Assembly (NCBI RefSeq): GCF_004362855.1
Contig: NZ_SNXW01000009.1
Span: 62,001 to 126,000, forward strand
Source: Aquabacterium commune
GTDB taxonomy: Bacteria > Pseudomonadota > Gammaproteobacteria > Burkholderiales > Burkholderiaceae_C
Length of the DNA: 64,000 bases
Direction of reading: 5' to 3'
The translations under genes were made by a program, and so were the position numbers. This document shows positions 1 to 64,000 of this stretch, piece by piece. A model generated the notes under the pieces. It ran no database searches. It had not been told where the DNA came from and saw only the letters and a list, made by a program, of their open reading frames with translations. Every line of letters begins with the position of its first letter. The first letter of the stretch is position 1.

Positions 1-581
1 GCGCTCAGGCGCACGCCGTGTTGCCGGGCGACGTCAGCGTGCCGCGCCACCAGTTCTTCGGCCTTGGCCACGGTGCGGTTGGCCACCACCAGCTCGGCGC
101 AACCCGTTTCGATGAAGGGCCCCATCACGCCCGCGCTGGCGCCACCCGCGCCGATCAGCAGCACGCGCTGGCCCGCCAGGGGCACACCGGCGTTGACGGT
201 GATGTCACGCACCAGGCCGATGCCATCGGTGTTGTCGGCCAGCCAGCCGCCATGGGCATCCGCATCGAAACGCAACACGTTGGCGGCCTGGGCCAGTTCG
301 GCGCGGGCTGTGCGGCGTGCGGCCAGCGCGAAAGCCTCGAACTTGAACGGCACGGTGACGTTGCAGCCGCGTGCGCCATCGGCGGCGAAGGCCTGCACCG
401 TCGCAGCAAAGGCATCGAGCGGGCAGAGCAGGCGGCCGTAATCCACCGCCTGGCCGGTTTGCTGGGCGAACAGGCTGTGGATGTGCGGCGAGCGGCTGTG
501 GGCCACCGGGTTGCCGGCCACGGCGTAGCGGTCAACGCGGTGATCGACCGCGCGGTCGAGGGTGCTGTCTGCGGTGCTCAT
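1..581 (-). CDS. aroE: Shikimate dehydrogenase, 3' end beyond window edge
   Basis: NADP-dependent reduction of 3-dehydroshikimate to shikimate in cytoplasmic aromatic amino acid synthesis. Only the first 193 codons are present; the gene runs off the left edge. Visible motifs are the substrate-site [14 protein letters not shown] (residues 19-32), NVTVPFK with the usual catalytic Lys at residue 80, DNTDGIG at 116-122, and the beginning of a nucleotide-binding IGAGGA. The ATG overlaps the TGA of the upstream TonB-like gene (ATGA at 578-581), so the two are translationally coupled in one minus-strand operon. Family identity is firm; whether the C-terminal half is intact cannot be seen. Confidence 0.95.
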
Positions 582-1504
582 GGTGCGGGCGGGGGCTCGG
601 GTGTCTGGGGGGCGGGCGTGGCCGGGGTGGCGGACTGCACCGTGGTGGCTTCCAGGCCGGCGTCGCGGGTGAAGCGGAAGCGCGAGGAAATCAGCAGCAG
701 GTCGTGGCCGGCGCTGACCTCGGGGGGCACCGGGTCGAACTGGCCCATGGCCATGACGATGCCGCGGGCGCGCTTGTCCAGCGCCTTGTTGCCCGAGCTG
801 CGCGTGACGATGGCCTCGACGATCTTGCCCTGGCGGTTGACCCACACCTCCATCACCAGCTCGCCGTACAGCTTCTGGCCGTTGGCGCTGGGGAAGTGCT
901 CGGTGCCGGCGCGCTCGACGCGGGTGCGGAAGGCGCTGTAGTAGAGGGCATCGGCCGATTTCAGCGTGGCCGGGCTGAGGTAGCGCTTCTTGGGCCGGGC
1001 GTTCTCCTCAAAGATGCGCTTTTCCAGCTCGGCCAGCAGCTTGGTGAGCTGGCGGCGGCGCTCCTCTTCGGCCTGGGCCTGCTGGGCGTCGGTGGGCGCG
1101 CGGGGCTGCGGCGGAGGCAGGGCGGCCAGTTCCTGGCGCACCTGGGTGAGCAACTGCTGCTGCTCGGCCTGCATCTGCTCGATCATGCGGGCGGTTTGCG
1201 CCAGTGCATCGCCGACTTCGTTGTCGGGTGACGGCGGCAGGGGCGAGGTGGCGCGCACGTTGGTGCTGGCCTCACCGCCACCGGCCAGGTTTTGCTGCGC
1301 CAGGGCTTGGGCCTGGTCGGGCTTGGCCTCGCTGCCGGCGTTCACCAAAATCACTTCCAGCGGCGTGTTCTCGAAGGTGCGCTGGAAGCCCTCCGGGTCC
1401 ACCAGGCGGAAGCTGAACAGGCCGATGTGCAGCAGCGCCGACACCCCCAGGCAGACCTGCAGCAGGCTGAGGGACTTCCACAGGGCGATCAGGCGAGGGG
1501 GCAT
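578..1504 (-). CDS. TonB-family energy transducer-like protein
   Basis: 308-residue inner-membrane protein. One transmembrane segment lies at about residues 10-33 ([20 protein letters not shown]). A Gln/Ala-rich, probably coiled-coil and partly Pro-rich periplasmic stretch follows, ending in a TonB C-terminal domain in the last ~100 residues ([20 protein letters not shown], then a [19 protein letters not shown] stretch). I start at ATG 1504 because the membrane segment follows at once; a longer reading to 1615 would run into the RNase gene. It lies between the RNase II-like gene and aroE with no exbB/exbD beside it, so it may be a TolA-like structural protein or borrow a remote motor. This grouping with aroE is common in Burkholderiales. 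Confidence 0.8.
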
Positions 1505-1568
1505 CGGCAGGTGCTTCGCAAGATGACGGCGGGGGACGGCGGGCAGTGGCTGGCGGCGGTGGCCTGGC

Positions 1569-3638
1569 TCAGGCGCCAGCGGCCGGTGCTTCGGGGGCAT
1601 CGGCATCGGCCACATCGATGGCCAGCGTCAGCGGCCCTGCATTGTCCAGCACCTCGCTGTCGTCTTCCTCGCTCGCGTCAGCCTGGGCCGCGTCGCCTTG
1701 GGACTCGGCCTCATCGAGTCGGGCGATGACGCTGGCGTGCACATCGAGCGTCAGCAGGTCCACGCCGGTGACGCGCACGCGCACCTTGGCATGGCGCGGC
1801 AGGTTGTCGGCGCCAATGGCCTTGAAGACCAGGGGCAGGGTGTCGGCGCGCACCAGGCCGTTGACCATGACGGCGCAGTCCAGCTCGCTGATGCCTTCCT
1901 GGCCGAGGTGCTGGATCGTCCAGTAGCGCTCCATGCTCGACTGGAAGCCGTTGTAGGCGCTGTAGGCCCCGTCGAAGTTGGAGATGACGGCGAACAGTTC
2001 GGCGTCTTTGGGCTTGAAGGGCGCGACCAGCGCGGCGGTGCGGCCGTTCTTGGCGCAAGCGATGATCTGCCACTGGTTGACGAGGTCCACGTAGCGGCGC
2101 AGCGGCGAGGTCGCCCAGGTGTACTGCGCCACGCCCATGCCGGCGTGCGGCGCGGGCTTGGTGGACATGCGCACCTTGATGCCCGGCTGCAAGCTGGCCT
2201 GGCTGCGGTAGATGCCGGGCACGCCGAGCTCGGCCAGCCAGCCGCCCCAGGTGCTGTTGGCCAGGATCATGGCCTCGGCCACGATGAGGTCGAGCGCCGA
2301 GCCGCGCTGGCGCGTGCCGATGAGCACCTGCTCGTTGCCCTGCGGCTCGATGCCATCGGACATGGTGTTCGCACCGTTCGGGCCGATCAGCTTGAAGCTG
2401 TAGTCCGGGCGGTTGAAGATTTCGGGCTTGCCGCGCACCACCTCGCGTTGCGCCTTCAGGTGCTGGGCCAGGCGGAAGGCGAAGGCCAGCTCGGGCGCGA
2501 AGGCGTAGTCGGCCGGGGCCTCGCCGCTCAGCGTCGCGTTGGTGATGACGCCGTCGAGCTGATCGTGGCGCAGGTTGGCCGCGATCGGCACGCGCTCCAG
2601 CTTCGTTTCGCTGGCCTTGCGCTCCAGCGTGGCCTCGTCAAAGCTCACGTACAGCGAGACCGCCGGGCAGTCGCGCCCTTCGATCAGCGTGTAGGCCTGC
2701 ACCACCTCGTCGGGCAGCATGGTGATTTTGTGGCCGGGCATGTAAACGGTGGACATGCGCGCGCGGCCAAGTTGGTCCACCGGCGTGCCCGGGGCGATGG
2801 CCAGGCCCGGTGCCGCGATGTGGATGCCGTAGGTGACGGTGCCGGTGCCCAGGCCCTGCACGGACAGGGCGTCGTCGATCTCCGTGGTCATGGAGTCGTC
2901 GATGGAGAAGGCCTGGACGGCGGCCAGCGGCAGCTCGTCCTTGACGGGCGGGGCCTCCAGCGGCGAGAAACCCGTGCCCTTGGGGAAGTGCTCGAACAGG
3001 AAGCGCTTGTAGTGGAACTGGTAGGGGCTGTCGATGGCGCCGGCCTCTTTCAGCAGGTCCAGCGGGGCGCGCTGCGTGGCCTTGGCCGCGTCCACCACGG
3101 CCTTGTAGGCCGGGCCGTTCTTGTCCGGCTTGAACAGGATCTTGTAGAGCTCGTCCTTGATGGGCTGCGGGCAGGTGCCGGCAGCCAGTGCTTGCGCCCA
3201 TTGTTCGATCTGCAAGGCCTGCTGCTTCTTGCGCTCGATGGCGACCAGGGCCTGTTTGAGGATGTCCTCGGGGGCCTTGCGGAAGCGGCCCTTGCCACGG
3301 CGGTGGAAGTAATGCGGCGTCTCAAAGAGGCGCATCAGCATGGCGGCTTGCTCGACGGCGCTGGCCGTGGCGCTGAAGTACTCGCGGGCGAGCTCGTCGA
3401 AGCCGAACTCTTCTTCCGGGGCGGTCTCCCAGACGAGGTCCACGTCGATGTCGGTGGCGAGCGCGGCGGCCTGCGCCAGCAGCTCGGCCGGCGCCGGCTT
3501 GGCGAACTTGATCAGCACGTTGGCGGCTTTCGCCTTCACGCGCTTGCCCGAGTCGAGCTCGATCTGCATCGAGGCGTCGGCTTCGGACATCACACGGCCA
3601 GCCAGGAACTTCCCGGCATCGTCAAACAGGGCAAACAT
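1569..3638 (-). CDS. RNase II/R-family (RNB domain) exoribonuclease
   Basis: 689-residue RNB-domain protein, expected to degrade single-stranded RNA 3'-to-5' in the cytoplasm. The catalytic acidic cluster appears as SIDDSMTTEIDDALSV, matching the Asp cluster of E. coli RNase II, with Glu where that enzyme has Asp207. This EIDD form is also typical of organellar/cyanobacterial RNR-like proteins. Further RNB blocks are GIHIAAPGLAIAPGTPVDQL and YMPGHKITMLPDEVVQAYTL, and near the C-terminus YTWATSPLRRYVDLVNQWQI. The N-terminus is a beta-rich domain plus a helical winged-helix-like segment. I see no clear C-terminal S1 domain of RNase R length. It is upstream of the TonB-like gene with a 64-base gap. 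Confidence 0.85.
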   Translation of the reverse strand: MFALFDDAGKFLAGRVMSEADASMQIELDSGKRVKAKAANVLIKFAKPAPAELLAQAAALATDIDVDLVWETAPEEEFGFDELAREYFSATASAVEQAAMLMRLFETPHYFHRRGKGRFRKAPEDILKQALVAIERKKQQALQIEQWAQALAAGTCPQPIKDELYKILFKPDKNGPAYKAVVDAAKATQRAPLDLLKEAGAIDSPYQFHYKRFLFEHFPKGTGFSPLEAPPVKDELPLAAVQAFSIDDSMTTEIDDALSVQGLGTGTVTYGIHIAAPGLAIAPGTPVDQLGRARMSTVYMPGHKITMLPDEVVQAYTLIEGRDCPAVSLYVSFDEATLERKASETKLERVPIAANLRHDQLDGVITNATLSGEAPADYAFAPELAFAFRLAQHLKAQREVVRGKPEIFNRPDYSFKLIGPNGANTMSDGIEPQGNEQVLIGTRQRGSALDLIVAEAMILANSTWGGWLAELGVPGIYRSQASLQPGIKVRMSTKPAPHAGMGVAQYTWATSPLRRYVDLVNQWQIIACAKNGRTAALVAPFKPKDAELFAVISNFDGAYSAYNGFQSSMERYWTIQHLGQEGISELDCAVMVNGLVRADTLPLVFKAIGADNLPRHAKVRVRVTGVDLLTLDVHASVIARLDEAESQGDAAQADASEEDDSEVLDNAGPLTLAIDVADADAPEAPAAGA

Positions 3639-3731
3639 CGAAAGGGGGTCTCTTTGGGTTCAGGCCGCGATTGTCCCATTTTGGCGCGACGGCTTGATGC
3701 CTTGGCCTGTCGGGCGTGTCGGGGCTGTCTG

Positions 3732-4340
3732 TCAGGCGCCGCGCTGGGTCAAGCCCAGCCAACGCAGCAGCGCCGGCATGTGCAGTGCGAAGTCGCTCAC
3801 CGCGTGGTCGCTGCCGTCGAGCAGCGTCACCTGGGCGCCTTCGTGGTGAGAGAACATCTCGCGCCAGTCCAGCACCTCGTCGCCCTTGGCGATCAGCGCC
3901 CAGTGGCGCTCCGGGTGGTGCAGGGGGTAGGGGTCCAGCAGCGCGAACTGGTGGATGAATTCCTCGCGAAAATAGAAGCGCGCGCTCGGATCGTGGCAGG
4001 CGGTTTGCTCGCCGATGTGGCGGGCCAGGTCGCGGGCCGGGGCCACGGCCGGGTTGATGAAGGCCGCGCGGCAACCCAGCAACTCGGCCAGCACCGCCGC
4101 GTAAAAACCGCCCAGGGACGAGCCGATGACGGCCATGTTTTCGCGCGGCCACAGCGCCACCAGCTCGCGCAGTTCGGCCACCGTTTGTGTGGGCGATGGC
4201 GGCAGTTGCGGGCAGTACCAGGCCACATCCACCCCTTGTTGCTGCAGTTGCTGCACGGCAGCGCCCAACATCTGCGCCTTGTTCGAGTGCGGCGAAGAGC
4301 GGAAACCGTGCAGGTAGAGCAGGTGGGTGGGCGGCGTCAT
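3732..4340 (-). CDS. YqiA-like alpha/beta-hydrolase esterase
   Basis: About 202 residues of a small cytosolic alpha/beta hydrolase of the YqiA/UPF0227 type. Seen: N-terminal LLYLHGFRSSPHSNKAQML, nucleophile elbow VIGSSLGGFYA (GxSxG with central Ser), acidic KGDEVLDWREMF and C-terminal DGSDHAVSDF with the catalytic His. E. coli YqiA acts on short acyl esters in vitro; the physiological substrate is not known. I use ATG 4340; ATG 4349 three codons upstream is equally possible and neither has a clear ribosome-binding site. It is on the same strand as the flanking glpQ-like and RNase genes, with 66-90-base gaps. Confidence 0.85.
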   Translation of the reverse strand: MTPPTHLLYLHGFRSSPHSNKAQMLGAAVQQLQQQGVDVAWYCPQLPPSPTQTVAELRELVALWPRENMAVIGSSLGGFYAAVLAELLGCRAAFINPAVAPARDLARHIGEQTACHDPSARFYFREEFIHQFALLDPYPLHHPERHWALIAKGDEVLDWREMFSHHEGAQVTLLDGSDHAVSDFALHMPALLRWLGLTQRGA

Positions 4341-4361
4341 GCCCCGCATTGAACGCCCGCA

Positions 4362-4387
4362 GGCGGTGACCCGTCAAGGTCACCGCC
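4362..4387 (-). terminator. Stem-loop between glpQ-like and yqiA-like genes
   Basis: A perfect 10-bp inverted repeat, GGCGGTGACC (4362-4371) and GGTCACCGCC (4378-4387), with a 6-base loop, lies just past the glpQ-like stop codon on the minus strand. No T tract follows in that direction, so it could be a transcript-stabilising or weak terminating hairpin rather than a full intrinsic terminator. Confidence 0.45.
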
Positions 4388-4415
4388 CGATGCCCGGTTC
4401 ACAGGTGCGCGTGCC

Positions 4416-5672
4416 TCACTTCGCGATGAAGGCGTCGCGTGCCTGGCGGCCCAGGAAAGGGTGGTCGGTGAAGAAGCCGTCCATGCCCAGCTTGAGGAAG
4501 GCGGTGATCTGGCCTGCCAGGTCACCAAAAACGCCCGCATCGGCAGGGTTGGTGCTGCTGTCGAAGTCGCTGGGCAGGAAGTTGTTTTCGGCGCGGAAGG
4601 TCCAGCCGTGCACCTTCAGGCCGACCGCGTGCGCGTCGCTCACCAGCGTGGTGGGCGTGCCCAGCTTGCCGCCCACCAGCGGGATCATCAGGTTGGTGTT
4701 GGCGCCCACACCGGTGGCGTAAGTGGCGATCTCTTTCAGGCCTTCGGGCTTGGCGAGGTCGGCGTAGGTGCGCTTGTCGCCGGCCACGGTGAAGTCATAG
4801 GGCTGGCCCGAACCGTTGAGCAACTGCACCAGCGGCAGGCGTGTGCGGGTGGCCAGGGCCTTGAGGTTGCCCACCTCGAAGGACTGGATGAACACGGCGG
4901 CGTTGGGGCCGCGGTAGCCGTGGCGGTGCAGGCTGCGCAGCAAGGGCTCTTCCAGGGAGAGGTTGATGCCGTCGAAGTAGGTTGGGTGCTTGGTTTCGGG
5001 ATAGACGCCGATGGGCTTGAACTTGGCGGCGGCCTTGTGGCCACCTTCGGCCAGGGCCCTTGATTGGGCATGGGCGCGGCGGCGCTCGTTGGCCTGGTCC
5101 ACCAGGTTCAGCACCTCTTCGAAGGTGGGCACCTCGAACATGCGGTCAAAGCGGGTGTTGGCCACGCGCAGGCTGGGCAGGCGCTCCTTGGCGCGCAGGG
5201 TTTTCAGCTCGGCCAGGGTGAAATCTTCGGTGAACCAGCCGGTCAGGCTGACGCCGTCGATGAGCTTGGTGGTCTTGCGGTCGGCGAACTCGGGGCGTTC
5301 GGCCACGTCGGTGGTGGCTTCGCGGATGCTGCCGTCGGCGTTGACGATGGCGATGGCGTTCTCGTGGCGGGCCACCAGCACGCCGTCCTTGGTGCTGACC
5401 AGGTCGGGCTCGATGTAGTCGGCGCCTTGCTCGATGGCCAGCCAGTAGGCCAGCAGCGTGTGCTCGGGCACGTAGCCGGACGCACCGCGGTGGCCGATGA
5501 CCAGGGGCGCGGCCATCGTCGGCTGCGAAGTGGCATGGCGGGTGGCGTCGCTGGCGTCAGCACCGGCATCGTGGGCCTGGCTGAGGTTGGCGCAGGCGGC
5601 CAGGGCCAGCGCGGCGATGGGGGTCAGCAGGCGTGCGGCGGGGCGGGCGTGGGTGACGGGGCGGAAGGACAT
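4416..5672 (-). CDS. glpQ: Glycerophosphodiester phosphodiesterase lipoprotein (GlpQ-like)
   Basis: 418-residue exported phosphodiesterase, expected to hydrolyse glycerophosphodiesters to glycerol-3-phosphate and an alcohol. A signal peptide ends in a lipobox (ALAAC, Cys27), so it is likely a periplasm-facing or surface lipoprotein. The GDPD core is clear: VIGHRGASGYVPEHTLLAYW, then GADYIEPDLVSTKDGVLVARHE, with metal-site His and Glu/Asp residues. The C-terminal GLKVHGWTFRAEN and MDGFFTDHPFLGR stretches match GlpQ rather than UgpQ. A GGAG sequence precedes ATG 5672. It diverges from the type II secretion operon across a region with a Pho box; glpQ-type genes are often phosphate-starvation genes, so shared control is plausible. 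Confidence 0.9.
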   Translation of the reverse strand: MSFRPVTHARPAARLLTPIAALALAACANLSQAHDAGADASDATRHATSQPTMAAPLVIGHRGASGYVPEHTLLAYWLAIEQGADYIEPDLVSTKDGVLVARHENAIAIVNADGSIREATTDVAERPEFADRKTTKLIDGVSLTGWFTEDFTLAELKTLRAKERLPSLRVANTRFDRMFEVPTFEEVLNLVDQANERRRAHAQSRALAEGGHKAAAKFKPIGVYPETKHPTYFDGINLSLEEPLLRSLHRHGYRGPNAAVFIQSFEVGNLKALATRTRLPLVQLLNGSGQPYDFTVAGDKRTYADLAKPEGLKEIATYATGVGANTNLMIPLVGGKLGTPTTLVSDAHAVGLKVHGWTFRAENNFLPSDFDSSTNPADAGVFGDLAGQITAFLKLGMDGFFTDHPFLGRQARDAFIAK

Positions 5673-5771
5673 GGCGGGCTCTCCTGGATCTTGCGTGTGG
5701 TGAAAACAAGCTGTCTGGCCAGACTAGGAGGACCGTGTGTCGCCTGCGTGAACGGGGGGATGCCGTGAGGC

Positions 5772-5806
5772 TTGTCACAAAGCTGTCAGGGATAGCCCAA
5801 TAGGAT
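5772..5806 (+). promoter_or_regulatory. Pho box and -10 element ahead of the type II secretion operon
   Basis: Two 7-base repeats TTGTCAC (5772-5778) and CTGTCAG (5783-5789) are separated by AAAG, so TGTCA recurs at exactly 11 bases. That is the 7+4+7 layout of a PhoB site (consensus CTGTCAT repeats). A -10-like TAGGAT sits at 5801-5806, 11 bases after the box, the spacing expected where PhoB replaces the -35 contact. The orientation fits transcription of gspG; the divergent glpQ-like gene may share it. Binding is inferred from sequence only. Confidence 0.7.
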
Positions 5807-5856
5807 CACGTCCGTTGCGTCGCCCGGCTTGGGCGTCGTTGGAAGGATCTCCCCCG

Positions 5857-6345
5857 ATGAACATGTCTCGAGCGCCCCGCAGCCGGGTGCGGGCTGAACT
5901 CGTCCCTGTTGTGTCCCGCGTGCTGCCTGGCGTGCTGCCCCGCACGCAGCGCGGCTTCACCCTGCTGGAGCTGCTGGTGGTGCTCGTCATCATCGGTTTG
6001 CTGGCAGGCTATGTGGGTCCGCAGTTCTTCAAGCAGATCGGCAAGTCCGAAACCAAAACGGCCGCCGCACAGGTCGATGGCCTGGGCAAGGCGCTGGACC
6101 AATACCGCCTGGACACCGGCCATTACCCCAGCACCGAGCAGGGCCTGGCCGCGTTGTGGGTCAAGCCGGCCGATGAGTCCCGCTGGTGGGGCCCTTACCT
6201 GCGCAAGGCCGTGCCCAAAGACCCCTGGGGCCGCGAGTACCAGTACAAGGCCCCCGGCGAGCACGGCGACTACGACGTCTATTCGCTGGGCAAGGATGGC
6301 CGCGAGGGCGGTGACGGCGAAGACCAGGACATCACCAATTGGTGA
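5857..6345 (+). CDS. gspG: Type II secretion major pseudopilin GspG
   Basis: 162-residue major pseudopilin that forms the periplasmic pseudopilus. Prepilin cleavage motif RG/FTLLELLVVLVIIGLLAG with Glu at +5, then GPQFFKQIGKSETKTAAAQ and the GspG core LDQYRLDTGHYPSTEQGLAA. The C-terminus GREGGDGEDQDITNW is the calcium-binding GspG signature. I chose ATG 5857 because GGAAGGA (5841-5847) lies ten bases upstream; an in-frame ATG at 5815 is worse. Even so the leader is about 33 residues, long for a prepilin (usually 6-20). First gene of the operon, preceded by the Pho box, with gspF six bases after its stop. Confidence 0.95.
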   Translation: MNMSRAPRSRVRAELVPVVSRVLPGVLPRTQRGFTLLELLVVLVIIGLLAGYVGPQFFKQIGKSETKTAAAQVDGLGKALDQYRLDTGHYPSTEQGLAALWVKPADESRWWGPYLRKAVPKDPWGREYQYKAPGEHGDYDVYSLGKDGREGGDGEDQDITNW

Positions 6346-6350
6346 TCGCC

Positions 6351-7529
6351 ATGAGCCGCACGCCTGTCCCATCTGTTGCCCGACCTGCCGCTGACACCCC
6401 CGTGCCCCGTTCGCGCCGGCGGTCTGCGGCCGCATCGGCACAGGCACAGGCACGCCCGGGCGTGTTGCAGCGCCTGCAGGGGCAGCAGGTGTCACAGCGC
6501 CGCGTGGCGTTCCCCCGCCGCCTGTTCTGCCAGGAGCTGGCCGTGCTGCTGGACGCGGGCATCCCGCTGTACGAGGCCATCGCCACGCTGTGCGAAAAGG
6601 AAGAGTCGGGCGATGTGGCGCGTGTGCTGAACTCGCTGACCACCGATTTGTCCGAGGGCCGCACGCTGTCGCAGGCCATGCGCCAGCAGCCGCAGGCTTT
6701 CAGCTCGCTGCTCATCGCTTCCATCGAAGCCAGCCAGCGCACGGGCCAGACGGCCGAGGCGCTGCGCCAGCACGCGGCCTACCTGACGTGGCTGACGGGC
6801 TTGCGCGACAAGCTGGTCAGCGCGGCCATCTACCCGGCCATCCTGATCGGCGCCAGCCTGGTCGTCATCAGCTTCCTGACCGTGTTCGTGGTGCCGCGCT
6901 TCGCCGACATCTACGAAGGCATGGGCGGCGAGATGCCCTGGGCCTCGGCGGTGCTGCTGGGCATTGGCAAGGGCGTGGGCGACCACCCCTGGTTGACGCT
7001 GGGCGGCCTGGTCGGTCTGGGCATGGCCATCGCGGCGGCCTGGAAAGCCCCGGTGGTGCGCGCCGCGGTGTCGGAACGCCTGTGGCGCACGCCGGTCATC
7101 GGCCCGCGCCTGCGCCTGATCGAGCTGGCCTCGCTGTACCGCACGCTGGGCCTGCTGTTGCAGGCCGGTGTGGCCGTGGTGCCAGCGCTCGAAGCCTCGC
7201 TGGAGCTGGTCGGGCCCTCGCTGCGCCCCTCGATGACCCAGGCCACGCGCCGCGTGCGCGAAGGCGCCCGCCTGTCGGACGCGCTGCAGCGCCACCACCT
7301 GACCACGCCGGTGTCCGTGCGCATGATGCGCGTGGGCGAGCAGACCGGTGAGCTCGGCCCCATGCTGGAGCGCGCCGCGACCTTCTACGACGAAGAGCTG
7401 GCACGTTTCACCGAGTGGGTCGGCAAGGTGGTGAGCCCGGCGCTCATGCTCATCATGGGCGTGCTGATCGGCGGCATCGTGGTGTTGATGTACCTGCCCA
7501 TCTTCCAGGTGGCGGACCAGATCCAATGA
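6351..7529 (+). CDS. gspF: Type II secretion/type IV pilus inner-membrane platform GspF
   Basis: 392-residue polytopic inner-membrane protein with two T2SSF repeats. The first begins at FCQELAVLLDAGIPLYEAIA and the second at LYRTLGLLLQAGVAVVPALE. Membrane segments include YPAILIGASLVVISFLTVFV and the C-terminal PALMLIMGVLIGGIVVLMYL. It couples the cytoplasmic ATPase to pseudopilin assembly. ATG 6351 is preferred over upstream GTG/TTG codons (6342, 6339) that overlap the gspG stop. The N-terminal ~45 residues are Arg/Ala-rich and poorly conserved. The gspE start is 13 bases downstream. Confidence 0.95.
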   Translation: MSRTPVPSVARPAADTPVPRSRRRSAAASAQAQARPGVLQRLQGQQVSQRRVAFPRRLFCQELAVLLDAGIPLYEAIATLCEKEESGDVARVLNSLTTDLSEGRTLSQAMRQQPQAFSSLLIASIEASQRTGQTAEALRQHAAYLTWLTGLRDKLVSAAIYPAILIGASLVVISFLTVFVVPRFADIYEGMGGEMPWASAVLLGIGKGVGDHPWLTLGGLVGLGMAIAAAWKAPVVRAAVSERLWRTPVIGPRLRLIELASLYRTLGLLLQAGVAVVPALEASLELVGPSLRPSMTQATRRVREGARLSDALQRHHLTTPVSVRMMRVGEQTGELGPMLERAATFYDEELARFTEWVGKVVSPALMLIMGVLIGGIVVLMYLPIFQVADQIQ

Positions 7530-7542
7530 CGGGGGCCACACC

Positions 7543-9144
7543 ATGAGCGCACAACTGCAAAGCAATGGCCAGCCCGAAGGCAGCAATGTGTTGCCGCTCG
7601 ACGGCATGCTGAACTGGGTGCCCGATTGGCGCGTCTGGCCGCTGGCGCGGGCCTTGCGCCTGCGCGTGGTGGTCGCCCGCGACGGCGAAGGCGATGCAGC
7701 CGACGCCGGCCACCTCTGGGCCCTGACCCCGCACACCGACGACGTGCTGCTGCGCGAGGCCGTGGGCCGCGCCGTGCCGCAGCCGCTGCGCTGGCGCCAT
7801 GTCGAGGAAGACACGCTGTGCCTGTGGCTGGCGCAAGGCGAGCAGGCCTTCGAGGCCCGCGGCACGCTGTTCGATGTCGAAGGCGCTGTGGGTGGCGCGG
7901 AGGGCGGTGCCGAGGTGCACGCCCTGTCGGTGGACACCATCACGCGCGAGACCAGCCAGGTCGTGCGCATGCTCGACGCCACGCTGTTCGATGCGCTCAA
8001 GGCCCAGGCCAGCGACTTGCATCTGGAATCGACCGCCACCGGCATGGTCATCCGCCACCGCCTGGACGGCGTCATGGTGCACGTGGGCGATGTGGGTTCG
8101 CGCGAAGTGGCCGAACAACTCGTGTCGCGCCTGAAAGTGATGGCCGAGCTCGACATCGGCGAACGCCGCCTGCCACAAGACGGCCGCTTCAAGCTGCGCG
8201 TGCAGCAGTCGGCCGACAGCGGCGTGCGCGAGGTCGACTTCCGCGTCTCCATCATGCCCAGCAGCTTTGGCGAAGACGCCGTGCTGCGCATCCTGGACCG
8301 CTCGCGCTTGTCGGAAGAATCGAGCGCGCTGAGCCTGGAAGGCCTGGGCTTCGATGCCGACGACGCCACCGTGGTGCGCCGCCTGGCCAGCAAGCCCTAC
8401 GGCATGCTGCTGGTGACCGGCCCGACCGGCAGCGGCAAGACGACGACGCTGTACGCCGTGGTCCAGGAGATCAACACCGGCGACGACAAGATCATCACCA
8501 TCGAAGACCCGGTCGAGTACCAGCTCGGCGGCGTGGTGCAGATCCCGGTCAACGAGAAGAAGGGCCTGACCTTTGCGCGCGGCCTGCGCAGCATCCTGCG
8601 CCACGACCCGGACCGCGTGATGGTCGGTGAAATCCGCGATGCCGAGACGGCGCAGATCGCCTCGCAAGCCGCGCTCACCGGCCACTTGGTGCTGTCCACC
8701 ATCCACGCCAACAACGTCTTCGACGTGGTCGGCCGCTTCATGCACATGGGCGTGGACCTCTACAACATGGTGTCGGCGCTCAATGGCGTCGTGGCCCAGC
8801 GCCTGATGCGCAAGCTGTGCACGCACTGCGCCGTGCCCTGGCAGCCCAGTGCGCTGGACCTCAAGGCCGCGCAGCTGCCGCTGGACACGCACGGCACCTT
8901 CTTCCAAGCCGTGGGTTGCGCGCATTGCCGCGACACCGGCTACCGCGGCCGCAAGGCCGTCACCGAAATCCTGCTCATGGACGACACCCTGCGCGACCTC
9001 ATCGTCACCCGCGCCTCGCTCATCAAGATCAAGGCCCATGCGCGCGCCAGCGGCACCCGGCTGTTGCGCGAATCGGCCCTGGCCTGCGTGCAGCGCGGCG
9101 AGTCCACGCTGGCAGAACTCAACCGCGTCACGCTGGCGGAATGA
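7543..9144 (+). CDS. gspE: Type II secretion assembly ATPase GspE
   Basis: 533-residue hexameric traffic ATPase that powers pseudopilus assembly at the inner membrane. Walker A GPTGSGKT at residues 293-300, Asp-box/Walker B region VMVGEIRDAETAQIA, His-box LTGHLVLSTIHANN, and a zinc-binding tetracysteine pair (C426/C429 and C459/C462). The sequence between the N-terminal domain and the ATPase core (FDALKAQASDLHLESTATG) is canonical. The last bases overlap the next start (ATGA at 9141-9144), implying translational coupling. The tetracysteine motif sets it apart from PilT/PilU retraction ATPases at 53-56 kb. Confidence 0.95.
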   Translation: MSAQLQSNGQPEGSNVLPLDGMLNWVPDWRVWPLARALRLRVVVARDGEGDAADAGHLWALTPHTDDVLLREAVGRAVPQPLRWRHVEEDTLCLWLAQGEQAFEARGTLFDVEGAVGGAEGGAEVHALSVDTITRETSQVVRMLDATLFDALKAQASDLHLESTATGMVIRHRLDGVMVHVGDVGSREVAEQLVSRLKVMAELDIGERRLPQDGRFKLRVQQSADSGVREVDFRVSIMPSSFGEDAVLRILDRSRLSEESSALSLEGLGFDADDATVVRRLASKPYGMLLVTGPTGSGKTTTLYAVVQEINTGDDKIITIEDPVEYQLGGVVQIPVNEKKGLTFARGLRSILRHDPDRVMVGEIRDAETAQIASQAALTGHLVLSTIHANNVFDVVGRFMHMGVDLYNMVSALNGVVAQRLMRKLCTHCAVPWQPSALDLKAAQLPLDTHGTFFQAVGCAHCRDTGYRGRKAVTEILLMDDTLRDLIVTRASLIKIKAHARASGTRLLRESALACVQRGESTLAELNRVTLAE

Positions 9145-10559
9145 GCATGGCCGTGCAAGCAGTTTCCTCCCGCGGTGCTGGCATCGCCACAGAGGCGGCA
9201 GCCGATGCCAGCTGGCAAGCCAGCCTGGGCCAGCAATTGCAGCGCCAGTGGCATCGCCTGCAAGCCCGCCTGCGCAGCACCTGGCGGCCCTTGACGGTGG
9301 CCTTGTTGGCGCCGCCCCATGTGCCGGGCGATGCCTTGGCCGTGGATGCCGCGCTGGACGCCTTCGATGCCTGGGCCGCCGAGCACGAAGGTGTGAACGT
9401 GGCCGTGCAGCTGTCCAGCCGATGGCTGCTGTGCTGTGCCACGCCCGAGGCCGCCAACGGTGCGCAAGCGCGCGAACTGGCGCAGCAGCAGTGGGCGCAT
9501 TACTTCGGCCTGGAAGCCGAGCAGCTGAACGCCGAATGGCTCACCGTGGACGCGCTGCAGGGCGGTGCGAAGACCGCGGCGCTGGGCGATGTGAGGCTGG
9601 TGTGCGCCGTGCCCCGTGCCCTGATCGATGGCCTGAAAGACGTGGCCCGCGAGCGTGGCCTGCAACTGCAAGCCGCCATGCCCTGGTGGGCCGAAGGCCT
9701 GCAGGATTCCTTGGACGCCGATGCCGTGGCCGTGCCCGCCGCCGCCCAGCCGGAAGGCAGCACCCGCGCCTGGGCCTGGGCCGAGCCGGGCCTGCTGAAC
9801 CAGGCGCAGGCCGAGGCGCGCGAAGGCCGCTGGGTGCTGACGCGGGTGTGGTCTGAGCTGGCCTCTGACGTGCGCGCCGAGCCAGGGCGAACGCCCGAGG
9901 CCGTGGCCGCCATGGCGCCGCCCGAGCCTGGCGCGCTGGCGTGGCCGCTGAGCCCGGCACCCCGCCGCCACGAAGGCTGGGCCGAGGGCCTGAACTTCCT
10001 GGGCCCGCGCGTGCGCACCAGCTTCTGGGGATGGGCCTTGCTGGCCCTGGGCGTGGTCGCGGCCCTGCACGCGGCCGACCGTGCCGCCGCCGTGCAGGAC
10101 GAGCTCACCGAGGCCCAGGCCGTGGTCAAGCGCCTGCAGCGCGGCGAGCGCCAGGTCAGCGTGCAGGCCCAGGCAGCCTCGGTCGCCCAGGCCACGCAAG
10201 CCGCCAGCGCGCCCGAGCTCCAGGCAGAGAGCTGGCGCCACGCCGCCCAGCTCGCCCAGTGGCTGGGCTTCCCCTGGGCCGACACGCTCGACCACATCGA
10301 CGCCACCTCGCTCAAGCACAAGGCGGTGCTGGCGCAGTTCAGCCTCGACCTGGCCACCCTGGCCAGCAACGAAGGCGTGCAGCCCGACCTCAAGCTGCAG
10401 GCCGCCGTCATCGACGACACCGCCGCCCTGCAGTGGCTGGCCGCCCTGGGCCCGCAAGCCATGCTGCGCGCCCGCGAACCGCTCAACACGCCCTTCCTCA
10501 CCGCGCAAGGCCGCTACGCCTGGCGCCTGGACGTCGTCACCACCGGTGGCACGCCATGA
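9141..10559 (+). CDS. PilM/PilN- or GspL-like assembly-platform protein
   Basis: 472-residue protein expected to bridge the GspE ATPase and the periplasm. The N-terminal ~270 residues are cytoplasmic and actin-fold-like in character but very divergent. One membrane segment occurs near residues 295-310 (SFWGWALLALGVVAALHAAD), followed by a periplasmic coiled coil (AAVQDELTEAQAVVKRLQRG) and a small ferredoxin-like end (LDLATLASNEGVQPDLKLQA). This is the GspL/MshI (PilM+PilN) layout. Assignment rests on topology and position (gspE-X-PilO-like-PilP-like-secretin), not on strong motifs. Start ATG 9141 and stop 10559 both overlap neighbours by four bases. Confidence 0.7.
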   Translation: MSMAVQAVSSRGAGIATEAAADASWQASLGQQLQRQWHRLQARLRSTWRPLTVALLAPPHVPGDALAVDAALDAFDAWAAEHEGVNVAVQLSSRWLLCCATPEAANGAQARELAQQQWAHYFGLEAEQLNAEWLTVDALQGGAKTAALGDVRLVCAVPRALIDGLKDVARERGLQLQAAMPWWAEGLQDSLDADAVAVPAAAQPEGSTRAWAWAEPGLLNQAQAEAREGRWVLTRVWSELASDVRAEPGRTPEAVAAMAPPEPGALAWPLSPAPRRHEGWAEGLNFLGPRVRTSFWGWALLALGVVAALHAADRAAAVQDELTEAQAVVKRLQRGERQVSVQAQAASVAQATQAASAPELQAESWRHAAQLAQWLGFPWADTLDHIDATSLKHKAVLAQFSLDLATLASNEGVQPDLKLQAAVIDDTAALQWLAALGPQAMLRAREPLNTPFLTAQGRYAWRLDVVTTGGTP

Positions 10560-11161
10560 ACGCGGCCTCCTGGACGATCTGGTTGAAGCGCCTGGGCTGG
10601 CCCGGCCTGGTCGGCATCGCCGCCCTGGCGGGTGTGCTGTGGGTGGAGCGCGCCTGGTTGCCGCAGCAGCAGGCACAGGTCGCGCAGACCGCGTCCGACG
10701 CGCGCCGCCTGCGCCATGAACTGCAAGCCCGCGCCGATGCCGTCCAGGCCGCGGCCAGTGCGGCGTCCAGCGCCAGCCAGGCCATCGACCCGAAGGCCGG
10801 CCCGCGCGCCGTCTGGGCCGTGCTCTGGGACGGCCTGCCCGACGCCTCCGAGCGCCTGGCCCTGCAAAGCGGCGTGCTGAGCGCGGCCCAGGACGCCGGC
10901 ATCGCGCTGGGCTCAGTGCAACTGCGCGGCGAGCTCTCGCCCTGGCTCGACAAGAACCAGCCGCAAGGCCTGTGGCGCCAGCGCATGGTCATGCCCGTGC
11001 AAACCAGCTACCCGGCCTTGCGCACCTGGTTGGCGGCCTTGCTGCGCCAGCCGGCCCTGAGCATCGACTCGCTCGATATCCAGCGCGCCGACCCCATGTC
11101 CGACCAGGTCAAGGCCCAGGTCACCGTGTCGCTGTGGTGGCGCCAGGACCGGAGCCACTGA
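10556..11161 (+). CDS. PilO/GspM-like platform protein
   Basis: 201-residue single-pass inner-membrane protein: membrane segment at about residues 13-30 (GWPGLVGIAALAGVLWVERA), a periplasmic coiled coil (QVAQTASDARRLRHELQARA) and a small ferredoxin-like fold ending VKAQVTVSLWWRQDRSH. This is the topology of PilO, GspM and MshJ, which dimerise with the preceding PilN/GspL-like protein. Sequence conservation is weak, so the call depends on topology and gene order. ATG 10556 overlaps the previous stop (ATGA), and the TGA at 11159-11161 overlaps the next ATG by one base. Confidence 0.7.
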   Translation: MNAASWTIWLKRLGWPGLVGIAALAGVLWVERAWLPQQQAQVAQTASDARRLRHELQARADAVQAAASAASSASQAIDPKAGPRAVWAVLWDGLPDASERLALQSGVLSAAQDAGIALGSVQLRGELSPWLDKNQPQGLWRQRMVMPVQTSYPALRTWLAALLRQPALSIDSLDIQRADPMSDQVKAQVTVSLWWRQDRSH

Positions 11162-11805
11162 TGCGCGCACCCTTGAAGATCGCACTCGCCGTGGCCGTGC
11201 TCGGCGCCGGATGGGCCGCCATGCAGCCAGACGATGGCGTCGAGCTCGCCGTGAGCGACAAGCGCGGCACTTCGAGCGACAAGCGTGGTGCTGCGACCGA
11301 CGATCGCAGAGGCACTTCACGCCCGACCTCCGCCCCCGCGATGGCCAAGCGCGGCGCGGCGCCAGCGGCGGCTGCGTCTGCACCCTGGACCGATGCCGCT
11401 TTGAGCGAGGGCGTCCGCGCCTGGCGCCTCAGGTTGACCGATGCCGAGGTGCTGCCGCCGGCCCGCCCGATGACAACGTCGTCACCTTCCGCCTGGGCCT
11501 CGATGGCGCCCCCGCCACCGCCACCCGTCAAAGAGGCGCCCCCGCCGCCGCCCCCGCCGCCGATGGCGCCGCGTTTCCCACATGCCTGGATCGGCCGCGT
11601 CAACGACGAGGCGTCCAGCGCGGCCGGTGCGGCCAGTGCCCCTCGCGCCATCCAGCGCGCCGTGCTCGCCGGCCCGGTGGCCACCTGGGTGGTCAAGGAG
11701 GGCGACGTCATCGACAGCCAGTGGCGCGTGGACCGCATCCAGGACAGATCCATGAGCCTGACCTACCTGCCCCTGCAGCAAAGCCAGACCGTTTCCATGA
11801 AATGA
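11161..11805 (+). CDS. PilP/GspC/MshK-like periplasmic linker protein
   Basis: 214 residues: a short N-terminal hydrophobic segment (IALAVAVLGAGWAAM), a low-complexity region with repeated DKRG/DRRG tetrapeptides (residues ~34-50), two polyproline runs, and a compact C-terminal domain. That domain (AWIGRVND, then VVKEGDVIDSQWRVDRIQ and a final hydrophobic LTYLPLQQSQTVSM) resembles the homology-region domain of GspC/PilP that touches the secretin. The charged repeats and polyprolines probably span the periplasm as a flexible arm. Position directly before the secretin supports the call. Weak sequence similarity means this is mostly inferred. Confidence 0.6.
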   Translation: MRAPLKIALAVAVLGAGWAAMQPDDGVELAVSDKRGTSSDKRGAATDDRRGTSRPTSAPAMAKRGAAPAAAASAPWTDAALSEGVRAWRLRLTDAEVLPPARPMTTSSPSAWASMAPPPPPPVKEAPPPPPPPPMAPRFPHAWIGRVNDEASSAAGAASAPRAIQRAVLAGPVATWVVKEGDVIDSQWRVDRIQDRSMSLTYLPLQQSQTVSMK

Positions 11806-14051
11806 CCATGAGCAAGCATTCCTTCATCCGATGGCGCCTGAGCGGCTGGGGTCTGGCCGCAAGCCTGATGCTGGCCGCCTGTGCCGGACCCGCAGCCATC
11901 GAGGAAGCCGAGATGCTGTCCCGCGGTGGCCAGTACGAATCCGCCGTGGCCCGCCTGCAAGGTGCCCTCAAAGAGCGCCCCGAAGACCGCGCTCTGCGCC
12001 TGGCCGTGCTCAAGGAGCAGGACCGCGCCGTCGCTGCCTTGTCGGCCCAGGCCCATGCCGCGCGCGACGCCGGCCAGCCCGACGAGCTCAAACGCGTCTT
12101 CACCCGCATGGCGCAGATCGCGCCGCAGCACCCGCGCACCCAGGCCTTGCGCACCGAGGTGGACCGCCTGCAGCGCCGCGCCCGCCTCTTCAACGACGCC
12201 CAGGCCGCCGTCGAGGCCAAGACCTTCGAGCGCGCCGAAGCCTCGCTGCGCGAGTTGCTCGCCGAGGAGCCCCACAACCCGCGCGCCCGCAACCTGCTCA
12301 ACCGCGTGGAAGACATCCGCGCCAACCAGGCCCGCAAGCAGGCCACGCAGACCCTGGCGGTCGGCACCAAGCCCGTCACGCTGGAGTTCCGCGAAGCCCC
12401 GCTCAAGAGCGTGTTCGAAGCCCTGGCCCGCGCGGCCAGCCTCAACTTCGTCTTCGACAAGGACGTGCGCGGCGACACCAAGACCACCGTCTTCCTGCGC
12501 AACATCTCGGTGGACGAGGCCCTGCGCGTCATCCTGGGCACCCAGCAGCTCGGCTACAAGCTGCTCAACGAGAACACCGTGCTCGTCTTCCCGGCCACGC
12601 AGCAAAAGCAGCGCGACGTGCTCGACACCGTCACCAAGAGCTACTTCCTGGCCAACACCGACCCCAAGCAAGCCCAGGCCCTGGTGCGCACCGTGGCCAA
12701 GACCCGCGACATCTTCATCGACGAGCGACTCAACCTGATGGTCGTGCGCGACACGCCCGAGGTGGTCCGCCTGATCGACCGCCTCATGCAGAACCTCGAT
12801 GTGGCCGAGGCCGAGGTCGTGATGGAGCTGGAAGTGCTGGAAGTCTCCAGCACCAAGGTCGATGAGATCGGCCTGAGCCTGCCCGAAGTCTTCAACTACG
12901 GCGTGCCCAACAGCACCGCGGCCCTCTCGTCGGTCAGTGGCCTGCGCTGGAGCACCGCCAACCCCGCGGCCATCGCCACGCTCAAAAGCTCACGCGGCAT
13001 GAGCAACCTGCTGGCCAACCCGTCCATCCGCGCCCGCAACCGCGAGAAGGCCAAGGTCCTGCTCGGCGAAAAGCTGCCCGTCTTCACCACCACCTCCACG
13101 GCCAACGTGGGCGTGTCGTCCTCGGTCAGCTACCTCGACGTCGGCCTCAAGCTCGAGGTCGAACCCCAGGTCCAGCTCGATGGTGACGTCACCATCAAGG
13201 TGGCGCTGGAAGTCAGCAGCGTGACCCGGCAGGTGGCTGGCCCGCAAAACTCCATCGCCTACCAGATCGGCACCCGCCAGGCCTCGACCACGCTGCGCAT
13301 CCGCGACGGCGAAACCCAGATCCTCGCCGGCCTCATCAGCGACAACGAAAGCCGCAACTCCTCCGGCGTGCCCGGCCTGCACGACCTGCCCATCGCCGGC
13401 CGCCTGTTCGGCACCACCAAAGACTCGCGCGACAAGACCGAGGTCATCCTGCTGATCACACCGCGCGTGGTGCGCAACGTCATGCAGCCCTCGGTGGCCG
13501 GCGCCATGTCGCCCTCGGGCACCGAAGCCCAGCCGGGCGCCATGCCGATGACGCTGCGCGACGACGCCCAGGCCGTCCTGCCCACGGCGGGTTCGGGCCT
13601 GGGTGGCCTGCCGGGTGCGCGTCCTGGCGCGACGGGCCGGGCCGGTGCGGGCGCGGGTGCCCCCGTGCTGGGCCTGACCGGGCCGGAGGAAGTCCTGCCC
13701 GGGGCGTCCTTCCAAGTCATCGTCAACAACCCCACGGCCCAACCCATCACCACCACGGTGACGGTGGACAGCACGGTGCTCGACATCGCCACCCCGGGCG
13801 GCGAGTCTGGCCGCATCAGCGTGACCGTGCCGCCCAAAGGCCGCAAGCCGCTGATGCTGCGCGCCAAGGCCGAGGTCACGCTCAGCGACACCATCGTCGG
13901 CATGGACGCCGGCGAGCCCCTGCGCCTGCGCGTGCGCAACCCGGCCACGCCCGACCCGGCCGATGCGGCCGACAACGTGGACCCGACCCAGCTCGAGGCG
14001 CCGCCCCCAGCGACCAACCCCGATGGCAGCCCCGCGAATGAATTCCATTGA
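11802..14051 (+). CDS. gspD: Lipoprotein secretin (GspD/MshL-like) with TPR and cohesin-like ends
   Basis: 749-residue outer-membrane secretion channel. Lipobox LAAC (Cys27) gives a lipidated secretin. Residues ~35-170 are TPR-like helices (LSRGGQYESAVARLQGALKE). An STN/N0 domain follows (VTLEFREAPLKSVFEALA) with one N-type repeat, then the secretin core: MSNLLANPSIRARNREKAKV, LRIRDGETQILAGLISDNES and TEVILLITPRVVRNVM. After a Gly/Ala-rich linker the last ~110 residues form an Ig/cohesin-like domain (LGLTGPEEVLPGASFQVIVN). TPR, secretin and cohesin-like parts in one chain differ from textbook GspD. ATG 11802 overlaps the previous stop; ATG 11808 is an alternative. Confidence 0.9.
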   Translation: MTMSKHSFIRWRLSGWGLAASLMLAACAGPAAIEEAEMLSRGGQYESAVARLQGALKERPEDRALRLAVLKEQDRAVAALSAQAHAARDAGQPDELKRVFTRMAQIAPQHPRTQALRTEVDRLQRRARLFNDAQAAVEAKTFERAEASLRELLAEEPHNPRARNLLNRVEDIRANQARKQATQTLAVGTKPVTLEFREAPLKSVFEALARAASLNFVFDKDVRGDTKTTVFLRNISVDEALRVILGTQQLGYKLLNENTVLVFPATQQKQRDVLDTVTKSYFLANTDPKQAQALVRTVAKTRDIFIDERLNLMVVRDTPEVVRLIDRLMQNLDVAEAEVVMELEVLEVSSTKVDEIGLSLPEVFNYGVPNSTAALSSVSGLRWSTANPAAIATLKSSRGMSNLLANPSIRARNREKAKVLLGEKLPVFTTTSTANVGVSSSVSYLDVGLKLEVEPQVQLDGDVTIKVALEVSSVTRQVAGPQNSIAYQIGTRQASTTLRIRDGETQILAGLISDNESRNSSGVPGLHDLPIAGRLFGTTKDSRDKTEVILLITPRVVRNVMQPSVAGAMSPSGTEAQPGAMPMTLRDDAQAVLPTAGSGLGGLPGARPGATGRAGAGAGAPVLGLTGPEEVLPGASFQVIVNNPTAQPITTTVTVDSTVLDIATPGGESGRISVTVPPKGRKPLMLRAKAEVTLSDTIVGMDAGEPLRLRVRNPATPDPADAADNVDPTQLEAPPPATNPDGSPANEFH

Positions 14052-14706
14052 GATCAGCGGCAACCCGCGCCTGAAGATGAGGGGCTTCACCCTCATCGAG
14101 ATGGTCGTGGTCGTCATGATCGTGGGCATCCTGGCCAGCGCGGCCATGCCCTTGATGGCGCTGCACAAGCGGCGCACGCAAGAAGCCGAGCTCAAGGAAT
14201 CGCTGCGCACCCTGCGCCGTGCCATCGACGCCTACAAACAGGCGGCCGACAAGGGCGACATCGCCAAGCGGCCCGACGACAGCGGCTACCCGCCCAGCCT
14301 GGACGTGCTGGTCAAGGGCGTGCCCAAGCTCACGCCGGGGGCGTCCCTGGCCGCGGGCAAACCGGGTGAGGCCAACAAGCCGGGGGGCAGTGGTGCCGCC
14401 GCGGCTGCGGGTGCTGCGCCGTCTGCGGCCAACGCCGCCTCCAGCGCCTTCTCGCTGAACCTCTTCGGCACGAGCACCGGTGGCGCCACCGACGCAGCCA
14501 CCGGCAAAGCCCCGGCCACCATCTACTTCCTGCGCCGCCTGCCACGTGACCCCTTCGCCGACCCCACCGTGCCCGCCGCCCAGACCTGGGGCCTGCGCAG
14601 CTACGCCAGCCCGCCCAACGCGCCGGCACCCGGGGCCGATGTGTTCGATGTGTACTCGCGCAGCGAAGGCGTGGGCCTCGATGGCGTGCCCCTGCGCGAA
14701 TGGTGA
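14038..14706 (+). CDS. Minor pseudopilin, GspG-like, with low-complexity insert
   Basis: 222-residue type II pseudopilin. Cleavage site MRG/FTLIEMVVVVMIVGILAS with Glu at +5 after a 16-residue leader; a second possible start is ATG 14077, directly at MRGF. The helix continues into KESLRTLRRAIDAYKQAADK. Residues ~100-150 are an Ala/Gly/Ser-rich insert that separates the N-terminal helix from the C-terminal GspG-like sheet (YFLRRLPRDPFADPTVPAAQ, DVFDVYSRSEGVGLDGVPL). Its first 14 bases overlap the secretin gene. It is likely a minor pseudopilin; its exact GspH/I/J/K equivalence cannot be set from the sequence. Confidence 0.85.
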   Translation: MNSIEISGNPRLKMRGFTLIEMVVVVMIVGILASAAMPLMALHKRRTQEAELKESLRTLRRAIDAYKQAADKGDIAKRPDDSGYPPSLDVLVKGVPKLTPGASLAAGKPGEANKPGGSGAAAAAGAAPSAANAASSAFSLNLFGTSTGGATDAATGKAPATIYFLRRLPRDPFADPTVPAAQTWGLRSYASPPNAPAPGADVFDVYSRSEGVGLDGVPLREW

Positions 14707-14713
14707 CATCCCC

Positions 14714-15127
14714 ATGGCCCCGATGACACCGTCCACCCCAGGCCACCAGCGGCGCCGCCGTGGCTTCACCCTGATCGAGCTGATCGTGGTGCTGGCCATC
14801 ATCGGCCTGCTCGCCAGCATCGTCGCCCCGCGCTATTTCCGCTCGGTGGACAACGCCCGCGAAGCCGCGCTCAAAACGTCCCTGAACGTCATGCGCGACG
14901 CCATCGACAAATACGCCGCCGACCGCGGCAACTACCCCGAATCGCTCGACGACATGGTGCAGCGCGGCTACCTGCGCCAGGTCCCCGAAGACCCGCTCAC
15001 TGGCCGGCGCGACAGCTGGCAGATGCTCGGCCCCCGCCCCGGCAGCGTCATGCAGGGCCGCGTGGCCGACGTGCGCAGCGGTGCGTCCGGGCGTGGCCAG
15101 GACGGCCAGCCCTACAGCAGCTGGTGA
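14714..15127 (+). CDS. Minor pseudopilin, GspG-like
   Basis: 137-residue pseudopilin with leader ending RRRRG and cleavage before FTLIELIVVLAIIGLLASI (Glu at +5). The globular part KTSLNVMRDAIDKYAADRGN and YPESLDDMVQRGYLRQVPED is GspG-like and PEDPLTGRRDSW is typical of this family. The C-terminus SGRGQDGQPYSSW mimics the GspG calcium-loop end. Start ATG 14714 lies 5 bases after the previous stop. Together with its neighbour it gives two consecutive GspG-like minor pseudopilins in addition to the major one at the head of the operon. Confidence 0.88.
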   Translation: MAPMTPSTPGHQRRRRGFTLIELIVVLAIIGLLASIVAPRYFRSVDNAREAALKTSLNVMRDAIDKYAADRGNYPESLDDMVQRGYLRQVPEDPLTGRRDSWQMLGPRPGSVMQGRVADVRSGASGRGQDGQPYSSW

Positions 15128-15131
15128 GGCC

Positions 15132-15644
15132 ATGCCACGCCACCGCGGCTTCAGCTACCTCATGGTCTTGCTGTGGGTGGCCATCAGTGGGGTCATGCTG
15201 ATGGCCTTGTCGCGCGCCTGGCTGCTGGAGTCCCGCCGCGAGCGCGACACCGAACTCATCTACCGCGGCGAGCAAATCCGCGAGGCCCTGAGCGCCTACG
15301 CCGCCGTGCCCGTCAGCACGGGCCGCAGCCGCGCGCCCGAACGCCTCGAAGACCTGCTCGAAGACCGCCGCAGCGGCCAGGTGGTGCGCCACCTGCGCCG
15401 CGTCTGGCGCGACCCCATCACCAACAGCCCGAGCTGGGGCCTGGTGAAAGACGAGAACGGCGGCATCGTCGGTGTCTTCAGCACCTCGCCCAAGGTGCCG
15501 CTGCTGGGCCCGCCCGGCACGCGCAGCTACAAGGAATGGCGCTTCGAAGCCGGGGCAGGGGCCGAGCCCGCCGCGTCCGCCGATGCGGCATCGGTGCCTT
15601 CCGCCATGGCCGCAGCACCCAACGGCCAGGCGGCCAGCCCGTGA
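15132..15644 (+). CDS. Pseudopilin-like protein lacking Glu at +5
   Basis: 170-residue protein with a short leader MPRHRG, cleavage predicted before FSYLMVLLWVAISGVMLMAL. The residue at +5 is Met, not Glu. Among type II pseudopilins the missing Glu5 is a feature of the tip subunit GspK, so this protein may occupy the pseudopilus tip, but it is shorter than GspK and lacks its inserted domain. The body (ERDTELIYRGEQIREALSAY, then RRVWRDPITNSPSWGLVKDE) resembles uncharacterised betaproteobacterial type II secretion proteins. The tail is Ala-rich. Last gene of the secretion operon; its stop lies inside GTGAAAC repeats. Confidence 0.75.
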   Translation: MPRHRGFSYLMVLLWVAISGVMLMALSRAWLLESRRERDTELIYRGEQIREALSAYAAVPVSTGRSRAPERLEDLLEDRRSGQVVRHLRRVWRDPITNSPSWGLVKDENGGIVGVFSTSPKVPLLGPPGTRSYKEWRFEAGAGAEPAASADAASVPSAMAAAPNGQAASP

Positions 15645-15660
15645 AACGTGAAACGTGAAG
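15641..15660 (+). repeat. GTGAAAC direct repeats before epsA
   Basis: GTGAAAC occurs twice head-to-tail (15641-15647, 15648-15654), then GTGAAG (15655-15660), covering the stop codon of the last pseudopilin gene and the start of the 75-base gap before epsA. The 7-base periodicity could be a regulator site or simple slippage. No function is proposed. Confidence 0.4.
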
Positions 15661-15719
15661 TTTCGTCAACAAACCGTCATTCGGCCTACCTACACTCCGC
15701 CCATCAATCACCCGGCATC

Positions 15720-16547
15720 ATGACGACGTCCCTATCCATTGCCCCCGACCAGTCGGAAGTGCTGCTGCGCGTCATCGAAGCCGCTCCGCAGGTGTGCAGG
15801 CGTCACCAGTTTTTTGTCTGGACCCAGGGTGATTTCCAGCGCTGGCTGCCCCACAAAATCAGCATCTGCGGCTCCTACGACCGCGACCAGCGCGACGTCG
15901 TCTTCGACATCTTCAACAGCATCCCGCTGCCCGAGGCCGTCGTCCAGAGCCTGCGCAGCATGCGCTCCGAAATCGTCCAGGCCGCATTGACCTCCTGGCG
16001 CAAGAGCCGTTCGCAGGCCGCCGTGCTGTCCCTGCAACGCGATGTGCTGCCCCAGCCTCTGTCCGCCGCCCTGATCGAGTTGGGCTACGACCAGGTCATG
16101 GTGCACGGCCTGACCCGCCCTGGCCGTGCCGACGAGCTCGAAAGCTTCTTCATGTTCACCCAGCCGCGCGCCGACTACGGCGTGGCGTCCCAGCAGGCGC
16201 TCGACATGCTCCTGCCCTGCGTGCACATGGCCTACCAGCGCGTCTGCGTCACCGAGCGCCAGATGGACACCGGCCGCGGTGCGTCCTACGCCAGCTCGGG
16301 CCAGGGCCTGCCCCGCCCGACCCCCATCACCGAACGCGAGCGCGAAATCCTGCTGTGGGTGCGCGACGGCCTGAGCAACCAGCAGATCAGCGAAAAGCTC
16401 GGCATCAGCGCGCTCACCGTCAAGAACCACGTGCAGAAAATCCTGCGCAAGCTGGGTGCCGCCAACCGCGCCCAGGCCGTGGCCAAGGCCATGACCATGA
16501 ACGCCCTCGGTGCAGCGCACATGCAGTTTGGCGAGTCCCATTATTGA
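15720..16547 (+). CDS. epsA: EpsA-type LuxR-family regulator linked to PEP-CTERM/EPS systems
   Basis: 275-residue transcription factor. The N-terminal ~190 residues match the EpsA family associated with exosortase/exopolysaccharide regions (SEVLLRVIEAAPQVCRRHQF, ISICGSYDRDQRDVVFDIFN, FFMFTQPRADYGVASQQAL). The C-terminal LuxR helix-turn-helix is ITEREREILLWVRDGLSNQQ followed by ISEKLGISALTVKNHVQKIL. It has no receiver domain Asp. ATG 15720 precedes the conserved start; a longer in-frame reading to 15648 is not needed. It sits between the secretion operon and the PEP-CTERM gene and is a candidate controller of one or both, although no exosortase or polysaccharide genes are in the window. Confidence 0.85.
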   Translation: MTTSLSIAPDQSEVLLRVIEAAPQVCRRHQFFVWTQGDFQRWLPHKISICGSYDRDQRDVVFDIFNSIPLPEAVVQSLRSMRSEIVQAALTSWRKSRSQAAVLSLQRDVLPQPLSAALIELGYDQVMVHGLTRPGRADELESFFMFTQPRADYGVASQQALDMLLPCVHMAYQRVCVTERQMDTGRGASYASSGQGLPRPTPITEREREILLWVRDGLSNQQISEKLGISALTVKNHVQKILRKLGAANRAQAVAKAMTMNALGAAHMQFGESHY

Positions 16548-16558
16548 AAGATCCAGCC

Positions 16559-17458
16559 ATGTTGTCTCGACACAGCAAGGGGCTTCGGCCCCTCTCGTTT
16601 TTGGTGATGAGCCTCACGCTCGTGTCGGCGGCTGTGGCGCAGATGGCGCCGCTGAGCCAGATGGCCACGCAAGCCACACGCGATGTCAATGAGTTCAGCG
16701 CCTTCGAGCGCCCTGCAACAGAGCCTCCACGCACCGGCCCGCTGGACGATGCCCAGTTCGCCGTGCTGCGCCAGGGTGGTCCGTGGTCGGTGGCCGACGT
16801 GCAGCCTGTGTCAGCCGAGGTGCGGGCGCTGTTCGTGCTGGCCCGTCAGGGCGACTGGCCCAAGCTGGTGGAGGGCCTCAAGGCCAGTCGCGCCAACCCC
16901 AATGTGCGCGACCAGGACGGTGCCACCCTGCTGACCCTGTCCGCACGCGCGGGCAACTTGCCTGCGGTTCAGGAGTTGCTGCGGCGCGGGGCGGCGCCTG
17001 ACCAGCGTGGGCTGGCGGGGCACACGCCGCTGGCCGCTGCCGCTGTGGGTGGGCATGACCTGGTGGCGCGCGAGTTGCTGCGCATGGACGCCCGCACCGA
17101 CCAAGCTTCGGCCAACGGGCAGTTGCCCTTGCACTTGGCCGCTCGCGGCGGTCACACCCGGGTGGTGCGCGTGCTGCTCAAGGCCCAAGCCGAACCTCTG
17201 GTGTGGAACCGCGAGGGTCGCCACGCATTGGCCGAGGCGGCATTGGGTGGGAGCATCCCCGCGATGGAGATGATCATCACCGCAGGCGTGCCCTTGAACG
17301 CCCCTGACCGCCATGGCCTCAACGCCCTGCATGCCGCGGCCCTCGGTGAACAGGCGGTGGCGGTGGCCTGGTTGCAACAGCGCGGCGTGCTGGTGACGCA
17401 TCCCCTCACCTCGGTGATGCTGCAGCGCCTGGCCGAAGGCCTGAACACCACGCCCTGA
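16559..17458 (+). CDS. Exported ankyrin-repeat protein
   Basis: 299 residues. A signal peptide is likely within the first ~30 residues (FLVMSLTLVSAAVAQ). Ankyrin repeats begin near residue 120: VRDQDGATLLTLSARAGNLP, then GLAGHTPLAAAAVGGHDLVA, ASANGQLPLHLAARGGHTRV, WNREGRHALAEAALGGSIPA and DRHGLNALHAAALGEQAVAV, giving about five units. Ankyrin repeats bind proteins; the partner is unknown. Odd point: an intrinsic-terminator-like stem and T tract lie inside the first codons (16578-16602). ATG 16607, just beyond it and in frame, is an alternative start that leaves only a short signal peptide. It follows epsA by 11 bases. Confidence 0.8.
   Translation: MLSRHSKGLRPLSFLVMSLTLVSAAVAQMAPLSQMATQATRDVNEFSAFERPATEPPRTGPLDDAQFAVLRQGGPWSVADVQPVSAEVRALFVLARQGDWPKLVEGLKASRANPNVRDQDGATLLTLSARAGNLPAVQELLRRGAAPDQRGLAGHTPLAAAAVGGHDLVARELLRMDARTDQASANGQLPLHLAARGGHTRVVRVLLKAQAEPLVWNREGRHALAEAALGGSIPAMEMIITAGVPLNAPDRHGLNALHAAALGEQAVAVAWLQQRGVLVTHPLTSVMLQRLAEGLNTTP
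16578..16602 (+). terminator. UUCG-tetraloop terminator inside the 5' end of the ankyrin gene
   Basis: AGGGGC-TTCG-GCCCCT (16578-16593) forms a 6-bp GC-rich stem closed by a UUCG tetraloop, followed by CTCG and five Ts (16598-16602). It has all the marks of an intrinsic terminator, about 30 bases after the epsA stop but inside the predicted ankyrin reading frame. It may end epsA transcripts, act as an attenuator, or indicate that the ankyrin gene starts at 16607. Confidence 0.65.
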
Positions 17459-17471
17459 ATGAGGTGATGCA

Positions 17472-17492
17472 CCCCCCGCGTTTGAAGGGGGG
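17472..17492 (+). terminator. G/C hairpin after the ankyrin gene
   Basis: CCCCCC (17472-17477) pairs with GGGGGG (17487-17492) around a 9-base loop, 13 bases after the ankyrin stop codon. No T tract follows, so alone it is a weak terminator; the longer stem 30 bases downstream is the stronger candidate. Confidence 0.4.
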
Positions 17493-17521
17493 CGTTGAAC
17501 TGCCAAACACCGCATTTCCTG

Positions 17522-17578
17522 GGAAGACCCCGGGCTGCTGATCCGATCGGACCACGTTGCAGCCTGGGGTCTTCCTTT
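17522..17578 (+). terminator. Long intrinsic terminator upstream of the PEP-CTERM gene
   Basis: A 17-bp stem pairs 17522-17538 (GGAAGACCCCGGGCTGC) with 17559-17575 (GCAGCCTGGGGTCTTCC), with one G-T wobble and a 20-base loop, followed by TTTG. It insulates the PEP-CTERM gene from the epsA/ankyrin unit. Because the arms are symmetric, it could also end transcription coming from the other side. Confidence 0.75.
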
Positions 17579-17775
17579 GTGTGCGTCACACCCCGTGGCT
17601 ATCTTGGTGGTCGATGTGACCAGTGGCTTGCCTCGACCCGAAAGGACTAGGGCAGACCCGTGGTTCAACCCCCATGGTTGTCACACGCCATGGGGACACT
17701 GCAGGCTGCTCTTGGCACACAGCAGTCGCCTGGAGTACTCAAAATTTTCCTTCCTTCCCTTTCGGAGATAGACAA

Positions 17776-18660
17776 ATGCAAATCAAGCACATCCTGGCCG
17801 CTGCGGCCCTCGTCGCCACCGGCGCCGCCAACGCTGCCATCCAAAGCGGCACCAACGGTGACGGTTCCCTGTTCCTGATCGCCTTCGACAACCAAAACGG
17901 CACCACCACCGCCGGCCTGTTCGACCTGGGCTACAGCCTGACCAGCTTCGCTGGTGCTGGCAACGCATCCGCCACCAGCACCTTGGGTGCTTTGGCTGCC
18001 GCAAACACCACCGTGGTGTGGAACTTCGTGAACAACTCCGTCACCCTGAACGGCAGCGTTGTTACGACCCTGGGCACCAACAACTGGTCTGCCGCTTACG
18101 CCACCCTGCTGGCCAACTCCAACGCTGGCGAAATCCAGTACGTCGTTGGTGCCAACGACACCACCGGTACCAGCACCAACAAGCGTTCGCTGATCACTGG
18201 CTCGCTGACCCCTTCGGCACAAGACCTCCTCAACCAGAACACTGCTAACAACACGGCACTGGGCCAGATTTCGAACAGCTTCGACATCTTCACCCCGATC
18301 GCCACCAAGGGCACCATCGGTTCGGCTGACAACGGTGCGTACACCTTCACCGCCGCTGATGGCGCCACCGTCGTCGCCAACGGCTACGTGATGGCTGACG
18401 ATGGCTTCTCCAGCAACTGGCGCCTGTCCAACAAGCTGGGCGGCACCGTGGACGCTGGCGTGACCAATGGTCTGTGGTTGGCTGACGGCGGTACCGCCGG
18501 CAACGAGCGCCTGCTCGGCCGCGTGACCTTCAGCGCTGCCACCGGCACCCTGACCTACACCAACGCTGTGACCTCCAACGTGCCCGAGCCCTCGACCTAC
18601 GCCCTGGCCCTGCTGGGTCTGGCCGTCGCTGGCGTCGCTGCCCGCCGCCGTCGCGCCTGA
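17776..18660 (+). CDS. PEP-CTERM sorting-domain secreted protein
   Basis: 294 residues. A Sec signal peptide (IKHILAAAALVATGAANA) is followed by a Ser/Thr/Asn/Ala-rich body without cysteine. The C-terminus is a textbook PEP-CTERM signal: VPEPS from residue 269, a hydrophobic stretch (TYALALLGLAVAGVA) and a final RRRRA. Such proteins are processed by exosortase and usually displayed or released with exopolysaccharide. No exosortase is in the window, so it must be elsewhere. ATG 17776 has GGAG at 17764-17767. Own transcription unit between a strong terminator upstream and hairpins downstream. The function of the body is not recognisable. Confidence 0.92.
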   Translation: MQIKHILAAAALVATGAANAAIQSGTNGDGSLFLIAFDNQNGTTTAGLFDLGYSLTSFAGAGNASATSTLGALAAANTTVVWNFVNNSVTLNGSVVTTLGTNNWSAAYATLLANSNAGEIQYVVGANDTTGTSTNKRSLITGSLTPSAQDLLNQNTANNTALGQISNSFDIFTPIATKGTIGSADNGAYTFTAADGATVVANGYVMADDGFSSNWRLSNKLGGTVDAGVTNGLWLADGGTAGNERLLGRVTFSAATGTLTYTNAVTSNVPEPSTYALALLGLAVAGVAARRRRA

Positions 18661-18662
18661 AC

Positions 18663-18684
18663 CGTCGGGCCTTCGGGCCTGACG
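18663..18684 (+). terminator. UUCG-tetraloop hairpin after the PEP-CTERM gene
   Basis: CGTCGGGCC (18663-18671) and GGCCTGACG (18676-18684) pair over 9 bp with one G-T wobble and a TTCG loop, two bases after the stop codon. There is no T tract, so it may stabilise the mRNA 3' end more than terminate. Confidence 0.5.
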
Positions 18685-18707
18685 TGACCCACGCTCACAC
18701 CTGAGCA

Positions 18708-18731
18708 GGCGGGGCCCAGCAGGGCTCCGCC
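18708..18731 (+). terminator. Second hairpin between PEP-CTERM and PBP-like genes
   Basis: GGCGGGGCCC (18708-18717) and GGGCTCCGCC (18722-18731) form a 10-bp stem with one wobble and an AGCA loop, followed by a T-containing but not T-run stretch (GGGTCAACTGTTGTC). It probably separates expression of the two flanking secreted-protein genes or protects processed ends. Confidence 0.45.
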
Positions 18732-18794
18732 GGGTCAACTGTTGTCTGCTTCCGCCTTCTTCCCGTTCCCATCCTTCCACTTTTGGAGCACTCC

Positions 18795-20099
18795 ATGAAC
18801 TTCACCAAGATCGCTCTGGCCGTTGTCGCCACCGTCGGCGTCGCTGCCCAGGCCCAAGCCGCCACCGTCAACCTGACCGGCGCTTCCGCCACTTCGTTGT
18901 CCTACGTCAAGGCCCTGAAGGGCCTGTGCGGTGGCACCTTCACCGTGTACAAGACCGATGCCACGGCCACCGCCCTGGGCAATTTCTTCACCGCCAAGTG
19001 CTCGACAAACTTCACCGGCCTGAGCAACGCCGGTGGCGTGGCCGTTGACGCCGTCGCCTTCAACGTGTCCGGTGGCTCCTTCACCGCCGTGTCGGGCTCG
19101 GCTGGCAATGCCAGCTTCGCCTTCGTGCCCACCACCGGCGGCACCGCCACTGCTGGCACCGGCAACCTGGCTGGCGTCAACCTGCAAACCGGCGTCACCG
19201 CTTCCCTGACCGGCCAGAAGTCGGTTGGTGGCTTCCTGGACATCGAGCCCACTGCCTTCCCCAAGTCTGAGCTGACCACCGCTGGCGTCGTCGCTTCGGG
19301 CCTGACCTCCAAGACCTCGGCTGCCAACTTCAGCCAAGTCTTCGGCGTGGCCGTCAGCAACGACCTGTACAAGGCCCTGCAGCGCGCCCAAGGCATCACT
19401 GCTGCCACTTCCACCGAAGACGACCGCCTGCCCCAGTTCCAGCCCACCATCAGCCGCGCCCAGTACGCTTCCATCGCCGCTGAGACCTTCAACTCGTCCA
19501 AGGAAGACATCGGTGCTCTGTTGGGCCTGCAGGCTGCTGACTCGGCGGATGCCAACGGCAACCGCTTGCTGACCCTGTGCCGCCGTGCCTCGACCTCGGG
19601 CACCCAGGCTGCTTCCAACCAGTTCTTCCTGAACACCTTCATCGGCACCGGCGCAAACGGTGGTGCAACCAACCCGGCTAACGCCGCTGACTACGCCATC
19701 GCCAACTCTGGCTCCACCACCTTCGACCTGAAGGAAGGTGCCGGCACCTCCAACGCCCGTGACTGCCTGAACGCTGACGGCTACGGCATCGGTGTGCTGT
19801 CCCTGGAAAACAGCCCCGCCGCGGCCATCGCCACCGGCGAGCTGGGTGGCTACCGCTTCGTCAAGCTGAACGGTGTGGCCGCCTATGACGGCGTTGGCAG
19901 CGTTGCTTCCGCCAAGGACGGCACCTACGAGTTCTGGTTCCAGTCGCAGAAGTTCGCCAACAACGCCACGGCAACTGCTGTGTTGAACGCCATCGACGCC
20001 GAACTGAACGTGCTGACCGGCGTGACCGGCCTGTTCCCGAACGCCGAGAACCTGTTCTCGCGCAACGGTAACAACAACAACATCATCACCAAGCAGTAA
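18795..20099 (+). CDS. Exported phosphate-binding-like (PBP-fold) protein
   Basis: 434 residues with a clean signal peptide cut at about AQA/ATVNLTG (residues 1-22). The mature start VNLTGASATSLSYVKALKGL resembles the beginning of PstS/DING-type periplasmic binding proteins, where TGAS...S contacts the ligand. Four mature cysteines are visible (GLCGG, AKCST, TLCRR, RDCLN), likely two disulfides. The rest shows little I can tie to a family, so ligand binding is inferred. Related secreted proteins are found beside TPS/T2SS genes in other beta- and gammaproteobacteria. GGAG lies just before ATG 18795. Two hairpins follow the stop. Confidence 0.6.
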   Translation: MNFTKIALAVVATVGVAAQAQAATVNLTGASATSLSYVKALKGLCGGTFTVYKTDATATALGNFFTAKCSTNFTGLSNAGGVAVDAVAFNVSGGSFTAVSGSAGNASFAFVPTTGGTATAGTGNLAGVNLQTGVTASLTGQKSVGGFLDIEPTAFPKSELTTAGVVASGLTSKTSAANFSQVFGVAVSNDLYKALQRAQGITAATSTEDDRLPQFQPTISRAQYASIAAETFNSSKEDIGALLGLQAADSADANGNRLLTLCRRASTSGTQAASNQFFLNTFIGTGANGGATNPANAADYAIANSGSTTFDLKEGAGTSNARDCLNADGYGIGVLSLENSPAAAIATGELGGYRFVKLNGVAAYDGVGSVASAKDGTYEFWFQSQKFANNATATAVLNAIDAELNVLTGVTGLFPNAENLFSRNGNNNNIITKQ

Positions 20100-20111
20100 T
20101 TGTTGAGGTGC

Positions 20112-20135
20112 CTCACCCCCCCTCTCGGGGGTGAG
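20112..20135 (+). repeat. Inverted repeat after the PBP-like gene
   Basis: CTCACCCCC (20112-20120) and GGGGGTGAG (20127-20135) form a perfect 9-bp stem with a CCTCTC loop, 12 bases past the stop codon. No T tract follows; it is the first of two hairpins before tpsB. Confidence 0.5.
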
Positions 20136-20162
20136 CGAGGGGTGCGTAATGACCCTGAAACG

Positions 20163-20194
20163 ACAGTCCCCAACCATGGGGACTGTTCCTTTTT
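20163..20194 (+). terminator. Intrinsic terminator immediately before the TpsB gene
   Basis: ACAGTCCCC (20163-20171) and GGGGACTGT (20178-20186) pair perfectly around AACCAT, followed by TCCTTTTT (20187-20194). It sits only 14 bases before the tpsB start codon, with no room for a promoter after it, so read-through or regulated attenuation probably sets tpsB/tpsA expression. Confidence 0.75.
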
Positions 20195-20208
20195 GTAGCG
20201 CCGTGAAA

Positions 20209-21879
20209 ATGAAAAAAGCACTCGTCCTCGTCCTGGGGCTGTCTGCCACCCTGATCGCGCCCGTGTGGGCCCAGGCGCCGGCACAGGCCAGCGCGCCCAA
20301 GCAGGCCGCCGCTGCCGAGCCCGTCTTCGACGTGTACGAGTACGTCATCGAAGGCAACACCGTTTTGCCCTCCGCGGTCGTCGAACGCGCCGTGGCGCCT
20401 TTCATGGGCCCTGGCCGCCAGTTTGCCGATCTGGAGCAGGCCCGTGCCGCCCTTGAGAAGGCCTACCAGGACGCCGGCTACCTGTCGGTGCTCGTGAGCC
20501 TGCCCAACCAGCGCGTGGACACCGGCGAGGTGCGCCTGGAAGTGGTCGAGGCCGCGGTTGAGAAGCTCAATGTCACGGGCGCTCAGTACCACCTGCCCAG
20601 CCGCATCCGCGACGCCGTGCCCAGCCTGAAGGCCGGCGAGGTGCCGCATTTCCCGCAGGTGCAGGAAGAGCTGGGCGCATTGCAATCGGCCGACCTGCAG
20701 GTCACGCCCGTGGTCAATGCCAGCGACAGCGGTCGCGGCATCGATGTGGACCTGAAGGTCGAAGACAAGGCCCCCGTGTCGGGCAGCATCGAATTCAACA
20801 ACGGCCAGAGCTTCAACACCACGCGTGGCCGTGTGGCGGGGTCCATTTCTGTCACCAACCTGTTCCAGCGTGGCCACACCTTGGGCTTGAGCTGGCAGTA
20901 CGCGCCTTACCGCCCGAAGGACAGCAACACCTTGTCCCTGGTCTATGGCTTGCCCCTGAGTGGCCGCGATGACCTGCTGGCGTCCATCACCGAAAGCCGC
21001 AGCGACACGCTCACGCGCGTCAGTGGCACTGGTCCGGCCTCCACTCTGGTCAAAGGTGTCTTCGCGGGTCTGCGTTGGTCGCGGCGCCTGGCGGGTCTGA
21101 ACTGGCCTGTGCGCCACAGCTTCTATGTGGGCGTGGACTACAAGCACAACCGCGACTTCAACACCTTCCTGGACGGCGCGATTGTGCAGCGTCCGCCCAC
21201 GCGCTATCCCTTGCTGTCGGCAGGTTACAGCCTGACCCACAACGGCGAGGGCGACACCCTTTCCAGCGTCAGCACCGCGATCAAGGGCAGCACCCACTCG
21301 CTGGCCGGTCGCAAGGTGGATTGCAACGGCGTGTCGCTGGAGCAGTTCGATTGCAAACGCGCCGGCTCCAGCGCCGACTTTCTGGCCTGGCAGATTGGTG
21401 TGGGCCACGGTCGCCCCGTGTTCGGCAACTGGCGTCTGAACCTCAGTGCCGATGCGCAGATGGCTTCTGGCCCGCTGCCCAGCGGCGAGCAGTACGCCTT
21501 GGGTGGTGCCAGCACGGTGCGCGGCTACTTCGACTATGAGCAGACCGGCGATCAGGGTTGGAGCGCCCGCGCCGAGTTGGTTACTCCGGTGTGGTTGGAG
21601 TTGTCTGGCATCCAGGCCACGGCCTTGCTGTTCTCTGACCGTGGCTGGGTCCACCTGCTCAACCCGCAACTCACCCAGGTGGCCCGCACGCACCTGGGCA
21701 GCCAGGGCCTGGGCCTGCGACTCACCAATGGCCAGGGTGGCTTGCAGGTCAACGTCGATTTGGCCCGCGTGGCCTTCGACACCCAGCGTCCCACCGACAG
21801 CGGTGCCCGCCAGTTTGCCAGCGGCCCCAAGGCCGACCGCCTCTACCGCTTGAACGTCAGCGTTCGCCAGTCGTTCTGA
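20209..21879 (+). CDS. TpsB-type two-partner secretion transporter (ShlB/FhaC family)
   Basis: 556-residue Omp85-superfamily outer-membrane channel that exports the TpsA protein encoded next. Signal peptide ending VWAQ; POTRA-type domain from about residue 37 (YEYVIEGNTVLPSAVVERAV and AYQDAGYLSVLVSLP), then a second POTRA-like part; 16-stranded barrel ending in Phe (LNVSVRQSF), as BAM substrates do. The loop-6 tip motif VRGYFDYEQTGDQG is present. Two cysteines (VDCNGVSLEQFDCKR) probably form a disulfide in an extracellular loop. Start ATG 20209 (MKKALVLV) is favoured by the signal peptide; GTG 20203 is possible. No good Shine-Dalgarno is visible, and a terminator lies just upstream. Confidence 0.92.
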   Translation: MKKALVLVLGLSATLIAPVWAQAPAQASAPKQAAAAEPVFDVYEYVIEGNTVLPSAVVERAVAPFMGPGRQFADLEQARAALEKAYQDAGYLSVLVSLPNQRVDTGEVRLEVVEAAVEKLNVTGAQYHLPSRIRDAVPSLKAGEVPHFPQVQEELGALQSADLQVTPVVNASDSGRGIDVDLKVEDKAPVSGSIEFNNGQSFNTTRGRVAGSISVTNLFQRGHTLGLSWQYAPYRPKDSNTLSLVYGLPLSGRDDLLASITESRSDTLTRVSGTGPASTLVKGVFAGLRWSRRLAGLNWPVRHSFYVGVDYKHNRDFNTFLDGAIVQRPPTRYPLLSAGYSLTHNGEGDTLSSVSTAIKGSTHSLAGRKVDCNGVSLEQFDCKRAGSSADFLAWQIGVGHGRPVFGNWRLNLSADAQMASGPLPSGEQYALGGASTVRGYFDYEQTGDQGWSARAELVTPVWLELSGIQATALLFSDRGWVHLLNPQLTQVARTHLGSQGLGLRLTNGQGGLQVNVDLARVAFDTQRPTDSGARQFASGPKADRLYRLNVSVRQSF

Positions 21880-21929
21880 TTTCGCCCGATCCCGCCTGAT
21901 CCATCGCCCCGCTCGCCAGGAAGTCCATC

Positions 21930-24900
21930 ATGAACAAGCACGTCCACCGCCTTGTGTTCGACCGCCGTCGCGGCATGCGAGTGCCCGCGCACGAGCACGC
22001 CCGCTCGGCAGGCAAAGCCGCTGGCGGCCAGACCCGTGCTGTGGCCTTGGTGAGTGCCTTGTCGCTGCTCGCGGCAACGGAAGGTGCGGTGGCGCAGATG
22101 AGAGCCGATGGGGCGGTGGACAGCACGGCGGTGACACGTCCCCAAGGCGCGGTGTCGGTGGTGCCCGCTGCGCGGCCGGTGTCTGAACTGGTGCGCTCCG
22201 CGCTGGAGTTGACGCAGGCCAACCTGCCCAAGTACACGGCCGATGGCAAGTGGGCGTTGAACACGGGCAGCTACACGGACCCCAAATTTTCTGACGATGG
22301 CAAGATCCTGACGCTGACGCAGAAGGGCACCACCATCGTCCTCAACTGGGACAGCTTTGACATCGCCAATGGCTACACCGTGCGTTTCGTGCAGCCCGAT
22401 GGAGGTCGTGCACTGAACCGTGTGCACAACTTGACGCCTTCTGTCATCAACGGCGTGCTCACGGCGACGGGTGAGGTCATGCTGGAGAACACCGCTGGCG
22501 TGATTTTCGGCAACAACGCGCGCGTGGACACGCGCAGCATGGTGGCCACGGCACTGAAGGTCAGCGACGCTGCATTTGAGGCAGGCATCCGCAGCTACCG
22601 CAAGGGTCAGGCCTCGTTTGGTGGTGACAACACGGCCGTCAACGGCTTTGTGGCTGTCGAACGGGGGGCGCAGATTCGCTCTTTGCCGGGTGGCGATGTC
22701 ATCCTGGTGGCGCCCCGTGTGGTCAACCAGGGCCTGATCGAAACGCCGCAGGGCCAAGCCATCCTGGCCGCTGGCAAGACCGTGTACCTGTACGCACCGC
22801 TGGACCTTGCTCAGCGCGGTTTGCTGGTGGCGATCGACAACTTTGACGAAGCAGCCCTCGCCACTGCGCCTGACCTGGGCAGTGTCGAGAACGCACGCGT
22901 CAGCAGTGACACCAACAGCGGCACCATCCGCGCAGACAAGGGCACCATCAACCTGGTGGGTGCGGCCATCCGCCAGAAGGGCACGCTCACGGCGACGACC
23001 GCGGTGAAGGGCCAGAACGGCGCCATCTTCCTGACGGCCATGAAGGACACGGTCACACGCACGCCGGAGAACGACAAGGGCGCACTGGTCCGCGTGGCCA
23101 ACAACACGGGCACCGTCGAGCTGGGCGGTGGCAGCGTCACCGAAGTGTTGCCTTCGGTTGACGGGCTGCTGCTGAGTCAGGCTCAGGTCAATGAAGGCAA
23201 GATTGGCGTCAGTCCGGACGAAGTCATGCGCGTGCGTGACAAGCCTGTTGCCCCCAAGACCTTGGCTTCCACGGCCACCGACGCTGAGAAGGCCCAATTC
23301 GCAGCGGACAAGGCTGCATACGAGGCCGATCTGAAGGTCTATGAAGCCTTGCTGCAGCAGGCCAGCGACACCTTCTACCGTTCGCGCATTGACATCATCG
23401 GCAAGGAAATCACCTTGCGTGCAGGCTCTGCGGTGCAAGCGCCGGCAGGCGAGGTCAACATCCTGGCGACCAGCAATTGGGCCACGTCGCCTCTGAACAA
23501 TTCGCAGTCTGCCCTGGGCAAGGATGACAGCCGCATCGTCATGGAGGCAGGCGCCAAGGTGGATGTGTCAGGCTTGAACAACCTGCTGCTGCCCGCCTCG
23601 CGCAACCAGCTGCAGGGGCGCCTGTTTTCCATCGAGTTGGCAGACTCCCCCCTGCAGCGCGATGGCGTGATCTACCGTGCAGACTTGCTGGCAGACGCGC
23701 GTCGCCGCATCACCATCGGTGACGTCACCGGCCTCTACAACGACATCCGATACAGCGCAGCCGAGTACTCGACCGCCGGCGGCATGTTGCGCATGCAGGC
23801 TCAGGGCGCGATGCTTCTGGACGCGGGCGCCAGCATCGATTTCAGCGGCGGCAAGGTGACTTACGACGCAGGCACCCTCGTGTCTTCGCTGTTGCTGCGC
23901 AATGGCGCTGTCGCGCGCCTTGAAGATGCCAGCAAGGACCTGCGCTACTCCGAGCTGATCTCCGACCCCAGCAGTGCCACCGAGGATGAACTTGCCCGCC
24001 TCGGGTTGGCCGACCCAGGCGTGACCGCGCCGAATGTGCTGGAGTCGCAAACTGTGGGCATGAGCGCAGGTGTTGCCCTGATGTCGGCCCCGGTGATGTC
24101 ACTGGGTGCCACGCTGAATGGTGGCGTGACGATGAGCGATGTGCAGCGATTGTCCACCGATGTGGCTGAGCGCGACAAAGCCTTCAACACCAGTATCACG
24201 CTGGGGGCGGTGACCGACTTCTCCCGCGTGGTCAACCGCTCTGCCGCACTCACAACACAGCCTCATCTGTATGCCTCGCTCAAGCCCACCGCGGGTTTGC
24301 TGGTGCTGGGCCAACACCATGGCACGGTGTCCAATGGCGTGGAGGAGCGCACGGTCCAGTCTTCCATCCAGGTCACGACCAGTGGCTTGAGCCTGCCCAC
24401 GCTTGCAAGCGCCTGGACCACGGAAAGTTGGCAACAAACCTTGGCGCAGGTGGGCACAGACCTGAAGGTGTCGGCCGCCTTGATCAATGCGGCTGGTCTT
24501 GCAGGGCTGACGTTGCAGGCTGACAAAGTGAGCATAGGCTCAGCAGTCCAGGGTGACTTGCCTGCGCTCAGCTTGGCGTCGGGTGGCAGCTTCGAAGCGA
24601 ATGCCTTCTCCGGCGTACAGGTGGATGGGCGCATCGCCTCGGCCGGCGGTGCCATCTCGCTGTTGGCACGCAAGGAGGGGGCTGACGTGGTGCTGGGCAG
24701 CACCGCATCGCTGGATGCTGCTGGCACGGTGCGCGATGAGCGGGTGAGTGCTGCGCCCGCCAACGAAGGTGTTGCCCGCAAGGGGGGCACTGTGACCCTG
24801 CAGGCAGCACGAAGCGTGCTGGCCGCAACCGGCAGTGACATCGATGTCTCTGGCGCCGCGTGGCGTTCCAGCGGTGGCGCCTACGTGCAGGGCACGGCGG

Positions 24901-27900
24901 GTGAGCTGTCGATTGCTGTCAACCAACAGTACCTTGACAAAACCAGCGCTCCGGCGGGCACCTTGTCGCTGGGCAGCACCCTGAGTGCTTATGACTTCAG
25001 CGCTGGCGGCACTTTCACGCTGAAAGGCATCCCCGCCTTGGTGATTGGCGGCACCCGCAAGGGTGCGTTTGCCATCGGCAACCAGCTGTTTGCCGACCGT
25101 GGCTTCGGCAAGCTGGACGTGACCACGATTGGTCACATCGACATTGCCAGCGGGGCTCTTGTCCAGCCCACGCTGGTCAACATGGTGCCCACCGCAGCGC
25201 GGCTGGCGGGCCTCACCGCCCAGCCCTACGAGCTCACGGTCCTGGAGGCTGGCCGACGTCAACCCTTCCGTTTGACGCTCAAGGCAGAGGCCTTGCCTGG
25301 GACCACCGCGGCGGACACCACCTCCGGCTTGCCCAACGGGGCCAACCTCACGGTGGGCCAGGGAGCGTTGATCGATGTCGGCATTGGCGGCGCCATTGAC
25401 CTGAGTGCGGGCGGCAGCATTGAAATGGACGGCACCTTGAGGGCGCTGGCTGGCAACGTCAGTCTGAAGTTGCTCGGTACACGCGGTGCGTCGGCCACGG
25501 ACACAAGCGCGTTTGAGGCCCAAGGATACTTGAAGGGCCAGCGCATCCACCTGGACAACGATGCGCTGATTGATGTTTCTGGCGTGGTCAAAAGCTACCT
25601 GATTGACGGTGGCCTTGCTGCTTTCCTGGGGCTGGGTCAGCGTGAGGTGGGTGAAGTGCTCTCCGGTGGCACGGTCACCTTGGGTGGGAGTGATGGTACG
25701 GCCACGCGCGGTCAGCTCATCATGGACAAGGACGCCACCATCCGTCTCAATGGCGTCAGTGGTTTGCTGGACCGCAGCGCGCTGCCGGGCAAGAGCCTGA
25801 TCAGCGCGGGCGCGGGTACTTTGAACATCATGTCCACCGACGGCTTCCAGTTGCTGGGCAAGGTGGAGGCGGCAGCACCGAATGCGTCTGTGTCGGGCGG
25901 CACGATCAACATTGCGCTCAGCCAAGAAGGCTTGGTGGACCGCACGGATCCGGCCTTGGTTGCCGAGGATGGCGTGGAGTTCAAGAAATATCCCGAAGGT
26001 CAGCGCAGCATCCGAATCACTGGCAGCCAGGCGCAGGCCGTGACATTGGCTGAATCGGGGCTGGGATTTGGCGAGGGCGTGGTGTCGGCCGAGTTGCTCA
26101 ACACCTCGGGCTTTGACCGCATTCAGTTGCGAGCCGACCAGAGCGTCCAACTCAATGCGGGTGCCAATTTGGTGGCAGCGGACAACCGCACAAGGTTGCA
26201 GTCTGTTGTGCTCAATGCCTCGGTGATCGACGTGGCCGATGGCGCGGGACACACCATCCAGGCACACCAAGTCAGCATGGGCCCCAAAGGCAAGCCGGGT
26301 GATGCGCTGCCTGTGGCACTGCCTCAGGTCACGGCAGCCAGCAAGCGTGCGGCGGCCGGCGATTTGGGCGGCACCGGCTCCCTGGAGGTGCAGGCAGGTT
26401 TGATCGAGGTGGTGGGCGACACGGCGGTGCTGGGCACCGACAAGCTCACGCTCAATGCCACCTTGGCGCCTGCAGCAGCGGCATCGCTGGGTCGCACCAA
26501 TGGTGAGATCCGCTTTGTGGGTCAATCGTCTGCGAGCAATGCGGCCTTGACGGGACAACTCAGCTTCAGCGGTGAGTTGAACTTGGTGGCGGGACAGGTG
26601 TATGCGACCACGCTGTCCAAATTCAATGTGAAGGGTTATGACACGGCCGGCGCCGACATGAAGGGCACTTTGAACATCCTGACGCCGTCCGCAGGGATCA
26701 GCAGCAGCCAGACACCGTTGTCCGCCCTGGCTGCTTTGAACCTGCGTGCCAACAGCATCACGCTGGATGGCACCGTGCGACAGCCCTTTGGCAGCATCGA
26801 CGTCGAGGCCAACACACTGACCCTGACCGGTCGCGCCGACTTGTCGGTTTCCGGTGATGGCACCAAGGTGCCCGTGGGCACCACCCTCAACCAGACGCAA
26901 TGGGTGTATGGCACCCAGGGCACGGTGACGACCACAGGCACCGCCGCCAACATCGCGCCCAAAGACAACGCCACGGCCATCGACCTGAGCCAGCTGCCGC
27001 TCAACAAGCAGATCACGCTCAATGGCAAGACACAGCTGAAGATCGACAGCCAGTCTGCCGTGGACGTGCGTGCCGGTGGCGACATCGTGGCCTCCGAGTT
27101 CAAGCAAGGCGTTGGCGGCACCACCGACACCTACCTGCGCAAGAACGTTTTTGCTGTGCTGCCCAACTACAGCTATGACTTTGCGCCCACGGATGCCGAC
27201 ATCGGTGCCACCGCGCAGAAGGTGGGTTCTACCCTGAGAGCCGGTGACCAGATCACCATCGCCACCGACAACGGCGTCTTGAAGGCTGGCACCTACACCC
27301 TGATGGATGCGCGCTACGGCATCCTGCCCGGCGCGGTGCTGGTCAGCGCCACAACCTTGCCCGTGACGGCTCCCCTGCCTGTCGCCGTGCAGAACGACGA
27401 CGGCTCGGTGATCGTGTCTGGTCATCGCAAGGCCACAGGCACAGCGCAGAGCGGCGGTGGCGATCAACGCCTGGCGCTGACCCTGGAGCCCGAGGCAACC
27501 TTCCGCAAGAAGTCCGAAGTCATCCTGACCTCGGGCAACGCGTACCAGCAACAACAGTCGGTCCGAAGCGGCAACACCCTCTTCAACCCAGGAGATGCCG
27601 GACGTGTTTCGCTGCTTTCTGAGAAGGCATTCGATTGGGCTGCACGCTTCAATTTCTCTGGCAAGGCTCAAGAGGGTTTGAGCGCGGGTCAGTTCGACCT
27701 GTCCATGCTGAACATGGTGGTTCAGGCCGACCCGTCACAGGCGGGGCCGACAGGGGCCAAGAGCGTCAGCCTGGATCAGCTCAACGCCCTGGGTGCCGAC
27801 AGTGTGTTGCTGGGTGGAAAGCGCACCACTCAGGCCGATGGCAGCATCAAGGTTGAACGCAATGCCAACAGCATCACGTTCCAGGCTGATCTGGATGCGA

Positions 27901-30900
27901 ATGGCGCTCCTGTCGTGGGAACGGCTGAGGCGCCGCGCAATGTGCTCAGCACGGGCGGTGAGCTCATGGCCGTGGCAACCCGTGAACTCACGGTCGAGAA
28001 TGGCTTGACCATTGTGTCCACCGGGGCAGACACGGGTGCATCGCGGCGGTATGAAATCCAGAACGCGGGTGCTGCGCTGCAGGTTGGCAACTTGGCCAAC
28101 ACCGACATCAGCGTGGTATTCAGCGACGGCGCTTTGACGGAGACCGCACAGGGCAACCTGACGGCTGGCAAGGACGACAAGGCCGGCAATGTCAAGCTGC
28201 AGGGCAACTCGGTACAGTTGGACGCCACCCATGTGTTGTCCGTGGCCCAGTCCACCGAACTCATCACGCGATCCTTGAGCCTGGGCGGCCAGCGCGTGGC
28301 CGTTGGCGCAAGTGGCGAGGACGAGCTGGACGATGCCACGCTCTCGGTCAGCGACAAGTTGCTGACCGCAGCCAACAATGCAGACCGTCTCAAGCTGCGT
28401 TCTTACACGAGCATTGATTTCTATCGATCCGTCGAGCTGGGCTCCGATCAGATGACCCGACTGTCGCTGGACGCGCCGCAGTTGCTGGGGCGCGGTACCG
28501 CGGCAGACACGGCGGTCGTTCGTGCTCGCGAGGTGGTGCTGGCCAACAGCTCGGGCCGCAAGGCGCCAACCCAGCAGGTGACGGAGAACGGCAACTTCGT
28601 GACGAAGGCTGAGTTGGGGGCATCCGCGCTGCTGGTGAGCGCCAAGCCAGTCCTGCGCGATGGCAAAACGGGTGGCCTGACCATCGCTGCCTCCCTGACG
28701 GCTCAGCAGAGCGCTGAGGCGCAGGCGGGACAGCGCCTGGCCTTTGGCAAAGGCACGCTGCAAAGCGCCGGGGACATCATCTTCTCAGGCCGAGGCCAGA
28801 CCGTGGCACAGGGTGACTTGACCCTGCGCGCAGCCCGCGTCACCGCGGACAGCACGTCCGATCAGACCGTCGAAGCCACAGGGGCACTCAACATTGAGAA
28901 AGCCCCAGGCGGTAAAACGCTGAACGAGTCCCTGGGCGCCGGCGGCAAGGTGGCCCTGGCCGGAGCGACCGTGACCCAAGCAGGCCTCATCGACATCGAG
29001 GCTGGCCGGGTGAGCATGATGGGCGCGGGGGTGACTGGCCAGACCGACACCGTCGTTTTCGCTGAAGGTTCCGAGACGCGCGTGGATGGTCGCACCCTCA
29101 AGGTGTCAGACACTCACGCCGTGGCATCAGGTGGTGGGCAGATCACGGCCCAGGCCCGCACGGGCCGCATGGTGATCGATGGCGCGCTGTCAGCTGCCGC
29201 AGCCGCGATTCCGGAGGGGATGACGGGCGATGCGCCATACGCTGGCACCGTCACGTTGAAGGCGGCGGATGCCGTGGTGATGGGTGAGAAAGCGGCCATC
29301 AATCTGGAAGCCAGCAGTGGCAAGGGCGGCAATCTGAATGTCGATGCCGGCAAACTGCTGCTCGGTGACAGTGCACAGGCCGCAGCGCTGGCCAATGCCA
29401 GGGTCGCGCAGAGTGGTCTGGACAAGCTGATGGACATCAGCCGCAACGCCAGCGGCAATGCGCACCGCGCCGTGGATGTGCGCGTGCGCGCCGATGACCT
29501 CAGCCTCAACACGTCCGTCAAGGCTGCCATGGTGGCCCTGACGTCGGACAGCGGCAAAGTCACTTTGGGCGGGCAGTCCAAAATCGACGCCACGGCCCTG
29601 CAAGGTGGTGTGGTGCAACTGCAGGCCAAGGGTGACCTGACCCTGCAGACCGGTGCGCAGGTGTTGGCCCAGTCCACGCGTGCGGGCGCCAACGGAGGGG
29701 ACATCCTCCTGTCCTCCACAAGCGGCCAAGTGCTTTTGGGCAAGGCCACGGTCAAGGCTGACAGCGAGGGTGACACTGCCGATGGCCGCATCGTCATCCG
29801 CGCAGGCCAGACCCAGGATGCGGCTGGCAACTACACCGGCGACGTGAATGTGGGTTTGCTGCCTGCAGGCGCAGCCGATGCAGTGGATGACAAGCTGACG
29901 CTGCAAGCGGGTCAGATCGAGATCGAAGCCGTGCGCGTGTACAAGGACGCGGCTGACACTGCAGTCAACGCACAACACACCAGCCTCATCGCTGGGGTCA
30001 GCAGTGGCCAGGCCTGGGGTCTGACCACCCTGGTCGAAGACGCTGCCAAATTCGCCACGGACACCAACAAAGCCAAAGTTTTGAACAATCTGGGCTTGAG
30101 CAACCGTCCTGAGGTGCACGTCAAGGCCGGTGTGGAGGTGCAAACTTTGGGCAACCTCACGGTGGACAATGGCACCACCGAGATCACGCTCAACACGGTG
30201 AGGGCAGGTACAGAGCCGATCACGCTCACCATCCGCTCAGCAGGGGACATCAATGTCAACAGCACGGTGAGCGACGGTTTCACCGCGGCCAGCGGCATCC
30301 TGAGCACCGCGGCCGGTGACGCCACTTCCATGCGCTTCGTGGCCGGTGCAGACACCTCGTCGGCCAAGCTATCGGCCACACAGGCTGATGCAACAAAGGG
30401 GCACTTCACGCTGGCGGGTGGCAAGTTCATCCGCACCACGGCAGGTTCCATCGACGTCAACGCTTCGGGCGACGTGCGCTTGATGGCGCCGACGCTGGCG
30501 ACGTCATCGGCCATCTACGTGGCGGGCCGGACGTCGGCCCTGGCCAGCAATGAGCGCGTCACGTCCAACCCGTCTGCCAACGCCAGGTTCACTGAGCGCG
30601 GTGGGCGCCTCACGGTGGCGGCGGGCGGCAACGTTGGCAGCTACTTCCTCGACAGCGACAATGCCAACGCGTTGACCCAGCAGCAGGTGGCCCAGATGAC
30701 GGGCAACTATTTCTTCCACGGTGGCACGACGGCTATTCCGGTGGCTTGGTGGACGGGCTTCAACGCTTTCCGCCAGGGCTTTGGTTCTTTCGGTGGCGGC
30801 AACATCAGCGTCACTGCAGGCAATGCCGTGAGCAACGTGGCGGTGGTCGCACCCACGAGTGCTCGCACGGTGCAGGTGGTGGATGCCGCAGGCAAGGTGT

Positions 30901-33509
30901 TGCGCACGGAACTCAAGGAGCTCAACGGCGGCAACATCGAGGTGCTGGCCGGTGGCGACATCGACGGCGGTGTCTATTTCCTGGGCCGTGGCCAGGGACG
31001 CATTGCGGCCGGTGGTTCGCTCAACCGAGGGGCGGACCAAGTGTCGGACAAGCTCGTTGATGGCGTCGTCCCTCGTCCTGATGGCACAGTCGTCTATGAG
31101 CCTGGCGCCATGTTGGGCTTGATGGCTGGCACTTGGGATGTGTCCGCTCTGAAGGACCTGAACGTGTCCTACATCTTCAACCCGACGGTGCTGCCTTTCC
31201 GCACCAACGGTCAGAGTCCGTACAACACCGGCAACATCACCAATGCCGCCTCGGGGTTGAATGCCAACAATGCATCGGTGTACTTCACGTACGCCGCAGA
31301 CGCTGGCGTGACCCTGACCTCTGTGCAAGGCAGCGTGAACTGGGAAACCAATGCCCAGGCGCTCAATTTGATGCACAGGAACGCGGACGCCACGTCAGCC
31401 GCCGCTGGCATTGGCTTGACTCCTACAGGCGCGGCGGCGTCGACATTGGGCTCGCTGGCCAGCGTGGCGCCGCCTGTGGTCAGCATCAACAGCCTCCAAG
31501 GCAATGTGCTGATCAACACGGCCGGTCGTGCTTTGGCAGAGGAAAACGGCACCATACCGAGCACCAACGGCATTGCGGTGCAACCCATTTACGTGATGCC
31601 GACCGCCAAATCGGACGTCAACATCTACGCGGCCCAAGACCTGGTTCTGCAGGGCAATTTGCAGCTCTTGGACGCCCAGCAGGCGCAGCTGGGCTTGCCC
31701 AGTATGACGAAGCCTGCATTGGTGGCTGGCAACACCACCACGCTCACCAGCAACAACATTGCAGCGCTGAACAATAACTTGCAGCCAGGCTCCAGCACGA
31801 CGGTGACCTCTGCCAACGGCCTGCGCGTATCGAGTGATCTGGATGTTCTGAGTGCAACGACCATCAGCGACCTGGGGCAGGCCGCCAACGCCAAGGTGGT
31901 GCACGTTTACGCCGGGAGGGACATTGTTTTTGATACCAAGACAGATGACGGTCTGGTGGTCGATCCATTCTTGCGCAGCAATCGGCCGATGGAGTTGGTG
32001 GCGGGTCGTGACATGGTCAATCCTGCGGTTATCGGCCAGAACTTCACAGAAGACGATGTGACCCGCATCGCGGCAGGCCGTGACATCACTGGTGGCACCA
32101 CCACCAGCAGCCAGATATTGCTGGGCGGGCCCGGTGCCTTGCGTGTCGAGGCGGGCCGTGACATCAACCTCAACCAGTCGCTGGGTGTGGTTGCGGTGGG
32201 CAATGAGATCAACACTGCCTTGCCCGAGCAGTCGGCCAAGATCACACTGTCTGCAGGCAATGCACGTACCGTCAACCTCTCGCAGTTGTTGGCCCAGCAC
32301 GGGGCTGACCCTGCCTTGCGCTTGGCCATGAACGCTGCGCTGGAAGCCAGCAAGCTGCCTGTGCCTGGGGGCGCGGACAGCTGGGCGGCGCTCGGCTTCG
32401 AGGCTGCCCTGTCCGCCTTCAGCGGGCTGACAGACGGGCACCAGGTGGCTGCAGTGAGCCAATACCTCAATGCGGTCTTCGTGGCGCGCTATCTGCCTGA
32501 CCAGGCCGGTCGTTCCGACGCTTACTACCGCTCTGACGCTTTCCTGCGACTCAAGCAGGAGGCCATGTGGAAGGAGGCCATCAGCCTGGCGGGTCAAGCC
32601 GTGGCCATTGCCGTGTCCAGCAACGCGGCGGAGGAAGCCACTCGCGCAGCGCAGCGCAAGGCTCTGTTCGCGCAGGCTGCCGGTGTGGTGGACCTTGCTG
32701 GCTTGGGCGCCAGCTTCAATCGCAGCGGTGACATCAACCTCTCCAATGCCAAGGTCCATAACCTGGGTCTGGGTGGCGGCACGCAGTTGGGACAAGTGGA
32801 CAACAGCCTGGGAGGCATCGATTTGGTCGCGGCTGGACAAGTCACCGCAGGCCTGCCAAGCGCCGATGCGAGGAAACCCGGTGGCTTCATCAACTTCCAG
32901 GGTGGCAGCTTCCGTTCTTTGACGGGTGGTGACTTCCTGGCAGAAGACCAGAAGGTCATTGTGGTGGGACGTGGCAACCTGTACATCTACACGCTGGATG
33001 GCAGCATCGACTCGGGCAAGGGCTCCAACACGAGTGCGGCCAAGCCACTGCCTGTACGCGTGTTCGACGCAACGACCGGCCGCGTGATCACGCAGGGCCA
33101 GCCGCCGACCTCGGGCAGCGGCTTCCAGGCGGTGGGGGCGCCCAGTGACGTGGAAACCGTGATCGGCTTGTACGCACCCAACGGTGAAATCCGCGCCCTG
33201 GACGCCTTCATCAAGGGCAGCAAGGTCGAGATCGCTGCACCCAAGGTGGTTGGCGCTGACAACATCGCTAACGCCACTGGCACCACGGCCCCACCGCCGC
33301 CAGTGGTCTCCTTGAGCCTGACGCCCAAGGTGGCTGATACGGCAGCGGGCGTGGCGCAGGCGATCGATGCTGGTGACGCACGCGGCCGAGACAAGGCGTC
33401 CTCGTCGATGCTGACCGTGGAGCTGTTGGGCTTCGGTGACGGCAACGCCACAGCGGCTGGCGCCGCCGAGCCACCCAAAGAAAAAGACAAAGACAAAGAA
33501 AAGCGCTGA
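21930..33509 (+). CDS. Giant TpsA filamentous haemagglutinin-family exoprotein, DUF3739-type end
   Basis: 3,859 residues in one uninterrupted frame, AGGAAG before ATG 21930. An extended signal peptide (basic MNKHVHRLVFDRRRG, hydrophobic core near residues 37-55) leads to the TPS domain at ~84-240, with VLNWDSFDIANGYTVRFVQP (~136), NTAGVIFGNNARVDT (~186) and SFGGD (~229). Most of the rest is repetitive parallel beta-helix sequence. A helical segment (AEKAQFAADKAAYEADLKVY) interrupts it near residue 450, and another helical island lies near 3,450-3,600. The end (GGIDLVAAGQVTAGLP, LDGSIDSGKGSNTSAAKPLP, LYAPNGEIRALDAFIKG) matches the DUF3739 haemagglutinin subgroup known from Pseudomonas PdtA-like proteins. 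A Lys/Glu/Asp tail follows. I find no cysteine anywhere, as expected for TPS cargo. Likely surface-bound or released adhesin; true role unknown. Confidence 0.93.
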   Translation: MNKHVHRLVFDRRRGMRVPAHEHARSAGKAAGGQTRAVALVSALSLLAATEGAVAQMRADGAVDSTAVTRPQGAVSVVPAARPVSELVRSALELTQANLPKYTADGKWALNTGSYTDPKFSDDGKILTLTQKGTTIVLNWDSFDIANGYTVRFVQPDGGRALNRVHNLTPSVINGVLTATGEVMLENTAGVIFGNNARVDTRSMVATALKVSDAAFEAGIRSYRKGQASFGGDNTAVNGFVAVERGAQIRSLPGGDVILVAPRVVNQGLIETPQGQAILAAGKTVYLYAPLDLAQRGLLVAIDNFDEAALATAPDLGSVENARVSSDTNSGTIRADKGTINLVGAAIRQKGTLTATTAVKGQNGAIFLTAMKDTVTRTPENDKGALVRVANNTGTVELGGGSVTEVLPSVDGLLLSQAQVNEGKIGVSPDEVMRVRDKPVAPKTLASTATDAEKAQFAADKAAYEADLKVYEALLQQASDTFYRSRIDIIGKEITLRAGSAVQAPAGEVNILATSNWATSPLNNSQSALGKDDSRIVMEAGAKVDVSGLNNLLLPASRNQLQGRLFSIELADSPLQRDGVIYRADLLADARRRITIGDVTGLYNDIRYSAAEYSTAGGMLRMQAQGAMLLDAGASIDFSGGKVTYDAGTLVSSLLLRNGAVARLEDASKDLRYSELISDPSSATEDELARLGLADPGVTAPNVLESQTVGMSAGVALMSAPVMSLGATLNGGVTMSDVQRLSTDVAERDKAFNTSITLGAVTDFSRVVNRSAALTTQPHLYASLKPTAGLLVLGQHHGTVSNGVEERTVQSSIQVTTSGLSLPTLASAWTTESWQQTLAQVGTDLKVSAALINAAGLAGLTLQADKVSIGSAVQGDLPALSLASGGSFEANAFSGVQVDGRIASAGGAISLLARKEGADVVLGSTASLDAAGTVRDERVSAAPANEGVARKGGTVTLQAARSVLAATGSDIDVSGAAWRSSGGAYVQGTAGELSIAVNQQYLDKTSAPAGTLSLGSTLSAYDFSAGGTFTLKGIPALVIGGTRKGAFAIGNQLFADRGFGKLDVTTIGHIDIASGALVQPTLVNMVPTAARLAGLTAQPYELTVLEAGRRQPFRLTLKAEALPGTTAADTTSGLPNGANLTVGQGALIDVGIGGAIDLSAGGSIEMDGTLRALAGNVSLKLLGTRGASATDTSAFEAQGYLKGQRIHLDNDALIDVSGVVKSYLIDGGLAAFLGLGQREVGEVLSGGTVTLGGSDGTATRGQLIMDKDATIRLNGVSGLLDRSALPGKSLISAGAGTLNIMSTDGFQLLGKVEAAAPNASVSGGTINIALSQEGLVDRTDPALVAEDGVEFKKYPEGQRSIRITGSQAQAVTLAESGLGFGEGVVSAELLNTSGFDRIQLRADQSVQLNAGANLVAADNRTRLQSVVLNASVIDVADGAGHTIQAHQVSMGPKGKPGDALPVALPQVTAASKRAAAGDLGGTGSLEVQAGLIEVVGDTAVLGTDKLTLNATLAPAAAASLGRTNGEIRFVGQSSASNAALTGQLSFSGELNLVAGQVYATTLSKFNVKGYDTAGADMKGTLNILTPSAGISSSQTPLSALAALNLRANSITLDGTVRQPFGSIDVEANTLTLTGRADLSVSGDGTKVPVGTTLNQTQWVYGTQGTVTTTGTAANIAPKDNATAIDLSQLPLNKQITLNGKTQLKIDSQSAVDVRAGGDIVASEFKQGVGGTTDTYLRKNVFAVLPNYSYDFAPTDADIGATAQKVGSTLRAGDQITIATDNGVLKAGTYTLMDARYGILPGAVLVSATTLPVTAPLPVAVQNDDGSVIVSGHRKATGTAQSGGGDQRLALTLEPEATFRKKSEVILTSGNAYQQQQSVRSGNTLFNPGDAGRVSLLSEKAFDWAARFNFSGKAQEGLSAGQFDLSMLNMVVQADPSQAGPTGAKSVSLDQLNALGADSVLLGGKRTTQADGSIKVERNANSITFQADLDANGAPVVGTAEAPRNVLSTGGELMAVATRELTVENGLTIVSTGADTGASRRYEIQNAGAALQVGNLANTDISVVFSDGALTETAQGNLTAGKDDKAGNVKLQGNSVQLDATHVLSVAQSTELITRSLSLGGQRVAVGASGEDELDDATLSVSDKLLTAANNADRLKLRSYTSIDFYRSVELGSDQMTRLSLDAPQLLGRGTAADTAVVRAREVVLANSSGRKAPTQQVTENGNFVTKAELGASALLVSAKPVLRDGKTGGLTIAASLTAQQSAEAQAGQRLAFGKGTLQSAGDIIFSGRGQTVAQGDLTLRAARVTADSTSDQTVEATGALNIEKAPGGKTLNESLGAGGKVALAGATVTQAGLIDIEAGRVSMMGAGVTGQTDTVVFAEGSETRVDGRTLKVSDTHAVASGGGQITAQARTGRMVIDGALSAAAAAIPEGMTGDAPYAGTVTLKAADAVVMGEKAAINLEASSGKGGNLNVDAGKLLLGDSAQAAALANARVAQSGLDKLMDISRNASGNAHRAVDVRVRADDLSLNTSVKAAMVALTSDSGKVTLGGQSKIDATALQGGVVQLQAKGDLTLQTGAQVLAQSTRAGANGGDILLSSTSGQVLLGKATVKADSEGDTADGRIVIRAGQTQDAAGNYTGDVNVGLLPAGAADAVDDKLTLQAGQIEIEAVRVYKDAADTAVNAQHTSLIAGVSSGQAWGLTTLVEDAAKFATDTNKAKVLNNLGLSNRPEVHVKAGVEVQTLGNLTVDNGTTEITLNTVRAGTEPITLTIRSAGDINVNSTVSDGFTAASGILSTAAGDATSMRFVAGADTSSAKLSATQADATKGHFTLAGGKFIRTTAGSIDVNASGDVRLMAPTLATSSAIYVAGRTSALASNERVTSNPSANARFTERGGRLTVAAGGNVGSYFLDSDNANALTQQQVAQMTGNYFFHGGTTAIPVAWWTGFNAFRQGFGSFGGGNISVTAGNAVSNVAVVAPTSARTVQVVDAAGKVLRTELKELNGGNIEVLAGGDIDGGVYFLGRGQGRIAAGGSLNRGADQVSDKLVDGVVPRPDGTVVYEPGAMLGLMAGTWDVSALKDLNVSYIFNPTVLPFRTNGQSPYNTGNITNAASGLNANNASVYFTYAADAGVTLTSVQGSVNWETNAQALNLMHRNADATSAAAGIGLTPTGAAASTLGSLASVAPPVVSINSLQGNVLINTAGRALAEENGTIPSTNGIAVQPIYVMPTAKSDVNIYAAQDLVLQGNLQLLDAQQAQLGLPSMTKPALVAGNTTTLTSNNIAALNNNLQPGSSTTVTSANGLRVSSDLDVLSATTISDLGQAANAKVVHVYAGRDIVFDTKTDDGLVVDPFLRSNRPMELVAGRDMVNPAVIGQNFTEDDVTRIAAGRDITGGTTTSSQILLGGPGALRVEAGRDINLNQSLGVVAVGNEINTALPEQSAKITLSAGNARTVNLSQLLAQHGADPALRLAMNAALEASKLPVPGGADSWAALGFEAALSAFSGLTDGHQVAAVSQYLNAVFVARYLPDQAGRSDAYYRSDAFLRLKQEAMWKEAISLAGQAVAIAVSSNAAEEATRAAQRKALFAQAAGVVDLAGLGASFNRSGDINLSNAKVHNLGLGGGTQLGQVDNSLGGIDLVAAGQVTAGLPSADARKPGGFINFQGGSFRSLTGGDFLAEDQKVIVVGRGNLYIYTLDGSIDSGKGSNTSAAKPLPVRVFDATTGRVITQGQPPTSGSGFQAVGAPSDVETVIGLYAPNGEIRALDAFIKGSKVEIAAPKVVGADNIANATGTTAPPPPVVSLSLTPKVADTAAGVAQAIDAGDARGRDKASSSMLTVELLGFGDGNATAAGAAEPPKEKDKDKEKR

Positions 33510-33530
33510 TCCCGCCGAGGGCCAGGCCCT

Positions 33531-33555
33531 GATCCAGGGGGGAGCCCCCCGGATC
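33531..33555 (+). terminator. G/C hairpin after tpsA
   Basis: GATCC-A-GGGGGG (33531-33542) pairs with CCCCCC-GGATC (33545-33555) with one bulged A and a very short loop. It lies 21 bases past the tpsA stop. The following CCTCATTTG has only a short T run. It may lower expression into the ExbB-fusion gene or stabilise the long tpsA mRNA. Confidence 0.5.
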
Positions 33556-33591
33556 CCTCATTTGTGAATGTTGCGTGACTGGTTTTTGGGG

Positions 33592-33618
33592 TGCATTGAT
33601 CCGTATGGATTCAATGCA
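33592..33618. promoter_or_regulatory. Inverted repeat upstream of the DUF2341-ExbB gene
   Basis: TGCATTGATCC (33592-33602) and GGATTCAATGCA (33607-33618) are near-perfect inverted arms differing by one inserted T, with a GTAT centre. It is in the 170-base gap between tpsA and the ExbB fusion, in AT-richer sequence. It could be an operator of a dimeric regulator or a small hairpin; neither is proven. Confidence 0.4.
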
Positions 33619-33679
33619 TTCCCTAACCAGGACACATGATTTTTCAATAATCCACTCTCTTTTCTTCACCGGTCTGATC

Positions 33680-35386
33680 ATGAAGATCAAGCGCATCCTC
33701 ACTTCGACGTTGTTCGCAGCAGCAGTTTGTCTGCCCACCCTGGCGCAAGCTTGGTGGAACGCCGATTTCAAGCACCGCACCAAGGTGGTGTTGAACACCA
33801 CCGCCCAAGGCGTGGAAACCAAGGAAGCCCTGTCGGGTGTGGTCGTGCCGGTGCGCTTGCACTCGGGCAACTTCGACTTCCTGGGCGCCAAGCCGGACGG
33901 CGCCGACCTGCGCGTGGTGGCCGCTGACGACAAGACCCCGCTGAAGTACTGGGTCGAGCGCTTCGACGGTGCCAATGAGTTGGCCGTGGTCTGGGTTCAA
34001 CTGCCCAACACCCTGCCCGGCACGGACAAGAACCTGGTCCATGTGTATGCCGGCAACGAAGCCGCTGCCGCCGAGGCCACCAGCCCCGCCATCTTCGACG
34101 GCGCCATGGCCGCGGCCATCACCTTCGCTGGCAAGACTGGCGAAACGGCCGATGACGTCAGCGCCCAGGTCAAGTCCGCAGGCCCCGTGGCCCGCGAGAA
34201 CACCGGCCTGATCGGTGTGGCCGCCAAGCTCGACGGCCAGCCCCTCACCTGGACCTCCGACAAGCTCAAGGCCGGTGGCACCGGCCCCTACAGCGTGAGC
34301 CTGTGGTTCAAGCCCGAAGCCGTCACGGGCACCTTGTTCAAGCAAGGCCCCCTGTCGCTGGCCCTGGCCAATGGCAAGGCCACCGCATCGCTGGGCGCCG
34401 CCACGGCGGTTGGCGGTGAGCTGCCGACCGCTGCCTGGGCCCACCTGGCCGTGACCGTGGGCAACGGCAAGCTGACCTTGTACGTCAACGGTGCCCAGGC
34501 CGCCCAGGCCGATGTGCCCGCGACCGTGGCCCCCATCGAAGGCGCCCTGTCGGTGGGCCAAGGCATCACTGGCCTGGTGGACCAACTGGAAGTCGCTGGC
34601 ACCGTGCGCAGCGCCGACTGGGTCAAGTTCGCCCACGCCGCCCAAAGCGCCGACGCCAAGCTCGTGCTGTCCACCACGCAAACGCCTGACACGGCCGATG
34701 CCGACGCGGGCCACGGCGAGAAGGGCCACTTCGCCATCCTGGTCGAGAACCTCACCACCGACGCCTGGGTCGTCATCATCATCCTGGCCATCATGTTCGT
34801 GATCGCCGTCTGGGTGATGTACGACAAGGCCGTGCTGGTGGGTCGTGCCGACAAGGACAACCTGAAGTTCCTCAGCAACTTCCGCAGCGCCAAGGACGTG
34901 CTGTCCGTGGGCACCACCGACATGAAGCACTCGCAGCTGGCACGCCTCTACAACGCCGGCCTGCGCGAGCTGAACAAGCGCGACGTGGGCAAACCCGGCG
35001 CGGCCCCCTTGTCGGGTGCTTCGCTGGACGCCGTCAAGGCCGCGGTCGATGCCGACCTGATCCGCGAAAGTCACACCCTCAACAGCAAGATCGTGCTGCT
35101 GACCATCGCCATCTCGGGCGGCCCCTTCCTGGGCCTGCTGGGCACGGTGGTGGGCGTGATGATCACCTTCGCGGCGATTGCCGCGGCTGGCGACGTCAAC
35201 GTCAACGCCATCGCCCCCGGCATCGCGGCTGCGCTGCTGGCCACCGTGGCCGGTCTGGCCGTCGCCATCCCCGCGCTGTTTGGCTACAACTACCTGGCCG
35301 CGCGCATCAAGAACATCTCGTCCGACATGGGCATCTTTGTCGATGAGTTCATCACCCGTGTCGCCGAGAACCACGGTGCCCGCTGA
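33680..35386 (+). CDS. DUF2341-LamG-ExbB fusion: MotA/TolQ/ExbB proton-channel protein with periplasmic sensor-like modules
   Basis: 568 residues. Sec signal peptide (residues 1-24, ending TLAQA/WWN). DUF2341 region at ~25-130 (WWNADFKHRTKVVLN, PLKYWVERFDGANELAVVWV). LamG/concanavalin-like sandwich at ~150-340 (GTGPYSVSLWFKPEAVTGTL, WAHLAVTVGNGKLTLYVNGA). Then ExbB: TM1 from ~361 (AWVVIIILAIMFVIAVWVMY), a cytoplasmic loop, TM2 from ~469 (GPFLGLLGTVVGVMITFAAI) and TM3 ~509-537 (IAAALLATVAGLAVAIPALF). ExbB is usually ~230-250 residues, so more than half of this protein is extra periplasmic sequence. The frame is continuous and the gene heads exbD-exbD-tonB, so it is a true fusion. It should form the proton-driven stator of a Ton system. 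Confidence 0.9.
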   Translation: MKIKRILTSTLFAAAVCLPTLAQAWWNADFKHRTKVVLNTTAQGVETKEALSGVVVPVRLHSGNFDFLGAKPDGADLRVVAADDKTPLKYWVERFDGANELAVVWVQLPNTLPGTDKNLVHVYAGNEAAAAEATSPAIFDGAMAAAITFAGKTGETADDVSAQVKSAGPVARENTGLIGVAAKLDGQPLTWTSDKLKAGGTGPYSVSLWFKPEAVTGTLFKQGPLSLALANGKATASLGAATAVGGELPTAAWAHLAVTVGNGKLTLYVNGAQAAQADVPATVAPIEGALSVGQGITGLVDQLEVAGTVRSADWVKFAHAAQSADAKLVLSTTQTPDTADADAGHGEKGHFAILVENLTTDAWVVIIILAIMFVIAVWVMYDKAVLVGRADKDNLKFLSNFRSAKDVLSVGTTDMKHSQLARLYNAGLRELNKRDVGKPGAAPLSGASLDAVKAAVDADLIRESHTLNSKIVLLTIAISGGPFLGLLGTVVGVMITFAAIAAAGDVNVNAIAPGIAAALLATVAGLAVAIPALFGYNYLAARIKNISSDMGIFVDEFITRVAENHGAR

Positions 35387-35436
35387 GCGCGCACAAGGCT
35401 TGGTCATGGCAGTCAGCATGAACACGGGGGTTGAGC

Positions 35437-35844
35437 ATGGCCGGTGATGTCAAAGGCGATCTGCAGGCGTACGACGACATCAACGTCACGCCCATGCTCG
35501 ATCTCGCCTACGTGCTGCTGGTCGTGTTCATCATCATGACCACGGCCTCGGTGCAGGGCGTGAAGGTGACGCCCCCGCTGACCCAGGCGGCCAACAACCT
35601 GGCCAAGCCACAGACCAAGGGCATCACCATCACGGCCGATGGCCAGGTCTATCTGGACGCCTACCCCGTGAGCATGGACGAGCTGCAAACCACCCTGGCC
35701 CAGTACAAGGCCGCCAACCCTGCGCTGCCGGTGGTGCTGAAGGCCGACGCGGCCACCCAGTACGAGAAGGTCATGCAGGTGCTGGAAATCGCCAAGCGCC
35801 TGGACATCACCGAAATCGGCTTGGCCACCAAACGCGCGCAATGA
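35437..35844 (+). CDS. exbD: ExbD/TolR-family proton-channel subunit 1
   Basis: 135-residue single-pass inner-membrane protein. NVTPMLDLAYVLLVVFIIMT carries the essential membrane Asp (D22) of ExbD. The periplasmic domain GITITADGQVYLDAYPVSMD and VVLKADAATQYEKVMQVLEI is the standard ExbD/TolR fold. ATG 35437 is used; a TTG at 35431 is possible. It partners the ExbB fusion 50 bases upstream and is followed by a second exbD 8 bases downstream. Confidence 0.95.
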   Translation: MAGDVKGDLQAYDDINVTPMLDLAYVLLVVFIIMTTASVQGVKVTPPLTQAANNLAKPQTKGITITADGQVYLDAYPVSMDELQTTLAQYKAANPALPVVLKADAATQYEKVMQVLEIAKRLDITEIGLATKRAQ

Positions 35845-35852
35845 GCTGAGCC

Positions 35853-36254
35853 ATGCAGGTCCAAGACGAAACCAAACCCTACGACAGCATCAACGTCACG
35901 CCGATGCTGGACCTGGCCTATGTGCTGCTGGTCGTGTTCATCCTGATGACCACGGCTTCGGTGCAGGGCCTGAGCATCAACATGCCCAAGCCCAGCAACA
36001 AGCCCAGCACCGAGAAGCACGAGCTCAAGGTGGTGCAGGTGATGCCGGGCGGTGCCTTGCTGCTCAATGGCGTGCCGGTCACGGCCACCCAGCTCGAGAG
36101 CGAGCTGGTCCAGGCCAAGCAGCGCGACCCGAAGATGAGCGTGGCCATCAAGGGCGACGCCCGTTCGCAATACGCCCAGGTGGTCACCGTGATCGACCTG
36201 TGCAACAAGCTGGAGGTGTCCATGGGCCTGGTCACCGCCAAGATCGGAACCTGA
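35853..36254 (+). CDS. exbD: ExbD/TolR-family proton-channel subunit 2
   Basis: 133-residue paralogue of the preceding protein, with the same NVTPMLDLAYVLLVVFILMT membrane helix and Asp at residue 20. The periplasmic part differs (VQVMPGGALLLNGVPVTATQ, VAIKGDARSQYAQVVTVIDL). The near-identical membrane helices but divergent periplasmic domains suggest an ExbD heterodimer in one channel. The TGA is one base from the tonB ATG (TGAGATG), implying coupled translation. Confidence 0.95.
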   Translation: MQVQDETKPYDSINVTPMLDLAYVLLVVFILMTTASVQGLSINMPKPSNKPSTEKHELKVVQVMPGGALLLNGVPVTATQLESELVQAKQRDPKMSVAIKGDARSQYAQVVTVIDLCNKLEVSMGLVTAKIGT

Positions 36255-36255
36255 G

Positions 36256-36972
36256 ATGAGCGCCCCTGACATGGACCGTGGCGACCAGGCCGCCGAGGAC
36301 ACCCAGGACGGCGGCGCCAAGCGCTTCATCGTGCCCGCGGTGCTGGTGCTGGCCCTCGTGGTGGCGTCCTACCTGATCTACAGCCAGATGGGCAAGGGCG
36401 GTGGTGGCCCCAAGCGCCAGACCGTGAAGATCGCGGTCCTGCCCGACACCCCGCCGCCGCCGCCGCCGCCCCCGAAGGACGAGAAGAAGCCCGAGCCCAA
36501 GCCCGACGAGAACAAGCCTCAGCCGCAAGAGCAAAAGCAGGTCGAGGCCCCGCCCGAGCCGCAGCAGCTGAAGATGGAAGGCGCGGCAGGCGATGGCCCG
36601 AGCGCTTTCGGCTCAGGCAGCGTGAACAGCGAGTACAAGGGCGGCGCCATTGGCACAGGCACGGGCGGTGGCACCCTGGCCGACAAACTGGCTTTCGGCA
36701 GCTTCGGCAATTCGGCGCGGCGCGAAGTCAATGACTTCCTCAACCGAGACCAGAACTTGCGGCGCAGTGGTGACTACAAGTTGCCCTTGAGCCTGTGGGT
36801 ACGTGCTGACGGCAGCATCGAGCGTTTTGAGCTGGATGCGAGCTCCGGTAACCCAGAGGTTGACAGCCGCCTTCGCCAGGCCCTGGCGCAGTTCCGTGGG
36901 TTCCGTAACCCACCGCCTGCTGGCCTGCCTCAGCCCATCAGGCTGCAAGTGACCAACCGCATGACAGGCTGA
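36256..36972 (+). CDS. tonB: TonB-family energy transducer dedicated to the TPS/Ton block
   Basis: 238 residues: short cytoplasmic start, one membrane helix at ~25-43 (FIVPAVLVLALVVASYLIYS), a Pro/Lys/Glu-rich rigid arm including an eight-proline run, a Gly-rich linker (GGAIGTGTGGGTLADKLAFG) and a compact C-terminal TonB domain (LPLSLWVRADGSIERFELDA to the end). It should transmit proton-motive force from the ExbB/ExbD complex to an outer-membrane partner. No TonB-dependent receptor with a plug domain is in the window, so the partner is unknown; TpsB, the porin or a remote receptor are options. Confidence 0.9.
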   Translation: MSAPDMDRGDQAAEDTQDGGAKRFIVPAVLVLALVVASYLIYSQMGKGGGGPKRQTVKIAVLPDTPPPPPPPPKDEKKPEPKPDENKPQPQEQKQVEAPPEPQQLKMEGAAGDGPSAFGSGSVNSEYKGGAIGTGTGGGTLADKLAFGSFGNSARREVNDFLNRDQNLRRSGDYKLPLSLWVRADGSIERFELDASSGNPEVDSRLRQALAQFRGFRNPPPAGLPQPIRLQVTNRMTG

Positions 36973-37016
36973 GTGCGCTCGGGCGCAACCGTCATCGTTT
37001 TTCAAGCGACATCATC

Positions 37017-38735
37017 ATGACCATCAAGCTTTTCACCCGTTGGCCCGCGCTCACTGTCCTGGCCATGGCCCTGGCAGCGCCTGTTGCCCACGCTGACGAC
37101 CGTGCAGCCCTGGAAACTTTGCGCCAGACCACCCGCAACTTGATCGATGCGTTGGTTGAAGGCGGCGTGATCACGCGCGAGAAGGCTGACGCCTTGTTGA
37201 AGGCCGCGGAGCAGCGCTCTGCCGCTGAGTTGGCCAGCAAGCCAGTCGCGCCTGCTGCCCCTATCACCACGGCCGATGGCAAGCCGGTGCTGCGCGTGCC
37301 TTATGTGCCCGAGAGCATGCGCAACCAAATCCGTGACGAGGTCAAGGAGGAAGTGATTGCCCAGGCACGTGCCGAGCGTTGGGGTGTGCCCAATGCCACA
37401 CCGTCTTGGGTGGACCGCATCCGCATTGATGGTGACATGCGCTTGCGCTACCAGAAAGATGATGTCAACAGCAACAACACGGCTGCTCTGACGTACCTCG
37501 CGGCAGAAGTTGGCAACGCGAATGGTATTTCCCGTATTCCTGACTTTGCAGCTTACCGGCTGACCAGCAACAACCTACCGCTGCCAGTGAGTGACACCAC
37601 GGCTGATCGCACACGTGAGCGCATCCGCTTGAGGTTGGGGTTGACGGCGAAGGTGACGGACGAGGTCTCCGTGGGACTCCGGTTGGCCACTGGCAGCGCC
37701 ACCGATCGCGTCTCCACCAACCAGACCATGGGGCAGAACTTCAACAAGTACCAACTTTTTGTGGACCGTGCCTTTGTGCGCGTGGACCCGGCTGAATGGG
37801 TGACGCTGCAAGGCGGTCGCATCCCGAATCCCTGGTTCAGCAGCGAGATGACCTGGAACGAAAACCTCAACTTCGAGGGTTTTGCCGCCACTTTCCGTCA
37901 CCCTGATCAGAATGCAGCCATTGCGCCGTTCCTGACCCTGGGCTACTTCCCCTTGCGCGAGGCCACGCCACCGACCCGCAACTCGCGCTCACTGTGGGGC
38001 GCGCAGATCGGCGCGAACTGGGCGGTGGATTCCCGCACCCGCGTCAAGCTGGGGCTGGCTTACTACCAATACAACAATATCGAGGGCCGTTCGGACAACG
38101 ACTACACCATCACGGGCACCACCGTTCCAACCGGTTCGACCTACGGGCAGTATGAATACCCCGTGGGTTTGCGTCAGAAGGGCAACACCGTCTTTGAGAC
38201 CAACCCGCTGTTGTCGGGTTCTTTGGACACTGCCCCCGTGTGGGGCTTGGCCTACCGCTTCAAGCCGCTGGTGTTGACGGCATCCGCCGAGTTCACGCAC
38301 TTCAATCCGTTCAACATCTTGTTGTCGGCCGAGTACGCCAACAACACAGCGTTCAGCGCCTCGGACTTCCGTCGTCGCGCGACGTTTTCCAGCTACGCCA
38401 ATGTGGACCCGGGCGGCAAGCGAGATGGCTATCAGATCAAGCTGGCGGTGGGCGCCACCGATGTGCGTGAAGCCGATGACTGGCAGGTGCAAGCCACCTA
38501 CCGTCACCTGGGCTCCGATGCCGTGCTCGACGCCTTCACAGACAGCGACCTGGGTTTGGGCGGGACCAACATGCGTGGTTACATCCTAGGCCTCACATAT
38601 GGGCTTTACCGCAACACCTCGCTGGGCCTTCGCTACCTGGCCGCCCAAAACATTGACAGCACCATCAACAGCAACTTCCCCAACGCGACCTTCAAGGTCA
38701 ACTCCCTGCAGGTGGATTTGAATGTTCGCTTCTGA
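37017..38735 (+). CDS. Putative outer-membrane porin (Porin_5-like)
   Basis: 572 residues. Signal peptide ends AHA/DD. A helical, probably coiled-coil segment follows (LETLRQTTRNLIDALVEGGV, ITREKADALLKAAEQ), then a barrel from ~130 starting IRIDGDMRLRYQKD with alternating strands (RERIRLRLGLTAKVTDEVSV) and ending in Phe (VNSLQVDLNVRF). This is the layout of 'putative porin' proteins that co-occur with ExbB/ExbD/TonB clusters. Substrate unknown. It starts 44 bases after tonB and probably belongs to that operon. Weaker idea: a surface receptor energised by this TonB, but no plug domain or TonB box is evident. Confidence 0.85.
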   Translation: MTIKLFTRWPALTVLAMALAAPVAHADDRAALETLRQTTRNLIDALVEGGVITREKADALLKAAEQRSAAELASKPVAPAAPITTADGKPVLRVPYVPESMRNQIRDEVKEEVIAQARAERWGVPNATPSWVDRIRIDGDMRLRYQKDDVNSNNTAALTYLAAEVGNANGISRIPDFAAYRLTSNNLPLPVSDTTADRTRERIRLRLGLTAKVTDEVSVGLRLATGSATDRVSTNQTMGQNFNKYQLFVDRAFVRVDPAEWVTLQGGRIPNPWFSSEMTWNENLNFEGFAATFRHPDQNAAIAPFLTLGYFPLREATPPTRNSRSLWGAQIGANWAVDSRTRVKLGLAYYQYNNIEGRSDNDYTITGTTVPTGSTYGQYEYPVGLRQKGNTVFETNPLLSGSLDTAPVWGLAYRFKPLVLTASAEFTHFNPFNILLSAEYANNTAFSASDFRRRATFSSYANVDPGGKRDGYQIKLAVGATDVREADDWQVQATYRHLGSDAVLDAFTDSDLGLGGTNMRGYILGLTYGLYRNTSLGLRYLAAQNIDSTINSNFPNATFKVNSLQVDLNVRF

Positions 38736-38742
38736 TCACCCC

Positions 38743-39402
38743 ATGCCCCGACCCACTCACCGGGTGCTGCGCGGCCTGATCGCGCTGTCGCTGGCCGTGT
38801 CCGCCTCGGTGGTGTTCGCGCAATCCGACAAGGACGCCGAACAAACCAAGCGCTTGCGCCTGCAAATGCGTCAGATCCAGCAGCAGCAACAGGAGGCGCA
38901 GGAAGCGCAAGCCAAGGCCGATCAGGCCCGCCAGCAAGCAGAGCAAAGCCTGAAGGCGCAAGAGTCTGACCTGCAAAAGCAGCGGGCTGCAGCCGGCAAT
39001 GCCCAGCGCAAGGCCGCCGTGCTGGACAAGGAGCTGGAGAAGCTGAAGGCCGACCACGAGCGGCTCAAGGCTGATTTGGCCGCCCTGACCGAGAAGCACC
39101 AAGGCGTGTTGGCCACGGCGAAGGCCGCACAGGAAAAGGCCGCGGCTGCCGAGTCCCGCCTCACGCAAGAGGGGCAGCAGCTCACGCAGCAGTTGCAGCG
39201 CTGCACGGCCGACAACGCGACCCTGGTGGGCCTGGGCAACGAGTTGCTGGTGCGGTACGAGAGCAAAGGTTTGGGCGAGGTCTTGTCCGCCAACGAGCCC
39301 TTCGTGCAGACGGGCCGCGTGAAGCTGGAGAATTTCAAGTCGCAGTACGGCCAGCGCATCGAGGCGGCCAAGGTCAAGGCGGGGGATTCCCCTGCGCGTT
39401 GA
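38743..39402 (+). CDS. Periplasmic coiled-coil protein downstream of the porin
   Basis: 219 residues. Signal peptide ends VVFAQ; residues ~30-160 are one long Gln/Ala/Lys/Glu-rich coiled coil (AEQTKRLRLQMRQIQQQQQE, LDKELEKLKADHERLKADLA). The C-terminal ~60 residues (CTADNATLVGLGNELLVRYE, VQTGRVKLENFKSQYGQRIE) look conserved and contain one Cys. ATG 38743 is preferred because the signal peptide starts there; ATG 38722 would overlap the porin. It sits seven bases past the porin stop, so it may scaffold the porin or Ton complex in the periplasm. No known family function. Confidence 0.7.
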   Translation: MPRPTHRVLRGLIALSLAVSASVVFAQSDKDAEQTKRLRLQMRQIQQQQQEAQEAQAKADQARQQAEQSLKAQESDLQKQRAAAGNAQRKAAVLDKELEKLKADHERLKADLAALTEKHQGVLATAKAAQEKAAAAESRLTQEGQQLTQQLQRCTADNATLVGLGNELLVRYESKGLGEVLSANEPFVQTGRVKLENFKSQYGQRIEAAKVKAGDSPAR

Positions 39403-39447
39403 TGCGTTGATGGGCGCCGATGCCAGCCCTGCGCCTTACACTGAAGC

Positions 39448-39825
39448 ATGCCCATCACCTTCAAATCCCAAGCCACCGGCGACCTCGTGATGCTCGACAA
39501 GCACGCCGAGGCCTTGCTCCAGCTGCTGGGCAAGACCGCCAAAGCCGCGGGCGTCCTGGAGCCGGCAGACATGGCGCACGCGCTGACGGTGTTGCGCGCC
39601 ATCGAGGACCCGCGTGACGCGCAAGCCGCAGCCCGTGCCGAGCGCGCGGCGGAAGCGTCGGCTGGCGACGAGCAAGAGGACGAGAAAGAGCAAGAGGATG
39701 AGGCCCCCGGGCTGACCTTGTCTTTCCAGGACGAGCCCGTCAGCCTGCGCCAGCGCGCTGCACCCTTCATTCGCCTGATCGAGCAGGCCCAGGCCGAAGG
39801 CAAACCGATCGTCTGGGGCGTCTGA
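39448..39825 (+). CDS. DUF1840-family protein
   Basis: 125 residues, soluble. The N-terminus MPITFKSQATGDLVMLDKHA and the C-terminus RAAPFIRLIEQAQAEGKPIV with final WGV are typical of the betaproteobacterial DUF1840 family. A central acidic stretch (DEQEDEKEQEDEA) links the two conserved ends. Function unknown. It lies between the TPS/Ton block and the histidine phosphatase gene, 45 bases after the coiled-coil gene. Confidence 0.85.
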   Translation: MPITFKSQATGDLVMLDKHAEALLQLLGKTAKAAGVLEPADMAHALTVLRAIEDPRDAQAAARAERAAEASAGDEQEDEKEQEDEAPGLTLSFQDEPVSLRQRAAPFIRLIEQAQAEGKPIVWGV

Positions 39826-39875
39826 AGCCCGCTTCCGGCTTGTGCACTGCAGCATGGCTGAGGCATGATGGCCGC

Positions 39876-40541
39876 ATGTCCGAGTTCGCCACCCGCCTCA
39901 TCGCCGTGCGCCACGGCGAAACCGCCTGGAACCGCGTCTCCCGCATCCAGGGCCACACCGACATCCCCCTGAACGAAGCCGGCCTCTGGCAGGCGCGCCA
40001 GGTGGGGCAGGCGGTGGCGGCCGAAGGCATCGACGCCATTTACAGCTCGGATTTGCAACGCGCCGCAGACACGGCCCGGGCCATTGGCCGTGCCGCGGGT
40101 GTGCCGGTGCAGTTGGATGTGGCCTTGCGTGAGCGCCATTTCGGCGAACTCGAAGGCCTGACCCATGACGAGATCAACACGCGCTGGCCCGAGCAAGGCC
40201 GGCGCTGGCGCGGCCGGGACCCCGACTACGGCCCGCAAGGCGGCGAAACGCTGAAAGATTTCCACGCGCGCTGCGTGGGCGCCCTGACCCGGCTGGCGCA
40301 ACGCCATCCGGGCCAGACCGTGGTGCTGGTGGCCCACGGCGGTGTGCTCGACTGCTTCTACCGCGCCGCCAATGGCGTGGACCTGAGCGTGCCGCGCAGC
40401 TGGACCATCGGCAACGCCACCATCAACCGGCTGCTCTACAGCCCCGACGGCCTGACCATGATCGGCTGGGCCGACGATGGGCACCTGCAGGCCGAGCGGG
40501 GCCTGGACGAGTCCTCCGATGGGGCCGTGGCGCCTGCCTGA
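39876..40541 (+). CDS. Histidine phosphatase family (phosphoglycerate mutase-like) protein
   Basis: 221 residues of the histidine phosphatase superfamily. The phosphate pocket is complete: LIAVRHGETAWN with the phospho-accepting His, YSSDLQRAADTARAI, ERHFGELEGLTHDEIN with its acid/base Glu, and VVLVAHGGVLDC with the second His. Size and motifs fit bacterial GpmB/CobC-like phosphatases; the substrate cannot be read from the sequence. Start ATG 39876 is chosen from homology; an in-frame upstream reading lacks conserved sequence. A 16-base palindrome follows the stop. Confidence 0.88.
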   Translation: MSEFATRLIAVRHGETAWNRVSRIQGHTDIPLNEAGLWQARQVGQAVAAEGIDAIYSSDLQRAADTARAIGRAAGVPVQLDVALRERHFGELEGLTHDEINTRWPEQGRRWRGRDPDYGPQGGETLKDFHARCVGALTRLAQRHPGQTVVLVAHGGVLDCFYRAANGVDLSVPRSWTIGNATINRLLYSPDGLTMIGWADDGHLQAERGLDESSDGAVAPA

Positions 40542-40543
40542 GT

Positions 40544-40559
40544 CCCGACGCGCGTCGGG
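40544..40559. terminator. Palindrome after the histidine phosphatase gene
   Basis: CCCGACGCGCGTCGGG (40544-40559) is a perfect 16-base palindrome two bases after the stop codon. It can form a GC-rich hairpin with a small loop, but no T run follows (CATTGCGC). It probably marks the end of the upstream transcript before the efflux operon. Confidence 0.45.
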
Positions 40560-40614
40560 GCATTGCGCAAAACTTAACAATGTGTTTTTGAAAGCTGGCT
40601 ATCATCCCGGGCAG

Positions 40615-40635
40615 AATATTGACTAGGCAAGTATT
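40615..40635. promoter_or_regulatory. Imperfect inverted repeat before the RND efflux operon
   Basis: AATATTG (40615-40621) and CAAGTATT (40628-40635) are inverted arms with one extra base, in the only AT-rich part of the 106-base leader, just before the efflux adaptor start at 40648. The position suits a TetR-type operator near the start of transcription, but no regulator gene is adjacent. Confidence 0.3.
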
Positions 40636-40647
40636 TACGAGGTGAAC

Positions 40648-41913
40648 ATGGCGCGTCGCAATCAGGGTGTCGATCAGGGTGTCAGGCTGGGGATGTTGGC
40701 AGGTGCCGCCTTGGCGCTGGCCGTGCTGGCAGGCTGCGGCAAGGGGGGCGATGCCACCGCGCAAGCGCCCGCGGGCGCCAAGCCGGCCATGCCACCGGCG
40801 CAGGTGGGCGTGGTCACGGTCAAGTTGCAGTCCGTGCCCGTGATGAACGAGCTGCCCGGCCGCCTGGAAGCCTTCCGCACCGCGCAGGTCCGTGCCCGCG
40901 TGGCCGGCATCCTGCAGCGCCGTCTGTTCACCGAAGGCGCCGACGTGAAGGCGGGCCAGGCCCTCTTCCAGATCGACCCGGCCACCTACCAGGCGGCGCT
41001 GGACAGCGCCCTGGCCACACAGGCGCGCGCCGAGGCCAACCAGGCCCAGGCCCAATCCCTGGTCAAGCGCTACGAACCGCTGCAAGCCGCCAAGGCCATC
41101 AGCCCGCAGGAGTTCCTCAATGCCCAGGTCGCAGAGCGTCAGGCCAATGCCGACGTGCAGTCCGCCAAGGCCGCCGTGCAGACGGCGCGCATCAACCTCG
41201 GCTACGCCAGCGTGAGCTCGCCGATTGCAGGCCGCATCGGGCGTGCGCTGGTCACCGAAGGCGCGCTGGTGGGGCAGGGCGAGGTGACGCAGCTGGCCGT
41301 GGTGCAGCAGGTCAACCCGCTGTACGTCAACTTCACGCAGCCGGCCAACGAGGTGATGAAGCTGCGCCAGGCGCTCAACAGCGGTGCGCTGAAGAAGGCC
41401 GGCGAGCAGGTCGCCAGCATCCGTGTCGTGATGGACGATGGCCGCGAGTACCCACTGGCGGGCAAGCTGCTGTTTTCCGACCTGACGGTGGACACCACCT
41501 CGGGCCAGGTCTCGCTGCGCGCCGAGCTGCCCAATCCGCAAGGCCTTTTGCTGCCGGGCATGTACGTGCGCGTGCGCCTGGAGCAGGCCCAGGTGGACGG
41601 CGGTTTCCTGCTGCCCCAGCAGGCCGTGACCCGCACCGCGCAGGCCGACACCGTCATGGTGGTGGCAGCCGATGGCATGGTCTCGCCGCGCCCGGTGAAG
41701 ATCGGGGGTGCGCGCGGCAACCAATGGGTTGTGTTGGGCGGCTTGAAGGACGGCGAGCAGGTGATGGTCGATGGCTTCCAGAAGATGATGAACCCCAAGG
41801 TGCCGGTGAAGGCCGTGCCGTGGCAGGCGCCTGCGCAGAACGCGTCGATGGTCGCTCCGGCGGCATCTGCCGCCTCTGCTGCGTTGGCACCGTCCGCCGC
41901 GGCTTCGCGCTGA
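40648..41913 (+). CDS. RND efflux periplasmic adaptor (AcrA/MexA-type lipoprotein)
   Basis: 421 residues. Lipobox VLAGC (Cys30) anchors it to the inner membrane. The membrane-fusion-protein layout is complete: ELPGRLEAFRTAQVRARVAG beta-barrel/lipoyl entry, alpha-hairpin (SLVKRYEPLQAAKAISPQEF to SAKAAVQTARINLGYASVSS), lipoyl return IAGRIGRALVTEGALVGQGE, then a beta-barrel and membrane-proximal domain. An Ala/Pro/Ser-rich tail follows. I use ATG 40648, with GAGG just upstream, over GTG 40642. First gene of a three-gene tripartite pump with no local repressor gene. Confidence 0.93.
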   Translation: MARRNQGVDQGVRLGMLAGAALALAVLAGCGKGGDATAQAPAGAKPAMPPAQVGVVTVKLQSVPVMNELPGRLEAFRTAQVRARVAGILQRRLFTEGADVKAGQALFQIDPATYQAALDSALATQARAEANQAQAQSLVKRYEPLQAAKAISPQEFLNAQVAERQANADVQSAKAAVQTARINLGYASVSSPIAGRIGRALVTEGALVGQGEVTQLAVVQQVNPLYVNFTQPANEVMKLRQALNSGALKKAGEQVASIRVVMDDGREYPLAGKLLFSDLTVDTTSGQVSLRAELPNPQGLLLPGMYVRVRLEQAQVDGGFLLPQQAVTRTAQADTVMVVAADGMVSPRPVKIGGARGNQWVVLGGLKDGEQVMVDGFQKMMNPKVPVKAVPWQAPAQNASMVAPAASAASAALAPSAAASR

Positions 41914-41934
41914 TGTCCCGCTGAAGGAGCCCGC

Positions 41935-44900
41935 ATGTCACGTTTCTTCATCGAGCGGCCCATCTTCGCGTGGGTGATCGCGCTGTTCATCCTGGTGTTT
42001 GGCGGCGTCGCCATCACCAAGCTGCCGATCGCGCAATACCCGACCGTGGCACCGCCCTCGGTCGTCATCAGTGCGACCTACCCCGGTGCGTCGGCCAAGA
42101 CGCTGGACGAGAGCGTCGTCAGCGTGATCGAGCAGGAGCTCAATGGTTCGCCCGGCATGGCCTACATGGAGTCGGTCAGCCAAGCCAACGGCACGGGCAG
42201 CATCACCGTGACCTTCGAGTCCGGCACCAACATCGACCTGGCCCAGGTGGACGTGCAGAACCGCCTGGCCCGTGCCACGCCGCGCTTGCCCTCGGCCGTG
42301 ACGCAGCAGGGCGTGAAGGTGGACAAATCGCGCAGCAACACGCTGATGTTCGTGATGCTGTCGTCCACCAACCCGGCCTTTGACCCTGTGGCCCTGGGCG
42401 ATTACGCCTCGCGCAACGTGCTGCCCGAGTTGCAGCGCGTGGCCGGCATTGGCCAGGTCACGCTGTTCGGCACCGAGCGCGCCATGCGCATCTGGGTGGA
42501 CCCGGCCAAGCTGCTGGCCTACGGCCTGAGCCTGAGCGACGTCAATGCCGCCATCCGCGCACAGAACGCCCTGGTGCCGGCCGGCGCCCTGGGTGACCGC
42601 CCCAACCTCATCGACCAGACCTTGTCGGCCACCGTGGTGGTCAAGGGCCAACTGGAGAACACCGAGCAGTTCGGCAACGTGGTGCTGCGCGCCAAGGCCG
42701 ATGGCTCGACCGTGCGCCTCAAAGATGTGGCCCGGCTTGAGTTAGGCGCCCAGACCTACGGCACCTATGCGCGCCTGAACGGCAAACCGGCACTGGGCAT
42801 GAGCGTGCAGCTCTCGCCCACCGGCAATGCGCTGGAGGCGGCCAAGCTGGTCAAGGCCCGCATGGAGCAGCTCAAGAAGTACTTCCCGCAGGGCGTGGAT
42901 TACTCCTTCCCCTACGACACCTCGGGCTTCATCGAGATCTCCATCAGCCAGGTGGTCGAGACCCTGGTCGAGGCCGTGGTGCTGGTGTTCCTGGTGATGT
43001 ACCTGTTCCTGCAGAACATCCGCTACACCCTGATCCCGACGCTGGTGGTGCCCGTGGCCCTGCTGGGCACCTTCGGCGTGATGCTGGTGGCGGGTTTTTC
43101 CATCAACGTGCTGACGATGTTCGGCATGGTGCTGGCCATTGGCATCCTGGTGGACGATGCCATCGTGGTGGTGGAGAACGTCGAGCGCCTGATGGTCCAG
43201 GAAGGGCTGTCGCCCCGCGAGGCCACGCGCAAGGCCATGGGCCAGATCAGTGGCGCCATCATCGGCATCACGGTGGTGCTGGTGTCGGTGTTCATCCCGA
43301 TGGCCTTCTTCGCGGGCTCGGTGGGCAACATCTACCGGCAGTTCTCGCTGGCCATGGTGGCCTCGATGCTGTTCTCGGCCTTCCTGGCCTTGTCGCTGAC
43401 GCCGGCCTTGTGCGCCACGCTGCTCAAGCCCGTGCCGCACGGCCACCACGAGAAGCGCGGCTTTTTCGGCTGGTTCAACCGCTTCTTCACCTCGACCACG
43501 CACGGCTACGAGGGCATCGCGGCCAAGCTGGTGCGCCGCGGCGGCCGCGTGTTCATCGTCTATGCGCTGATCGTCGCCACCGTGGGCTGGCTGTACGTGC
43601 GCATGCCATCGGCCTTCCTGCCCAACGAAGACCAGGGCAACCTGATCGTCAACATGCAGCTGCCGCCGGGTGCGACGGCACCGCGCACGGAAGCCGTGGT
43701 CAGCCAGGTGGAGCAGTACTTCCTCAAGCAGCCCGAGGTGAAGTCCATCATCGGGGTGGTGGGCTTCAGCTTCTCGGGTTCGGGTCAGAACGCGGCGCTG
43801 GGCTTCGTCACCCTCAAGGATTTCGACGAGCGCCAGGGCGAGGCGCACTCGGCACAGGCCGTCGCCAAGCGTGCGTTCGGTGCGCTGAGTGGCGTGCGCG
43901 ATGCCTTCATCTTCCCGCTGAACCCGCCGCCCATCCGCGAGCTGGGCAATGCCACGGGCTTTTCGCTGCGCCTGCAGGACCGCGCCGGCCTTGGCCACGA
44001 CGCCCTGCTGGCGGCACGCAACCAGTTGCTGGGCATGGCCCGCGAGAGCAAGGTCGTCACGGGCCTGCGCCCGGATGGCCTGGAAGATGCGCCTCAGCTG
44101 CAACTCGACATCGACCGTGAGAAGGCCTACGCCCTCGGTGTGAGCTTCGATGTGCTGAGCGCAACGCTGTCCACGGCCTTGGGTTCCAGCTACATCAACG
44201 ACTTCCCCAACCGCTCGCGCCTGCAGCGCGTGGTGGTGCAGGCCGATGCCCCGGCGCGCATGCAGCCCGAGCAGATCCTGCAGCTCAACGTGACCAACAC
44301 GCAGGGCCAGAGCGTGCCGCTGTCGGCCTTCGTGACGACGCGCTGGGTGACCGGCCAGATGCAGGCGGTGCGCTACAACGGCTACCCGGCGATGCGCATT
44401 GCCGGTGACGCGGGCGCAGGCTTCAGCACGGGCCAGGCGATTGCCGAAATGGAAGCCCTGGCCGCCAAGTTGCCGCAAGGCATCGGCATCGAGTGGACGG
44501 GGCTGTCGCGCGAAGAGCAGCTCTCGGGCTCGCAGGCCACGACGCTGCTGGTGTTCTCGCTGCTGGCCGTGTTCCTGTGCCTGGCCGCGCTGTACGAGAG
44601 TTGGTCGATCCCCGCTGCGGTGATGCTGGTGGTGCCGCTGGGCGTGCTGGGCTCGCTGCTTGGCGCGAACCTGCGCGACCTGCCCAACGACGTCTTCTTC
44701 AAGGTGGGCCTGATCACCATCATCGGCCTGTCGGCGAAGAACGCGATCCTGATCATCGAGTTCGCCCGCGAGCTGCAGGACAAGGGCATGGGCCTGCTGG
44801 AGGCCACGCTGCAGGCCTGCCACCTGCGCTTCCGCCCGATCATCATGACCTCGGTGGCCTTCATCCTGGGCGTGCTGCCCCTGGTGATTTCCACCGGCGC

Positions 44901-45087
44901 CGGCTCGGCCAGCCAGCGCGCCATCGGTACCGGCGTGATGAGCGGCATGATCGCGGCCACCGTGCTGGCGGTGTTCTTCGTGCCGGTGTTCTTCGTGGTG
45001 ATCCGCCGCTGGTTTCCGGCCAAGCCCGCCGCAGAAGCCACGACACTGGCCGCAGACACGGCACACGCCCATGAAGGCAAGGAGTGA
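41935..45087 (+). CDS. RND multidrug efflux permease (HAE1/AcrB family)
   Basis: 1,050 residues, the usual length for a trimeric hydrophobe/amphiphile efflux pump. The start is the family signature SRFFIERPIFAWVIALFILV. The proton-relay Asp pair lies at D407/D408 in GILVDDAIVVVENVERL, exactly as in AcrB, and the TM10 Lys at K935 in GLSAKNAILIIEF. Two large periplasmic loops and 12 membrane helices are recognisable. Substrates cannot be predicted from sequence alone; drugs, dyes, bile salts and solvents are typical for the family. Starts 21 bases after the adaptor gene. Confidence 0.96.
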   Translation: MSRFFIERPIFAWVIALFILVFGGVAITKLPIAQYPTVAPPSVVISATYPGASAKTLDESVVSVIEQELNGSPGMAYMESVSQANGTGSITVTFESGTNIDLAQVDVQNRLARATPRLPSAVTQQGVKVDKSRSNTLMFVMLSSTNPAFDPVALGDYASRNVLPELQRVAGIGQVTLFGTERAMRIWVDPAKLLAYGLSLSDVNAAIRAQNALVPAGALGDRPNLIDQTLSATVVVKGQLENTEQFGNVVLRAKADGSTVRLKDVARLELGAQTYGTYARLNGKPALGMSVQLSPTGNALEAAKLVKARMEQLKKYFPQGVDYSFPYDTSGFIEISISQVVETLVEAVVLVFLVMYLFLQNIRYTLIPTLVVPVALLGTFGVMLVAGFSINVLTMFGMVLAIGILVDDAIVVVENVERLMVQEGLSPREATRKAMGQISGAIIGITVVLVSVFIPMAFFAGSVGNIYRQFSLAMVASMLFSAFLALSLTPALCATLLKPVPHGHHEKRGFFGWFNRFFTSTTHGYEGIAAKLVRRGGRVFIVYALIVATVGWLYVRMPSAFLPNEDQGNLIVNMQLPPGATAPRTEAVVSQVEQYFLKQPEVKSIIGVVGFSFSGSGQNAALGFVTLKDFDERQGEAHSAQAVAKRAFGALSGVRDAFIFPLNPPPIRELGNATGFSLRLQDRAGLGHDALLAARNQLLGMARESKVVTGLRPDGLEDAPQLQLDIDREKAYALGVSFDVLSATLSTALGSSYINDFPNRSRLQRVVVQADAPARMQPEQILQLNVTNTQGQSVPLSAFVTTRWVTGQMQAVRYNGYPAMRIAGDAGAGFSTGQAIAEMEALAAKLPQGIGIEWTGLSREEQLSGSQATTLLVFSLLAVFLCLAALYESWSIPAAVMLVVPLGVLGSLLGANLRDLPNDVFFKVGLITIIGLSAKNAILIIEFARELQDKGMGLLEATLQACHLRFRPIIMTSVAFILGVLPLVISTGAGSASQRAIGTGVMSGMIAATVLAVFFVPVFFVVIRRWFPAKPAAEATTLAADTAHAHEGKE

Positions 45088-45091
45088 GGCC

Positions 45092-46606
45092 ATGGCCGCA
45101 ACGATGCAATCCCCGCGCCCGATGCTGCGCCCCGCGATGACCGTGGTGACGCTGGCCAGCCTGCTCACGCTGCAGGCCTGCTCGCTGACCCCGACCTACC
45201 AGCGCCCTGAGCTGGCCGTGCCTCAGGCGCTGGCCGGTGCCGATGCGGCTTCTGCCACCGCTGCGTCGGCTGCTGGGTCGGCTGTTTCGGCGGCTGTTGC
45301 ATCGGCGTCCCCGCCTGCCGTGGCCGAGCTGCCCTGGCGCACCTACTTCCCCGACGCCCGCCTGCAATCGCTGGTGTGCGAGGCCCTGGCCCACAACCGC
45401 GATTTGCGCGTGGCCATCCTCAACATCGAGCAGCTGCGCGCGGCCTACCAGATCCAGCGCGCCGACCTGTTCCCCACGGTCAACGCCAGCCTGAGCGGCA
45501 CCCGCCAGCCGTCCACCGTGTCGCCCTACCGGCTGGGCACCACGGCCACCGGTGGCCTGGCCATCCCCGCTTTTGAGCTGGACATCTTCGGCCGCGTGCA
45601 GGCCCTGAGCGATGCCGCCGCCGCACAGGTGCTGGCCTCGGAAGAGGCGCGCCGCTCGGTGCACATCAGCCTGGTGGCGTCGGTGGCCACGACCTACTAC
45701 ACGCTGTGGGCCGACCGCTGGCAGCTGGCCCTGGCCGAGCAGACCCTGGCCACGCGCCTGGATTCGTTCAAACTGCAGCAGCTGAAGTTCGACAACGGCG
45801 TGCTCAATGAGCTGGATTTGCGCTCGGCGCAGTCCACCGTGGAAGCCGCCCGCGTGGCCCGCGCTCAGGCCCAGCGCGCCGTCGCCCAGGACGTGCAGGC
45901 CTTGGCCCTGCTGGTGGGCAAGCCGGTGCCCGCCGAGTGGTTGCCGCCGCAGGCCAACCTGGCCCTGAAAGACCCCGCACAGTTCGTGCAGGCCAGCCTG
46001 TGGCCTGGCTTGAGCGAGTTGCCCGTGGGCCTGTCGTCGGACGTGCTCTTGCAGCGCCCCGACGTGGCCCAGGCCGAGCAAACGCTGATCGCGGCCAACG
46101 CCAACATCGGTGCCGCGCGCGCCGCCCGCTTCCCGCGCATCGCCTTGACGGGCAGCGCCGGTGTGGCCAGCAACTCGCTGTCGGGCCTGTTCGACGATGG
46201 CCGCTTCGCCTGGAGCTTCGGTGGCAGCTTGCTGGCGCCGATCTTCGACGCCGGGCGCACCGCCGCGGGCGTGGACAGCGCCTTCGTCAAGCGCGACATC
46301 GCCATCGCCCAGTACGACAAGGCCGTGCAGTCCGCCTTCCGCGAGGTGGCCGATGCCCTGGTGGCGCGGCGCACCCATGCCGACCAGGCCGAAGCCCAGC
46401 TGGCACAGGCCCGGGCCGAAGCTGCGCGCTTGAAGCTGTCCACCCTGCGCTACGACAACGGCGTGGCCAGCCAGCTCGACCTGCTGGACGCCCAGCGCGC
46501 GCTGTTTGCAGCCCAGCAGGCGCACATCACCGCGCAGCTGGCGCGGCAGTTGGCGCACATCGGTGTGTACAAGGCCCTGGGGGGCGGTTGGGTCGATCCG
46601 AGATAA
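45092..46606 (+). CDS. Outer-membrane efflux channel lipoprotein (OprM/NodT family)
   Basis: 504 residues. Lipobox LTLQAC (Cys30) and AAGGAGTGAGG just before ATG 45092. After an Ala-rich linker unusual in length (residues ~50-80), the TolC-fold repeats follow: [60 protein letters not shown] and [20 protein letters not shown]. It is the exit duct for the pump encoded directly upstream, five bases after the permease stop. Confidence 0.94.
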
Positions 46607-46643
46607 TCTCGTTGTGAGCACGAACACCTGCACGAGCCTGCGC

Positions 46644-47546
46644 ATGACCCCCACGAGTCCTTTGACCCTGCGCGACCGCTGGGCCCTCTACCTCGACCTC
46701 ATCCGCTGGAGCCGGCCGCAAGGCTGGCTGCTGCTGTTGTGGCCCACGCTGGCGGCTTTGTGGCTGGCGTCGGACGGCATCCCCAGCGTGCACATGCTGG
46801 CGGTGTTCACGCTGGGCACCATCCTCATGCGCAGCGCGGGTTGTGCCGTCAACGACGTGGCCGACCGCGACTTCGACCGCCACGTGCAGCGCACCGCGCA
46901 ACGCCCGATCACCAGCGGGCGCCTGTCGGTGAAAGAGGCCCTGGCCGTGGGCGGCGTGCTCACGCTGGCGTCGTTCGCGCTGGTGCTGACCACCAATGTG
47001 CGGACCATCGCGTGGTCGGTGGGTGCCCTGGCCGTGACCATCCTCTACCCCTTCACCAAGCGTTTCTTCGCGATGCCGCAGGCGGTGCTGGGCGTGGCCT
47101 TCAGCTTCGGCATCCCGATGGCTTTTGCCGCCGTGCAGGACCAGGTGCCGCCGGTGGCGTGGTGGCTGGTGGCGGGCAACCTGGCCTGGGTGCTGGCTTA
47201 CGACACCGAGTACGCCATGGTGGACCGCAACGACGACCTCAAGATCGGCATGCGCACCTCGGCCATCACCTTGGGCCGCTTCGACGTGGCCGGTGTGATG
47301 GGCTTTTACGCCCTGTGCCTGGCCTGTTGGTGGCAGGCAGGGCAGTTGCTGCACCTGGGCTGGCCCTGGTCGCTTGCGCTGGGGGTGGCCGCGGCACAGG
47401 CTGTGTGGCACGGCTGGCTCATCAGGGGCCGTGAGCGTGAGCGGTGCTTCCAGGCCTTCCGCCTCAACCATTGGCTGGGGCTGACGGTGTGGCTGGGCGC
47501 GGTGCTTGATCGGGCCTTGGCGGCGCTGCCGCCTGTTGGCGCCTGA
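46644..47546 (+). CDS. ubiA: 4-hydroxybenzoate octaprenyltransferase
   Basis: 300-residue integral membrane prenyltransferase that attaches the polyprenyl chain to 4-hydroxybenzoate in ubiquinone synthesis. Both Asp-rich motifs are present: [20 protein letters not shown] near the first membrane bundle and [20 protein letters not shown] in the second half; [10 protein letters not shown] and the C-terminal [13 protein letters not shown] are family features. About eight membrane helices. ATG 46644 is preferred; GTG 46614 would add ten residues. The gene ends convergently, 45 bases from the TPR/glycosyltransferase gene. Confidence 0.95.
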
Positions 47547-47591
47547 GCTTGCTGGGGCTCCGTGATGGTGGGCCCCGTCTGGCGACGGCGC

Positions 47592-49067
47592 TCAGCGCAT
47601 GCCGTCCAGCGCCGCGCTGACGCGGTGCAACACGCCTGACCAGTCGCCGGCCTGTGCCTGGCGGAAGATGCGGGCGCCGGGGTACCAGGGGCTGTCTTCG
47701 CGCTCCGTGAGCCAGCGCCAGTCGGCGGTGTGCGCGGCGAGCAGCCACAGCGGTTTGCCCATGCTGCCAGCCAGGTGGGCCACGCTGGTGCACACCGACA
47801 CGACCAGGTCCATGTGGGCGCACAGCGCGGCGGTGTCGTCAAAGCTCTGGAGCTCGCTGCCGAAGTGCCGCAACTGCTGCTCTTGCTGCAAGTGGCCCGA
47901 GCGCATCGCGGCCTCGTCCCACGGGCGCACCTCTTGCTGAAGGCTGATCCATTCGATGCCAGGGTGCAGCGCGGGCAGCAGGGTGGTCAGCGGGATGCTG
48001 CGGTGGATGTCGTCGCTTTGCTGCGGGTTGCCGCTCCACACCACGCCCACGCGTGGCCGGTCGCGCGGCCCCAACCGTGTCTGCCAGTGGTTCAACCGAG
48101 CCGCATCGGGCTGGACGGCAAGCGGGGGCGGCAGCCCGGACGCATCGGTGCACAAGGCCAGCGGCAGGCTCATCAGGGGGCATTGCAGGTCGTGCGGCGG
48201 CAGGGGCTGGCCACGTGCCACGACCTCGGTGTTCGGCAGGGCGGCACTGATCAGGCCCTGCAGCGGTGCTTGCACTTCGAACACCACCTGCGCGCCCATC
48301 GCTTGCAGCAGCGGGACGAAGCGGCCGAACTGCAAGGTGTCGCCCAGCCCTTGCTCGCTGTGGACCAGCAGGCGCCGCCCCGCCAGGGGCATGCCGGTCG
48401 CCCAGCGCGGTGCCGCCGATGGCGCTTGCCAGCCTTGTGCGGCGAACAGGTCCAGGCGCGCTTCCGAGTGTTGCCAGCCGCTGTGCCACTGGCCCAGGCG
48501 CAGTTGCGTCATGCCGATGTTCCAGCGCGCCAGGTGCAGGTCGGGCTGCAGCGCGAGGGCGGCTTCGAAGGCCGCGATGGCTTCGTCCCAGCGGTGCAGC
48601 CGGCTCAGGGCATTGCCGCGGTTGCCGTGGCTTTGTGCGTTGTCGGGGCGCAAGGCCAGGGCCTGGTCGAACGCCGCCAGGGCATCGGCCGGGCGGTGCA
48701 TGGCCAGCAAGGCCAGGCCGCGGTTGGCGTGGGCAAAGTCGGCCCGCGGTTGCAACTCGGCCACCTTCTCGAAGTTCAGCAGGGCCAGCGCGGGTTCGCG
48801 CAAGGCCAGTTGCGCGGCGCCGCGGGCGTTGAGGGCGTCGGTGTGCCGAGGCGCGAGCTTGATCAAGCGCGTCAGCAGGGACACGGCCAGCGCGGCATCG
48901 CCCATCTGCAAGGCCAGCTGCCCAGCGGTGAGCAGCGCCGGCATGTGCTTGGGCTGGGCCGCCAGCGTTTGTGCGAAGGCCTGCGCGGCTTGGGTCCACG
49001 CTCGGCGGCTCAGGCAGTTCAAGCCAGCCTGGAAGAGGGCGTCGGCCGAACGGGCTCCGGTGGTCAT
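47592..49067 (-). CDS. TPR protein with GT-B glycosyltransferase-like C-terminus
   Basis: 491 residues. About five TPR units span residues ~8-195 (ADFAHANRGLALLAMHRPAD, NAQSHGNRGNALSRLHRWDE, IAAFEAALALQPDLHLARWN). The C-terminal half has the heptosyltransferase-like GT-B signature LLVHSEQGLGDTLQFGRFVP, RPRVGVVWSGNPQQSDDIHR, and late DLVVSVCTSVAHLAGSMGKP and WLLAAHTADWRW. Such TPR-GT proteins are common in proteobacteria; acceptor and donor sugars are unknown and catalysis is not certain. It lies 91 bases downstream of proC on the same strand. Confidence 0.8.
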   Translation of the reverse strand: MTTGARSADALFQAGLNCLSRRAWTQAAQAFAQTLAAQPKHMPALLTAGQLALQMGDAALAVSLLTRLIKLAPRHTDALNARGAAQLALREPALALLNFEKVAELQPRADFAHANRGLALLAMHRPADALAAFDQALALRPDNAQSHGNRGNALSRLHRWDEAIAAFEAALALQPDLHLARWNIGMTQLRLGQWHSGWQHSEARLDLFAAQGWQAPSAAPRWATGMPLAGRRLLVHSEQGLGDTLQFGRFVPLLQAMGAQVVFEVQAPLQGLISAALPNTEVVARGQPLPPHDLQCPLMSLPLALCTDASGLPPPLAVQPDAARLNHWQTRLGPRDRPRVGVVWSGNPQQSDDIHRSIPLTTLLPALHPGIEWISLQQEVRPWDEAAMRSGHLQQEQQLRHFGSELQSFDDTAALCAHMDLVVSVCTSVAHLAGSMGKPLWLLAAHTADWRWLTEREDSPWYPGARIFRQAQAGDWSGVLHRVSAALDGMR

Positions 49068-49158
49068 GGCGGTGGGCGGTGGTGCTTCAGTGGTCAGAGG
49101 CGCGATCTTGCCTCGCCCGTGTGGCCGGCCCGTGAATGCCCCAGCTCAGCGCCCGAAC

Positions 49159-50010
49159 TCAGCGCCCGAACTCGTCGCCGAGCTCGCCGGCCCGCTGCTC
49201 GGCGGCGCGCATGGCCGCCACGAAGGTGGCTTTCACGCCGGCGTTCTCCAGGTGCGTGAGCGCCGCGTGGGTGGTGCCGCCCTTGGACGTCACGCGCTCG
49301 CGCAGCACGGTGGGGCTGTCGCTCGATTGCGCGGCCAGCGCCGTGGCACCGGCGAAGGTGGCCAGGGCCAGCTGGCGGCCTTCGCTTGCGCTCAGGCCCA
49401 TGTCCTGCGCGGCCTGCACCATGGCTTCGATGTAGTAGAAGACATACGCCGGTCCCGAGCCCGACAGCGCGGTCACGGCGTCGAGGTCGGCCTCGCGGCT
49501 CAGCCACAGCAGCTGCCCGGTGGGCGCGACCATCTGCGCCACGGCCTCGCGCTCATCGGCCGAAACCTCGGGGCGCGCGAACAGGCCGGTCATGCCCTGA
49601 CCCACCAGGGCCGGGGTGTTGGGCATGGCGCGCACGACACGCTGCGTGCCCAGCCAGCGGGCGATGTCGTCGGTGCGCAGGCCGGCCATCACGCTGAAGT
49701 GCAGGGCGCCTTGCGTGAGGGCGGCGCAGGCGCTGGCGGCGTCCTTGAACTGCTGCGGCTTGACGGCCCACACCACGGTGCGGGCGCTTGACAAGGTGGC
49801 TTCGGGCGCGTCCGGGGCGGCGGCGGTGCGCACACCGAGCGTTTCGCTCAGGCGGCCGCGCTGCTCGGCGCTGGGGTCGATGACGAGGATGCTGGACGGT
49901 GCGCGCCCTTGGCGCAGCAGGCCGCCGATGATGGCCGTGGCCATGTTGCCGCCACCGATGAAGGCGATGTCGGCATGGGTCAGGTCGGCCGGGGAGGTGG
50001 TGCTGTTCAT
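49159..50010 (-). CDS. proC: Pyrroline-5-carboxylate reductase
   Basis: 283-residue last enzyme of proline synthesis, NAD(P)H-dependent. Rossmann start IAFIGGGNMATAIIGGLLRQ, VWAVKPQQFKD, RAMPNTPALVGQGMTGLFAR and the ProC signature TALSGSGPAYVFYYIEAM with TSKGGTTHAAL near the C-terminus. ATG 50010 is the homology-supported start; ATG 50019 would touch the kinase stop. A 13-base tandem duplication (GAGTTCGGGCGCT on this strand) lies across the stop codon, which falls in the first copy. Nine bases downstream of the hybrid kinase gene. Confidence 0.95.
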   Translation of the reverse strand: MNSTTSPADLTHADIAFIGGGNMATAIIGGLLRQGRAPSSILVIDPSAEQRGRLSETLGVRTAAAPDAPEATLSSARTVVWAVKPQQFKDAASACAALTQGALHFSVMAGLRTDDIARWLGTQRVVRAMPNTPALVGQGMTGLFARPEVSADEREAVAQMVAPTGQLLWLSREADLDAVTALSGSGPAYVFYYIEAMVQAAQDMGLSASEGRQLALATFAGATALAAQSSDSPTVLRERVTSKGGTTHAALTHLENAGVKATFVAAMRAAEQRAGELGDEFGR

Positions 50011-50018
50011 GGCCGGCA

Positions 50019-51920
50019 TCATGCCGCATCTGCCGCATCGGGGGCTGGGGCGGGGGCCGTCGAGTCGGCCAGCATCTGCAGCAGGCGTTCGGCCTCGATG
50101 GGTTTCTTCAGCAACTGCACGCGCGCCTGGGCGGCTTCGTCCGTCAGGCCCTCGGAGGCCTCGCCCGTGAGCAGGAAGGCGGGCAGGTCGTCGCCGAATT
50201 CGTAGCGCAGCTGGCGGATGGCGTCCAGGCCATTGATGGACAGCCCCAGGCGGTGGTCGCTGACCAGCGCGGCTGGCATGTCGCCCTCGGGCATGCGGCC
50301 CTTCTCCTGCAGGGCGGCGACCGCGGCCAGGGCCTCGTCCGGCGTGGCCGCGCCCGCGACCTGCCAGCCGTGCTGTTGCAGCACCAGCGAGGTGCTGTCG
50401 CGCACCTGGGGGTCGTCTTCCACGAGCACGACCACGCCCCGCCCAGCGCGAGCCATGGCCTGCGCTGTCGTGGCCGGGGCCACAGGCTTGGCAAGGGCCT
50501 GGGCGGCTGCCTGCGCTTGGCCGCCACCCGCTGCCGGCGTCACTTCGGCCAGGCTGGCCGGGATCAGGCGCGGCACGCGCACGCTGAAGCACGAGCCCCG
50601 CCCCAGGCGCGACAGCACCGTGACCGGCGTCGGCCCCAGCAGGCTCAGGCGGCGCACCACGGCCAGGCCCAGGCCCAGGCCCTCGCTGCTCAGGCGCCCG
50701 TCGTTGCGGGCCTGGAAATAGTCGTCGAAGATGCGGTGGCGGTGCTGGCGCTGGATGCCCACGCCCGTGTCCCACACCTGGCAGATCACCCAGGGGCCGC
50801 GCTTGCGAGCGCGCAGGCGCACCTCGCCGTGCTCGGTGTAGCGCACGGCGTTGTTCAGCAGGTTGCGCAGGATGCGCTCCAGCACATAGCCATCGGTCTG
50901 CACCCATTCGCTGGTGGCATCGAGCTGCCAGCGCAGGCCCTGGCTGGCGCACAGGACGGAGAACTCGCTGTCCAGCCGCGCCCACATCTCGGCCAGGGGC
51001 AGGGCCTCGGCGCGGTAGTCCACGCGCTGGGCGTCCACCCGCGCCACGAAGAACATCTGCTCGAACATCGCCCCCAGCGAGCCCAGCGCCGTCTGCAGCT
51101 TGCGCAACAGGCTCTGGCCCTCGTCCTGGTGGATCCAGGGCTTGAGCGCGCTGCTCAGCAGCATCATCACGTGCAGGGGCTGGCGCAGATCGTGGCTGGC
51201 GGCGGCGAAGAACTCGCCTTTGAGGCGGTCCGCCGCTTCGGCGCGGGCCTTGGCCTCGGTCACTTTGTTGATCTCTTCGCGCAGTTGCAGCACCAGGCCG
51301 GCGTTCTCGTGGCGCAGCAGCACGGCCTCGCGCAGGCGGCGGTTCACGCTCAGCGACACGCCCATGCAGGTCAGCAGCGACACCACCAGGACCAGGGCCA
51401 GGAAACTGGAGCTGCCGTTGTGCTCGTTGGCCAGGCGCCCGGCCACCAGCAGCAGCACGGGCACGCTGCCCACGAAGGCCACAGCCCAGTCGTGGATGGT
51501 GACCAGCATGACCGTGTAGCCATAGACGATCAGCGCGGCCACGATGGTCATGCGCCATTCGGGCGTGGCCACGGGCAGCAGCGCCACCGCGATCAGGCCC
51601 CACATCGTGCCTTCGAGCGTGTGCCAGATCAGCAAGCGCGTGCGCCAGCGGCCATAACCGGACTCGGTGATGCCGAAGCGGTGAAAGTGCCGCACCAGCA
51701 TGCCCACGGTGGCCCACACGGTGAGGTGGCCGAAGGCCGGCAGCACCCATTTCCAGTGGGCCATGGGCCAGTCCCGCACCATCCAGCCCAGCATGAGCAG
51801 GGCGGCAAGTTGCGCGCCGATGGAGCCGGGCGAATGCCGCCAACTGTCGTTCAGCAGCTGCAGGTCGATGCGCGCCTCGATGGGCGACAGTCCCCGCAGC
51901 GACCGCCGCAGGATGCTCAC
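50019..51920 (-). CDS. Hybrid sensor histidine kinase with C-terminal receiver
   Basis: 633 residues. About six N-terminal membrane helices (residues ~35-215; e.g. MTIVAALIVYGYTVMLVTIH and SFLALVLVVSLLTCMGVSLS) with no large periplasmic domain, then a coiled coil and an HisKA box FFAAASHDLRQPLHVMMLLS with phospho-His at 243. The HATPase boxes are LERILRNLLNNAVRYTEHGE, VWDTGVGI and GLGLGLAVVRRLSLLG. An Ala/Gln-rich linker leads to a REC domain (VVVLVEDDPQVRDST; likely phospho-Asp in ALVSDHRLG; late Lys in LLKKPI). The sensed signal is unknown. Its start overlaps the regulator stop by four bases, marking a cognate pair. Confidence 0.92.
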   Translation of the reverse strand: MSILRRSLRGLSPIEARIDLQLLNDSWRHSPGSIGAQLAALLMLGWMVRDWPMAHWKWVLPAFGHLTVWATVGMLVRHFHRFGITESGYGRWRTRLLIWHTLEGTMWGLIAVALLPVATPEWRMTIVAALIVYGYTVMLVTIHDWAVAFVGSVPVLLLVAGRLANEHNGSSSFLALVLVVSLLTCMGVSLSVNRRLREAVLLRHENAGLVLQLREEINKVTEAKARAEAADRLKGEFFAAASHDLRQPLHVMMLLSSALKPWIHQDEGQSLLRKLQTALGSLGAMFEQMFFVARVDAQRVDYRAEALPLAEMWARLDSEFSVLCASQGLRWQLDATSEWVQTDGYVLERILRNLLNNAVRYTEHGEVRLRARKRGPWVICQVWDTGVGIQRQHRHRIFDDYFQARNDGRLSSEGLGLGLAVVRRLSLLGPTPVTVLSRLGRGSCFSVRVPRLIPASLAEVTPAAGGGQAQAAAQALAKPVAPATTAQAMARAGRGVVVLVEDDPQVRDSTSLVLQQHGWQVAGAATPDEALAAVAALQEKGRMPEGDMPAALVSDHRLGLSINGLDAIRQLRYEFGDDLPAFLLTGEASEGLTDEAAQARVQLLKKPIEAERLLQMLADSTAPAPAPDAADAA

Positions 51921-52639
51921 ACGCTGTCCTGTTGCGGGTCGTGCTCGGTGCTGGTGTGCTCGTCAGCCTGGGGGCTGGCCGCTTGCGGGCTGCGCGAGCA
52001 CAGCAAGACGAGTTGGGTGCGGCTGTGCACGCCGTAGGCGCGGAAGATCGCGCTGACGTGCAGCTTGACGGTTTCGGCGCTGATGCCCAGGGCCGTGGCG
52101 ATGGCGTGGTTGGTGCAGCCCTTGAGGATCCACTGCAGCACGTCCTTCTGGCGCGGCGTCAGGCGGATGGTGCGCAGCGCGCTGTCCTCGTCGGGCGCAG
52201 GGAAATCCACCTCGCTGGGCGACAGCAGCTCCGAGGGGAAGTGCAACCGGCCTTCGACCAGGGCCTGCAAGGCGCCGGTGAAGCCATCGATCTCGGCGAG
52301 CTTGGGGATGAAGCAGGAGGCACCGTGGTGGATGCACTCCAGCGCCACCTGCACATCGGCCTGTCCGGTGATGATGCCGATGCGTTGTGTTGGCGCGGCC
52401 GCACGCACGGCCTGCAACGTGGCCACGCCGCGGCTGTCGGGCAGGCCGAGGTCGAGCAGCACCACATCGATCGGGTCGGTGGCGGCGGTGTCTTCCAGCT
52501 TGGCCAGCGTGCTTTGCAGGGAGTTGGCCTGCGAGAAGCGCGCGGTCGGCGCAAGGCTGCGGATGGCCTGCATCATGCCTTCGCGGATGAGGCTGTGGTC
52601 GTCCACCAGCAGGTAATGGGGCGCGGGAGATACTTCCAT
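51917..52639 (-). CDS. NarL/FixJ-type LuxR response regulator
   Basis: 240 residues. Receiver domain YLLVDDHSLIREGMMQAIRS with acidic D13/D14 and the phosphorylation Asp at residue 63 in VVLLDLGLPDSRGVA; a Lys is present in CFIPKLAEIDGF. The C-terminal LuxR helix-turn-helix is RLTPRQKDVLQWILKGCTNH, then ALGISAETVKLHVSAIFRAY. ATG 52639 is chosen because the receiver begins there, although the frame stays open to 53551 over yggS. Translationally coupled to the hybrid kinase. Target genes are not evident from the sequence. Confidence 0.92.
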   Translation of the reverse strand: MEVSPAPHYLLVDDHSLIREGMMQAIRSLAPTARFSQANSLQSTLAKLEDTAATDPIDVVLLDLGLPDSRGVATLQAVRAAAPTQRIGIITGQADVQVALECIHHGASCFIPKLAEIDGFTGALQALVEGRLHFPSELLSPSEVDFPAPDEDSALRTIRLTPRQKDVLQWILKGCTNHAIATALGISAETVKLHVSAIFRAYGVHSRTQLVLLCSRSPQAASPQADEHTSTEHDPQQDSV

Positions 52640-52677
52640 GGCAAGTCTTTCTTCAGACGGGCATCTTAGTGGGTGCG

Positions 52678-53364
52678 TCAGCGCTGGCCGAACAGGGCAG
52701 TCCCCACCCTGACCAGGGTTGACCCTTGTTCCACGGCCACTTCGAGGTCTGCGCTCATCCCCATCGACAGGGTGTCCAAGGGAAGACCCTCTGATTGCAG
52801 GAGATCGAAGACGACACGCACCGCCTGCAATTGCCGCCGCTGTTCGGCCGGGTCGGGCGAGGGCGCAGGCAAACCCATCACGCCGCGCAGTTGCAGGCGG
52901 GGCAGGGCGGCCACGGCCCGGGCCAGCGCCAGGGCTTCTTCGGGGGCGACGCCGCTTTTGCTGTCCTCGCCGCTGGTGTTGACCTGGATGCAGACCTGCA
53001 GGGGCGGCAGGTGGGCCGGGCGCTGCTCGCTCAGGCGCTGCGCGATTTTCAGGCGGTCCACCGTGTGCACCCAGTCGAAGGCCTCGGCCACCACGCGGGT
53101 CTTGTTGCTTTGCAGCGGCCCGATGAGGTGCCAGGTGATCTGGTCGCGCAGGTCGGCCAGCTCGGCGATCTTGTCGAGCGCCTCCTGCACGTAGTTCTCG
53201 CCGAACTGGTGCTGCCCGGCGGCCACGGCCTCGCGCACCGTTACCGCTGGAAACGTCTTGCTCACGGCCAGCAGCGTCACGCTGCCGGGTGGGCGTCCAA
53301 ATTCCGAAACAGCACGGGCAATCCTGCCCCTCACGAGTTGTAGCTTGTCTGCGATCGTCGCCAT
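52678..53364 (-). CDS. YggS/PROSC-family PLP homeostasis protein
   Basis: 228 residues, single-domain PLP-binding TIM barrel that buffers pyridoxal phosphate; no enzymatic activity is established for the family. PLP Lys at residue 36 in LLAVSKTFPA. Other motifs are GENYVQEALDKI, WHLIGPLQSNKTR, VNTSGEDSKSGV, RGVMGLPAPSPD and the phosphate site LSMGMSADLEVAVEQGSTLV, RVGTALFG. ATG 53364 (MATIADK) is preferred to ATG 53376. It is divergent from pilT with only 38 bases between starts, a pairing conserved in many proteobacteria. Confidence 0.94.
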   Translation of the reverse strand: MATIADKLQLVRGRIARAVSEFGRPPGSVTLLAVSKTFPAVTVREAVAAGQHQFGENYVQEALDKIAELADLRDQITWHLIGPLQSNKTRVVAEAFDWVHTVDRLKIAQRLSEQRPAHLPPLQVCIQVNTSGEDSKSGVAPEEALALARAVAALPRLQLRGVMGLPAPSPDPAEQRRQLQAVRVVFDLLQSEGLPLDTLSMGMSADLEVAVEQGSTLVRVGTALFGQR

Positions 53365-53402
53365 AATGGGTCTCATCCGTTGTGCCCAGTTTCACATCAT
53401 CC

Positions 53403-54446
53403 ATGGACATCACCCAGCTGCTTGCCTTCTCGGTCAAAAACAAGGCGTCTGACCTGCACCTGTCGGCGGGCCTGCCGCCCATGATCCGGGTGCATGGCGA
53501 TGTGCGTCGCATCAACGTCGATGCGCTGGACCACAAACAGGTCCACGACATGGTCTATGACATCATGAACGACGTGCAGCGCAAGCACTACGAAGAAACG
53601 CTGGAGGTGGACTTCTCTTTCGAGATCCAGGGCCTGGCGCGTTTCCGCGTCAACGCCTTCAACCAGAACCGCGGCGCCGGCGCCGTGTTCCGGACCATCC
53701 CGAGCAAGATCCTGACCTTGGAGCAACTGGCCGCGCCCAAGGTGTTTGGCGACCTGGCGCTCAAGCCGCGCGGCCTGGTGCTGGTCACGGGCCCCACGGG
53801 CTCGGGCAAGTCCACCACGCTCGCCGCCATGGTCAACCACCTCAACGAGACCGAGTACGGCCACGTGCTGACGGTGGAAGACCCCATCGAATTCGTGCAC
53901 GAGTCCAAGAAGTGCCTGATCAACCAGCGCGAGGTCGGCCCGCACACCCTGAGCTTCGCCAACGCCCTGCGCTCGGCCCTGCGCGAAGACCCGGACTGCA
54001 TCTTGGTGGGTGAAATGCGCGACCTGGAAACCATCCGCCTGGCGCTGACCGCCGCCGAAACCGGCCACTTGGTGTTCGGCACGCTGCACACCTCGTCGGC
54101 GGCGAAAACCATCGACCGGGTGGTGGACGTCTTCCCCGCGGCCGAGAAGGACATGGTTCGCGCCATGTTGTCGGAGTCGCTGCAGGCCGTTGTGTCACAG
54201 ACGCTGTGCAAGACCAAGGACGGCAACGGCCGCGTGGCCGCGCACGAAATCATGATCGGCACGCCCGCCATCCGCAACCTGATCCGCGAAAACAAGATCG
54301 CGCAGATGTACTCGTCCATCCAGACCGGCAACAGCCTGGGCATGCAGACGCTGGACCAGAACCTCGCCGACCTCGTGCGCCGCAACGTGATCTCGCCGTC
54401 CGAGGCACGCGCCAAGGCCAAGATCCCCGAAAACTTCCCGGGATGA
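53403..54446 (+). CDS. pilT: Type IV pilus retraction ATPase PilT
   Basis: 347-residue hexameric ATPase that depolymerises type IV pili for twitching. Start MDITQLLAFSVKNKASDLHL is typical. Walker A GPTGSGKS at 130-137 with Lys136, the same position as in Pseudomonas PilT; Asp box VLTVEDPIEFVHESKK, Walker B CILVGEMRDLETI, His box ETGHLVFGTLHTSSA. The C-terminal AIRNLIRENKIAQMYSSIQT contains the retraction-specific AIRNLIRE motif. It lacks the tetracysteine of GspE, so it is not a T2SS ATPase. Stop overlaps the next start. Confidence 0.97.
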   Translation: MDITQLLAFSVKNKASDLHLSAGLPPMIRVHGDVRRINVDALDHKQVHDMVYDIMNDVQRKHYEETLEVDFSFEIQGLARFRVNAFNQNRGAGAVFRTIPSKILTLEQLAAPKVFGDLALKPRGLVLVTGPTGSGKSTTLAAMVNHLNETEYGHVLTVEDPIEFVHESKKCLINQREVGPHTLSFANALRSALREDPDCILVGEMRDLETIRLALTAAETGHLVFGTLHTSSAAKTIDRVVDVFPAAEKDMVRAMLSESLQAVVSQTLCKTKDGNGRVAAHEIMIGTPAIRNLIRENKIAQMYSSIQTGNSLGMQTLDQNLADLVRRNVISPSEARAKAKIPENFPG

Positions 54447-55102
54447 CCATGAAGCGCTTCCTGGACCGCTTCGTGGGCGCAGGCAAACGGCCCGATGACC
54501 CGAGCCACGCACCCGCCGAGGCCGACGACGAAGGTTTTTTCGCCACGCAGTTCATGGAGCGCCCGGAAGACGTGCGCGCCACCTCGGCCTGGAACGCCCG
54601 CGCCCTGGCCGTGGGCGCCCACCCGCTGGAGCCCGAGCTCGGCCTCAAGCTGCTGCTGGCGGCCTGGGGCAGCGATGTGCTGATGGCCTCGCTGTCCGAC
54701 GAAGACCACCGCAAGGTGCTGGAGCACCTGCAGTTCGTCACCGTGCCGCCGGGGCGTGAGCTCATCGTGCAGGACGAAAAGGGCGACTACGCGCTCATCG
54801 TGCTCGAAGGCCTGGTGGCCGTGGACCGCATCCAGCCCACCGGCGCGCATGCCCGCCTGGCCGAGGCCCGCGAGGGCGATGTGCTGGGCGAGATGTCCCT
54901 GCTCGATGCCGGCAGCCGCTTCGCCTCCTGCCTGACGCTCAGCCGCGTGTCGCTGGCCGTGCTCAGCAGCCACGCGCTGGACGAGCTCGCCATCGAAGAC
55001 CCCCGCCTGGGCATGGCCCTCATGACCTCGATGGCGCGCCGCCTGTCGCTGCGCATGCGCCAGCTCAGTGCGCGCCTGGGTGCGCTGCTGACGGCTGGCT
55101 GA
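54443..55102 (+). CDS. Cyclic nucleotide-binding domain protein between pilT and pilU
   Basis: 219 residues. The first ~75 residues are charged and unlike known domains; then a cNMP-binding beta-roll (VTVPPGRELIVQDEKGDYAL, IVLEGLVAVDRIQP) with the phosphate-binding cassette as GDVLGEMSLLDAGSRFASC. A C-terminal helix (MTSMARRLSLRMRQLSARLG) follows, with no helix-turn-helix, so it is not a CRP-like regulator. It probably tunes pilus retraction in response to a nucleotide such as cAMP or c-di-GMP, inferred from position. ATG 54443 overlaps the pilT stop; ATG 54449 is an alternative. Confidence 0.82.
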   Translation: MTMKRFLDRFVGAGKRPDDPSHAPAEADDEGFFATQFMERPEDVRATSAWNARALAVGAHPLEPELGLKLLLAAWGSDVLMASLSDEDHRKVLEHLQFVTVPPGRELIVQDEKGDYALIVLEGLVAVDRIQPTGAHARLAEAREGDVLGEMSLLDAGSRFASCLTLSRVSLAVLSSHALDELAIEDPRLGMALMTSMARRLSLRMRQLSARLGALLTAG

Positions 55103-55129
55103 CCCTCCACCCCATTCCGGCAGACCACC

Positions 55130-56266
55130 ATGGAACGCGATCAAGCCTCGAAGTTCATCACCGACCTGTTGCGCCTGATGGTGTCGCGCGGTGGCTCCGA
55201 CCTCTTCCTCACGGCCGAATTCCCGCCCGCCATCAAGGTGGACGGCAAGGTCACCAAGGTCTCGCCGCAGCCCTTGACGCCGGGCCACACCCTGGCCCTG
55301 GCCCGCTCGGTCATGAACGACAAGCAGGCCGCCGAGTTCGAGCGCACCAAGGAGTGCAACTTCGCCATCTCGCCCAGCGGCGTGGGGCGTTTCCGCGTGA
55401 ACGCCTTCGTGCAGCAAGGCCATGTGGGCATGGTGATGCGCGTCATCCCGCAGGTCGTGCCGACCATTGACGCGATGCACCTGCCGCAGGTGCTCAAGGA
55501 AGTGTCGTCCACCAAGCGCGGCCTGGTCATCCTCGTGGGGGCGACGGGCTCGGGCAAGTCGACCACGCTGGCCGCCATGGTGGACCACCGCAACGAGAGC
55601 TCCTACGGGCACATCATCACGCTGGAAGACCCGGTCGAGTTCGTGCACCCGCACAAGAACTGCATCGTCACGCAGCGTGAAATCGGCATCGACACCGACG
55701 ACTGGGGCATCGCCCTGAAGAACACCCTGCGCCAGGCGCCCGACGTCATCCTGATGGGCGAAATCCGCGACCGCGAGGCCATGGAGCACGCCGTGCAGTT
55801 CGCCGAAACCGGCCACCTGTGCATGGCCACGCTGCACGCCAACAGCGCCAACCAGGCGCTGGACCGCATCATCAACTTCTTCCCCGAAGAGCGCCGCCCG
55901 CAGCTGCTGATGGACCTCTCGCTCAACCTCAAGGCCCTGGTCTCGCAGCGCCTGATGCCGCGCCAGCAAGGCAAGGGCCGGGTGGCGGCGGTCGAGATCC
56001 TGCTGAACACGCCGCTGATCGCGGACCTCATCTTCAAGGGCGAGGTCGGCGAGATCAAGGAGATCATGAAGAAGTCGCGCGAGCTGGGCATGCAGACCTT
56101 CGACCAGGCGCTCTACGACCTCTTCGAGGGCAATGACATCACCTACGAAGACGCGCTGCGCAACGCCGATTCGGTCAACGACCTGCGCTTGCAGATCAAG
56201 CTCCACAGCCAGCGCGCGCGCAACCAGGATCTGGGCGCCGGCACCGAGCACCTGAGGATCGTCTGA
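55130..56266 (+). CDS. pilU: Type IV pilus retraction ATPase PilU
   Basis: 378-residue PilT paralogue that assists PilT-driven retraction. The start KFITDLLRLMVSRGGSDLFL and VNAFVQQGHVGMVMRVIPQV are PilU-like. Walker A GATGSGKS at 137-144 (Lys143), HIITLEDPVEFVHPHKNCI, Walker B VILMGEIRDREAMEHAV, HLCMATLHANSANQALDRI. The C-terminal extension beyond PilT (TYEDALRNADSVNDLRLQIK) is characteristic. The final A of its stop is the first base of the next ATG (TGATG at 56264-56268). Confidence 0.96.
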   Translation: MERDQASKFITDLLRLMVSRGGSDLFLTAEFPPAIKVDGKVTKVSPQPLTPGHTLALARSVMNDKQAAEFERTKECNFAISPSGVGRFRVNAFVQQGHVGMVMRVIPQVVPTIDAMHLPQVLKEVSSTKRGLVILVGATGSGKSTTLAAMVDHRNESSYGHIITLEDPVEFVHPHKNCIVTQREIGIDTDDWGIALKNTLRQAPDVILMGEIRDREAMEHAVQFAETGHLCMATLHANSANQALDRIINFFPEERRPQLLMDLSLNLKALVSQRLMPRQQGKGRVAAVEILLNTPLIADLIFKGEVGEIKEIMKKSRELGMQTFDQALYDLFEGNDITYEDALRNADSVNDLRLQIKLHSQRARNQDLGAGTEHLRIV

Positions 56267-57186
56267 TGTCCGTGACCGACAAGGCTTACGCCCCGCACCC
56301 GTCCACCCGCGTGGCTTTCATCGGCCTGGGCACCATGGGCGCCCCGATGGCCGCGCACCTGCTGCGCGCCGGCCACCACGTCACCGTGTACAACCGCACG
56401 GCCGCCAAGGCGCAGGCCTGGTTGACCGAGCAGGCGGGCGCGGTGGTTCAGGCGCAGGCTCAGACCGCCGTCACCCCGGCCGAGGCCGCCCGCGGCGCCA
56501 CCGTGGTGTTCACCTGCGTGGGCAACGACGACGACCTGCGCGAGGTGGTCAGCGGCCCGCAAGGCGTGTTCCAGACCTTGCAGCCTGGCGGCACCGTGGT
56601 GGACCACACCACCGCCTCGGCCGATGTGGCGCGTGAACTGGCGGCAGCCGCCCGCGAGCGTGGTTTGCAGTTCGTCGATGCGCCCGTGTCGGGTGGCAAT
56701 GTCGGCGCCATCAACGGGGCACTGACGGTGATGTGCGGTGGCGATGCGCAGGCTTTCGCGCAGGTGCAGCCGCTCATCGTGGCCTTCGCGCGGGCGGTCA
56801 CCCACCTGGGCGACAGCGGCGCGGGGCAGTTGGCCAAGATGGTCAACCAGATCTGCGTGGGCGGTGTCTTGCAAAGCCTGGCCGAGGCCCTGGCTTTTGG
56901 CGAGAAGGCCGGGCTGGACATGCCCAAGGTGCTGGACGTCATCTCGCAAGGCGCGGCCAGCAGCTGGCAGATGGTCCACCGGGGCCCGACCATGCTGCGC
57001 AGCGAGTTCGACTTCGGCTTCGCCGTCGACTGGATGCGCAAGGACCTGGGCCTGGTGCTCGACGAGGCGCTCCGCCTGGGCGCCCGCGTGCCGGCCACAG
57101 CCCTCATCGACCAGTTCTATGCCGATGTGCAGGCCATGGGCGGCGGCCGCCAGGACACCTCCAGCCTGATCCGCCGTTTGCGCTGA
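56266..57186 (+). CDS. NAD(P)-dependent beta-hydroxyacid dehydrogenase (HIBADH/GarR family)
   Basis: 306 residues. Rossmann motif VAFIGLGTMGAPMAAHLLRA near residue 16; substrate-binding DAPVSGGNVGAINGALTVMC; catalytic Lys in AKMVNQICVGGVLQ. Family members reduce or oxidise 3-hydroxyisobutyrate, tartronate semialdehyde, succinic semialdehyde and similar compounds; the sequence does not decide which. Its ATG overlaps the pilU stop by one base, although no functional link with pili is obvious. Its stop lies in the palindromic repeat at 57184-57213. Confidence 0.9.
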   Translation: MSVTDKAYAPHPSTRVAFIGLGTMGAPMAAHLLRAGHHVTVYNRTAAKAQAWLTEQAGAVVQAQAQTAVTPAEAARGATVVFTCVGNDDDLREVVSGPQGVFQTLQPGGTVVDHTTASADVARELAAAARERGLQFVDAPVSGGNVGAINGALTVMCGGDAQAFAQVQPLIVAFARAVTHLGDSGAGQLAKMVNQICVGGVLQSLAEALAFGEKAGLDMPKVLDVISQGAASSWQMVHRGPTMLRSEFDFGFAVDWMRKDLGLVLDEALRLGARVPATALIDQFYADVQAMGGGRQDTSSLIRRLR

Positions 57187-57213
57187 TTCAGCGCTGAATC
57201 AGCGCTGAATCAG
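57184..57213. repeat. Palindromic tandem repeat forming the whole convergent gap
   Basis: GATTCAGCGCTGAATC (57185-57200) is a perfect 16-base palindrome, and the 11-base unit GCGCTGAATCA occurs twice in tandem (57191-57201, 57202-57212). The stop codons of both convergent genes are inside it, so the repeat is the intergenic region. It can fold as alternative hairpins and probably acts as a bidirectional terminator. Confidence 0.6.
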
Positions 57214-57881
57214 CGTGGGGAGGCTGGCGCGTTCGCTGGCTCGCTGCTCACCGGCTTGGGTTGGCGCTTGGCCAGCTCGTCCTCGCTGATGATCTGGAAG
57301 ACCTTCACGACCTTCTTGACGCCGTCGATGCTGGCGGTCAACTCGGCGGCGCGGTTGGCTTCGCGCTCGCTCACGATGCCCATCAGATAGACCTCGCCGC
57401 GCTCGACGACGATGTCGAAGGCGCTGCTGATGACGTCGCGGGCGTCCACCAGGGTGGCGCGCACTTTGCTGGCCAGCAGCACATCGTTGGAGCGCGAGCC
57501 CAGCGTGCTGTTGGTGGCCACGACCAGCTGGTTGACCACGGTGCCGGCGTTTTCCACGCGGGCCGCGATCTGCTCGGCCGTCAGGCGGTCGGGCTCGGCC
57601 GGCACCTCGCCGGTCAGCAGCACCATGCGGTTGTAGGCGTTGACGTTGATGTGGGCGCGGCCACCGAAGGCATCGCCCAGGCGGTTGCTGGTTTTCAGTT
57701 CGATGGCCTTGTCTTCGACCTGCGCGCCCGAGGTGCGGCGGTCAGAGGCGACGAGCGCGCCACCGACCGCAGTGCCCAGCAACAGCGGGGCACAGGCGCT
57801 CAGGCTGGCGGCGGCCAACAGGGCGCAGACCAGGCGGGTGCGCAGGGCGGGGGTGTGCGGGGTCGTGCGCAGTGGGGTCAT
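57210..57881 (-). CDS. BON-domain outer-membrane lipoprotein (DolP/YraP-like)
   Basis: 223 residues. Signal peptide with lipobox LSAC. Two BON domains: ELKTSNRLGDAFGGRAHINV with MVLLTGEVPAEPDRL, and LASKVRATLVDARDVISSAF with GEVYLMGIVSEREANRAAEL. E. coli DolP binds phospholipids at division sites and supports outer-membrane integrity; size and arrangement fit. Pro/Ser-rich tail. Start overlaps the SIS-gene stop (ATGA). Part of a conserved yraN-diaA-yraP-like run opposite rsmI. Confidence 0.9.
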   Translation of the reverse strand: MTPLRTTPHTPALRTRLVCALLAAASLSACAPLLLGTAVGGALVASDRRTSGAQVEDKAIELKTSNRLGDAFGGRAHINVNAYNRMVLLTGEVPAEPDRLTAEQIAARVENAGTVVNQLVVATNSTLGSRSNDVLLASKVRATLVDARDVISSAFDIVVERGEVYLMGIVSEREANRAAELTASIDGVKKVVKVFQIISEDELAKRQPKPVSSEPANAPASPR

Positions 57882-58456
57882 TCAGCTTCTCCGAGCAAGT
57901 GGTTGTCAACGGCTGCGCACAGGCCATGCAAGGCCAGCCATCCCAGGGCGAAAAGGGTGGGTGCCTGGGTTCCCGGCAGGGGCACCCAGACGTCGGTGTC
58001 GCGCAGTTGCGGGCCCAGCACGCTGGCGGCTTCGCCGGTGAAGGCGACCAGGGTGAGGTCCAGCTCGCGCGCGGCTTGGGTGGCGGCGAGCAAATCGGGC
58101 TCGTCGCGCTCCATCGAAAAAGCCAGCCAGACATCGCCCGGGTGACCGAGCGCATGGAGCTGCTGGGCCAGGGTGGCGTGTTGCGGGCTGCTGGCCGGCA
58201 CCAGGGCGTGTGCCGCCAGGGGAGGGCGCTCGCGGCCCGACCCTCGCACCAGCAGGTTGGCGGCTTGTTGGGCCAGCCAGGCGGCTTCGGCCTCGCCGGC
58301 GCACAGCACGCGTCCGCCAGCGGTCAGGGTGTGCATCAAGGCTTGTGCCGCGAAGTTCAGCTGCAGCGCCAGGCGCTCGGACGATTGGTAGAGCCAGTCG
58401 GCGGTTTCCAGCAGGGGCTGCTGCAGGTGGGTGGGCAGGTAAGGGGTCTCCGGCAT
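57878..58456 (-). CDS. SIS-domain protein (DiaA/GmhA-like)
   Basis: 192 residues from ATG 58456 (MPETPYLPTHLQQPLLETAD); a longer frame to 58489 exists. SIS fold: helical start ALQLNFAAQALMHTLTAGGR, VLCAGEAEAAWLAQQAANLL, VWLAFSMERDEPDLLAATQA, LTLVAFTGEAASVLG. In E. coli the equivalent neighbour DiaA promotes DnaA assembly, while GmhA is a phosphoheptose isomerase. The usual GmhA catalytic and zinc residues are not evident, so a DiaA-like regulatory role is favoured from gene order. Inference only. Confidence 0.75.
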   Translation of the reverse strand: MPETPYLPTHLQQPLLETADWLYQSSERLALQLNFAAQALMHTLTAGGRVLCAGEAEAAWLAQQAANLLVRGSGRERPPLAAHALVPASSPQHATLAQQLHALGHPGDVWLAFSMERDEPDLLAATQAARELDLTLVAFTGEAASVLGPQLRDTDVWVPLPGTQAPTLFALGWLALHGLCAAVDNHLLGEAE

Positions 58457-58478
58457 ATGCGGCCGATGATATGTCAGC

Positions 58479-58856
58479 TCAGCTGGCATCGAAGGCCGCG
58501 GGCAACCAGGTCAGGGCCTCGCCGTCGATGGCGACCACGTCGAAACGGCAGGGCGGCCACACCGACAGTGTCTGGAGGTAAAACTTCGCGCCGAGGATGC
58601 ATCGGCGCTGCTTGCCCCGCGTGACGGAGGCCGCGGCGCCGCCGTGGTCGGTGTCGGCGCGCTGGCGCACTTCCACGAACACCAGCGTGCCGTCGCGGTC
58701 GCGCATGATGAGGTCCACCTCGGCGCCGCGCGCGCTCGGGCCCCGCGCCACCCGATAATTGCGCTCGACCAGCGCCAAGCCTTGCGCCAGCAGGTGTTGC
58801 AAGGCGCGTTCCTCACCCTCATCGCCCCGGGATTTCGTTGTGACCCTTGATGTCAA
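58479..58856 (-). CDS. YraN-family endonuclease-like protein (UPF0102)
   Basis: 125 residues with the restriction-endonuclease-like fold of YraN: EERALQHLLAQGLALVERNY, then AEVDLIMRDRDGTLVFVEVR with the D...ExR metal-site pattern, GKQRRCILGAKFYLQ and PCRFDVVAIDGE. The family consensus begins at the residues just after the only usable start I can find, TTG 58856, so this gene appears to use TTG. Its 5' end overlaps the divergent rsmI start by 17 bases. Function in cells unknown. Confidence 0.85.
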   Translation of the reverse strand: MTSRVTTKSRGDEGEERALQHLLAQGLALVERNYRVARGPSARGAEVDLIMRDRDGTLVFVEVRQRADTDHGGAAASVTRGKQRRCILGAKFYLQTLSVWPPCRFDVVAIDGEALTWLPAAFDAS

Positions 58857-59781
58857 TTTGCTGCTCCAGGCCGCTCAACAGGTGGCCGGCAGCCAGCAGT
58901 ATCCCAAAGGCGCGCTCTACCTCGTGCCCACGCCGATCGGCAACCTGGCCGACCTGAGCCTGCGCGCGGTGCAGGTGCTGTCGCTGGTGGACGCCGTGGC
59001 CTGCGAGGACACCCGCGTCAGCGGCGGCCTGCTGCGCCACCTCGGGCTGGACAAATCCCTGCTGGCCTTGCACCAGCACAACGAGGCCCAGGCGGCCGAG
59101 CAGGTCATCGCGCGTCTGCAGCAGGGCCAGCGCGTGGCCTATGTCAGCGACGCGGGCACGCCCGCCATTTCCGACCCCGGCGCCCACCTCGTGCGTGCCG
59201 CCCAGGCGGCCGGCCTGCCCGTGGTGCCCTTGCCCGGGCCCAGCAGCGTCACCACCGCCCTGAGCGCAGCGGGCGACGTGCTGGCCCACGGTTTCCGCTT
59301 TGAAGGCTTCCTGCCGTCCAAGGGCATGGCGCGCCTGAGCCGCCTGCGCGCGCTGCTGGGGCAGGACCACAGCGTCGTGCTGTTCGAGGCGCCCCACCGC
59401 ATCGAGGCTCTGGCCGCCGAACTGGCCGAGGTGCTGCCCGACGGCCAGGTCACGCTGTGCCGCGAGCTCAGCAAGCAGTTCGAAGCCATCGCCACCGTGG
59501 CCGTGGCCGGGTTGCCGGCCTGGTTGGAGGCCGACGCCAACCGCCTGCGCGGCGAGTTCGTGCTGGTGGTGCATGCCCAGCCCCCTGCGCCGCAAGCCGC
59601 CGGCATCTCGCCCGAGGTCTCGGCCTTGCTGGGCGAACTGGTGCGCCATGTGCCGGTGAAACAGGCCGCCGCCCTGGTGGCCGATGTGCTCGGTTTGCCG
59701 CGCAAGGCGCTGTACGACGACGCCTTGCGCCTGCGCCAGGCCGATGACCTCGCCGACGATCGCGCGGACGATACCGCCTAA
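58840..59781 (+). CDS. rsmI: 16S rRNA (cytidine1402-2'-O)-methyltransferase
   Basis: 313 residues, SAM-dependent 2'-O-methylation of C1402 in 16S rRNA. Motifs: GALYLVPTPIGNLADLSLRA, VACEDTRVSGGLLRHLGLDK, AYVSDAGTPAISDPGAHLVR, PLPGPSSVTTALSAAGD and HGFRFEGFLPSKG, all typical of RsmI. GTG 58840 is the most likely start; it lies inside the 5' end of the divergent yraN. Same divergent pairing as E. coli yraL/yraMN, but the lpoA (yraM) gene is absent here. Confidence 0.95.
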   Translation: MTLDVNLLLQAAQQVAGSQQYPKGALYLVPTPIGNLADLSLRAVQVLSLVDAVACEDTRVSGGLLRHLGLDKSLLALHQHNEAQAAEQVIARLQQGQRVAYVSDAGTPAISDPGAHLVRAAQAAGLPVVPLPGPSSVTTALSAAGDVLAHGFRFEGFLPSKGMARLSRLRALLGQDHSVVLFEAPHRIEALAAELAEVLPDGQVTLCRELSKQFEAIATVAVAGLPAWLEADANRLRGEFVLVVHAQPPAPQAAGISPEVSALLGELVRHVPVKQAAALVADVLGLPRKALYDDALRLRQADDLADDRADDTA

Positions 59782-60141
59782 GACGTCGCCAGCGAAGGCT
59801 GAAGCCCACATCCCCCGATGCCCCCCACCCGGCGTAGCCCGCCCGGGTGGTCATTCCCCCCTGTGTGCGGAATTTCACACCCTGGTGGCGTGGGTGGTCG
59901 CGCTTTCGGGCGCTTTCGGACGTCGATGGCATGCCTGGGCACGTCCTCACCCCCCTCATCTGCGGGGATTTGCGCGCAATTTGCCGCCAAACGCGCTTTA
60001 CACACATCGAGGGAGAGAGGTTTCCCCGCCGCGAGGGTATGCCCTGAATTTAACGAAAAGTGTTCTCCAGATACTGCGTCTGTCTGCGTTCAACGCACAT
60101 CCGATACCCCTTCCGCAGGCACACACAACAGGAGCACGAGC
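59782..60141. other. Non-coding region between rsmI and the first lipase
   Basis: 360 bases without a supported gene. A hairpin follows rsmI (listed separately). The middle contains CTTTCGGGCGCTTTCGGACG direct repeats; the last 100 bases are AT-richer and likely hold the lipase promoter. A TTTAAC (60049) and GATACT (60070) pair exists but with only 15 bases between, so I do not assign it. GGAG at 60131-60134 is the lipase ribosome-binding site. Confidence 0.6.
59825..59850 (+). terminator. Hairpin downstream of rsmI
   Basis: CCACCCGG (59825-59832) pairs perfectly with CCGGGTGG (59843-59850) around a 10-base loop, 43 bases after the rsmI stop, followed by TCATTCCCCC. A plausible terminator without a clean T run. 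Confidence 0.45.
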
Positions 60142-61104
60142 ATGACCTTCTCTTCGACCCGCAAGGGCGCCCTCAAGGCGGTCTGCGCCGCCGCCGCTGT
60201 GGCTGGCCTCGCACTGGCCGCCCCAGCCGCCCACGCCGCTGGCACCACCGCCAAGACCAAGTACCCCGTCGTGCTGGTGCACGGCTTCATCGGCTTTGAC
60301 AGCATCCTGGGCGTCGTCAACTACTTCTACGACATCCCCGGCAACCTGCGCAACGAAGGCGCCACGGTCTATATCGCCTCGGTCAACCCCTCGCAGACCA
60401 CCGAATTCCGCGGTGAAGAGCTCATCCAGCAGATGAAGCAGTGGGCCGCCAAGGACGGCGTCGCCAAGTTCAACCTGATCGGCCACAGCCATGGCGGCCC
60501 GACCGTGCGCTACGCCGCTGGCACCGTGCCCACGCTGGTGGCCTCGGTCAGCACCGTGGCCGGCACGCACTTCGGCACCGTGGTTGCCGACGAGCTGGGC
60601 CCGCAAGTCTCGGGCGACAAGACGCTCAATGGCCTGGCCACCGCCGGCCTGAAGCTGATTTCCTGGCTGACCGGCAACAAGACCACCGACAGCACCAACC
60701 TGGCCGCCGCCCTGAGCTCGCTGTCCACCGCTGGCGCCGCCACCTTCAACGCCAAGTTCCCCGCCGGCGCGCCCACCACCGCTTGCGGCACGGGCCCGGA
60801 AGTCGCCAGCGTGGCCGGCAACAGCATCCGCTTCTATTCCTTCTCCGGCACGGCCGTCAAGACCAACGGCTGGGACATCTCCGACCTGATCCTGGCAGGC
60901 ACCGCGCCCTACTTCAAGGACGAGCCCAACGACGGCCTGGTGGGCCGCTGCTCCAGCCACTGGGGCAAGGTCATCAAGGACGACTACGCCTGGAACCACC
61001 TCGACGAAATCAACCAGGTGCTGGGCACCATCGGCAAGGGCGCGCCTGACCCCGTCGCGTTCTACAAGCAGCAGGTCAACCGCCTGAAGCTGGCTGGCCT
61101 GTGA
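60142..61104 (+). CDS. Secreted triacylglycerol lipase, foldase-dependent subfamily I.1/I.2
   Basis: 320-residue secreted lipase. Signal peptide ends AHA/AGT. Lipase entry YPVVLVHGFIGFDS with the oxyanion region; nucleophile Ser116 in NLIGHSHGGPTVRYA; Asp264 (EPNDGLVGRC) and His286 (AWNHLDEINQV) complete the triad. The two mature cysteines, C215 and C270, match the C190-C269 disulfide of Burkholderia glumae lipase, and Asp245 and Asp288 match its calcium site. These lipases need a membrane foldase (lifO gene downstream) and leave the cell by type II secretion. First of two tandem copies; ATG 60142 with GGAG upstream. Confidence 0.95.
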   Translation: MTFSSTRKGALKAVCAAAAVAGLALAAPAAHAAGTTAKTKYPVVLVHGFIGFDSILGVVNYFYDIPGNLRNEGATVYIASVNPSQTTEFRGEELIQQMKQWAAKDGVAKFNLIGHSHGGPTVRYAAGTVPTLVASVSTVAGTHFGTVVADELGPQVSGDKTLNGLATAGLKLISWLTGNKTTDSTNLAAALSSLSTAGAATFNAKFPAGAPTTACGTGPEVASVAGNSIRFYSFSGTAVKTNGWDISDLILAGTAPYFKDEPNDGLVGRCSSHWGKVIKDDYAWNHLDEINQVLGTIGKGAPDPVAFYKQQVNRLKLAGL

Positions 61105-61142
61105 GGCTGACGGCACGCACCCTCAACACCGGAGACAACACC

Positions 61143-62090
61143 ATGAAATTCAAGCTTTCGCTCTCGTCCGTCTGTGCCGCCGCCGTCGTGGCTGGCGTCG
61201 CACTGGCCGCGCCTGCCGCCCATGCGGGCGTCCAGGCCAAGACCAAGTACCCCATCGTGCTGGTCCACGGCTTCATCGGCTTTGACAACATCCTGGGCGC
61301 CGTCAACTATTTCTACGACGTGCCCGGCACCCTGCGCAACGAAGGCGCCACCGTCTATGTCGCTTCGGTGAACCCGTCGCAGACCACCGAATTCCGCGGT
61401 GAAGAGCTCATCCAGCAGATGAAGCAGTGGGCCGCCAAGGATGGTGTGACCAAGTTCAACCTGATCGGCCACAGCCATGGCGGCCCGACCGTGCGCTACG
61501 CCGCCGGCACCGTGCCCACGATGGTGGCCTCGGTCAGCACCGTGGCTGGCACGCACTTTGGCTCCAAGGTGGCCGACGTCATCGGCGCGAACACCACCCC
61601 GGGTGGCGGCTTCGACCAGGCTGCCACGGCGGGCCTCAAGCTGATTTCCTGGCTGACCGGCAACAAGACCACCAGCAACACCGACCTGCTGACCGCCCTA
61701 GGCGCCCTCAGCAGCGAAGGTGCGGCCAAGTTCAACGCCAAGTTCCCCGCGGGCGCCCCGACCACCACCTGCGGCGTTGGCCCCGACAAGGCCACCATCG
61801 CCGGCAACAGCATCCGCTTCTACTCGTTCTCGGGCACTTCGGTGAAGACCAATGGTTGGGACGTGTCTGACGCCATCCTGGCCGAAACCGCCAAGTACTT
61901 CGGCAGCGAGCCGAACGACGGCTTGGTCGGCCGCTGCGCCAGCCACTGGGGCAAGGTCATCAAGGACAACTACACCTGGAACCACCTGGACGAAATCAAC
62001 CAGGTGCTGGGCACCATCGGCAGCAGCTCGCCGGACCCGGTGGCCTTCTACGTGCAGCACGCCAACCGCCTGAAGTGGGCTTTCCTGTGA
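61143..62090 (+). CDS. Second tandem foldase-dependent secreted lipase
   Basis: 315 residues, closely similar to the preceding lipase along its whole length. Signal peptide ends AHA/GVQ. Triad Ser111 (LIGHSHGGP), Asp259 (EPNDGLVGRC) and His281 (TWNHLDEINQV); disulfide cysteines C210 and C265; calcium-site Asp240 and Asp283. All active residues are intact, so both copies should be functional. It differs from the first mainly at residues ~140-165 (SKVADVIGANTTPGGGFDQA against a shorter loop), the region near the lid, so substrate range may differ. 38 bases separate the genes; a terminator follows this one. Confidence 0.95.
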   Translation: MKFKLSLSSVCAAAVVAGVALAAPAAHAGVQAKTKYPIVLVHGFIGFDNILGAVNYFYDVPGTLRNEGATVYVASVNPSQTTEFRGEELIQQMKQWAAKDGVTKFNLIGHSHGGPTVRYAAGTVPTMVASVSTVAGTHFGSKVADVIGANTTPGGGFDQAATAGLKLISWLTGNKTTSNTDLLTALGALSSEGAAKFNAKFPAGAPTTTCGVGPDKATIAGNSIRFYSFSGTSVKTNGWDVSDAILAETAKYFGSEPNDGLVGRCASHWGKVIKDNYTWNHLDEINQVLGTIGSSSPDPVAFYVQHANRLKWAFL

Positions 62091-62114
62091 TCTGAGCCTG
62101 TGCTTTGAAGCAGT

Positions 62115-62153
62115 TCGACCCGGCTGGCGCTGGCCTGGCCGGGTCGATGTTTT
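62115..62153 (+). terminator. Intrinsic terminator between the second lipase and the foldase gene
   Basis: TCGACCCGGC (62115-62124) and GCCGGGTCGA (62138-62147) form a perfect 10-bp stem with a 13-base loop, followed by TGTTTT (62148-62153). It should end most lipase transcripts before lifO. Confidence 0.75.
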
Positions 62154-62154
62154 G

Positions 62155-62182
62155 GCGCGTGTCCGTGGCCACGGACACGCGC
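62155..62182. promoter_or_regulatory. Perfect 28-base palindrome upstream of lifO
   Basis: 14-base arms (left arm GCGCGTGTCCGTGG, 62155-62168) meet with no spacer, giving a perfect palindrome immediately after the terminator and 26 bases before the lifO ATG. With no loop it suits a dimeric protein-binding site better than an RNA hairpin, though extrusion or a terminator role cannot be excluded. Confidence 0.55.
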
Positions 62183-62208
62183 GGCCAGCGAGTCAAAAGG
62201 TGTGCGCG

Positions 62209-63141
62209 ATGCAGATGCGTGGATGGATGAAGGGCGCCGCCGTGGCGCTTGCCGTGGGTGCTGTGGCTGCCGGCTGGATGGCCTCGCAGCGGCCGGGAGG
62301 TCTGGCCAGCATCGCCGGTGCGGCCGCAGGTGGTGGCTGGGGCATGATCCGCCCCGACGAAGCGCCTGCCCCCGCAGACGCCACCGCGCCGGTCACGGCC
62401 AGCCTCAGCGCCGAACAGGTGCGCGTCAAGCTCTTCAAGGAAGGCTCCTTCCAGGGCACAGAACCCTCTGGCAACTGGTGCGTCACCGGCGACAAGCTGG
62501 CGGCCTGCCCCGAGCTGCGCAAGCGATTCGAGTACTACATCCTGGGTCTGGGCGAAGTCACCATCGCCGACATCCGCAACCTCGTTGACGACGAAGCCCG
62601 CCGCGCCCATGGCGACGCACTCGCCAACGCCATCATGGCCATCTGGGACAAGCACTGGCAGGTGCGCACCTACGCCTGGCGCAGCGTCTTCGTGCAGGCC
62701 GACCAGTCCACCTGGCGCCCCGCCTTCGAGGAGCAGCGCCTGGTGCGCCGCCAGATCCTTGGCGAAGACTGGGCCAAAGCCTTCTACGCCGACGACGAAG
62801 CCAAATTCCAGCAGTTCATGGCCCAGGTCGAGTCCGGCCAGCCGCCGCCGCCGGACCCCGGCGAGCCCGTGCCCCAGATGGCACCTGGCAAAGACCCCGC
62901 TGCCGTCCACGCCGAGCGTGTCGCCCGCTACGGCCAGGCCGCCGCCGACCGCCTCTCCAAGGCCGACGAAGAATGGGCCGACTGGGAGCGCCGCCTGGCC
63001 TCGGCCCGCAGCGAGTGGGAGCGCCTGAAGGCCTCGGGCCAGCTGTCCGACCTGCAGCGCAAGCAGGACATGGACGCCTACATCAACGCCAATTTCAAGC
63101 CCGACGAGCACCTGCGGGTGCGCGCCTTGTTGCATCTTTGA
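62209..63141 (+). CDS. lifO: Lipase-specific foldase (Lif), inner-membrane steric chaperone
   Basis: 310 residues. One N-terminal membrane anchor (MKGAAVALAVGAVAAGWMAS), an Ala/Pro/Gly-rich variable linker, then the helical foldase domain. The Lif motif, consensus RxxFDY(F/C)LSAxGE, appears as RKRFEYYILGLGE at 104-116, with Glu for Asp and GL for SA. Helices with WERRLASARSEWERLKASGQ and the end FKPDEHLRVRALLHL complete the family pattern. It activates the lipases encoded upstream in the periplasm before their type II export. ATG 62209 has AAAAGG nine bases upstream. Separated from the lipases by a terminator and a palindrome, so it is probably independently expressed. Confidence 0.93.
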   Translation: MQMRGWMKGAAVALAVGAVAAGWMASQRPGGLASIAGAAAGGGWGMIRPDEAPAPADATAPVTASLSAEQVRVKLFKEGSFQGTEPSGNWCVTGDKLAACPELRKRFEYYILGLGEVTIADIRNLVDDEARRAHGDALANAIMAIWDKHWQVRTYAWRSVFVQADQSTWRPAFEEQRLVRRQILGEDWAKAFYADDEAKFQQFMAQVESGQPPPPDPGEPVPQMAPGKDPAAVHAERVARYGQAAADRLSKADEEWADWERRLASARSEWERLKASGQLSDLQRKQDMDAYINANFKPDEHLRVRALLHL

Positions 63142-63219
63142 AGCACCTCTGAGGCCTCTCTGAGGCACCCCCGAGCCCCTGCCCGGCGCAGGCGGGGCGC
63201 CCGTGCCACAATCCACCGC

Positions 63220-64000
63220 ATGATCGCCGTTGAAGCCACCCTCGCACGCCTGCAAACCGCCCGTGACCTCCTGCTGGCCCCGTACGGGCTGGACGAGTCC
63301 AGCCTGCTGAACGCCCTGCGCGTCATCACCCAGCACCGCGTCGACGACGCCGACCTCTACTTCCAGTACACCCGCAGCGAAGGCTGGAGCCTGGAGGAGG
63401 GCATCGTCAAGTCCGGCAGCTTCGGCATCGACCAGGGCGTGGGCGTGCGCGCCATCGCCGGCGAGAAAACCGCCTTCGCCTACTCCGACGACATCTCCGA
63501 GGCCGCCCTGCTGGACGCCGCCCGCACCGTGCGCACCATCGCTGCCGCCGGCCAGAGCCGCCGCGTCAAAGTCGGCAGCCACCGCGTCGTGCCCAGCCGC
63601 AGCCTCTACGCCTCCTTCGACCCCATCGCCTCCATGGACAGCGCCGCCAAGGTGGCTCTGCTGGAGGACGTCGAGCGCCGCGCCCGCGCCAAAGACCCGC
63701 GCATCGTGCAGGTCATGGCCGGCCTGGGCTGCGAGTACGACGTCGTCATGGTGGCCCGCGCCAATGGCGTGCTGGCCGCCGACGTGCGCCCCCTCATCCG
63801 CCTGTCCGTCACCGTGATCGCCGAGCAAAACGGCCGCCGAGAAGTGGGCTCCGGCGGGGGCGGTGGCCGCCACGACCTGGCCTATTTCACGCCCGAGATC
63901 GTCCAGACCTACGTGGACCAGGCCGCGCACGCCGCCCTGGTCAACCTCGAAGCCCGCCCGGCACCGGCCGGCGAAATGACCGTCGTGCTCGGCAGTGGCT
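63220..64000 (+). CDS. tldD: TldD metalloprotease subunit, 3' end beyond window edge
   Basis: The first 260 residues of TldD, the partner of TldE/PmbA in the heterodimeric zinc protease that degrades unfolded peptides and matures some peptide antibiotics. Seen: ADLYFQYTRSEGWSLEEGIV, GSFGIDQGVGVRAIAGEKTA, FAYSDDI, VLAADVRPLIRLSVTVIAEQ and GSGGGGGRHDL, all strongly TldD-like. The zinc-binding HExxxH region would follow but is past the right edge. ATG 63220; the 78-base gap upstream has CTCTGAGGC repeats but no clear promoter. Confidence 0.95.
   Translation, partial: MIAVEATLARLQTARDLLLAPYGLDESSLLNALRVITQHRVDDADLYFQYTRSEGWSLEEGIVKSGSFGIDQGVGVRAIAGEKTAFAYSDDISEAALLDAARTVRTIAAAGQSRRVKVGSHRVVPSRSLYASFDPIASMDSAAKVALLEDVERRARAKDPRIVQVMAGLGCEYDVVMVARANGVLAADVRPLIRLSVTVIAEQNGRREVGSGGGGGRHDLAYFTPEIVQTYVDQAAHAALVNLEARPAPAGEMTVVLGSG

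What the first reader, a model, noticed from the sequence alone, without database searches (positions are those of the whole stretch)
4416..39402. Candidate phosphate-starvation surface/secretion locus: Pho box, glpQ, atypical T2SS, PBP-like protein, giant TPS exoprotein and a dedicated Ton motor
Seen: a Pho box between glpQ and a gspG-led operon, followed by a PBP-like secreted protein, TpsB, a 3,859-residue DUF3739-type TpsA, ExbB fusion, two ExbD, TonB and a porin. Known: in Pseudomonas aeruginosa the Hxc type II system (with lipoprotein secretin HxcQ), phosphate-binding-like secreted proteins, PdtA/PdtB and ExbB2/ExbD2 lie together near vreARI and respond to low phosphate. Inferred: the same functional idea has been assembled here from different parts, without an adjacent vreARI, as a cell-surface program for phosphate scavenging or attachment.
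Basis: partly seen in the sequence, partly recalled or inferred. Interest (0 to 1): 0.85.

Follow-up and report, generated by a model that had tools for sequence, protein, structure and literature searches.

The report
Phosphate-starvation surface machine with TonB motor
A bacterium, probably an Aquabacterium, carries one gene block that appears to be switched on by phosphate shortage and encodes a secretion system, a secreted phosphate-binding protein, a giant surface protein and a private energy motor; the same kit, in two versions built from partly different parts, recurs in related bacteria and hints at what the motor is for.

Summary
(1) The Pho box before gspG, with a TAGGAT -10, recurs in all 7 Aquabacterium-clade loci where I held that promoter; another precedes the EpsA-type LuxR gene. 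A motif trained only on pstS promoters finds 16 sites before module genes or a divergent protease gene in 15 of 50 related loci (column-permuted control: mean 0.05, maximum 1). One relative has a second phoB and pstS before its T2SS. (2) The PBP-like protein is predicted to have the PstS fold. (3) TpsB follows it in 49 of 50 loci; a GspD or GspE homologue is near in 29 of 50. (4) In 398 Pseudomonadota genomes the DUF2341-lectin-ExbB fusion and DUF3739 occur in the same 14; a T2SS is nearby in 9. Three of these looked at, and a Burkholderia plasmid, pair other T2SS parts with DING-type proteins: the Pseudomonas Hxc/PUMA3 plan in different parts. (5) New: the locus is a mosaic split inside TonB. 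Its N-terminal half follows ExbD and LuxR; its C-terminal domain follows porin, TpsB and PBP. I infer that the motor drives the outer-membrane side. No expression, transport or energy coupling was tested.

The parts
4416..5672 (-). glpQ-like glycerophosphodiester phosphodiesterase (lipobox-like N-terminus, by eye), divergent from the T2SS operon; accessory, not core
   Evidence: PF03009 9e-38; adjacent also in L240, L243, L246, not found in L245
5772..5806 (+). Pho-type promoter: TTGTCACAAAGCTGTCAG, 11 bp, TAGGAT (-10) before gspG
   Evidence: PWM score 22.4; conserved in G033, L240, L243, L245, L246, L252
5857..6345 (+). gspG major pseudopilin
   Evidence: TIGR01710 182 bits, cut-off 88.85
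6339..7529 (+). gspF platform protein
   Evidence: PF00482
7543..9144 (+). gspE ATPase
   Evidence: PF00437 1e-124
9141..10559 (+). GspL/PilM-PilN-like inner-membrane protein (by position only)
   Evidence: no Pfam hit; shorter ORFs occupy the place in L189
10559..11161 (+). GspM/PilO-like protein (by position)
   Evidence: no Pfam hit
11161..11805 (+). GspC/PilP-like protein (by position)
   Evidence: no Pfam hit
11802..14051 (+). secretin with lipobox-like N-terminus (by eye), TPR region, STN, Secretin_N, Secretin
   Evidence: 162 bits to the GspD model, below its 351 cut-off
14038..14706 (+). minor pseudopilin 1
   Evidence: N_methyl
14717..15127 (+). minor pseudopilin 2
   Evidence: N_methyl
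15132..15644 (+). minor pseudopilin-like 3
   Evidence: conserved position in relatives; no relevant Pfam hit
15663..15696 (+). second Pho-type promoter (TCGTCAACAAACCGTCAT, 10 bp, TACACT) before the LuxR gene
   Evidence: PWM 19.1; same place in G033 (L097, L192), L171 (= genome of L243), L172, L173, L174, L197 (= genome of L240), weaker in L245 (14.8) and L156 (15.0)
15720..16547 (+). LuxR-type regulator of the EpsA family
   Evidence: TIGR03020 171.3 bits, cut-off 170; LuxR in 43 of 50 loci
16562..17458 (+). ankyrin-repeat protein with signal-like N-terminus
   Evidence: PF12796
17770..18660 (+). PEP-CTERM protein
   Evidence: PF07589
18795..20099 (+). PstS-fold phosphate-binding-like protein with signal-like N-terminus, highly divergent
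   Evidence: AF2 model pLDDT 80.8, pTM 0.83; first 19 Foldseek rows are phosphate-binding proteins, best E 6.5e-7
20131..21879 (+). TpsB outer-membrane transporter (start probably 20149 or 20209)
   Evidence: POTRA_2, ShlB
21930..33509 (+). TpsA giant exoprotein, 3859 aa
   Evidence: ESPR, DUF3739
33680..35386 (+). DUF2341-LamG(lectin-like)-ExbB fusion
   Evidence: PF10102, PF13385, PF01618
35437..35844 (+). ExbD 1
   Evidence: PF02472
35853..36254 (+). ExbD 2
   Evidence: PF02472
36256..36972 (+). TonB; residues 1-142 follow ExbD/LuxR, residues 143-238 follow porin/TpsB/PBP
   Evidence: TonB_2
37017..38735 (+). Porin_5 outer-membrane porin with a conserved VRVPYVPE-like segment near the N-terminus
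   Evidence: PF16930 2e-157; alignment of 20
38722..39402 (+). coiled-coil protein with signal-like N-terminus
   Evidence: next to the porin in relatives

Best explanation
This is a PhoB-controlled surface module for phosphate starvation. SHOWN by sequence: Pho-type promoters before the T2SS operon and before an EpsA-type LuxR gene; a protein with a predicted PstS fold; a giant TPS exoprotein; and a private ExbB(lectin)-ExbD-ExbD-TonB motor with a porin, inherited as a conserved set. INFERRED: PhoB turns on the T2SS and the LuxR regulator, which turns on the PBP-TPS-Ton genes. The T2SS releases the phosphate-binding protein to the surface (as Hxc does with the DING protein Psp in P. fluorescens), TpsB displays TpsA, and together they capture phosphate or phosphorylated polymers. 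The private motor, through the TonB C-terminal domain, acts on the outer-membrane partner, most likely the porin, to bring the captured ligand in. This is the logic of HxuA/HxuB/HxuC, with phosphate in place of haem. It works like the Hxc-LapA/DING-PdtAB-ExbB2D2-TonB4-PA0696 locus of pseudomonads but uses another T2SS, another PBP and another regulator.
For: Pho promoters: window and six relatives at gspG, 7 of 7 of this clade where the promoter was held. Across 50 loci, 25 sites score >=17, 16 of them (in 15 loci) before module genes: luxR 8, divergent S8 protease 5, tpsB 2, secretin 1; controls: 3 sites in reversed sequence, and for the gene-linked sites mean 0.05 and maximum 1 in 40 column-permuted motifs. 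In the canonical version, Pho-type sites stand before VreA-like genes in G452, G474 and B. arboris and before T2SS genes and the DING gene in G309. G114 has a second PhoB (308.6 bits, cut-off 296.2, besides its main one at 316.4) and a second PstS directly before its T2SS; G008 has a PhoB-like gene beside LuxR. PBP fold, with G29, S95, D149, R263, R264, S268, G269, T270 among the invariant columns of 35 sequences. Unit conservation: TpsB 49/50, TpsA 49/50, LuxR 43/50, GspD or GspE 29/50; one fusion in each of the 36 of 50 genomes searched, in 33 at a fitting distance. Phylum: fusion and DUF3739 in the same 14 of 398 genomes. TonB split, Mantel: C-terminal domain with porin 0.83, TpsB 0.77, PBP 0.83 (p<=0.001); N-terminal part with ExbD2 0.83, ExbD1 0.74, LuxR 0.93 (p<=0.002); the two halves with each other 0.17 (p=0.13).
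Against: No expression or binding data. In P. fluorescens SBW25 hxcR is not induced by phosphate limitation although psp is (PMC2225411, passages incl. abstract), so the T2SS need not follow the pattern. Outside the Aquabacterium clade the gspG promoter gave a site >=15 in only 1 of 4 loci held (G114, 17.6; none in G103, G084, G011). 21 of 50 loci show no GspD or GspE within the flank; 6 of these have under 8.9 kb upstream. 35 of 50 loci gave no gene-linked Pho site at >=17 (the gspG promoter was mostly outside their flanks). Loci are related, so counts are not independent. In an earlier scan of 28 module stretches the motif gave 15 sites >=17 against 3 in reversed sequence. Profile comparison of the PBP family with PstS gave only 11% probability (E 0.0027), so homology rests on the predicted fold. 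In the family draw one genome of 16 (G016) has DUF3739 without the fusion, and in G105 the two lie about 45 kb apart. No plugged TonB-dependent receptor homologue was found in the window; TonB-porin contact is unproven. TonB-CTD and porin are neighbours, so one recombination tract explains part of their covariation; ExbB itself follows TonB-N only weakly (0.52, against 0.33 with the CTD).
Confidence: 0.55

Rival explanations
1. The motor powers two-partner secretion itself: ExbB-ExbD-TonB pulls, pushes or unjams the 3,500-4,500-residue TpsA through TpsB, or works it mechanically at the surface. The porin is a helper.
For: DUF3739 exoproteins and the fusion occur in the same 14 of 398 genomes. 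TonB-CTD also follows TpsB, rho 0.77. The lectin-like domain follows a signal-peptide-like N-terminus and by ExbB topology (recalled) would face the periplasm.
Against: Type V secretion is held to need no energy source (PMC5422565, passage). TonB-CTD follows porin and PBP slightly better than TpsB. TpsB shows only ordinary POTRA and barrel domains. G016 has DUF3739 without the fusion (18-kb contig).
Confidence: 0.2
2. It is an attachment and biofilm programme induced by phosphate shortage: TpsA is an adhesin, the PEP-CTERM and EpsA parts belong to matrix building, and phosphate uptake is not its task.
For: EpsA-family regulator and PEP-CTERM genes; a curli-like operon with a Pho-type site lies beside the module in G084 (annotation by eye).
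Against: A protein of the phosphate-binding-fold family sits before TpsB in 49 of 50 loci (the loci were found with that family) and DING-type proteins are in the canonical version; a pure adhesin does not need a TonB motor and porin.
Confidence: 0.2
3. The mosaic is neutral: conserved genes recombine freely and are homogenised within lineages, diverged surface genes cannot, so the TonB split marks sequence conservation and not a protein contact.
For: The breakpoint lies where TonB conservation drops; TonB-CTD and porin are adjacent.
Against: For RIF63/G130 the CTD (66%) is more alike than the N-half (50%) while porin is 76%, so halves with different histories were joined; TonB-CTD also follows PBP and TpsB across the conserved ExbB-ExbD stretch.
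Confidence: 0.25
4. Chance neighbours: an unrelated T2SS beside a TPS island.
For: Some loci lack the T2SS.
Against: 29 of 50 loci and 9 of 14 genomes of the phylum-wide draw keep T2SS genes nearby; two different T2SS kinds recur at this place.
Confidence: 0.03

Closest known systems
P. aeruginosa PUMA3/Hxc locus (vreARI, hxc, lapA, pdtA, phdA, pdtB, exbB2-exbD2-tonB4, PA0696-PA0701)
   Same: T2SS, phosphate-linked exoprotein, TPS, ExbB, ExbD, TonB, putative porin; Pho boxes (passages of PMC2729926, PMC4971064, PMC7035377)
   Different: No VreA-like or VreR-like homologue in the window; EpsA-type LuxR with its own Pho promoter; another T2SS; another PBP; two ExbD; a PEP-CTERM gene; tpsB before tpsA. 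PAO1 proteins themselves were not compared here.
P. fluorescens SBW25 hxc-psp (DING)-pflu2428
   Same: T2SS, then a secreted phosphate-binding protein, then a 4083-aa haemagglutinin-like exoprotein; predicted Pho box at psp (passages of PMC2225411)
   Different: Psp is a DING protein and Hxc another T2SS; the window PBP has no BLAST similarity to a DING-type protein of G452
H. influenzae HxuA/HxuB/HxuC
   Same: TPS exoprotein captures a ligand and a TonB-dependent transporter takes it up (PMC5422565, passage)
   Different: Haem not phosphate; HxuC is a TonB-dependent transporter, here a Porin_5 protein; the passage describes a three-gene operon without a motor
DUF2341-bearing generic ion transporters
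   Same: DUF2341 on MotA/ExbB-type A subunits, function unknown (PMC12505986, two passages)
   Different: Here tied to DUF3739 TPS systems: the same 14 of 398 genomes

Membership tests
PUMA3/Hxc-Pdt phosphate-starvation locus | Adjacent vreARI cell-surface signalling genes | tested here: not met
   no FecR-like or TonB-receptor-like homologue in the window, best E 0.04 and 0.24; sigma factor not searched separately
PUMA3/Hxc-Pdt phosphate-starvation locus | Canonical Hxc-type T2SS | tested here: not met
   secretin 162 bits, cut-off 351; the canonical one in G452 scores 625; Hxc proteins themselves not compared
PUMA3/Hxc-Pdt phosphate-starvation locus | ExbB-ExbD-TonB-porin-next gene order after TPS genes | tested here: met
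   order compared with passages of PMC4971064 and PMC7035377
PUMA3/Hxc-Pdt phosphate-starvation locus | PhoB control | tested here: inconclusive
   Pho promoters and footprint; no expression data
Type II secretion system | GspG, GspE, GspF, secretin | tested here: met
Type II secretion system | Recognisable GspC, L, M, H-K | tested here: not met
   no Pfam hits for the three inner-membrane proteins; pseudopilins only by N_methyl
PstS/DING phosphate-binding proteins | PBP fold closest to phosphate binders | tested here: met
PstS/DING phosphate-binding proteins | Curated family match | tested here: not met
   no Pfam or NCBIfam hit at E<=0.001; hhalign 11%
PstS/DING phosphate-binding proteins | Phosphate binding | not testable with these tools
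   conserved G-, GS-, D-, RR...SGTQ-type positions only; PstS ligand residues recalled
Two-partner secretion | TpsB with POTRA_2 and ShlB barrel; TpsA with ESPR | tested here: met
Two-partner secretion | Pfam TPS (haemagglutination) domain in TpsA | tested here: inconclusive
   not found at E<=0.001; the A. olei homologue is annotated as FHA N-terminal domain protein
TonB motor | ExbB, ExbD, TonB domains | tested here: met
TonB motor | A plugged TonB-dependent receptor as client in the locus | tested here: not met
   no Pfam receptor match among the module proteins scanned and no homologue of the G452 receptor-like protein in the window

The most novel reading that the evidence does not exclude
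DUF3739-type two-partner secretion is an energised system: a private, lectin-bearing proton-driven TonB motor is an obligatory part of it. TonB is modular, one half locked to the motor and the other to an exchangeable outer cassette (PBP, TpsB/TpsA, porin), so that whole surface machines are swapped between species while the motor stays.
Probability: 0.3. Interest if true: 0.92.

Novelty: new variant of a known kind. Interest (0 to 1): 0.78.

Why it matters
The exbB2-exbD2-tonB4 system of P. aeruginosa is called 'still uncharacterized' (PMC7035377, passage) and type V secretion is said to have no energy source (PMC5422565, passage). Finding the lectin-ExbB fusion and DUF3739 exoproteins in the same 14 of 398 genomes (one exception in the 120-genome family draw), and a TonB whose two halves have separate histories, turns 'what is this motor for?' into a direct test. 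That two T2SS kinds and two PBP kinds recur beside the same TPS-Ton block argues that secreted phosphate binding, giant exoprotein, porin and motor are one functional unit. Tractable hosts carry it, e.g. Methylophilus methylotrophus DSM 46235 (L205).

Tried and rejected
Core Pho-box pattern alone: too unspecific (6 in the genome, five not before recognisable pho genes), replaced by a motif built from 10 pstS promoter sites that I picked by eye from scans (two are from the window's own genus). PDB sequence search for the PBP: nothing. Profile comparison with PstS: 11%; structure prediction used instead. Literature: a description of this module was sought; in those listings I saw only the Pseudomonas relatives, so novelty holds for those searches only. 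I considered that GlpQ belongs to the core and dropped it. Positive selection as the sole cause of divergence was set aside because synonymous divergence is itself raised in the surface genes (dS 0.47-1.23 against 0.05-0.25 in T2SS, LuxR, ExbB and ExbD; 0.03-0.50 in 13 ORFs at the pst-pho region, so the PBP value of 0.47 taken alone is not outside).
Full report
WHAT IS THERE. The window is G000:C9:62001-126000 of a 4.2 Mb assembly. Its close relative G033 has a contig of the same length (546,011) as the named Aquabacterium sp. nzgw550, so the organism is probably an Aquabacterium. Reading right from 4.4 kb: GlpQ (opposite strand), Pho-type promoter, gspG-gspF-gspE, three small proteins without Pfam match at the places of GspL/M/C, a TPR-containing secretin with a lipobox-like N-terminus, three pseudopilin-like genes, an EpsA-type LuxR gene, ankyrin, PEP-CTERM, PBP-like, TpsB, TpsA (3859 aa), DUF2341-LamG-ExbB fusion, ExbD, ExbD, TonB, Porin_5, coiled-coil.

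PHOSPHATE CONTROL. I built a promoter motif from ten pstS promoter sites of the window's genome and relatives: an 18-bp direct repeat, about 10 bp, then TAnnnT. The window scores 22.4 at 5772 (before gspG) and 19.1 at 15663 (before luxR). Training sites score 26 to 33.5, so these are weaker than pstS sites; the best hit in reversed sequence of the first 28 stretches is 18.1. The gspG site is present in all seven loci of this clade where I held the promoter (window, G033, L240, L243, L245, L246, L252), although GspF/GspG have drifted to 69-82% identity in L240, L243, L245 and L246. Outside the clade only G114 of four (G103, G084, G011, G114) shows a site >=15 there (17.6). In 50 named loci (996 kb) 25 sites score >=17, against 3 in reversed sequence; 16 of the 25, in 15 loci, lie within 500 bp before luxR (8), a divergent S8 protease (5), tpsB (2) or a secretin (1), against a mean of 0.05 and a maximum of 1 with 40 column-permuted motifs. 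Related loci are counted separately. In 19 further stretches (392 kb), including canonical-type loci, sites >=17 number 11 against 0 in reversed sequence; among them are sites before VreA-like genes in G452, G474 and B. arboris (19.4, 20.7, 21.5) and before T2SS genes in G309 (25.7), with a weaker one (16.2) facing its DING gene. Independent of motifs, G114 has a pstS and a phoB side by side directly before its T2SS, both second copies in that genome. G008 has a PhoB-like gene, just under the model cut-off (293.2 against 296.2), beside its LuxR gene; that genome is 65% complete.

THE PBP. No sequence library names it and a profile comparison with PstS is weak (11%, E 0.0027). An AlphaFold2 model from 35 sequences (pLDDT 80.8, pTM 0.83) matches solved phosphate-binding proteins in the first 19 Foldseek rows (14 with E<=0.001; best E 6.5e-7, probability 1.00, TM 0.40 by query and 0.69 by target). 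Conserved GxxA-, GS-, D- and RR...SGTQ-type positions fall in the order of the PstS ligand motifs as I recall them.

CONSERVATION OF THE SET. In a family draw of 120 genomes the fusion (E<1e-80) is in 15, and in 14 of these it lies next to a DUF3739 gene (in G105 they are about 45 kb apart); DUF3739 passes its cut-off in 16, one of them (G016, on an 18-kb contig) without a fusion. A PBP-family search of genome contigs returned 50 loci (80 stretches matched the one pattern used): TpsB follows in 49 of 50 (the script's count of 48 misses L197 by a distance rule; L191 has none between PBP and TpsA), TpsA in 49 (L200 ends first), LuxR in 43, GspD or GspE in 29; of the 21 without, 6 have under 8.9 kb upstream. 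I searched 36 of these 50 genomes: all 36 have exactly one fusion at E<=1e-40; in 33 the coordinates put it about 13-22 kb beyond the PBP (assuming the same contig), in 3 (L164, L177, L180) it is on another contig. In a draw of 398 Pseudomonadota genomes the fusion (E<=1e-35) is in 14 and DUF3739 over cut-off in 14: the same 14, from 12 genera; in 11 of 14 they share a contig within 40 kb. By my reading of coordinates a GspF lies within about 30 kb of the fusion or DUF3739 gene in 9 of 14 (G000, G114, G474, G509, G248, G284, G452, G541, G309) and not in G405, G527, G354, G434, G418; in the last two the fusion and DUF3739 lie on different contigs.

TWO VERSIONS OF ONE DESIGN. Of the 13 other genomes I looked into three (besides G114). 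In G452 a canonical T2SS (GspD 625, GspE 681, GspF 516 bits, all over cut-off) is followed by a PstS-related DING-type protein, TpsA, TpsB, fusion, ExbD, a TonB-like ORF (by eye) and porin, and further on FecR-like and TonB-receptor-like genes. G474, G309 and a B. arboris plasmid region show DING-type proteins (24-32% identity), T2SS parts and TPS, fusion, ExbD and porin; a Cupriavidus plasmid has an annotated canonical T2SS, TpsB and the Ton-porin block, without TpsA or DING in the stretch. This is the plan published for Pseudomonas (passages of PMC2729926, PMC7035377, PMC2225411). The window's version has another T2SS, another PBP and another regulator. The window-type set, from the secretin to the coiled-coil gene, also sits on the A. 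olei plasmid pTB101 (what lies before the secretin was not fetched).

THE MOSAIC. Window against G033: T2SS, LuxR, ExbB and both ExbD have dS 0.05-0.25, coiled-coil and DUF1840 0.40 and 0.36, and 13 ORFs at the pst-pho region 0.03-0.50 (mostly near 0.2), but ankyrin, PEP-CTERM, PBP, TpsB, TpsA, TonB and porin have 0.47-1.23. Identity jumps near 16.6, 33.6, 36.5 and 38.7 kb. The window's TpsB, TpsA and porin are nearer to the more distant AER3 (69, 51, 74%) than to G033 (60, 48, 65%), while its T2SS and LuxR are far nearer to G033; PBP and TonB are nearer to G033. TonB is split: residues 1-142 95% and 143-238 55% identical to G033. With ten genomes (LuxR from nine), trees of the inner set (LuxR, ExbB, ExbD1, ExbD2, TonB-N) and the outer set (PBP, TpsB, TonB-CTD, porin) disagree: the outer data reject the inner clade of five at p 9e-37 and the inner data reject the outer clade of three at p 1e-4; the clades were named after seeing the identity tables. 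Mantel tests tie TonB-N to ExbD1, ExbD2 and LuxR (rho 0.74-0.93) and TonB-CTD to porin, TpsB and PBP (0.77-0.83); cross-terms are 0.03-0.30, lowest p 0.0555. ExbB was not in those tests; in simple correlations it ties to TonB-N with 0.52 and to the CTD with 0.33. The ten genomes all lie around Aquabacterium, so this is one clade's history.

HOW IT MOST LIKELY WORKS. PhoB activates T2SS and LuxR promoters; LuxR presumably activates the rest. The T2SS exports the phosphate binder; TpsB displays TpsA; the motor's TonB acts through its C-terminal domain on the outer-membrane partner. I favour the porin as client, because TonB-CTD follows it as closely as PBP (0.83 each; 0.89 and 0.81) and because its N-terminal stretch carries a VRVPYVPE-like segment in nearly all of 20 sequences. 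Import of captured phosphate compounds is my first choice; energised TpsA secretion is the boldest alternative. Both are inference.

Noticed in passing
window 16562-33509 and 36682-38735: Surface genes exchanged between species as cassettes while T2SS, LuxR and ExbB/ExbD stay; TonB is a natural chimera.
   Followed up: yes
L105:5318-7197 (G114): A second pstS and a second phoB side by side directly upstream of the T2SS of the module.
   Followed up: partly
L160-L163, L176-L178, L182: An S8 subtilase gene divergent from the module head, with a Pho-type site scoring 16.1-22.1 before it in all 8 of the 50 loci that have it.
   Followed up: partly
L266:10686 (-) and 10745 (+) (G309): Back-to-back Pho-type sites between T2SS genes and a DING-type gene in a distant member of the phylum.
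   Followed up: no
L085:2334-4904 (G084): Genes that look like curli csgG/csgF by eye, with a Pho-type site (score 24.4) upstream at 5503, beside the module; not confirmed by a family search.
   Followed up: no
L098:16966-18774 (G062), L101:7535-9322 (G077): A secretin without the TPR part stands alone before LuxR; no other T2SS gene was found in the 17 and 7.5 kb upstream, and a related secretin lies elsewhere in both genomes.
   Followed up: no
L156 (Aquabacterium olei plasmid pTB101): The set from the secretin onward sits on a 366-kb plasmid, a possible vehicle for cassette exchange; a gene annotated 'phosphate transport regulator' lies about 8 kb beyond it.
   Followed up: no
window 578-1615 (-): A second TonB-like protein outside the module.
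   Followed up: no
G103:C16:619265-620191: A second full PstS gene about 21 kb beyond the fusion in G103, with a good Pho site.
   Followed up: no
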